Shown here: positions 1-20,451 of the stretch, piece by piece
Numbering within the stretch: the first letter of the stretch is position 1
How the letters are laid out: each line of letters opens with the position of its first letter
From: a virus
DNA: 20,451 bases
Virus record (IMG/VR): IMGVR_UViG_3300046690_000143
Coordinates: 1-20,451 of that record
Strand: one strand, 5' to 3'
The notes under the pieces: model-generated
What the model saw: the letters and a program-made list of their open reading frames with translations, nothing else
What the model was told of the DNA's origin: nothing
Database searches by the model: none
Program-made: the position numbers and the translations under genes

Positions 1-423
1 CGATACAGCGGAATGGGTCGTCTGCTCGTCGTCGTCGGCGTCCACCTTGCCGATGGTCCACTTGTTGCGCGCCATGCCGGACACGCTGAGACCGAGCGAC
101 TCGGCGAACTGCTTGACCTGACCCCACACAATGGCGGAGCTGCGAGGAGACTCAGCACGGACAAGCAGACGAACGTAAGAGGCAACTTCAAAGTCTTGGT
201 GTAGCTGCTCCCACATGACAGCCTGCGGGGTCTCCCACAGACGTGCCCAGAGTTGCAGCTCACGGGGTGAGGCCATGTCGAGCGGGAATGCTGGCTCGGG
301 TCCGTCTCGCCCCTCAGCGGGCAGGGTCACCCAACCGTTAGCGTCCGGCGCTTTGGCCTTGTGGCTACGCTCCGTAGATGTTGGCGCAGGGCCAGACCGG
401 GCGCGCGCTCCTCCCTTGGGCAT
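1..423 (-). CDS. terS: Terminase small subunit (P27-like), 3' end outside window
   Basis: The reading frame starts at ATG 423 (N-terminus MPKGGARARSGPAP) and stays open for 141 codons to the left edge, so the C-terminus is missing. The Gly/Arg/Pro-rich start, followed by a block with LQLWARLWETPQAVMW and LLVRAESPRSS, matches the small terminase subunits of Streptomyces phages as I know them. These bind the packaging site on phage DNA and recruit the large subunit and portal. GGAGGTGATC lies just upstream of the ATG and is an excellent ribosome site. The gene follows an HNH gene across a 160-bp gap, the usual order in this phage group; the large subunit would be expected just beyond the left edge. 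The family call is by recognition of sequence and context, without alignment. Confidence 0.8.
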   Translation of the reverse strand, partial: MPKGGARARSGPAPTSTERSHKAKAPDANGWVTLPAEGRDGPEPAFPLDMASPRELQLWARLWETPQAVMWEQLHQDFEVASYVRLLVRAESPRSSAIVWGQVKQFAESLGLSVSGMARNKWTIGKVDADDDEQTTHSAVS

Positions 424-583
424 GGGTGATCACCTCCCGTAGCAACGTGTGATGTGACGTGGGTCTCAATCGGGTGTCTGAACTGGGCGCAGGTGGCAGA
501 CACCTCCCCCGCGTTCAACGTCCCCAAGATCATTTTTAAACACCCCCCACCCGCACATCACACTGAGTGATGGTCACTGCCTG
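424..583. other. Non-coding gap between HNH and terminase genes; possible packaging-site region
   Basis: No convincing gene lies here. It holds a perfect 10-bp inverted repeat, GTGTGATGTG at 447-456 and CACATCACAC at 554-563, about 100 bp apart, with an abrupt switch from an A/T run to a C-rich tract (around 533-553) between the arms. Phages of this type often place cos or the terminase binding sites next to the small-subunit gene, so the gap is a candidate for that. Nothing in the sequence proves it. Confidence 0.3.
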
Positions 584-949
584 TCAACCCCGGTCGTTCC
601 ATCCACCAGGCTGATTACGTGCAGTCTCTCGCGAGTGGTGTGCCTTGGTCATGGCCCGCAGGTTCGACCAGTCATGACCACGTGGACCAAGCGGCCCTAG
701 CCCGTCGATGTGGTCTACCTCAGTAGCAACAGGCTTCAGTGGTACAGGCAGCGAGGCGCAATCATCGCACTCACAGTACGGATGCGCTACCAGGAACCTA
801 GCCCGTGTGCGCTGCCATGCTGAACCGTATCCCTTGCGCTGAGACGTACGCCGCTTAGCACCAGCCTTGGCCCTGCACTCAGTACACCTACCAGCGGGGT
901 ACACAAGTGCAGGGCAACCAGGGGTAGAGCAGACGCTACGGGCGGGCAT
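584..949 (-). CDS. HNH endonuclease, terminase-associated
   Basis: A 121-aa protein. An N-terminal zinc-ribbon-like part has Cys pairs (CSTPGC, CTEC) and a second set (CECDDC). It is followed by the HNH core: EVDHIDGLGPLGPRGHDW, then NLRAMTKAHHSRET, giving the DH, N and HH positions of the nuclease. HNH proteins encoded beside the terminase, as in HK97 gp74-type systems, nick DNA and take part in cos cleavage and packaging; that role is assumed here from position. The ATG at 949 lies inside the end of the peptidase gene (14-bp overlap), so translation is probably coupled. The gene is complete and of normal length for the family. Confidence 0.8.
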   Translation of the reverse strand: MPARSVCSTPGCPALVYPAGRCTECRAKAGAKRRTSQRKGYGSAWQRTRARFLVAHPYCECDDCASLPVPLKPVATEVDHIDGLGPLGPRGHDWSNLRAMTKAHHSRETARNQPGGWNDRG

Positions 950-1805
950 ATCCCTTGGCCTTAGACCAGGCTACGAATGCCGCGTAAAGGGCCTTGTCAG
1001 CAGCGTCAGAAGGGACAGGAGCAGGCGTAGGAGACGGGGTCGGCGCAGGATCTACCGGCGACGGTACAGGCGCGTATACGGGCACCGTGATATCGCCATC
1101 CTGCGCAAGCAGCCAAGCCATATCAGCGCCATGGACATACGCGAAACCGTCGACACCCCACGAGGTGCCCCAAGAATTCTGGATCTCATAGACGTCATCG
1201 GCAGTGTCATACCCGCTGATCACCAACTCATGACCACCAGCCTCACCGCTCGACTTGTCCACCTTGACAAAACCGTCAGAGTCCGTGGTGAACATGGAGT
1301 TCAGCCACACGGTCCCCCAGAGAACGGGGCCAGACTGAAGCGCAGACTGTAGGGCAGCGATCGTGAAACCGTGCGTGTAGCCACTGAGCAGACCCAGGGC
1401 CTTACCCGTGGACGCAGCAGCAAGGCCATCCGAACCAGTGTCGGTGGGCGGGTAGTTGCCCGCATAGCTGTCAAGTCGGGTGTTCAGCGAATACGCCTTA
1501 ACCGCGAAAGACTCGTCCAGCGGGTATGTGCCAGCCTTAAAGACGCCCTTGGGGTCAGCCTTCACGGTGACGCTGGTAGGCGCCGTACGGCCCTTAGAAT
1601 CGGTTCCCAGGACACCCGCAAGCGCGTTGCCCGTACACGAACCTAGGTTGCCCTGGTCGAGGATCGGCGTACGCCTGCGCCACGAAACCGACTGGATAGC
1701 CTCACGGGGAAGCTCCGGATGCGCAAAGGCCCTCGACCGCTCGTCATGCCGGACATGGCGCCCGAGACGAGAATCAGAGGGGTTGACGTAACGTCGGATA
1801 TGCAA
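936..1805 (-). CDS. Papain-like (C1-family) cysteine peptidase
   Basis: A 289-aa protein with all four positions of a papain-fold active site. They are the oxyanion Gln51 and nucleophile Cys57 in DQGNLGSCTGNA, His192 in GGHELVISGYD, and Asn210 in IQNSWGTSWG. The catalytic domain covers roughly residues 35-240. A Pro-rich linker (about 245-265) and a short helical tail ending KGYARP follow. I see no signal peptide or membrane segment. The start is TTG at 1805, chosen because GTAGGAG lies 7 nt upstream and the frame opens there. The gene sits between a small membrane protein and the HNH/terminase pair, which suggests late expression. It could process a virion protein, act on the host during infection, or contribute to lysis; the sequence does not decide. 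It has no resemblance to an amidase or muramidase. Confidence 0.8.
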   Translation of the reverse strand: MHIRRYVNPSDSRLGRHVRHDERSRAFAHPELPREAIQSVSWRRRTPILDQGNLGSCTGNALAGVLGTDSKGRTAPTSVTVKADPKGVFKAGTYPLDESFAVKAYSLNTRLDSYAGNYPPTDTGSDGLAAASTGKALGLLSGYTHGFTIAALQSALQSGPVLWGTVWLNSMFTTDSDGFVKVDKSSGEAGGHELVISGYDTADDVYEIQNSWGTSWGVDGFAYVHGADMAWLLAQDGDITVPVYAPVPSPVDPAPTPSPTPAPVPSDAADKALYAAFVAWSKAKGYARP

Positions 1806-1810
1806 CGCTG

Positions 1811-1832
1811 CTCCTACGAAAGTTCGTATGTG
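1811..1832. promoter_or_regulatory. Family B palindrome, copy B1, merged with ribosome site
   Basis: The dyad TACGAAAGTTCGTA is at 1815-1828. On the minus strand the right arm runs directly into GTAGGAG, the ribosome site of the peptidase gene. Flanking CGCTGC and GCAGCG can form an outer stem, so the RNA could fold with the ribosome site inside it. Confidence 0.6.
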
Positions 1833-1841
1833 GTGGCAGCG

Positions 1842-2069
1842 CTAGAAACGGCCACCCGTCAGAAAATGGAGAGTGAGCCACGACATGAACGCAAGCAGCG
1901 CAAACCGGCGCGCGCGAACCAGACCCTTACGGGACTTGTCCTGTACCGCAAACCAGCGCCATACGTGCTCGCTGAGCGTGTCGCCCTCAGCCTTGTTAGT
2001 CAGTGCCCTGCCCTCGATAAGAGCAAAGGCGCCCAGCCACGCAAGCCAGGCAATCGTGTATCCGCTCAT
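1842..2069 (-). CDS. Small membrane protein, holin-like
   Basis: A 75-aa protein with two hydrophobic stretches: residues about 3-17 (YTIAWLAWLGAFALI) and about 56-71 (FALLAFMSWLTLHFL). Between them is a charged loop with DTLSEHVWRWF and a basic patch. Short proteins of this shape are common beside lysis or late genes of Streptomyces phages and are often labelled membrane protein or putative holin. The ATG at 2069 is only one nucleotide past the 3' end of tRNA-Pro and has no Shine-Dalgarno sequence, because the upstream sequence is the tRNA itself. An earlier in-frame start would have to lie inside the tRNA. The message may therefore be translated as a near-leaderless RNA after tRNA 3' processing. 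Confidence 0.65.
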   Translation of the reverse strand: MSGYTIAWLAWLGAFALIEGRALTNKAEGDTLSEHVWRWFAVQDKSRKGLVRARRFALLAFMSWLTLHFLTGGRF

Positions 2070-2070
2070 G

Positions 2071-2143
2071 TGCGGGCACCAGGGTTCGAACCTGGGACCT
2101 CTGGCTCCCAAAGCCAGCGCGCTACCTACTGCGCTATACCCAC
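2071..2143 (-). tRNA. tRNA-Pro (anticodon UGG)
   Basis: A 73-nt cloverleaf can be drawn in full. The acceptor stem is GTGGGTA/TGCCCGC with discriminator A, the D stem is GCGC/GCGC, and the anticodon arm is CTGGC-TTTGGGA-GCCAG with anticodon TGG. The variable loop has 5 nt, and the T arm is CCAGG-TTCGAAC-CCTGG. CCA is not encoded. The 3' end abuts the start codon of the small membrane protein. Confidence 0.93.
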
Positions 2144-2208
2144 CTGCACGGGAGCCCCTGTCCACCAGGGCCTAGGGAGTGCATGCCCCGCATATGTCCC
2201 GTGCTCCG

Positions 2209-2288
2209 TCCGCTGAGAGGGATTCGAACCCCCACGCCAAAGGCACTGCGTTCTAAGCGCAGCGTGTCTACCGTTCCACCACCAGCGG
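2209..2288 (-). tRNA. tRNA-Leu (anticodon UAG)
   Basis: A class II tRNA of 80 nt. The acceptor is CCGCTGG/TCAGCGG with discriminator A, and the anticodon arm is CTGCG-CTTAGAA-CGCAG with anticodon TAG, reading CUA. It has a long variable arm with a CC/GG stem and a T arm of GGGGG-TTCGAAT-CCCTC. CUA is expected to be a rare codon in a high-G+C host. Confidence 0.92.
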
Positions 2289-2468
2289 GAGACGACGTCA
2301 GCCTTACCGGTTCCGGGGCGTTGCCCACTCGGGGGCTTTAGCGCTGACGCCGAAGTTTTAGGGCTACTCGCCTCCCTCTGAACCTGGGGACTAGCCAGGC
2401 AGTCAGGGACGGTTTCACCCAAGGGGCATATCGTCGAGCCAGTCACGGCCCTATTGTCTGCGCCTACG
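2289..2468. other. Spacer between tRNA-Leu and tRNA-Asp
   Basis: 180 bp with no convincing reading frame and no fourth cloverleaf that I could close. Short G/C-rich inverted stretches are present but none has a clear terminator shape. Confidence 0.4.
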
Positions 2469-2541
2469 CGCCCCGTACCGGATTCGAACCGGTGGCCATC
2501 CGCTCGACAGGCGGACGCTCTAACCACTGAGCTAACGGAGC
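2469..2541 (-). tRNA. tRNA-Asp (anticodon GUC)
   Basis: A 73-nt cloverleaf: acceptor GCTCCGT/ACGGGGC with discriminator G, D stem GCTC/GAGC, anticodon arm TCCGC-CTGTCGA-GCGGA with anticodon GTC, and T arm ACCGG-TTCGAAT-CCGGT. It is the first of three phage tRNAs in the direction of transcription. Confidence 0.94.
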
Positions 2542-2664
2542 ATCCCCGATCGCTACAACCCCGGGAGAGAGGCAGGGGAGCAATCGGGTACAGGAGTCGG
2601 GCCCTCAGTCCGCCATGGCGTTACGCACTAGATGCGCGGGATACGTCCGGCTCCTACTTACTAT

Positions 2665-2681
2665 CTAGCGGTTCGAACGCA
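2665..2681 (-). promoter_or_regulatory. Family A element, copy A1
   Basis: The plus strand reads CTAGCGGTTCGAACGCA, built on the palindrome GTTCGAAC. It lies 28 bp to the left of element C1 and upstream of the tRNA cluster. Confidence 0.6.
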
Positions 2682-2708
2682 CTTTGTTAGGCAGGCTAAC
2701 GGCCCGAG

Positions 2709-2798
2709 TGTAGAAGTGCAGTTTCGGGGTGCCGTTCCGGTTTCCCTTAGGGACTCCTTAGGGATATGTGATTTAGGGGTCAAAACTACACTTCTACA
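2709..2798. repeat. 90-bp element C1 with inverted ends
   Basis: The ends are perfect inverted 10-mers, TGTAGAAGTG and CACTTCTACA. The middle contains CCTTAGGGACTCCTTAGGGA, a 9-bp direct repeat. An equal-length copy (C2) lies at 19205-19294 and differs at 8 of 90 positions by eye, six of them in one 14-bp block. No reading frame is shared, so the conservation is of DNA or RNA sequence. It is not an insertion sequence: it has no transposase and no flanking duplication that I can see. Confidence 0.75.
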
Positions 2799-2896
2799 TT
2801 GGTCTAGCATTTTCGCAGGTCAGATGGGGTACAGCTGATGGTGTGTTAGGTGGATGAGTGTAGAAGAGTCGGCGCACCTGTCCGCTGAAACGCCAA

Positions 2897-2929
2897 AGGG
2901 CGGCCCGAGCCGTAGCCCGTGACCGCCCT
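2897..2929 (-). terminator. Possible terminator after integrase cassette
   Basis: AGGGCGG and CCGCCCT form a 7-bp stem around a 19-nt loop, 23 bp beyond the stop of the zinc-ribbon gene. On the minus strand it is followed only by TTTGG, so it is weak as an intrinsic terminator. Confidence 0.4.
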
Positions 2930-2952
2930 GTAACCATCTAGTGTGACGTGCG

Positions 2953-3285
2953 TCACTGCTTCTGTAGGTACCGCACCGCTCGCACTGCCCGCTTCAGCCC
3001 CTCAAGGCCCCCGAGCATCCTGACGTGCTCCTCGCAGTGAGGGCAGATGCCGTAACCCTCGATGGCGCCACCACAGACAGCGCAGGTGTCCTTGCGCATC
3101 CCAGCGCGATAAGCGCTCATGTGGGCCCTGCGCTCTTCTAGGGTCTCGTCCGTCCGGTGGTCGCGCGCCCATGCTGCCCGGCACTCCCTGCACGCGCTGT
3201 GTCGCTGCCCTGTCTCCTTGTGCCGGAAGGGGAACTCAGCGAGAGGCTTGACCTCATGGCACTTGGTACATGTCTTGCTCGTCAC
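2953..3285 (-). CDS. Zinc-ribbon protein coupled to integrase
   Basis: A 110-aa protein from GTG 3285, whose GTGA overlaps the integrase stop codon; the integrase end also supplies GGAGG. It has four Cys pairs: CTKC and CREC around residues 5-35 and CAVC and CPHC around 71-86. The first half resembles the N-terminal zinc domain of the two HNH proteins at 15755-16189 and 9360-9881, but there is no HNH core. The C-terminus is basic and helical. Tight coupling to a serine integrase suggests an accessory role in integration or excision, or a DNA-binding regulator. That is inference from position only. A longer in-frame start at 3348 would lie wholly inside the integrase gene and is unlikely. Confidence 0.65.
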   Translation of the reverse strand: MTSKTCTKCHEVKPLAEFPFRHKETGQRHSACRECRAAWARDHRTDETLEERRAHMSAYRAGMRKDTCAVCGGAIEGYGICPHCEEHVRMLGGLEGLKRAVRAVRYLQKQ

Positions 3286-4715
3286 TGCGCTGCCTCCATG
3301 TCGCCGATCAGCTCCGCTAGCTCCTGGTCGTCGCCACCGATGGCCCATGTGATGTCCAGACGATCAGCGTCCCGCGCGGGGCGTGAGCCAACCTTCCGGG
3401 GGTGCAGCACCACGTGTAGCCCGACATCCCCGAGGAGCTTGGTCCTGCCTGCCTTGTCTGAGGCCTCCCACGCGTCCCCCAGGGTCCTGCCAGTGGGCAC
3501 GAGCACCTCTCGTACGTCAGGGTCATGCGCGGCCCTTAGAGAGGCGTATACGGCTTCCAGCTCCTCGGCGTGCTTCTCCAGTTGCGTCAGCATGAGGGGT
3601 CCAGCGCTGGCCATCTTGGACACGAGACGCTGCGCTTTCTCTTGAGCCTCGATCATCTGCGCTGACAGGTCGTTGCCACCCTCAAGGCGCACGGTGTGCT
3701 CGCTGAAGCCTCCCCAGCGCGTAAGGAACTCATCCTCGACCCGGTCGTCTAGGTGACTGGCCGTAATCGTCACGCAGCCAATCTTGCAGCGATAGCGGAG
3801 GACGCCATCACGCCGCTTTCCGCCATTCAGATTGTTGGTGCACTTGTAGCAGGTGCCCATGCCGTTAGTAACCAGGGGCGTTGCCTGACGGGGGGCACGC
3901 TCCTCGCCAACAGCCAGTGCGTTCAGTCGCTCGCGGATTTTCAGGGCCTCAGCGGCAGTGATGAGCGGCTCGACGAACTGAACGGGAACGATGCCGTCAG
4001 CGTCAAGAATGAGTTTTCCCTTGGTCGAGAAATGCCCGCGAAGAATGCCGTTCATGAGCATGCGGCGCCACTGACGCTCACCAATTCCCAGCATGCGGGA
4101 AGTGCTGGCCACGGTGCCATCCACAAGCAGGCTGTCTACTGCCTTGCGGACGTGCTCAATTTCGGGAGAGTGCTGGACCAGGTAGGCAGCGCCGTCCCGT
4201 CGCTCGATTGCGTAGCCGTAGGGGGCAAACCCGCTGACCCATCGCCCTTGCTGCCTGCGGGTGGCCTGCCCGTCGAGGATGCGACCTTTGATCAGCTCTC
4301 GTTCCCACTCGGCCAGCGCTGCCAGCACGGTTGCGACCATGCGCCCGGTAGCTGTGGTGGTGTTCACCACGTTGTCTGTCGTCGCTATGCGTACCGAGTT
4401 GGGCTCGGCCCATGCGACCAGGCGGAGGAACTCACTCACGCTGCGCGCGTATCGGTCCATCTTCCAAGCGAGGATCACGTCAGGCTTGTCACGCATCAGC
4501 TCGCGCATGCCCTTGCGCTCTTCCAGGGGCTTTGCGCCGGACACGCCTGCATCGGAGTACTCGGTTACCTCAGCGTCGGCATAGCCGTTGGCAGCCAGCC
4601 ACGTAAGGGCGGCAGCGCGCTGGGTCTCGATGGATGCTGATTCGGCGGTCTCGCGGCTGAGTCGGAGGTATATCGCGACTCGGGTCCTGCCTGCGGTGTC
4701 TCGGGTAGTCGTCAT
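3282..4715 (-). CDS. int: Large serine integrase
   Basis: A 477-aa serine recombinase that would integrate the phage at attB by attP x attB recombination. The N-terminal resolvase domain has the catalytic Ser20 in AIYLRLS, IETQR after it, and the arginine region AWKMDRYARS. The recombinase domain follows (GRWVSGFAPYGYAI), then a zinc-binding part with CYKC and CKIGC, and a coiled-coil stretch rich in Glu/Ala/Lys (EAQEKAQRLVSKM to LEKHAEELEAVYASLRA). Length is close to the R4-type integrases (about 470 aa) and below phiC31 (about 605 aa). ATG 4715 is preferred because the resolvase domain begins right after it; the frame is open 67 codons further upstream, but that part runs through a neighbouring gene. 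The ribosome site is weak (TTGGGAACC). Confidence 0.93.
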   Translation of the reverse strand: MTTTRDTAGRTRVAIYLRLSRETAESASIETQRAAALTWLAANGYADAEVTEYSDAGVSGAKPLEERKGMRELMRDKPDVILAWKMDRYARSVSEFLRLVAWAEPNSVRIATTDNVVNTTTATGRMVATVLAALAEWERELIKGRILDGQATRRQQGRWVSGFAPYGYAIERRDGAAYLVQHSPEIEHVRKAVDSLLVDGTVASTSRMLGIGERQWRRMLMNGILRGHFSTKGKLILDADGIVPVQFVEPLITAAEALKIRERLNALAVGEERAPRQATPLVTNGMGTCYKCTNNLNGGKRRDGVLRYRCKIGCVTITASHLDDRVEDEFLTRWGGFSEHTVRLEGGNDLSAQMIEAQEKAQRLVSKMASAGPLMLTQLEKHAEELEAVYASLRAAHDPDVREVLVPTGRTLGDAWEASDKAGRTKLLGDVGLHVVLHPRKVGSRPARDADRLDITWAIGGDDQELAELIGDMEAAQ

Positions 4716-4779
4716 GGTTCCCAAGGGTAGTCGTCTTCCCAGGAAGGAGACAAGCTCTGGGGACCACGCGGGGTGTTGC

Positions 4780-4992
4780 CTAGCCTCGCCACCCGTCCGG
4801 CGCTGTGACCAGGTCAGCGGACCACGCCAGCCGACACAGGTACAGCCAGTGTTCCGCGCCTGCGGGATCGTCCCAGTCAAGAGGCACCGTGGCGCCCTGG
4901 TCGTCTTGCAGCGCACAGAAGTCTGACGCCACTAGGTCACGTATCCCCCATTGCTTGTCTGGGGTCTGCCTGATTACGTATCTGCGGTTCAT
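4780..4992 (-). CDS. Unknown small acidic protein upstream of integrase
   Basis: A 70-aa protein from ATG 4992, rich in Trp and acidic residues (VPLDWDDPAGAEHW, LYLCRLAW). It begins MNRRYVIRQ and looks like a small globular domain. I do not recognise the family. It precedes the integrase by 64 bp and is probably in the same transcript. It starts 94 bp from the divergent plus-strand gene at 5087, so its promoter probably lies in 4993-5086. An upstream Met in the same frame would cross that divergent control region and is less likely. Confidence 0.55.
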   Translation of the reverse strand: MNRRYVIRQTPDKQWGIRDLVASDFCALQDDQGATVPLDWDDPAGAEHWLYLCRLAWSADLVTAPDGWRG

Positions 4993-5052
4993 GCCCAAGA
5001 TCGTATAGGCGCCGTGACCAGGGTGTGACCCCTTTCCCATACCGCAGGGCGA

Positions 5053-5069
5053 TTCGGTAACGGACCGAA
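5053..5069 (+). promoter_or_regulatory. Operator-like dyad D1 in the divergent region
   Basis: TTCGGTAACGGACCGAA has 6-bp inverted arms (TTCGGT, ACCGAA) around a 5-bp centre. Its first 15 bases recur exactly, on the minus strand, at 5804-5818. Here it lies between a weak -35 region and the candidate -10 TACAGT (5075-5080) of the plus-strand gene, a typical operator position. Confidence 0.6.
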
Positions 5070-5074
5070 ATTCG

Positions 5075-5080
5075 TACAGT
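5075..5080 (+). promoter_or_regulatory. Candidate -10 box for a leaderless message
   Basis: TACAGT ends seven bases before the A of ATG 5087. A transcript from this box would start at or next to the start codon, which fits the lack of a usable Shine-Dalgarno (GAGG is only one base from ATG). No good -35 match is seen. Confidence 0.35.
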
Positions 5081-5086
5081 TGAGGC

Positions 5087-5281
5087 ATGGGAAAGAGCAA
5101 GGGTGCGCCCCTTCCTGCGGGCGCCGTTCAGATATCAGGTTGTCTCGACCGTCATGACTCGCTGGTTCGCTGGCATGAAACCGCGAGGCTGTACACCAGG
5201 CTGCGAATGCCGTTCCAAGTAGCCATCCGCACGTACGGGCAGGGGTGGGCCCTATGGCGAGTACCAGCGCCCCCGCACTAG
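5087..5281 (+). CDS. Unknown 64-aa protein, the only plus-strand gene
   Basis: A 64-aa basic protein that I do not recognise, with a core of DRHDSLVRWHETARLY and YGQGWALWRVPAPPH. Support for it being real: it is flanked by an operator-like dyad and a -10-like box on its 5' side, and its stop is 4 bp from a 16-bp perfect terminator stem. It also fills a gap that has no good minus-strand gene, and third codon positions are moderately G/C-rich. It is divergent from the integrase cassette, the usual place for a lysogeny or excision control gene. No helix-turn-helix is visible, so a repressor role is not shown. Confidence 0.55.
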   Translation: MGKSKGAPLPAGAVQISGCLDRHDSLVRWHETARLYTRLRMPFQVAIRTYGQGWALWRVPAPPH

Positions 5282-5285
5282 ACAC

Positions 5286-5323
5286 AGAAGACCCGTCCGG
5301 GAAACCACCCGGACGGGTCTTCT
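5286..5323. terminator. Strong bidirectional intrinsic terminator
   Basis: AGAAGACCCGTCCGGG pairs perfectly with its complement over 16 bp around the 6-nt loop AAACCA. On the plus strand it is followed by TCTGTTT. It ends both the plus-strand gene (stop at 5281) and the converging minus-strand operon (stop at 5335). Confidence 0.9.
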
Positions 5324-5334
5324 TCTGTTTGAGG

Positions 5335-5547
5335 TTAGCCAGCCGCTATGGGCTTGCCGATCCTCGCGAGCCGGTAGGCGCCGTGAAGCCTCTGGCCCTC
5401 TTCGCACCCCAGGCTCGGCCCCTTAGAGCTGACACAGATGGGGCATGGCGGGGTCTCTCCGTCCCGGGGGTGCACGTGGTCGACGTACGCCGCCCACGCT
5501 GCCTCATAGCCCTTCTGCGGGACCGTGGGGCCCGTTCCCTCGCTCAT
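5335..5547 (-). CDS. Small Cys-containing protein, last gene of operon
   Basis: A 70-aa protein with CPIC near residue 36 and a later Cys in GPSLGCEEGQRLHGAYRLARIG, a possible small metal site followed by a helix. The ATG at 5547 overlaps the stop of the preceding gene by ATGA, so the two are translationally coupled. The converging terminator follows within 12 bp. I recognise this only as a type of small Streptomyces-phage protein, with no known function. Confidence 0.7.
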   Translation of the reverse strand: MSEGTGPTVPQKGYEAAWAAYVDHVHPRDGETPPCPICVSSKGPSLGCEEGQRLHGAYRLARIGKPIAAG

Positions 5548-5774
5548 GCCGACACCCGCTTTCCCAGTAGGTCAGCGCAGTACCCGCACCCCTTGAGTAC
5601 GCCAGAGTTCGACGCAGACTCAAAGACAGCGATCACCACCAGGACTTCAGTCGACCCGCCGCACAGAATGCAGAGAGCCCACGACTCCGGGAAAACGATC
5701 TTCGCTTGCCCGGCACCCGCAGGCTCCGAGTCAAGCGACTTTCTCAGCGCTTGTGCGCTGTCCGCTTGTGGCAT
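5544..5774 (-). CDS. Small zinc-ribbon-like protein
   Basis: A 76-aa protein with two Cys pairs, CILC (about residue 35) and CGYC (about residue 63), separated by a hydrophobic strand segment (STEVLVVIAVFES). This is a typical four-Cys zinc ribbon spacing. The ATG at 5774 is preceded by AGGACAACCGAAG and, 30 bp upstream, by a copy of the D element. It therefore probably starts its own transcript, which continues into the next gene through a 4-bp overlap. Function unknown; a DNA- or RNA-binding role is possible. Confidence 0.65.
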   Translation of the reverse strand: MPQADSAQALRKSLDSEPAGAGQAKIVFPESWALCILCGGSTEVLVVIAVFESASNSGVLKGCGYCADLLGKRVSA

Positions 5775-5803
5775 CTTCGGTTGTCCTAACTCACCACTAC
5801 GCC

Positions 5804-5818
5804 CGGTCCGTTACCGAA
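5804..5818 (-). promoter_or_regulatory. Operator-like element D2
   Basis: On the minus strand this reads TTCGGTAACGGACCG, identical to the first 15 bases of D1 and in the same orientation relative to the gene that follows (ATG 5774). It lies in the 58-bp gap between two small genes. Confidence 0.6.
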
Positions 5819-5832
5819 CTAGTTGAATCAGG

Positions 5833-6075
5833 CTACTCCCCGAGTACGTACGTTGTACGCCCCACGACGACGCTCGTTGCACCGTTCCTGATCTCCTGGG
5901 CAGCGCGCTCAAAGTCTTCCGCCCGTTCCTGGTTCTCCCGCGCTACGCGCTCCCACATGGCTGCACGCCCCTCAAGCTTGCGGAGCAGCTCGGCCACGCT
6001 GCGATAGTTCTTGACCTTGGGCGGACTGATTCCGTTCATGTCGTCATCCATGCAGGCGAGCGTACCGGTGGGCAC
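5833..6075 (-). CDS. Unknown coiled-coil-like protein
   Basis: An 80-aa protein if started at GTG 6075, whose TAGTG shares one base with the previous stop. ATG starts at 6051 and 6039 are alternatives; the last has GGA at normal spacing. The centre (RSVAELLRKLEGRAAMWER and onward to about residue 67) is a strongly charged helix with heptad-like spacing, followed by a short strand-like end (TSVVVGRTTYVLGE). No known domain is recognised. It is transcribed with the upstream gene. Confidence 0.65.
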   Translation of the reverse strand: MPTGTLACMDDDMNGISPPKVKNYRSVAELLRKLEGRAAMWERVARENQERAEDFERAAQEIRNGATSVVVGRTTYVLGE

Positions 6076-6479
6076 TACGCGTCCAACCTAGGGCGGAAGC
6101 ATCGGCGATCGGCCAGCGTGCCCGTGATCTCCCAGTAGCGACGAGCAGCCGCCTTGAACGTGTTCCAGGGCTCTCCCGTCGGCGCGTAGGCATGTTCGTA
6201 GGTGCGCCACTCCCACTCGTCCCGCGCAAGCACCAGGCCCGTCACTCGCCCACGGGCTAGCAGCGTGAACCGGTTGGCCTCCCGTGGCCGTATCAGGCGC
6301 GCCATGGTCGTTGCGTAGGCGCGTACCAGGGCCGAAGCCTCATGCCCGCTGTACGCGTAGTCAGAGGCCAGCACACCAGGCCAGCGCGGATGTTCGGACC
6401 AGGCCCACGACCCGTGACCGAGGGGCCCAGGGACGAACAGGAAGAGGTCAGCGGTAGGGGTAGGCAAGATGTGCACCAT
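6075..6479 (-). CDS. Unknown protein, 134 aa
   Basis: ATG 6479 gives a protein beginning MVHILPTPTADLFLFVPG and rich in Trp and Arg (ARDEWEWRTYEHAYAPTGE, FKAAARRYWEITGTL). There is no clear signal peptide and no motif I can name. A TTG start at 6539 with GGAG upstream would add 20 residues and cannot be excluded, because the ribosome site before ATG 6479 is poor. The gene is the first of a run of small genes ending at 5335 and follows an A/T-rich control region. Confidence 0.65.
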   Translation of the reverse strand: MVHILPTPTADLFLFVPGPLGHGSWAWSEHPRWPGVLASDYAYSGHEASALVRAYATTMARLIRPREANRFTLLARGRVTGLVLARDEWEWRTYEHAYAPTGEPWNTFKAAARRYWEITGTLADRRCFRPRLDA

Positions 6480-6692
6480 GATCAAAACCAGACAGAGTGG
6501 GTCAGGGGTGTCAATGAAGCGTAAAGCTTTAGGAATCAATCACTCCGCTTTGAGGTCCCATAAGTATGACTTGTAACACAGACGTAACAAAGGATAGTTA
6601 GTCTAGCTAACCAACCAAATAGTTAGTTTCGCTAAGTAAGGTTCCCCTCCCCCTGTGACCACCTACGAATTTTCGTATGTGAGCCACAACAC
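6480..6692. promoter_or_regulatory. A/T-rich control region with two 17-bp iterons and palindrome B2
   Basis: Between the terminator at 6693 and the gene at 6479 lies a notably A/T-rich stretch. It carries a 17-bp direct repeat at 6594-6610 and 6619-6635 (ATAGTTAGTCTAGCTAA and ATAGTTAGTTTCGCTAA, 15 of 17 the same, 25 bp apart) and palindrome B2. On the minus strand TTGTTA, 16 bp, CATACT (near 6590-6563) is a possible promoter for the operon beginning at 6479. Confidence 0.5.
6661..6681. promoter_or_regulatory. Family B palindrome, copy B2
   Basis: The dyad TACGAATTTTCGTA is at 6664-6677, between the terminator of the preceding unit and the iteron-bearing region. Confidence 0.6.
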
Positions 6693-6725
6693 AAAAAGGC
6701 CCCCAGTCCCGTAGGACCAGGGGCC
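6693..6725 (-). terminator. Strong intrinsic terminator
   Basis: On the minus strand GGCCCCTGGTCC pairs with GGACTGGGGGCC over 12 bp (two G-U pairs) around the loop TACG, followed by TTTTTG. It closes the unit that ends with the gene at 6737. Confidence 0.9.
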
Positions 6726-6736
6726 GAAGCTAGGGG

Positions 6737-6967
6737 TCAGCGCTTGCGACGCAGGGAAGCGAAGAACGAGCGCTTGCGCTTTTCAGGTTCCATGTAGTCA
6801 AACTCATTGATCAGCAGCACGCGGAACCAGTCAGCGTCACCGTGCGCGAGTCGCATGCACTTGGTCACCCCACCCGCAGTGACGTAGTCAACCTCGATCG
6901 TGTAGTACTTGCCCGTCTCGACCGTACGAGCCTCGATCACACGGGCAACGTTCTCAGTGTGCTTCAC
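6737..6967 (-). CDS. Unknown 76-aa protein
   Basis: Starts at GTG 6967 with GAGGAG 8-9 bases upstream. The first 45 residues look like a small beta-rich domain (VARVIEARTVETGKYYTIEV, then DYVTAGGVTKC), and the tail is very basic (EKRKRSFFASLRRKR). It overlaps the preceding membrane peptide gene by 14 bp. No family is recognised. A strong terminator follows the stop. Confidence 0.7.
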   Translation of the reverse strand: MKHTENVARVIEARTVETGKYYTIEVDYVTAGGVTKCMRLAHGDADWFRVLLINEFDYMEPEKRKRSFFASLRRKR

Positions 6968-7064
6968 GGTGTAGCTCCTCCCCCTTGCGCCGGTCCCACT
7001 CGTTCAGCGCGCTAATCGTCATATTGATGAGACCCACCAGGGCCACAAGCGCTATGTAGTACAC
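6954..7064 (-). CDS. 36-aa single-pass membrane peptide
   Basis: GTG 7064 gives a 36-aa peptide with a hydrophobic N-terminal half (YYIALVALVGLINMTISAL) and a charged tail (NEWDRRKGEELHREAH). GTAGGG lies about 8 bases upstream. The frame is open further upstream, but that part overlaps the deaminase gene and is Cys/Arg-rich, so the short form is preferred. It ends inside the start of the next gene. Function unknown; small inner-membrane peptides of this form are frequent in actinophages. Confidence 0.5.
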   Translation of the reverse strand: MYYIALVALVGLINMTISALNEWDRRKGEELHREAH

Positions 7065-7083
7065 GCGGGAGACCCTACGGCAG

Positions 7084-7094
7084 CACCTACGAAA
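7084..7094. promoter_or_regulatory. Family B half site B3
   Basis: CACCTACGAAA, one arm of the family B dyad, overlaps the stop codon of the deaminase gene and precedes the 36-aa peptide gene. Confidence 0.35.
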
Positions 7095-7500
7095 AACGCA
7101 ACACCCATCGCGCTGTAGGACACACCACACGGGCAATGCGACTGGCTCGAATCAGCGTCCAGCATGCCGGACAAGGGGCCCGAGTCGTGTACAGCGTGGC
7201 GCCCACCCGATCGAGCGGGGCAGTGTGACGGATGGCGTTTCGCTCCGCATGGTCCGCAGTGCAGTTCGAGTAATCCGTGTTCGCTGCGCACTCGGCGTAG
7301 GTGAGCTGACCACGCGGGCACGCACCCTCTGTGAGGCACCCAGGGACACCCGCAGGCGGGCCGTTGTAGCCAGTCCCCCTCACCTCATGCGCTGCGTTGA
7401 CCAGGATGGCACCAACGGCGCTACGGGAGCAGTCGGCGCGAGTCGCCACCCACTCAGCACCAGCGAGAAAGTACGGGTCCCAATCGGGGCGCTCGTTCAC
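7087..7500 (-). CDS. dCMP deaminase-family zinc enzyme
   Basis: A 137-aa protein of the cytidine/deoxycytidylate deaminase fold. It has the zinc ligand and catalytic glutamate in HAERNA (His84, Glu86) and the second zinc site PCPAC (Cys110, Cys113). An earlier DCSRSAVGA is a usual N-terminal feature of dCMP deaminases. It would convert dCMP to dUMP, the substrate of the ThyX encoded two genes upstream, so the pair forms a dTMP-supply module. GTG 7500 overlaps the previous stop by GTGA. Other members of the superfamily, such as ComE-like or riboflavin deaminases, are possible but fit the context less well. Confidence 0.8.
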   Translation of the reverse strand: MNERPDWDPYFLAGAEWVATRADCSRSAVGAILVNAAHEVRGTGYNGPPAGVPGCLTEGACPRGQLTYAECAANTDYSNCTADHAERNAIRHTAPLDRVGATLYTTRAPCPACWTLIRASRIARVVCPTARWVLRFS

Positions 7501-7841
7501 CGGTACCTCTCAAGCTCGATGTTGAACGAGTTGGACGCGCGCGGGTACATGACCAGCGAGGTATCCCCCTGCACGTGCACGGCGCCATCCGAGACGTACA
7601 CCTGAACGGCCTGACGAACGCTCCGCTCATGACCGGGCGGGGTGATGTGGAACGCCACTCGTGCCCCTCGCGGTAGCGGGAAGTCGTTTAGCGACCCGTA
7701 GTCAAGTAGGTACGTATCCGAGTCAGGAACGTTGCCCTTGAGTTCCTCGACCTTGCGCTGTGACGCCCCCAACTCGCGCCGTAGGGTTCTGAGTTCCTCC
7801 TGCGCCCACTTAGGCAAGCGAGCCTCGCGAGGGTCTGCCAC
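7497..7841 (-). CDS. Unknown 114-aa protein with N-terminal coiled coil
   Basis: Starts at GTG 7841 behind AGGAGAGAGACC, a good ribosome site inside the overlapping membrane-protein gene. Residues about 9-36 ([19 protein letters not shown], then RKVEELKG) form a charged helix with heptad spacing. The rest is beta-like, with GARVAFHITPPG and VQVYVSDGAVHVQG. No catalytic motif or known family is recognised. It is coupled to the deaminase gene by a 4-bp overlap. Confidence 0.65.
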   Translation of the reverse strand: MADPREARLPKWAQEELRTLRRELGASQRKVEELKGNVPDSDTYLLDYGSLNDFPLPRGARVAFHITPPGHERSVRQAVQVYVSDGAVHVQGDTSLVMYPRASNSFNIELERYR

Positions 7842-7927
7842 GGTCTCTCTCCTGTCAGCCAGACAACGGCCAGCGCCCCGAGCGCGTACACACCCAGGGC
7901 ACTGACCACGATTACGAACGTACTCAC
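7688..7927 (-). CDS. Small membrane protein overlapping the next gene
   Basis: GTG 7927 overlaps the thyX stop by GTGA. The first 25 residues are one membrane segment ([19 protein letters not shown]), followed by WLTGERPWQ. The frame runs to 79 aa, but 154 bp of it lie over the next gene, and that part is Arg/Ser-rich and low in hydrophobic order, as expected of an out-of-frame reading. Either the protein really has this tail, or the two frames are joined by a frameshift or sequencing error. The start and membrane segment are well supported; the tail is not. Confidence 0.5.
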
Positions 7928-8613
7928 GCGCTGGGCTCGTCGTCGAGGTCCTGAACGGAGTTAGGGGCGATGGTGCGCAGGTGCCCGAGGATGAGTCGCG
8001 CAAACTCCTGGATCTCAGCGTCAGCATGCTTGCTGTGTCGCTTACCGAGCACGTCACGCCATGCCCGCAGGTTGCCAGTCACCACCATGTCGACGGGGGC
8101 AGCGTTCGGCAGTACCGCGCGTGCAGCCTCGCGAGCAGCCTTACGGCCTAGGCCCTGGTCAACAAGCTGTCCCACAAGCGCCACATAGACACCACGCGCG
8201 TTGGCGTAGGCGTAGTGAACCAGGTTCTCAGCCTCCGTGTTCTGAACCGCAGGCGGGACTACAGGCGCCGTTCCGGAGTAGTCGACGTACCGCTGAGACA
8301 CCACGCTGAACGACAGGTGCCGATGACGAGTCAGCTCAGCAAGCAGCGCGCGAGAGACATCCTGCACCAGGAACGTCACGGACGAGTGCTCAAGCACGCT
8401 GTAGTGCCCGTGGTCGAGGATGTTCCCCAGGTAGCCAGCGTTCGACGCAGTGCCAGGGTTCTTGCGCCCCCACGACTGATAGCAGATACGCCCCGCAGCC
8501 TCCCCCAGGGCGTCAGCGTTAGCGCTCTCGTCACCGGGATTTGCGTTGTACCCGTACGCCTCAAGTAGCGGGGTCGTACGCATCGCCGTACTTGCCAAGA
8601 TGTCAACCTGCAA
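7924..8613 (-). CDS. thyX: Flavin-dependent thymidylate synthase ThyX
   Basis: A 229-aa protein, normal for the family, with the ThyX signature RHRX7S at residues 96-106 ([11 protein letters not shown]), followed by QRY. Residues 66-76 ([11 protein letters not shown]) match the conserved stretch before the substrate-binding region. ThyX makes dTMP from dUMP using methylene-tetrahydrofolate, FAD and NADPH, in the cytoplasm as a homotetramer. The TTG start at 8613 is supported by GGAGGAG at proper spacing; no ATG fits as well. Palindrome B4 lies 30 bp upstream and the deaminase gene is two genes downstream. Confidence 0.95.
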
Positions 8614-8633
8614 AGCTCTCTCCTCCTACGCGA

Positions 8634-8667
8634 GGGGGCCACCTACGAACTTTCGTAAGTGACCCCC
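8634..8667 (-). terminator. Hairpin built around palindrome B4; possible terminator or operator
   Basis: The dyad TACGAACTTTCGTA (8644-8657) is extended by GGGGGTCAC and GTGGCCCCC to a stem of about 15 bp with two G-U pairs. It lies just past the stop of the gene at 8679 and 21 bp before the thyX start. No T run follows (CTCGCG), so a protein-binding or RNA-structure role is as likely as termination. Confidence 0.5.
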
Positions 8668-8678
8668 AGTGTTCGTGA

Positions 8679-8852
8679 CTAAAGATCGTTGCCAGCGAGG
8701 AACTGCGCGAGGTACAGCGCATCTTCCGGGCCAGCGTCAGTGAAGAATCCCGCATCGTTGATCAGCCGCACGGCCGTCCGGTAACAATCCGCCCGGTCCG
8801 CGATGATCGTGGTCACGTTCTGCTCAGCAATCGAGGCGTCAAGTTTCGCCAT
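8679..8852 (-). CDS. Unknown 57-aa protein
   Basis: ATG 8852 gives a small acidic, mostly helical protein (ADRADCYRTAVRLINDAG, then DALYLAQFLAGNDL). A GTG two codons upstream is an alternative start. The gene begins just after the stop of the 26-aa membrane peptide, with GGCGG nearby. A longer frame to 8960 would overlap that peptide and its neighbour and is unlikely. No family is recognised. Confidence 0.6.
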   Translation of the reverse strand: MAKLDASIAEQNVTTIIADRADCYRTAVRLINDAGFFTDAGPEDALYLAQFLAGNDL

Positions 8853-8854
8853 GG

Positions 8855-8935
8855 TCACACCGCCTGTCCCACGGTCGAGAGGATCGCTGCCAGCGTCAAC
8901 ACGATCAGCAGCCCTACCAGTTCGCCGCGCGACAT
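8855..8935 (-). CDS. 26-aa single-pass membrane microprotein
   Basis: ATG 8935 shares one base with the stop of the preceding gene (TGATG), and its own TGA lies 3 bp before the next ATG. The peptide starts MSRGELVGLL and is hydrophobic over most of its length (LVGLLIVLTLAAIL), enough for one membrane span. Placement with tight coupling on both sides is what makes it credible; the length alone would not. Function unknown. Confidence 0.5.
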   Translation of the reverse strand: MSRGELVGLLIVLTLAAILSTVGQAV

Positions 8936-9099
8936 CAGACAGCAACCTTGAGCAGGTCACGAAGCAGCGCGTTAGCCTCGAAGTACCCGAGACGAACCGT
9001 GCTGATCGTCTCCCCCTTGCGGTTGCGGGTCTCGAACTCCTTGCCCTGGTCGATGTTGCGCGTGATGACCTTGAATCCGTTACGCAGGTTGTAAGTCAC
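8935..9099 (-). CDS. Unknown 54-aa protein
   Basis: GTG 9099 with GGAAG upstream gives a small basic protein with a compact, possibly beta-then-helix pattern (NGFKVITRNIDQGKEFETR, STVRLGYFEANALLRDLLK). The frame is open further upstream across the HNH gene, but that part is not protein-like. Family A element A2 lies 44 bp upstream, so this is probably the first gene of a transcript running to at least 8679. Not recognised. Confidence 0.65.
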   Translation of the reverse strand: MTYNLRNGFKVITRNIDQGKEFETRNRKGETISTVRLGYFEANALLRDLLKVAV

Positions 9100-9142
9100 G
9101 GCCGTACTTCCGTTCGTTGTGTTCTTGGCTTGTGCTGAGGCT

Positions 9143-9159
9143 CTAGCGGTTCGAACGCA
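9143..9159 (-). promoter_or_regulatory. Family A element, copy A2
   Basis: CTAGCGGTTCGAACGCA, preceded by CTGAGGCT as at A5. It lies within a few bases of the stop of the HNH gene fragment (9161) and 44 bp upstream of the next start. Confidence 0.6.
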
Positions 9160-9160
9160 G

Positions 9161-9382
9161 TTAGCTGACGGCCCACTCAGCGAGGGTCTGAGCAGCCTTG
9201 TCGAGATTGCAGGGGGCGCACGCTGGTACCACGTTGGACAGCAGGTCACGACCACCCCGAGACAGGGGCGTGATGTGGTCCAGATGCTCGGCAGGGGCAT
9301 TGCAGTAGGCGCACCGGTAGTCCCATCGGGCAAAGACGTCATCACGCCTATACGGGGCCTTACGGCGCCTGCGAGTGCGCAT
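9161..9382 (-). CDS. HNH endonuclease domain, separate frame from its zinc domain
   Basis: A 73-aa frame from ATG 9382, or the C-terminal part of a frameshifted gene. It carries a complete HNH core: CAYC, APAEHLDHITPLSRGG and VVPACAPCN, then a tail ending LAEWAVS. It is nearly the same as the C-terminal half of the HNH protein at 15755-16189. There, one uninterrupted frame joins it to a zinc domain; here that domain lies in the overlapping frame at 9360-9881. Joining the two needs a +1 shift. The ATG has only a weak CAGG upstream, but independent translation by coupling is possible. Confidence 0.7.
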   Translation of the reverse strand: MRTRRRRKAPYRRDDVFARWDYRCAYCNAPAEHLDHITPLSRGGRDLLSNVVPACAPCNLDKAAQTLAEWAVS

Positions 9383-9881
9383 GTACGCCTGCGTCAGTTC
9401 GCTGGACCTTGCGCCACTGGGTGAGGAAGTCACGTCGGTCCGCCTTGCTGCTTGCTCGATACGTGCGGACACGATCCGGGTTAGCTCGTCGCCACTCAAC
9501 CTGGTACGTCTTCCGGCGCTGCGCGTCGACCTTGTAATACGACGAGAGATGCTCTCTGTTCGCGTCACGCCATCGTTGCGAGGCAGCGTTACGGGCAACT
9601 CGGTTTCGGGCGTTGTATCGGCGCTGAGAGGCTCGGATACGGGCCTTGCGCTCGTAGGCGGTCCGCTTGCGCTCCCTGTGCTCCTCGGGGGTCTCCCAGT
9701 AGCGCTCACGGACCCTGTCTTTCTGCTTGTCCGGATCAGCGGCGTACGCGTCCCGGAGTTGGGCCCTGGTGCAGTCCTTGCACTTGGCTCGTCTCCCGTC
9801 CGCACGTCGCTTGTCCGCGTGGAATGCAGGGAGGCTCTTGACCTCCCCGCACTCCGTACAGGCTTTGTGTTCAGCACTCAC
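9360..9881 (-). CDS. Zinc domain and basic linker of a split HNH endonuclease
   Basis: A 173-aa frame from GTG 9881 (GTGA overlap with the sigma-like gene). The N-terminus has a zinc-ribbon pattern, CTECGEVKSLPAF and CKDC. It is followed by a long, very basic region with repeated Arg-rich segments (ARIRASQRRYNARNRVARN, ANPDRVRTYRASSK) suited to DNA binding. It ends with an out-of-frame-looking tail (GVHAHSQAP) just where the HNH core begins in the +1 frame, so the full gene would span 9161-9881. This may be a real mutation, a programmed shift or a sequence error. Free-standing HNH genes of this build are usually homing endonucleases. Confidence 0.65.
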   Translation of the reverse strand: MSAEHKACTECGEVKSLPAFHADKRRADGRRAKCKDCTRAQLRDAYAADPDKQKDRVRERYWETPEEHRERKRTAYERKARIRASQRRYNARNRVARNAASQRWRDANREHLSSYYKVDAQRRKTYQVEWRRANPDRVRTYRASSKADRRDFLTQWRKVQRTDAGVHAHSQAP

Positions 9882-11002
9882 TTACGTCCACCACGGCCAA
9901 GCTCGCGGGCAGCAGCCTCAGCAAGCTCTACGGCGTGCGCCTCGCTACGGGCCATCTTGGCAATCCAGCGCTTCACGAAACTCTTGAGGCCGCGCGAGCG
10001 GGCATCCTGCGCCTTGCCCTTGTCAATACCCATCGCATCGGCCATGCCCTCAAGGTCACCCGAGTCGCCAGTACCGAAGCACACGTAGTCAGCGATACCG
10101 AACGAGTGGCGAATGGCGTCAGCCTGCGCGCTGCTCCGCATCTCACCCAGGATCGTGTGCACCGTGCTGATCTTCGTTGCCCGCTCGTCCTTGCGGTCAT
10201 CGGCCGTGTCGCGCAGTTCCTCGACCAGGTCACCATCCGTGGCAGTGCTGACGTAGCTACGCAGGATGGCAATCGCGTCCAGCACGTAACGGCGCTCGTT
10301 CTCGTCACGCGGAACCTTCACGGCGTCCTCGATGGCCTCGACGTCACCAGAAGCCTTGGGGAGGGACCGAAGCACCTCACGGGCGGACGAGTACCGGTGG
10401 AGTACTGCAAGGGCCTCCAGGGCGGCACCATGGCCCACCTTGGGCTGAACCTTGGGGGTCTCGTCGACCACGGCCAGCGTGTCAGCGAGCGAGGCGCCCT
10501 CATTCTCGTCATCGTTGCCCTTGTCAATGGACACTGCACCCTGCCAAGCGAGGCGGGCAGCATCGGCACGGTCCGCACTGAGGCGAGAACCCTTGGGCAA
10601 CTCCGTGGCCAGCTTCGCAGCCTTGTACGGGTCCCCCTCGGCGTCACCCAGGACAGACATGAACGTCTTTACGGCGTCCTTGTCCACCCCGGAGTAGCGC
10701 TGCTCACGGACCCGATCCTTCAGCGCATCGGCAATGGTCGTGTACAGGAAGCCAAAGAATCCGTCGACCGGGTCACCCTTGACCTTGTCCATGTCGAAAC
10801 GGGGCAGCGCGATGAACAGGGCCTCTCGGGCGTCCTGCTCAAAGTCCTCTCGCAGGTTGCCATCGATGCGGCGGGAAGCCTGTGCAGCGAGGCGGGATAT
10901 CCGCTCGTTCATCTCGGCGAGTACGGCCGTGACCCCTGCAAGGTGGGCGTCAAGGTCAACGCTGCTGTCCTGGGCCGCACGAATCTGGGCAATGGTGATC
11001 AT
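9878..11002 (-). CDS. Divergent sigma-70-like protein
   Basis: A 374-aa protein. Residues about 50-105 (REDFEQDAREALFIALPRFD, then FFGFLYTTIADALKDRVREQ) resemble sigma region 2, with its EG.-like acidic start, ALxRFD and F..Y....I.D..R pattern. Residues about 297-345 (DLEGMADAMGIDKGKAQDAR, then SRGLKSFVKRW) resemble the region 4 helix-turn-helix. Between them is a long acidic, non-conserved linker. Phage sigma-like factors direct host RNA polymerase to phage promoters. The match is at pattern level only, so another DNA-binding role remains possible. ATG 11002 has AGAGGA upstream, and element A3 lies 37 bp before it. It is translationally coupled to the HNH zinc-domain gene. Confidence 0.6.
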   Translation of the reverse strand: MITIAQIRAAQDSSVDLDAHLAGVTAVLAEMNERISRLAAQASRRIDGNLREDFEQDAREALFIALPRFDMDKVKGDPVDGFFGFLYTTIADALKDRVREQRYSGVDKDAVKTFMSVLGDAEGDPYKAAKLATELPKGSRLSADRADAARLAWQGAVSIDKGNDDENEGASLADTLAVVDETPKVQPKVGHGAALEALAVLHRYSSAREVLRSLPKASGDVEAIEDAVKVPRDENERRYVLDAIAILRSYVSTATDGDLVEELRDTADDRKDERATKISTVHTILGEMRSSAQADAIRHSFGIADYVCFGTGDSGDLEGMADAMGIDKGKAQDARSRGLKSFVKRWIAKMARSEAHAVELAEAAARELGRGGRK

Positions 11003-11038
11003 GGTGGTTGTTCCTCTCGATGAGCGCTCGAACGGCCT

Positions 11039-11055
11039 CTAGCGGTTCGAACGCA
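11039..11055 (-). promoter_or_regulatory. Family A element, copy A3
   Basis: CTAGCGGTTCGAACGCA lies 37 bp upstream of the sigma-like gene. A related GCGCTCGAACGG lies a few bases to its left, so this copy may be doubled. Confidence 0.6.
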
Positions 11056-11093
11056 CTCCCCGGGCCGCTTTGCTGAGCTGCACCTTCACCTTT

Positions 11094-11127
11094 TTTCGTA
11101 GGTGGGTGCAAGCGGCTTTCGTAGGTG
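11094..11127. promoter_or_regulatory. Two direct family B half sites, B5
   Basis: TTTCGTAGGTG occurs at 11094-11104 and again at 11117-11127, in the same orientation and 23 bp apart, in place of the usual inverted pair. Confidence 0.5.
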
Positions 11128-11290
11128 ACAACCAGTTAGATCAGCTACTAAGGGGGATCGTTGTAGCGGATTCGAAGGCGTGACCGGGGTTCATCCCTTG
11201 GAATCAGCGGAGTGCACGGTTCCTTCACATGGCCCATACAGCGATATCGAAGGTTTGCAGTGCAACGGTGTGGCCTCAGTCACAAAGACG

Positions 11291-11323
11291 AAAGGGCCAC
11301 CCTCCGTAATGGAAGATGGCCCC
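11291..11323 (-). terminator. Intrinsic terminator after DNA polymerase
   Basis: On the minus strand GGGGCCATCTTCC pairs with GGAGGGTGGCCCT (about 12 bp, two G-U pairs) around ATTAC, followed by TTTCGTCTTT. It starts about 11 bp past the polymerase stop. Confidence 0.8.
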
Positions 11324-11334
11324 AACATCAACGA

Positions 11335-13185
11335 TCAGTAGTCAGCGCCGTACAGGCTTCCCCAGCTACGGCCCCCGACTTCCGACTCAGCCTCGATCGG
11401 CACGCCGTACAGGTCGAACGACATGCACTCCTCGATCGTCCGCGCGTACTCCGCTGCCTCAGCCTGCGGAACGCTGCACAACACCTCATCGTGGATCGGC
11501 AGACGCATGTACTCCAACATGCCCGCCTCTTCCAAGTTCAGAAGCGACTGACCCAAGCAGTCACGGGCCGCACTCTGGCACGCGTAGTTGACCACGGCGT
11601 ACGTGCGCTCACGGTCCAGCGGAAGCCTGCGCCCGGTCACGGACACGTGGACCATGCCAGTCTCGTACGCCTCGCGCTGCCAGCGGTTAGACATGCGCTT
11701 GACCTCGGGGTAGACGCGATCGTAGGCAGCAAGCGCGCGCCGTACCTCTTCCATCGGCGCACCGGTCTGCCGCTGAATCGTCGCCGCCCCTCCCCCATAC
11801 ACCTTGCCGAACGCGATTCCCTTAGAGATCTTGCGATGCTTCGCAGTGAAGTTCTCGCCGAACACGAGACGAGCCGTGAACGAGTGCAGATCCTCCCCGT
11901 TCCGGATCGCTTCTTTCATGCGCTTCACGTCAGCGAGTGCAGCCAACACGCGCAGCTCAACAGCCGCAAAGTCAGTCGACACCATGACGTGACCAGGCTC
12001 GGCAAGCAGTGCGCGCCGGATCGTAGCGTCACCGGAAGGCAGAGTCTGAAGCGCCGGACGAGTGATGGACATACGCCCCGTACGAGCCTGCATGCTGTTC
12101 ACGAACGCGTGCACACGGCCGTCAGAGTCCATCGTGTCGAGGAACGTTTGCGTGTACGCACTGCGCCACTTACCGGCCCGCTTGCTCTTCAGGATGGCTT
12201 CAGCGAGCGGGTTAGGCGTACGCGTACCGAGAGGCGCCCAGGAGTTTTGGTCGAGGTCAGCGAGCGCACACAGAACAGCCTTGTCAGCCTTGTACGCGCC
12301 GGAAGCCGTCCGGTCCGTCAGTGTCTCCCCCATTGCCACCAGCGCTTCAGTCACCTGCCGCGTAGCGTTGATGTTCTCCACGCCATAGCGCAGGGCCTGC
12401 GCCTCATAGCGGAGCGCATCCTCAGACAGCGAGGCATCGAGCGTGCGCGTGTAGTCGACATCGAGGACCATGCCCTTGCGCTGCATGACCGCACAGATAC
12501 GGGCTATCTCGTGCTCGTACTGGACCAGGCGGGGGCGCACATCGAGGGCCGCAAGCTCACGGTCTAGGGCCACATCGAGACGGGAAGTCAGGATGACGTC
12601 AAGTCCCGCGTACAGAAGGTAAGTCGGGTGATCCAGCGGGATACCCGCCCACCCCGTAGCCTTGGTGAGCTTCAGCGAGCGGAAGACGGCCGTCAGGTCC
12701 CCTTGCGTGTCCGGCGCCCCAGGGTCGAGGTAGTACGCGCTGAGAGGCTTGAGGCCCGTTCCTCGCCCACCTTCCTGCGGCTGACGGGGGTCAACCAGGC
12801 CAGCCTTTAGGCGAGTGTCGATGGTGCGCGGGGCAAGCTCCTCAATGGACACGTCCGCGTGCCGGTCGAGAACGGCCCAGTCAAACGGCGCGTTGTGAAT
12901 CTGAAACTTCCGACCACGGCGCAGCGCCCACAAGGCAGCAGCAGTGAACCAGCCGCCCAACTCGTACATGATGACCCAGGCCGTACGCGCGTCACCGAAC
13001 TGCACCGTGCGCAGGCGGTAACCAGGCGAGTAGATGTCAAGCCCAGTGGTCTCAGTGTCCAACGCAATCGGACCACGCCTGTCAGCCTCAGCGAACCAAG
13101 CCTGAAACTCCTGTAGATCCTCGTACGTCTCGGGCACCTTGACGGTAACCGGCTCACCTGCGATGGCGTAGGGGTAGACCTTCAC
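11335..13185 (-). CDS. polA-like: Family A DNA polymerase with 3'-5' exonuclease
   Basis: A 616-aa replicative phage polymerase. Exonuclease motifs: DTETTGLD (Asp43, Glu45), HNAPFDW (Asp102) and YAGLD (Tyr192, Asp196). Polymerase motif A is DFAAVELR (Asp405). Motif B is RKISKGIAFGKVYG, with Arg451, Lys455, Phe459 and Tyr463 matching the E. coli O helix. Motif C is HDE (565-567). There is no 5' nuclease domain, as usual for phages. Phe at the O-helix discriminator position suggests normal selection against dideoxynucleotides. GTG 13185 has GAGGAG 8-9 bases upstream. It lies just downstream of the primase-helicase gene, forming a replication pair, and is followed by a terminator. Confidence 0.97.
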   Translation of the reverse strand: MKVYPYAIAGEPVTVKVPETYEDLQEFQAWFAEADRRGPIALDTETTGLDIYSPGYRLRTVQFGDARTAWVIMYELGGWFTAAALWALRRGRKFQIHNAPFDWAVLDRHADVSIEELAPRTIDTRLKAGLVDPRQPQEGGRGTGLKPLSAYYLDPGAPDTQGDLTAVFRSLKLTKATGWAGIPLDHPTYLLYAGLDVILTSRLDVALDRELAALDVRPRLVQYEHEIARICAVMQRKGMVLDVDYTRTLDASLSEDALRYEAQALRYGVENINATRQVTEALVAMGETLTDRTASGAYKADKAVLCALADLDQNSWAPLGTRTPNPLAEAILKSKRAGKWRSAYTQTFLDTMDSDGRVHAFVNSMQARTGRMSITRPALQTLPSGDATIRRALLAEPGHVMVSTDFAAVELRVLAALADVKRMKEAIRNGEDLHSFTARLVFGENFTAKHRKISKGIAFGKVYGGGAATIQRQTGAPMEEVRRALAAYDRVYPEVKRMSNRWQREAYETGMVHVSVTGRRLPLDRERTYAVVNYACQSAARDCLGQSLLNLEEAGMLEYMRLPIHDEVLCSVPQAEAAEYARTIEECMSFDLYGVPIEAESEVGGRSWGSLYGADY

Positions 13186-13214
13186 TGCGTAGCTCCTCGC
13201 TTTGTGGCATGCAA

Positions 13215-13247
13215 AGGGGCCACCTACGAACTTTCGTAGATGACCCC
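13215..13247 (-). terminator. Hairpin built around palindrome B6; possible terminator or operator
   Basis: The dyad TACGAACTTTCGTA (13225-13238) is extended by GGGGTCA and TGGCCCC to a stem of about 14 bp with two G-U pairs. On the minus strand CCCCTTTGC follows. It lies between the primase stop (13263) and the polymerase start (13185). Confidence 0.5.
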
Positions 13248-13262
13248 TGCAAGCGTGTTGTG

Positions 13263-15701
13263 TTAGTCCTGGGAAAAGATGCCCGGACCCGTCTTCACTT
13301 CCTGGCTAGCGGTTCGAACGCCAACCAGGACCATGCCCTTGGACCCGCGCACCCGCTGAATCCCGCGCTCCTCCATCGCCGAGTAGAACGCGCGTCGCGT
13401 CCACACCTCGCGCTGCGGAAGTCCCTCAGCCTCGCACCAGTCCTTGTAATCGTTGTACGCCTCAGCGCCATCTATGCGGGCCGAGTCGTCAGCCACCAGG
13501 ACACCAGGGAAGAAACCCGCGAGCGCATCGCTGGTTTCCTTGTACTCCTGCGTTGCCTTGGTGATCGAGGCAGGATCTTTCAGCCCACCATCGAACCAGG
13601 TACGCGCACCCCGAACGGCCCAAGCGGCAATCCCCTGCGCCTCAGCGAGTAGCTGCTTGTCAAGGTCGTACTCGCGCTCATGCGGGGCAAAGAACCGCTT
13701 GAACGGAATCATCTTGACCCGTCGCCAGAGTCCGTCATCCTGCCCCTTGAACTTGGGCTTGTGGTTGGTCGCGAGCATGAGCAGGAACGAAGGCTTGAAC
13801 TCAAAGAACTCTTGACGCAGGAAGCGGGCAGAGACCATGTCCTTACCCGTGACCCGCTTGAGTACCGCCTCACTCATGGGCTTACCCGCCTCCCCCTCGC
13901 TGGCCATGACCAGACGAGCACCTCGCAGCGAGGCAATGTCGTTGGGGATACCGCCCGACGACTTTTCCTCGAACGTGGCGAACGGAGTTGTCTTGGTGAT
14001 CGTGCCAAACACAGAGTCAACGGTGTCCGTGAGCACGCTCTTACCGTTTGCGCCCTTGCCCCACAACACAGCGAAGCACTGCTCATCCGTGTACCCAGTC
14101 ACGCCGTACCCGATCAGCCGTTGCATGTACGGCACAAGGTCAGCGTCGTCGGGGAAGATCTCAGTCAGGAACCGTTCCCAGCGCGGGCACTGCGCGTCAG
14201 CGTCATAGCTGATCGCGAGCGAGTAAGTGAGCATGTCCTCTTTGCGGTGCTCGCGCAGCGTGCTCGTACGCAGCTCTACCGTGCCGTTGCGGAAGCTCAG
14301 CAACTCCGGCCGGTTGTCAAAGTCCTGCGGCGCCACATACACACTCGGCACACTGCGCAGCTCAGTCAGCAGCGCGTCAATGCGCGTGGTCATGGTGAAA
14401 CCCTTGGACTCGGCAAGCTTGCCAGCGAGCACCAGGGCAGCGCCCATACGGTGGATCTCCTGACGCACCTTGACCTCACTGCGCTCCCACACGTGACCGT
14501 TCCACACGTAGAAGCCAAGTCCCGGGGCGTACTTAATTCGGCCGTCAGTCCAAGCCACCAGCGCGTGAGCGTTCATCGCGTCAGAGTCGCCGTACCGCTC
14601 GATCAGCGAAGCAAGGATGCGACCCGCTTCCGCGCCCTGGTCACGGCTCACAACATCCGCGCCGGTAGCTTCGTTCAGCTCCTCGCTGACTGCCGCTCGT
14701 CGAGCATCCTCGGGCTTGGCCACGGGTCGCGCAGCCTTAATCGCGTTGTGGATGGCCCACGGGAAACCGGCAGAGTCCAGCGCACGCCAATCGGTCAAGT
14801 CTGCTTTGTTGTCCATGCCAGCGGGCAGGGGCAGCGCGTACACCTCGATACCGAACGGCTTGAGTCCCTCGGCCAACTTTCGGTTGAAGTCCCGCCCCGC
14901 CTTGTCATTGTCGCCACACGCGATGACCTGCGTTCCCTTGACCCCTGCCGCAATCTCAGCGAGCAACTCGGGAGAACCTGCCAGAGCAGCGCCACGGACC
15001 ATGACCACGTCGTAGCCCACAGAAACCGCTGTAAGGCCATCTCCGGGCCCCTCAGTGACCAGGGTGACCCCATACCCGCCCTGACCCTTGAAAACGCCGT
15101 ACGGGGCCCAGCGGAAGCCTTCAGGGTTGGTCAGCGACACCCAGCGCCCCGGGCACTTACCGGTGAGGTCACGCCCCTGCAAGCCACGGGGAACACCCTG
15201 GAAGTCAAGGAGCGGAACCGTGAGACGGGGGAAAGCCTTGTACGCACGGCTGAGCGCGCTGAAGAGCGGGTTAACCGTCGTGTCGTCGACCCCCACCCCA
15301 AGCTCAGTGGCCGTATCGACGTCCATGCCAAACCGGCCGTCGAGGTACTCGCGAGCCTGCTCCGACCAGTCGTCATCCTCGCGCAGACGATCACGCGCGT
15401 CGTACGCGTACATGGCCAGAGCGGCAGTGTGCTTCGGTCCCACCAGCTCAGCCTTTGCGCTGCGAACGGTAGGGGCCTCCCCCTCAACGTCGAACATGTC
15501 TCGCCACTCCAACTTCGCTGCCTTGACCACGTCCCCCGTAGGACAACCGGCACGGCACGTCATGCGCACCTTGCGATCGTCACCAATCCATATACGGAGG
15601 GACGGACGGGAGTCACCATGCGCCGGACACACGGCGAGGAAACCCCCGTCCGACTCTTCAGTGACCTCAGCGAATCGGCCCAACAGGTCGTCAATCTTCA
15701 C
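13263..15701 (-). CDS. DNA primase-helicase (TOPRIM plus D5/SF3 helicase)
   Basis: An 812-aa protein. A zinc-binding domain is at the N-terminus (Cys25, His28, Cys49, Cys53 in CPAHGDSRPS and CRAGC). A TOPRIM primase domain follows, with TEGPGDGL (Glu217) and GDNDKAG (Asp264, Asp266). A D5-type N-terminal region and an SF3 ATPase come after, with Walker A GKGANGKS (548-555) and a sensor-like LATNHKPKF. It makes RNA primers and unwinds the fork, feeding the polymerase encoded next. GTG 15701 has AAGGGA at good spacing. Element A5 is 34 bp upstream, and element A4 lies inside the last codons (VRTAS). The arrangement is like the phiC31-type primase-helicases. Confidence 0.93.
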   Translation of the reverse strand: MKIDDLLGRFAEVTEESDGGFLAVCPAHGDSRPSLRIWIGDDRKVRMTCRAGCPTGDVVKAAKLEWRDMFDVEGEAPTVRSAKAELVGPKHTAALAMYAYDARDRLREDDDWSEQAREYLDGRFGMDVDTATELGVGVDDTTVNPLFSALSRAYKAFPRLTVPLLDFQGVPRGLQGRDLTGKCPGRWVSLTNPEGFRWAPYGVFKGQGGYGVTLVTEGPGDGLTAVSVGYDVVMVRGAALAGSPELLAEIAAGVKGTQVIACGDNDKAGRDFNRKLAEGLKPFGIEVYALPLPAGMDNKADLTDWRALDSAGFPWAIHNAIKAARPVAKPEDARRAAVSEELNEATGADVVSRDQGAEAGRILASLIERYGDSDAMNAHALVAWTDGRIKYAPGLGFYVWNGHVWERSEVKVRQEIHRMGAALVLAGKLAESKGFTMTTRIDALLTELRSVPSVYVAPQDFDNRPELLSFRNGTVELRTSTLREHRKEDMLTYSLAISYDADAQCPRWERFLTEIFPDDADLVPYMQRLIGYGVTGYTDEQCFAVLWGKGANGKSVLTDTVDSVFGTITKTTPFATFEEKSSGGIPNDIASLRGARLVMASEGEAGKPMSEAVLKRVTGKDMVSARFLRQEFFEFKPSFLLMLATNHKPKFKGQDDGLWRRVKMIPFKRFFAPHEREYDLDKQLLAEAQGIAAWAVRGARTWFDGGLKDPASITKATQEYKETSDALAGFFPGVLVADDSARIDGAEAYNDYKDWCEAEGLPQREVWTRRAFYSAMEERGIQRVRGSKGMVLVGVRTASQEVKTGPGIFSQD
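13306..13322 (-). promoter_or_regulatory. Family A element, copy A4, inside coding sequence
   Basis: CTAGCGGTTCGAACGCC lies within the 3' end of the primase gene, 121 bp upstream of the polymerase start. It is the only copy inside a gene. Confidence 0.5.
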
Positions 15702-15734
15702 TTATGAATCCCTTCTGTCTCGTTCGCTGAGGCT

Positions 15735-15751
15735 CTAGCGGCTCGAACGCA
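15735..15751 (-). promoter_or_regulatory. Family A element, copy A5
   Basis: CTAGCGGCTCGAACGCA, preceded by CTGAGGCT as at A2. It lies between the HNH stop (15755) and the primase start (15701). Confidence 0.6.
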
Positions 15752-15754
15752 CTT

Positions 15755-16189
15755 CTAGAACGGGGGCTCCTCGGGGCCGAACGACTCCGCCCACTCGGCC
15801 AGCGTCTTAGCACCCTTGGACAGGTTGCAGGGAGCGCACGCGGGCACGATGTTGGCCTCAGTGTCCGTACCGCCCTTACTCAGCGGTTCCACATGGTCAA
15901 GGTGCTCAGCAGGTGCACCGCAGTACGCACAGGTGTGGGACCAGCGCTTGAGGATGTCGGTACGGCTGTACGCCACATGCTCAACACCGTACGACTCGGC
16001 ACGCCGCTTGTGCGTCAGCCTGTGACGCTCGTCGGGCGGTAGGCGCCGGTAATAGTTCTTGACGTGCTGGGCTTGCGCCTTACGTCGACATGTCGCGCAC
16101 GCTGAGGATGGCTTCTTAGCCTTGCCAGCGAGGAACTGTTCAGCGGGTTTGGCCCGCCCACATAGTCGACACACGCGCGGGGCGCTCAC
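15755..16189 (-). CDS. HNH endonuclease with N-terminal zinc ribbon
   Basis: A 144-aa protein. CRLCGRAKPAEQF and CATC form a zinc ribbon, a basic helical linker follows, and then comes the HNH core: CAYCGAPAEHLDHVEPLSKG, IVPACAPCN and KTLAEWAESF. It is probably a free-standing homing endonuclease that nicks or cuts phage DNA to spread its own gene. GTG 16189 is chosen because GTGA overlaps the previous stop and AGGTGG lies upstream; GTG 16198 would add three residues. The HNH core is nearly the same as that at 9161-9382, so the two are recent paralogues, and both stop beside a family A element. Confidence 0.85.
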   Translation of the reverse strand: MSAPRVCRLCGRAKPAEQFLAGKAKKPSSACATCRRKAQAQHVKNYYRRLPPDERHRLTHKRRAESYGVEHVAYSRTDILKRWSHTCAYCGAPAEHLDHVEPLSKGGTDTEANIVPACAPCNLSKGAKTLAEWAESFGPEEPPF

Positions 16190-16356
16190 CGGACCCACCT
16201 GATCTCAGCGCCACGGGATACCGCCTGCGCTAGAGCATCCTGATACCGGCCCCAGTCCTTGCGTTTCGTTACACCAGCGACGAGAACCAGAGTCATCCCC
16301 TCCCCCAGGGTGCGGACGTCCCCCATAGGTGGGGCGGATTCGAGACTGATTCGCAA
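16186..16356 (-). CDS. Unknown 56-aa protein
   Basis: TTG 16356 is preferred because GGAGG lies 4-5 bases upstream; an ATG at 16389 would place palindrome B7 inside the gene. The product is small, with a hydrophobic strand (GMTLVLVAGVTKRKDWGRY) and a helical end (YQDALAQAVSRGAEIRWVR), perhaps a compact alpha/beta domain. It is coupled to the HNH gene by GTGA. Not recognised. Confidence 0.6.
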   Translation of the reverse strand: MRISLESAPPMGDVRTLGEGMTLVLVAGVTKRKDWGRYQDALAQAVSRGAEIRWVR

Positions 16357-16360
16357 CGTA

Positions 16361-16384
16361 CCTCCTACGAAAGTTCGTATGTGC
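16361..16384. promoter_or_regulatory. Family B palindrome, copy B7, merged with ribosome site
   Basis: The dyad TACGAAAGTTCGTA is at 16366-16379. On the minus strand its right arm continues as GTAGGAGGTACG and then the TTG start, as at B1. A terminator lies just upstream (16394-16434). Confidence 0.6.
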
Positions 16385-16393
16385 TCCAACAGG

Positions 16394-16434
16394 AAAAGGG
16401 GCCAGCGAGCGGCCTAAGCCTGCCCACTGACCCC
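16394..16434 (-). terminator. Intrinsic terminator
   Basis: On the minus strand GGGGTCAG pairs with CTGGCCCC around a G/C-rich inner part, followed by TTTTCC. It closes the unit ending at 16442 and lies directly before palindrome B7. Confidence 0.7.
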
Positions 16435-16441
16435 AACTCCC

Positions 16442-16732
16442 CTACTGGCCTGTCTGGTTCACAAAATCTGGAGTGACCAGGCGGACATGTTCCGCGCTGA
16501 TCTCTACCGGCCGTAGCGTCTTGCGGGAACCGAGACCCCAACCGGAGTCAGTACCCGTGGGCTGGACGACCAGCGTAGGCAGCAGCCGACCCCCGATGTT
16601 CTTGGTAGTGACGTCAAGGACCACGGCGTCAGAGAGGCGCACACGGTTGCCGTGACGGGTGCCGAACGACACCAGGTCACCCGCGTAAAGCTCCTCGCCT
16701 GCATAGTCGGTGACGACTCCGCGCTTACCCAT
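16442..16732 (-). CDS. Unknown 96-aa protein, SH3/KOW-like start
   Basis: ATG 16732 shares a base with the previous stop (TGATG). Residues about 10-45 (ELYAGDLVSFGTRHGNRV and then DAVVLDVTT) have the AGDxVxF pattern of small beta-barrel domains; the rest is also strand-rich (LLPTLVVQPTG). A nucleic-acid-binding role is possible, but no family is recognised. It is followed by a terminator and pairs with the upstream gene, which has a similar start. Confidence 0.7.
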   Translation of the reverse strand: MGKRGVVTDYAGEELYAGDLVSFGTRHGNRVRLSDAVVLDVTTKNIGGRLLPTLVVQPTGTDSGWGLGSRKTLRPVEISAEHVRLVTPDFVNQTGQ

Positions 16733-17091
16733 CAGATCTGCCCCTTAGTGCGGTCGGCAATGTCGAGAACGCGCTGAGCGGCATGGGCCACCTGCATACG
16801 TCGGGGGGTGTCCAGCGAGACGAACGAGCGGCCGAACATGGTCACGGCCAGCGTTCCCGCTACCTGGTCGAGGCGCGGAACGATGCGCTCAAGCTCCATG
16901 TCCGGCACCAGGGACACATTCCCGTCAGCCTTGCGAATCAGGTAGCGCAGGCGCGCACCAGTGGTCTTGTGCGGACCAGACAGGATCTCAGCGGGCATGA
17001 CGTTGCCCCGGAACTTGACCTTGTCACCAGCACGGAATTCCGCCACGTTCTCTCTCCTCGGGTCGCGTTCGGGCGTAAAGATGAAAGTCAT
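16732..17091 (-). CDS. Unknown 119-aa protein, SH3/KOW-like
   Basis: ATG 17091 has GGGAGGAGAGA upstream, a strong ribosome site. Residues about 18-60 (FRAGDKVKFRGNVMPAEIL, then LRYLIRKADGNVSLVPD) suggest a small beta barrel, as in the next gene. The C-terminal half is helical (RRMQVAHAAQRVLDIADR). The two neighbours may be related or act together. No known function. Confidence 0.7.
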   Translation of the reverse strand: MTFIFTPERDPRRENVAEFRAGDKVKFRGNVMPAEILSGPHKTTGARLRYLIRKADGNVSLVPDMELERIVPRLDQVAGTLAVTMFGRSFVSLDTPRRMQVAHAAQRVLDIADRTKGQI

Positions 17092-17165
17092 TGGGGTCTC
17101 TCCTCCCTACTGCCTCAAGCCCGGAACCCCGCGCAGTGCGGAAGTCCCGGACAATTGGCAGTGCG

Positions 17166-17333
17166 CTAGCTGTATTCAGGGTCACCGATCGGCTCGTCAT
17201 CCATGCGGAAACGGGCACGGCGCTCATGCTGTACGGCTGGTCGAGCCTCTGGGGGAAACTCCCACAGGGGGCGCCTGATCTCATCATCAGACGCACCCCG
17301 CAGGAGACCCGACCACTGGGAACGGGTCGGCAT
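17166..17333 (-). CDS. Unknown 55-aa protein
   Basis: ATG 17333 begins 4 bp after the stop of the gp3-like gene, whose last codons supply GAGGAG. The peptide is Arg/Pro-rich (SDDEIRRPLWEFPPEARP, HERRARFRMDDEPIGDPEY) and probably has little fixed structure. Alternative in-frame starts would overlap the upstream gene. No family is recognised. Confidence 0.55.
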   Translation of the reverse strand: MPTRSQWSGLLRGASDDEIRRPLWEFPPEARPAVQHERRARFRMDDEPIGDPEYS

Positions 17334-17337
17334 GGCT

Positions 17338-18066
17338 TTACCGCTCCTCGCCAATCGCGTCGTTGTACGAACCGAGCACCGTGATTACGGGCTTGCGGTA
17401 ACTGACGTCAATGCCAGCCTTGTTGGTGTACTGGACGTGCTCAAGTTCGAGTCGGCAAAGAGCCTCACCCTCGACCTGGTCTAGCGCATCCTTCACTTCG
17501 TGGATCACCTCAGCGAGAGACCACGCCGTAGCGATGAGCTTCCCGGCACCCAGCTCATAACCGGCACCAGCGAGACGGAACGTGACGTTGATCGAGGGAG
17601 ACGGACCCTTGGGCGGACGCCGCTTAGCAAGGTCCTTACGCTCGGCCATGGTGCGCGGGCATCCACACGGCTCACCCCGGTCATCAGGCAGAAGCGAGAA
17701 CTCACCATCGCACTCATGCGCAGGGCCACCAATGCCCCACAGAATGAGCTTGTCCTCGATGGCCTTGCTGCCGTTGATGACGATCTCAACAGCGGGAGAC
17801 TCGGTCATGACGTGCAGGTGCATTGCCTTGGTCGGGTCGTACTCCTCGGCGACACCACCAAGCAGCTCCGATATGCCCTGCGCCACCGTCGGATCGTCAG
17901 TCAGGACACGCCAGTTGGGGAGGCTGACCGGGTCCATGCGGCGCGTGTCAGGGTTGCGCACCTGCATGCCGGACCGGAACTGAAACACGGGGCGCTCATA
18001 CTCGCGCTTAGCCTCGCGCTTCTTCGGCTTAGCGTCAGGGTCAGTGTCAAAGATGCGCAGGGCCAC
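17338..18066 (-). CDS. phiC31 gp3-like protein; candidate recombination directionality factor
   Basis: A 242-aa protein from GTG 18066 (GGCGG upstream), starting ALRIFDTDPDAKPKKR. Features I associate with the gp3-like family of Streptomyces phages are RIFDTDPDAKP at the start, SLPNWRV, ECDGEFSLLPDD, GEPCGCPRTMAERK, PSPSINVTFRLA and WSLAEVIHEV. The length matches phiC31 gp3 (about 240 aa). In phiC31 this protein binds the integrase and turns it to excision. Here it lies about 13 kb from the integrase, among early genes, as expected. The match is from memory of the family, so a related DNA-metabolism role is possible. A GTG at 18123 is a less likely start. Confidence 0.65.
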   Translation of the reverse strand: MALRIFDTDPDAKPKKREAKREYERPVFQFRSGMQVRNPDTRRMDPVSLPNWRVLTDDPTVAQGISELLGGVAEEYDPTKAMHLHVMTESPAVEIVINGSKAIEDKLILWGIGGPAHECDGEFSLLPDDRGEPCGCPRTMAERKDLAKRRPPKGPSPSINVTFRLAGAGYELGAGKLIATAWSLAEVIHEVKDALDQVEGEALCRLELEHVQYTNKAGIDVSYRKPVITVLGSYNDAIGEER

Positions 18067-18157
18067 GGGTGTACCGCCGTTTCTTGGGAGTCTGTGAACG
18101 TGGAACGGGGAGGCGAGGGGCACTAGGCCAGCCTCGCTCTCCCCCCTCGATGTGGTG

Positions 18158-18174
18158 CTAGCGACTCGAACGCA
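18158..18174 (-). promoter_or_regulatory. Family A element, copy A6
   Basis: CTAGCGACTCGAACGCA lies between the stop of the 49-aa membrane peptide (18180) and the gp3-like gene start. Confidence 0.6.
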
Positions 18175-18179
18175 GTTAC

Positions 18180-18329
18180 TCAGCGGTGCATAAGGCAGCG
18201 CGCGGGAACGTCCTTGACCGACGTGTACTTGAACGTGTCACACGGGGCGCTGACGCGAGCCCAGAAGTGCCCAGCGAGAAGGAGCACCGTTACGACGATC
18301 AGTAGGACCCAGGGCCAGTCTTTACGCAC
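18180..18329 (-). CDS. 49-aa membrane peptide
   Basis: GTG 18329 overlaps the nuclease stop by 8 bp. The peptide begins MRKDWPW and continues with one membrane span (VLLIVVTVLLLAGHFW). A polar C-terminal part has two Cys (APCDTF and ARCLM), which would lie outside the membrane if the basic N-terminus stays in the cytoplasm. The gene fills an otherwise empty gap. Function unknown. Confidence 0.6.
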   Translation of the reverse strand: MRKDWPWVLLIVVTVLLLAGHFWARVSAPCDTFKYTSVKDVPARCLMHR

Positions 18330-19149
18330 GTCGCTGCGTCCCCGTGATCAGCGCGCCATCGGTCGACCAGATGGGGTCACCCAGGACCGTCTTAGACGTC
18401 TTGTTGACCCACTCGAACGTACGGCGCAGGTACAGGAAGTGGTCGTAGACGTCCTGGTCGATACGCACGGGCTTGAACGCTGCCTGCGTATCAGTGATGT
18501 GCAGGACCACGGCGCCATCAAACGTGGGCATGGGCTCTTCACTACCGTCCGGCGCAACGATCTTGTCAGCGTGCGCGTATGCAGCCATCTGAAGGGCCAC
18601 GTCAGGGTAGGTGGCCTTGCTCGTCTTCCAGTCAGCCATCACCAGCGCGGTTTCACCCAGCGGGTCAGGCTTCCCGTTCTCGTCGAGCTTCAGGCGCAGG
18701 ATGCCGTCAAAGCTTCCCGCGTACTCATGCGTGTCAGACCAGGCGACATCCTCAGCGCGGACAAGTTCAGGCTGAACGGCGTCGAGGAACTCCCCGAAAT
18801 GCCGCTGGTACGGAACCATGTCAGGGTGAACGCGCCCGACACGCTCACCACGGATGAGACGCTCAAACAGGTCATGCGCCTCGCTGCCAACTCGGGCGCG
18901 AGTCTTGGTGTACCGGGTCGCTGCACCCTTGAGGTACTGCACGGCGCCGTCCCGGTCACGCTCGGCCATCTGCTGTATGAAGTCCAGCGAGTCAACGGCC
19001 AGTTCGGCAACCATCTTGGCTTGCCAGTACGCGAGGAACGGCTTAGGCAGCATGCCAACCACGCTGGTCACACCGGGGTATTTGATATCGGGGAACGCTT
19101 CGTTGAAGTAGAAGCGACTTCCGGAACGCTGGACAGTACGGACGGCCAC
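18322..19149 (-). CDS. PD-(D/E)XK nuclease, RecB/Cas4-like exonuclease
   Basis: A 275-aa protein with the motifs of the RecB-type fold in order: GSEAHDLFERL (His92), AGSFDGIL (Asp148), ADWKTSK (Asp173, Lys175) and ALQMAAY (Gln187, Tyr191). Such phage nucleases resect DNA ends for recombination or replication. No Cys cluster for an iron-sulphur site is visible, so it is not a typical Cas4. GTG 19149 has GGGG upstream, although spacing is not ideal. It is the first gene of the early block after elements C2, A7 and B8. Confidence 0.85.
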   Translation of the reverse strand: MAVRTVQRSGSRFYFNEAFPDIKYPGVTSVVGMLPKPFLAYWQAKMVAELAVDSLDFIQQMAERDRDGAVQYLKGAATRYTKTRARVGSEAHDLFERLIRGERVGRVHPDMVPYQRHFGEFLDAVQPELVRAEDVAWSDTHEYAGSFDGILRLKLDENGKPDPLGETALVMADWKTSKATYPDVALQMAAYAHADKIVAPDGSEEPMPTFDGAVVLHITDTQAAFKPVRIDQDVYDHFLYLRRTFEWVNKTSKTVLGDPIWSTDGALITGTQRRA

Positions 19150-19158
19150 GCTGGCCCC

Positions 19159-19182
19159 TTTCGTAGGTGGTTACGAAGTAGG
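19159..19182. promoter_or_regulatory. Family B half sites B8, everted
   Basis: TTTCGTAGGTGG is followed directly by TTACGAAGTAGG. The arms face outward instead of inward, just upstream of the nuclease start. Confidence 0.4.
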
Positions 19183-19183
19183 G

Positions 19184-19200
19184 CTAGCGACTCGAACGCA
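19184..19200 (-). promoter_or_regulatory. Family A element, copy A7
   Basis: CTAGCGACTCGAACGCA, 5 bp from the left end of element C2 and 35 bp upstream of the nuclease gene. Confidence 0.6.
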
Positions 19201-19204
19201 GGAG

Positions 19205-19294
19205 TGTAGAAGTGCAGTTTTGAGGTCTGGTTTCGGTTTCCCTTAGGGACTCCTTAGAGATATGTGATTTGGGGGTCAAAACTACACTTCTACA
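19205..19294. repeat. 90-bp element C2 with inverted ends
   Basis: The left end TGTAGAAGTGCAGTTTTGA and the inverted right end agree at 18 of 19 positions. The centre has CCTTAGGGA twice in slightly altered form. It is the same length as C1 (2709-2798), with 8 differences by eye. Confidence 0.75.
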
Positions 19295-19379
19295 TTCTTG
19301 CAGGTCAGAGGCTTGTACTCATCCGCTGTAGCGCCGTAGGCGTGTAGAAGCGCTACGCGCCTGTCTGAGGGCATGCGAA

Positions 19380-19412
19380 AGCCCCACCGGTCCACGGGGG
19401 TCCGATGGGGCT
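19380..19412 (-). terminator. Hairpin after the 68-aa gene
   Basis: On the minus strand AGCCCCATCGG pairs with CCGGTGGGGCT (11 bp, one G-U) and is followed by TTCG. It lies 21 bp past the stop at 19434 and has no long T run. Confidence 0.65.
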
Positions 19413-19433
19413 GGAAGGCTGCGAGAGGGCCGC

Positions 19434-19640
19434 TCAGCGGTTCTGAGAGCGCAGCGCACGGACCAGCGATAGCCAGCCTTGACGCGAGTACGCCTCAACC
19501 ACGATGGGCAGATGCCGCGCGCAGCAGAACGAGACATCCGCAGGGCTCTCAGTCTGCGGCTGCACTACGAATGAGACAGGCCCAGGTTCCGGCGCGTGCT
19601 CGTCGGCGCATCCCTTGCAGTTCTGATGTTCGTCACTCAT
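19434..19640 (-). CDS. Small Cys/His protein, 68 aa
   Basis: ATG 19640 has GGGAGAGACC directly upstream. The product starts MSDEHQNCKGCADEH and later has FCCARH, a possible single zinc site (CxxC with CC..H). The C-terminus is helical and basic (SRQGWLSLVRALRSQNR). It stands alone between two hairpins. No function is recognised. Confidence 0.65.
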   Translation of the reverse strand: MSDEHQNCKGCADEHAPEPGPVSFVVQPQTESPADVSFCCARHLPIVVEAYSRQGWLSLVRALRSQNR

Positions 19641-19659
19641 GGTCTCTCCCAACGGGAAT

Positions 19660-19688
19660 GGGGCCCCAGGCATGTTGCCCAGGGCCCC
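19660..19688 (-). terminator. G/C-rich hairpin after the Glu-rich gene
   Basis: GGGGCCCTGGGC pairs with GCCTGGGGCCCC (two G-U pairs) around AACAT, past the stop at 19703. There is no T run after it. Confidence 0.6.
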
Positions 19689-19702
19689 CCACTTGGTGTG
19701 TC

Positions 19703-20451
19703 TTACAGGGTGGCAGTGATCATGGCCTTGACTGCCGCGTAAAGCTCCTCAAGCTCAGCGCGCACGGCTTCTTTGGTCTCGTCGCTGGCGTGCTCAAAGT
19801 CCTCGGGCTTGGCCTTGACTACGTCCCGCTTGAGCTTCTGGACGAATGAGCGCACGCGGACATCCGGCGACTCAGCCTCAGTGGTCTCCTCGGTCTCCTC
19901 GGTCTCCTCGGTCTCCTCGGGCGTGCCCGCTCCCCCGGACGTCAGAGCCTTTTTCGCGTGGTACAGCTCGCGCTGAAGCTCACCGTGCCCCTTGAGCTGC
20001 GTACCGTACGTGTCAGCGATGAACTCCGAGACGCTGACATCCTCGGGCTTGGCCTCAAGTGCCTTGGCGTAGCGCTTCTGCTCTTCAGTGTCACTGTCCA
20101 GCGACCGGAGGTACTGCGCCCGGACGTCAGAGCGCTGGTGCTGCACGGCACGCTGAAGCTTCTTCAGAGCCTCCTCTGTGTCGTAGTCCTGCTCGAACCC
20201 CTCCCCTGCCTTGGCGTACAGCGCGCGAGCCGCCTCCTTGGCTGCATGCGAGGTGCCGAGGATGTCCGGGTTATTGTCCTTGTTGGGGATACGGCGCCAC
20301 ATGTCCAGCATGATCGAGGCAACATCCTTGGCAAGGTCACTGGTCTTCAGGTGAAGGTTCACACCCTCGGCCACCCGAACGGCGCCATCGGCGATCAGTT
20401 CCGTGACCCCGTTGTAGATGCTGTAGTCCTTGGGGTCGACCGTGCTGACCT
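19703..20451 (-). CDS. Unknown Glu-rich protein, 5' end outside window
   Basis: The frame is open from the stop at 19703 to the right edge. The part before the first internal GTG (20374) still reads like protein (STVDPKDYSIYNGVTELIAD), so the true start is probably just outside. The visible 249 codons give a helical, acidic protein. A low-complexity Glu/Thr stretch (EETEETEETEETTEAE) near the middle of the C-terminal half is encoded by a short tandem repeat. The C-terminus is helical (ETKEAVRAELEELYAAVKAM). I do not recognise the family; a scaffold or DNA-binding accessory of the early region is possible but unsupported. Confidence 0.75.
   Translation of the reverse strand, partial: VSTVDPKDYSIYNGVTELIADGAVRVAEGVNLHLKTSDLAKDVASIMLDMWRRIPNKDNNPDILGTSHAAKEAARALYAKAGEGFEQDYDTEEALKKLQRAVQHQRSDVRAQYLRSLDSDTEEQKRYAKALEAKPEDVSVSEFIADTYGTQLKGHGELQRELYHAKKALTSGGAGTPEETEETEETEETTEAESPDVRVRSFVQKLKRDVVKAKPEDFEHASDETKEAVRAELEELYAAVKAMITATL
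19885..19920. repeat. Short tandem 9-bp repeat in coding sequence
   Basis: About four copies of TCTCCTCGG encode the repeated Glu-Thr-Glu unit of the preceding entry. The copy number could change by slippage without breaking the frame. Confidence 0.7.

Follow-up and report, generated by a model that had tools for sequence, protein, structure and literature searches.

The closest described counterparts of the elements reported here are the origins of the SaPI/PICI satellites, in which two sets of short iterons flank an A+T-rich region (PMC6092414). The tail of the D5-type primase-helicases has been related to the origin-binding domain of P4 gp-alpha and to RFX1 (PMC10516667). No described replication origin of phiC31 or its relatives was found in the searchable open papers, which do not cover the key phiC31 promoter and genome papers; phiC31 itself has supplied integration tools that are in wide use. 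In P4, alpha acts with two cis sites, ori and crr, which are located a few kb apart in a genome of 11.6 kb, and RFX1 reads DNA with its wing.

In this report, we describe two elements, E1 and E2, in a virus record of 20,451 bases (IMGVR_UViG_3300046690_000143), the whole of which is referred to as the window; genome-wide copy number was checked in relatives. On the basis of sequence comparisons, E1 and E2 are in all likelihood replication origins of a phiC31/Rowa-type Streptomyces phage that are bound by the phage's own primase-helicase. We favor this assignment because variation in the arm letters is matched by variation in a few amino acids at that protein's DNA-reading tip. phiC31 and the other members of a large actinobacterial phage family very probably have such origins in common. 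The analysis names two sites, their likely reader protein, and a candidate residue-to-base code.

Results and Discussion

Elements E1 and E2 in the Window

The elements and the adjoining features are located as follows:

19205..19294, minus strand: E1, a 90-bp origin-like element directly upstream of the exonuclease gene (minus-strand transcription), at the start of the exonuclease/early block
18322..19149, minus strand: Cas4-like exonuclease gene, which follows E1 in the relatives examined
2709..2798, minus strand: E2, the other 90-bp element, with EndoVII/integrase on one side and the tRNA/late end on the other
19205..19217, plus strand: E1 arm, TGTAG (19205) and TGCAG (19213), 8 bp apart and facing the core
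19282..19294, minus strand: opposite E1 arm, two TGTAG units (CTACA at 19282 and 19290), 8 bp apart
2709..2721, plus strand: E2 arm, TGTAG (2709) and TGCAG (2717)
2786..2798, minus strand: opposite E2 arm, two TGTAG units (2786 and 2794)
19234..19264, no strand assigned: E1 core, CCCTTAGGGACTCCTTAGAGATAT, a possible melting region
2738..2768, no strand assigned: E2 core, CCCTTAGGGACTCCTTAGGGATAT
19300..19309, no strand assigned: accessory box beside E1, GCAGGTCAGA (equivalent to TCTGACCTGC)
2815..2824, no strand assigned: accessory box beside E2, GCAGGTCAGA
19343..19347, plus strand: outlying single TGTAG unit near E1
2859..2863, plus strand: outlying single TGTAG unit near E2

E1 and E2 (C2 and C1, respectively, in the first-pass annotation) are each exactly 90 bp long and identical at 82 of 90 positions (differences counted by eye), which confirms the positions, the length, and the 8 differences given in that annotation. 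A repeat search of the window gave 92% identity across 95 bp, and the 90-bp element was found there in these two copies and no others. The inverted ends described earlier are present as TGTAGAAGTG and its complement at both ends of the elements. Their proposed length of 19 bp suits E1, where 18 of 19 positions are paired (19205-19223 with 19276-19294), but fits E2 more poorly (16 of 19). Similarly, the CCTTAGGGA reported as repeated in the center is repeated in E2, but in E1 the second copy reads CCTTAGAGA. As previously noted, GCAGGTCAGA stands beside each element, and the window has just these two occurrences (2815 and 19300); the third box, TGTAGAAG, was likewise recovered at 2859 and 19343. 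The GCAGGTCAGA box is also found in the phiC31 and AbbeyMikolon groups. Allowing at most one mismatch, TGTAGAAGTG has 7 matches in the window versus 0.79 expected, and none of 100 shuffled sequences reached 7. The G+C fraction is 0.43 for E1 and 0.48 for E2, relative to 0.62 for the window.

Both elements are positioned at the start of a transcription unit and after a terminator-like hairpin, and promoter-like family-A motifs (GTTCGAACCGCTAG) are found between E1 and the exonuclease gene and also beside E2. These features speak for paired promoter/operator regions, in which a phage regulator bound to the arms would control the early (E1) and tRNA/late (E2) operons. The family-A motifs, however, occur at five further sites in the window that have no element, no -10/-35-like pair common to the relatives was seen by eye, and the position and symmetry of the elements are kept across phages of three host genera. 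With the identity of the co-varying protein (see below) also taken into account, we regard this explanation as improbable.

Conservation in Related Phages

Conservation in related phages had been set beforehand as a test of the first-pass proposal. All 23 of the named relatives that were compared have the E1/E2 pair at the same two genome places; among them are phiC31, phiBT1, TG1, Rowa, and phages of Arthrobacter and Microbacterium. The pair is likewise at these two positions in relatives from IMG/VR. The second copy in Shady was recovered in the scan for double units (see below). The genomes of the complete phages are 37-61 kb in length, and the elements are symmetric and 80-110 bp long. The architecture is constant, with inward-facing arms around an A+T-richer core and units spaced by 8 bp in the two main classes. 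The arm letters differ between phages and match within one phage; even near relatives have switched units, with either TGACG or TGTAG.

The first-pass annotation had also named many random copies outside unit starts as a finding that would refute its proposal, and these were not encountered. A scan of 20 genomes or fragments for inward-facing double units returned exactly two sites in 17 of 20 and one site in G034; AbbeyMikolon and Nesbitt were missed by the scan, and their pairs are visible on sequence comparison. The unit of the other class and the reversed unit had no matches in any of the 20. The most frequent spacing between units is 8 bp, seen in 77 of the 122 close pairs, as against 1 of 5 with reversed motifs. 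Palindromes at the primase start codon of Rowa and G004 were considered as a third element and set aside on account of their different structure.

In the relatives, the two elements are 16-20 kb apart, and the fraction of the circular genome that lies between them is 0.38-0.50 (mean of 0.46, n = 23). This near-opposite placement could follow from inherited gene order. Some prophages have only one recognizable element, and thus two are not always needed. No second element was found downstream of the primase in the prophages, an outcome to be expected if it is transferred to the other prophage end by integration beside int; when the opposite side was searched, the second element was found.

The integrase and the early block lie between two similar sites of like orientation, as would suit recombination sites at which a serine integrase or another recombinase moves or excises the 16.5-kb block. 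The two copies of one phage, however, often differ in the core, as in Sebastisaurus and Rowa, a difference incompatible with a crossover site, and the elements persist where the integrases are unrelated or very diverged. Serine integrase attP sites are ~50 bp in length and are adjacent to the start of int (PMC5311408), unlike these 90-bp elements with differing cores that occur twice per genome at a distance of 16-20 kb. We consider recombination sites extremely improbable.

The arms of Samy, Honk, and G012 are inverted repeats of up to >20 bp, and some matched arm changes are seen between the two copies in Samy. Such repeats could form RNA hairpins at the beginning of the two transcripts, with a role as leader structures or put-like antiterminators. 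The variable letters between the units in the phiC31/BT1 class are not kept complementary, however (phiBT1 left GTGATGAA, right GTGACGTT; by eye), the arms of Rowa and G004 pair over 13 bp only (by eye), and pairing in RNA would leave the co-variation with a winged-helix wing unexplained. A role as RNA hairpins is very unlikely.

Co-variation of the Arm Unit with the Primase-Helicase

Only four proteins of the window have relatives in all 23 named phages: the exonuclease, the RDF-like protein, the primase-helicase, and the DNA polymerase. The relevant parts of the primase-helicase gene are as follows:

13263..15701, minus strand: primase-helicase, the proposed initiator that would read the arms, from its Pfam domains (Toprim (Toprim_2), D5_N, DUF5906, and a weak Pox_D5) and co-variation
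13302..13493, minus strand: C-terminal winged-helix domain, residues ~737-800, from the AF2 model and Foldseek
13332..13358, minus strand: wing residues 782-790 (QRVRGSKGM, with R785), including the residues whose variation follows the arm unit

The Pox_D5 match is weak (0.0026) and below the Pfam cutoff. In the AF2 model, which is moderately confident (pLDDT of 76), residue 785 is within the β-hairpin wing. The best Foldseek matches of the C-terminal domain are the RFX DNA-binding domain (1dp7, 8zjr) and the tail of a D5-type primase-helicase. In the PDB, the sequence closest to the whole protein is 7ola (E of 1.6e-9), which we take to be the SaPI5 primase-helicase; a profile search with the C-terminal region returned no match to the P4 origin-binding domain among the PDB sequences.

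The association between the arm unit and each of 1,591 variable columns of the four proteins was determined for 69 nonredundant phages. The four best-associated columns are residues 790, 785, 787, and 784 of the primase-helicase, and the sixth is residue 786; the corrected mutual information (MI) values for 790, 785, 787, 784, and 786 are 0.77, 0.74, 0.47, 0.43, and 0.37, respectively. The best column outside the primase-helicase has a value of 0.35; the label entropy is 0.89. Sigma, HNH, and two small proteins gave no competing association as arm readers (0.14-0.45). A ribbon-helix-helix protein, considered because the 8-bp spacing is that of met boxes, was dropped as the arm reader on the wing co-variation.

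In all nine of the phylogenetically independent TGACG/TGTAG-type pairs, K785 is found with TGACG and R785 with TGTAG, TGCAG, or TGTCG. The switch extends to an Arthrobacter-type lineage (KRKT in BaileyBlu and KRRV in G012). Three phages with other wings, L127 (VMKRT), L128 (IAKRA), and L153 (VIKRA), have no element before the exonuclease gene and have CGGTG-type elements at the second site; L146 (wing RKT, K785) also has no element before the exonuclease gene, and a TGACG element was found. A targeted search then gave CGGTG elements in L126, L232, and L236 and a TGACG element in L240, as the wings predicted. The exceptions to the K/R rule are L133 (K wing with TGGTG-like arms), L129, L130, L246, and L248 (KKRT with mixed TGACG/TGGTG units), and L177.

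Replication sites are favored because co-variation with the arm units is seen in the primase-helicase wing but not in the rest of the proteins tested. The co-varying protein is neither a sigma factor nor another early protein among those tested, and since the apparent recognizer is the replicative helicase, pure promoters or operators are disfavored. A regulatory side role or a mixed role is possible, as origin binding can also affect nearby transcription. Of the functions listed in the first-pass annotation, replication sites are thus strongly favored, recombination sites and pure promoters or operators are disfavored, and bridging of the two elements by a phage protein may occur.

Proposed Mechanism

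We infer binding, melting, initiation, and any division of labor between the two copies from these comparisons. A primase-helicase of the D5/P4-alpha type would bind the TGTAG/TGCAG units through its C-terminal wing, with one set of subunits on each side of the core. The protein would then melt the A+T-richer symmetric core and load as the helicase and as the primase for the phage DNA polymerase. The proposed origins, which are nearly the same in sequence, precede the early block and the late end, respectively, and are placed roughly opposite on the circularized genome, so that forks from both could roughly halve the time needed to copy it. As an origin marker, GC skew was uninformative: a sharp turn at the elements was absent in Rowa and phiC31, and only a weak turn was seen in AbbeyMikolon.

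Alternatively, one element may be the ori and the other a helper site looped to it by the initiator, as in P4 ori/crr, rather than two independent origins. This is a version of the origin assignment, and it is consistent with the paired cis sites of P4 alpha, a primase-helicase of the same broad type, and with arms that match the same wing in both copies. Both copies, however, have the full architecture of arms and core, and some prophages retain one recognizable copy only. We consider this arrangement possible, though rather unlikely. Two origins that face each other from opposite sides of the circle would be an unusual arrangement in a phage of 40 kb. For the large actinobacterial family as a whole, the chances appear evenly balanced that matched opposite origins are combined with a switchable wing code (K785 with TGACG; R785 with TGTAG, TGCAG, or TGTCG; a third wing type with CGGTG).

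Comparison with Known Systems

The window protein combines primase, helicase, and C-terminal winged-helix domains, judged from Pfam and the predicted fold, and in this respect the proposed initiator resembles P4 gp-alpha. P4 ori and crr are likewise two cis sites with common repeats in one genome, but the units and layout of P4 are different, and both E1/E2-type copies are symmetric elements of 80-110 bp. The RFX domain is the best fold match of the C-terminal domain, the wing of which co-varies with the arms; RFX, however, is a eukaryotic transcription factor and not an origin-binding helicase.

The likeness to the SaPI/PICI origins is in the iteron sets on both sides of an A+T-rich center and in a helicase initiator that often has a primase as a fusion or as a partner. 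E1 and E2 have inward-facing units spaced by 8 bp on both sides and a G+C fraction of 0.43-0.48 versus 0.62, and among PDB sequences the SaPI5 protein matches the window primase-helicase best. In contrast to the satellites, the elements are found in complete phages of 37-61 kb, normally as two copies roughly opposite one another, and the unit is TGNNG at an 8-bp spacing. The PICI origin is directly 3' of the rep/primase gene, whereas E1 is ~3.5 kb from the primase gene, before the exonuclease gene, and E2 is ~10.5 kb away on the other side; neither has the PICI-type placement. The statement in the first-pass annotation that no named element of this sort is known holds at the level of the phage family, but the general kind is known from the PICI/SaPI satellites. 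If the proposed function is correct, this kind of iteron origin would be extended to complete phages.

Two 90-bp Elements in the Window

The first-pass annotation had described two 90-bp elements, here denoted E1 and E2, and this description was borne out: the copies are identical at 82 of 90 positions and carry inverted TGTAGAAGTG ends. A third copy was not found within the window, a virus record of 20,451 bases. Since the large genes of the window are all on the - strand, E1 precedes the exonuclease gene and E2 follows the integrase and endonuclease VII genes. The features are listed below in the direction of transcription.

19205-19294, E1, directly ahead of the Cas4-like exonuclease gene
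18322-19149, - strand, Cas4-like exonuclease gene, first after E1
13263-15701, - strand, D5/P4-alpha-type primase-helicase gene
2709-2798, E2, ahead of three tRNA genes

Seven copies of GTTCGAACCGCTAG with 0-2 mismatches are found on the - strand (2665-2678, 9143-9156, 11039-11052, 13306-13319, 15735-15748, 18158-18171, and 19184-19197). They lie mostly within gaps ahead of genes, two of them adjoin E1 and E2, and they are probably phage promoters. An eighth match (3 mismatches, + strand) is inside a tRNA gene.

Conservation and Architecture

The nearest named relative is Streptomyces phage Rowa, which carries both 90-bp elements in the corresponding positions, ahead of the exonuclease (22951-23040) and between the EndoVII gene and the tRNAs (41026-41115). 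A pattern scan of viral contigs, with a spacer of 40-70 bases that permitted lengths other than 90 bp, gave 11 matches across 9 contigs, each exactly 90 bp. The same two gaps of phiC31 and AbbeyMikolon hold a pair that differs in its letters and is alike in its build. The pair was found in 23/23 named phages (22 at the first comparison, with the second copy of Shady located later). Among their hosts are Streptomyces, Arthrobacter (BaileyBlu), and Microbacterium (Honk).

Each element, followed along the direction of transcription, is composed of inward-facing arm units, a core, and again inward-facing arm units. The units of the two main classes are TGACGnnn or TGTAGnnn (also TGCAG and TGTCG), and among 122 pairs of neighboring same-strand units no more than 24 bp apart, a spacing of 8 bp is the commonest (77 pairs). 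Arms of other kinds are found in phages such as Samy, Honk, Attoomi, Dubu, and phiSASD1. Boxes resembling CTAAG/CTATAG, about 11 bp apart, are often seen by eye in the core. The elements are richer in A+T than their surroundings (G+C of 0.43 and 0.48 vs 0.62). Several phages also have, next to each element, a TCTGACC[A/T]G[C/G] box and a single outlying unit.

A scan for inward-facing double units, which for the genomes marked W began at about 17-25 kb rather than at base 1 and continued to the end, returned exactly two sites in 17 of 20 genomes or fragments. Contig G034 gave one site only; the pairs of AbbeyMikolon and Nesbitt were missed, yet they are visible when the gaps are compared directly. 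Neither the unit of the opposite class nor a reversed unit gave any site among these 20.

Covariation of the Arm Units with the Primase-Helicase

Relatives of the exonuclease were gathered at 61 loci of prokaryote genomes and 80 loci of viral contigs, and at each locus the DNA ahead of the exonuclease was compared with the primase-helicase. Closely related phages have switched units: in loci L186, L188, and L197 the exonuclease is 84-88% identical to that of the window, yet the units are TGACG and not TGTAG. In the primase-helicase, the wing of the C-terminal winged-helix domain switches in step. Wings RKKT, KRKT, or RSKT pair with TGACG, and RVR, RTR, or RKR pair with TGTAG, TGCAG, or TGTCG. 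Loci L133, L129/L130/L246/L248, and L177 are exceptions.

A blind scan was run over four proteins from 69 nonredundant phages, with 1,591 variable columns in all. Unit labels were assigned by a counting rule, except for about ten (the TGCAG, TGTCG, and TG1 groups) set by hand, and four unrelated loci were dropped, all before the scan. The four columns most strongly associated with the unit were primase residues 790, 785, 787, and 784, and the sixth was 786. On a primase tree built with the C-terminal domain left out, the unit changes 9 times, versus a shuffled mean of 18.3. In 9/9 independent pairs, K785 accompanies TGACG and R785 accompanies TGTAG-type units; one further column, primase 107, fits as well in the 7 pairs that have it. 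The association of the units with the sigma factor, the HNH protein, and two small conserved proteins is weaker than that with the wing.

A third wing type (VMKRT, VIKRA, IAKRA, or TVKRT) occurs in prophages L126, L127, L128, L153, L232, and L236, none of which has an element ahead of the exonuclease. In L127, L128, and L153, CGGTGnnnCGGTG elements with the usual core are at the other prophage end, where L146 (wing RRKT) has a TGACG element. In a targeted second search, L126, L232, and L236 proved to have CGGTG elements and L240 a TGACG element, in agreement with their wings; the L240 element is the same as that of L146 and is not independent. The predictions comprise the L146 result and the second-round matches, the CGGTG unit itself having been learnt from the first round. 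These prophages and contigs (the six with the third wing type and L146/L240) are natural single-element cases, with one recognizable copy at the non-exonuclease site.

The AlphaFold2 model of residues 671-812, at moderate confidence (pLDDT 76), is a winged helix, and residue 785 falls in its beta-hairpin wing. Foldseek ranked first the RFX DNA-binding domains 1dp7 and 8zjr, together with the tail of a D5-type primase-helicase; no match was below E = 0.001. RFX1 reads DNA with its wing, and this agrees with the covariation of wing and unit. The D5-type tail has been linked to the origin-binding domain of P4 gp-alpha and to RFX1 (PMC10516667).

Other Features

Palindromic CTACGAAnnTTCGTAg sites in intergenic gaps (1797-1833, 6658-6701, 8630-8666, 13211-13247, and 16348-16403) are probably operators of a phiC31-type repressor; a partial repressor gene matching Phage_Repressor_c is at 19703-20449. 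In the primase gene, the ribosome-binding site and the start codon lie within an inverted repeat (window, ~15640-15760; Rowa, 27128-27217; contig G004, 25571-25659). Its arms vary among phages and remain complementary (CTCAGCGAA/TTCGCTGAG vs CTCACTCACACC/GGTGTGAGTGAG). This pattern points to an RNA hairpin that may control primase translation. The RDF/gp3-like protein (17338-18123) is present in every relative examined. Its persistence with unrelated or very diverged integrases suggests that the protein may do more than control the integrase, possibly in replication.

Proposed Function

From these sequence comparisons, the best reading is that the elements are origin-type sites read by the phage primase-helicase. 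The enzyme would bind the arms, then melt the core and load itself there, and two inward-facing arms would suit loading from both sides. The distance from E1 to E2 is 0.38-0.50 of the circular genome (mean 0.46, n = 23 phages, from approximate positions). This would fit a pair of origins that divide the work; alternatively, the placement could be inherited gene order. GC skew was uninformative as an origin marker.

The origin system of P4 is composed of ori and crr. In the SaPI/PICI origins, an A+T-rich region lies between two iteron sets (PMC6092414). Both systems have the same kind of origin as that proposed for E1 and E2. Unlike those origins, however, E1 and E2 belong to complete phages, lie at a distance from the primase gene, and as a rule occur as a pair.
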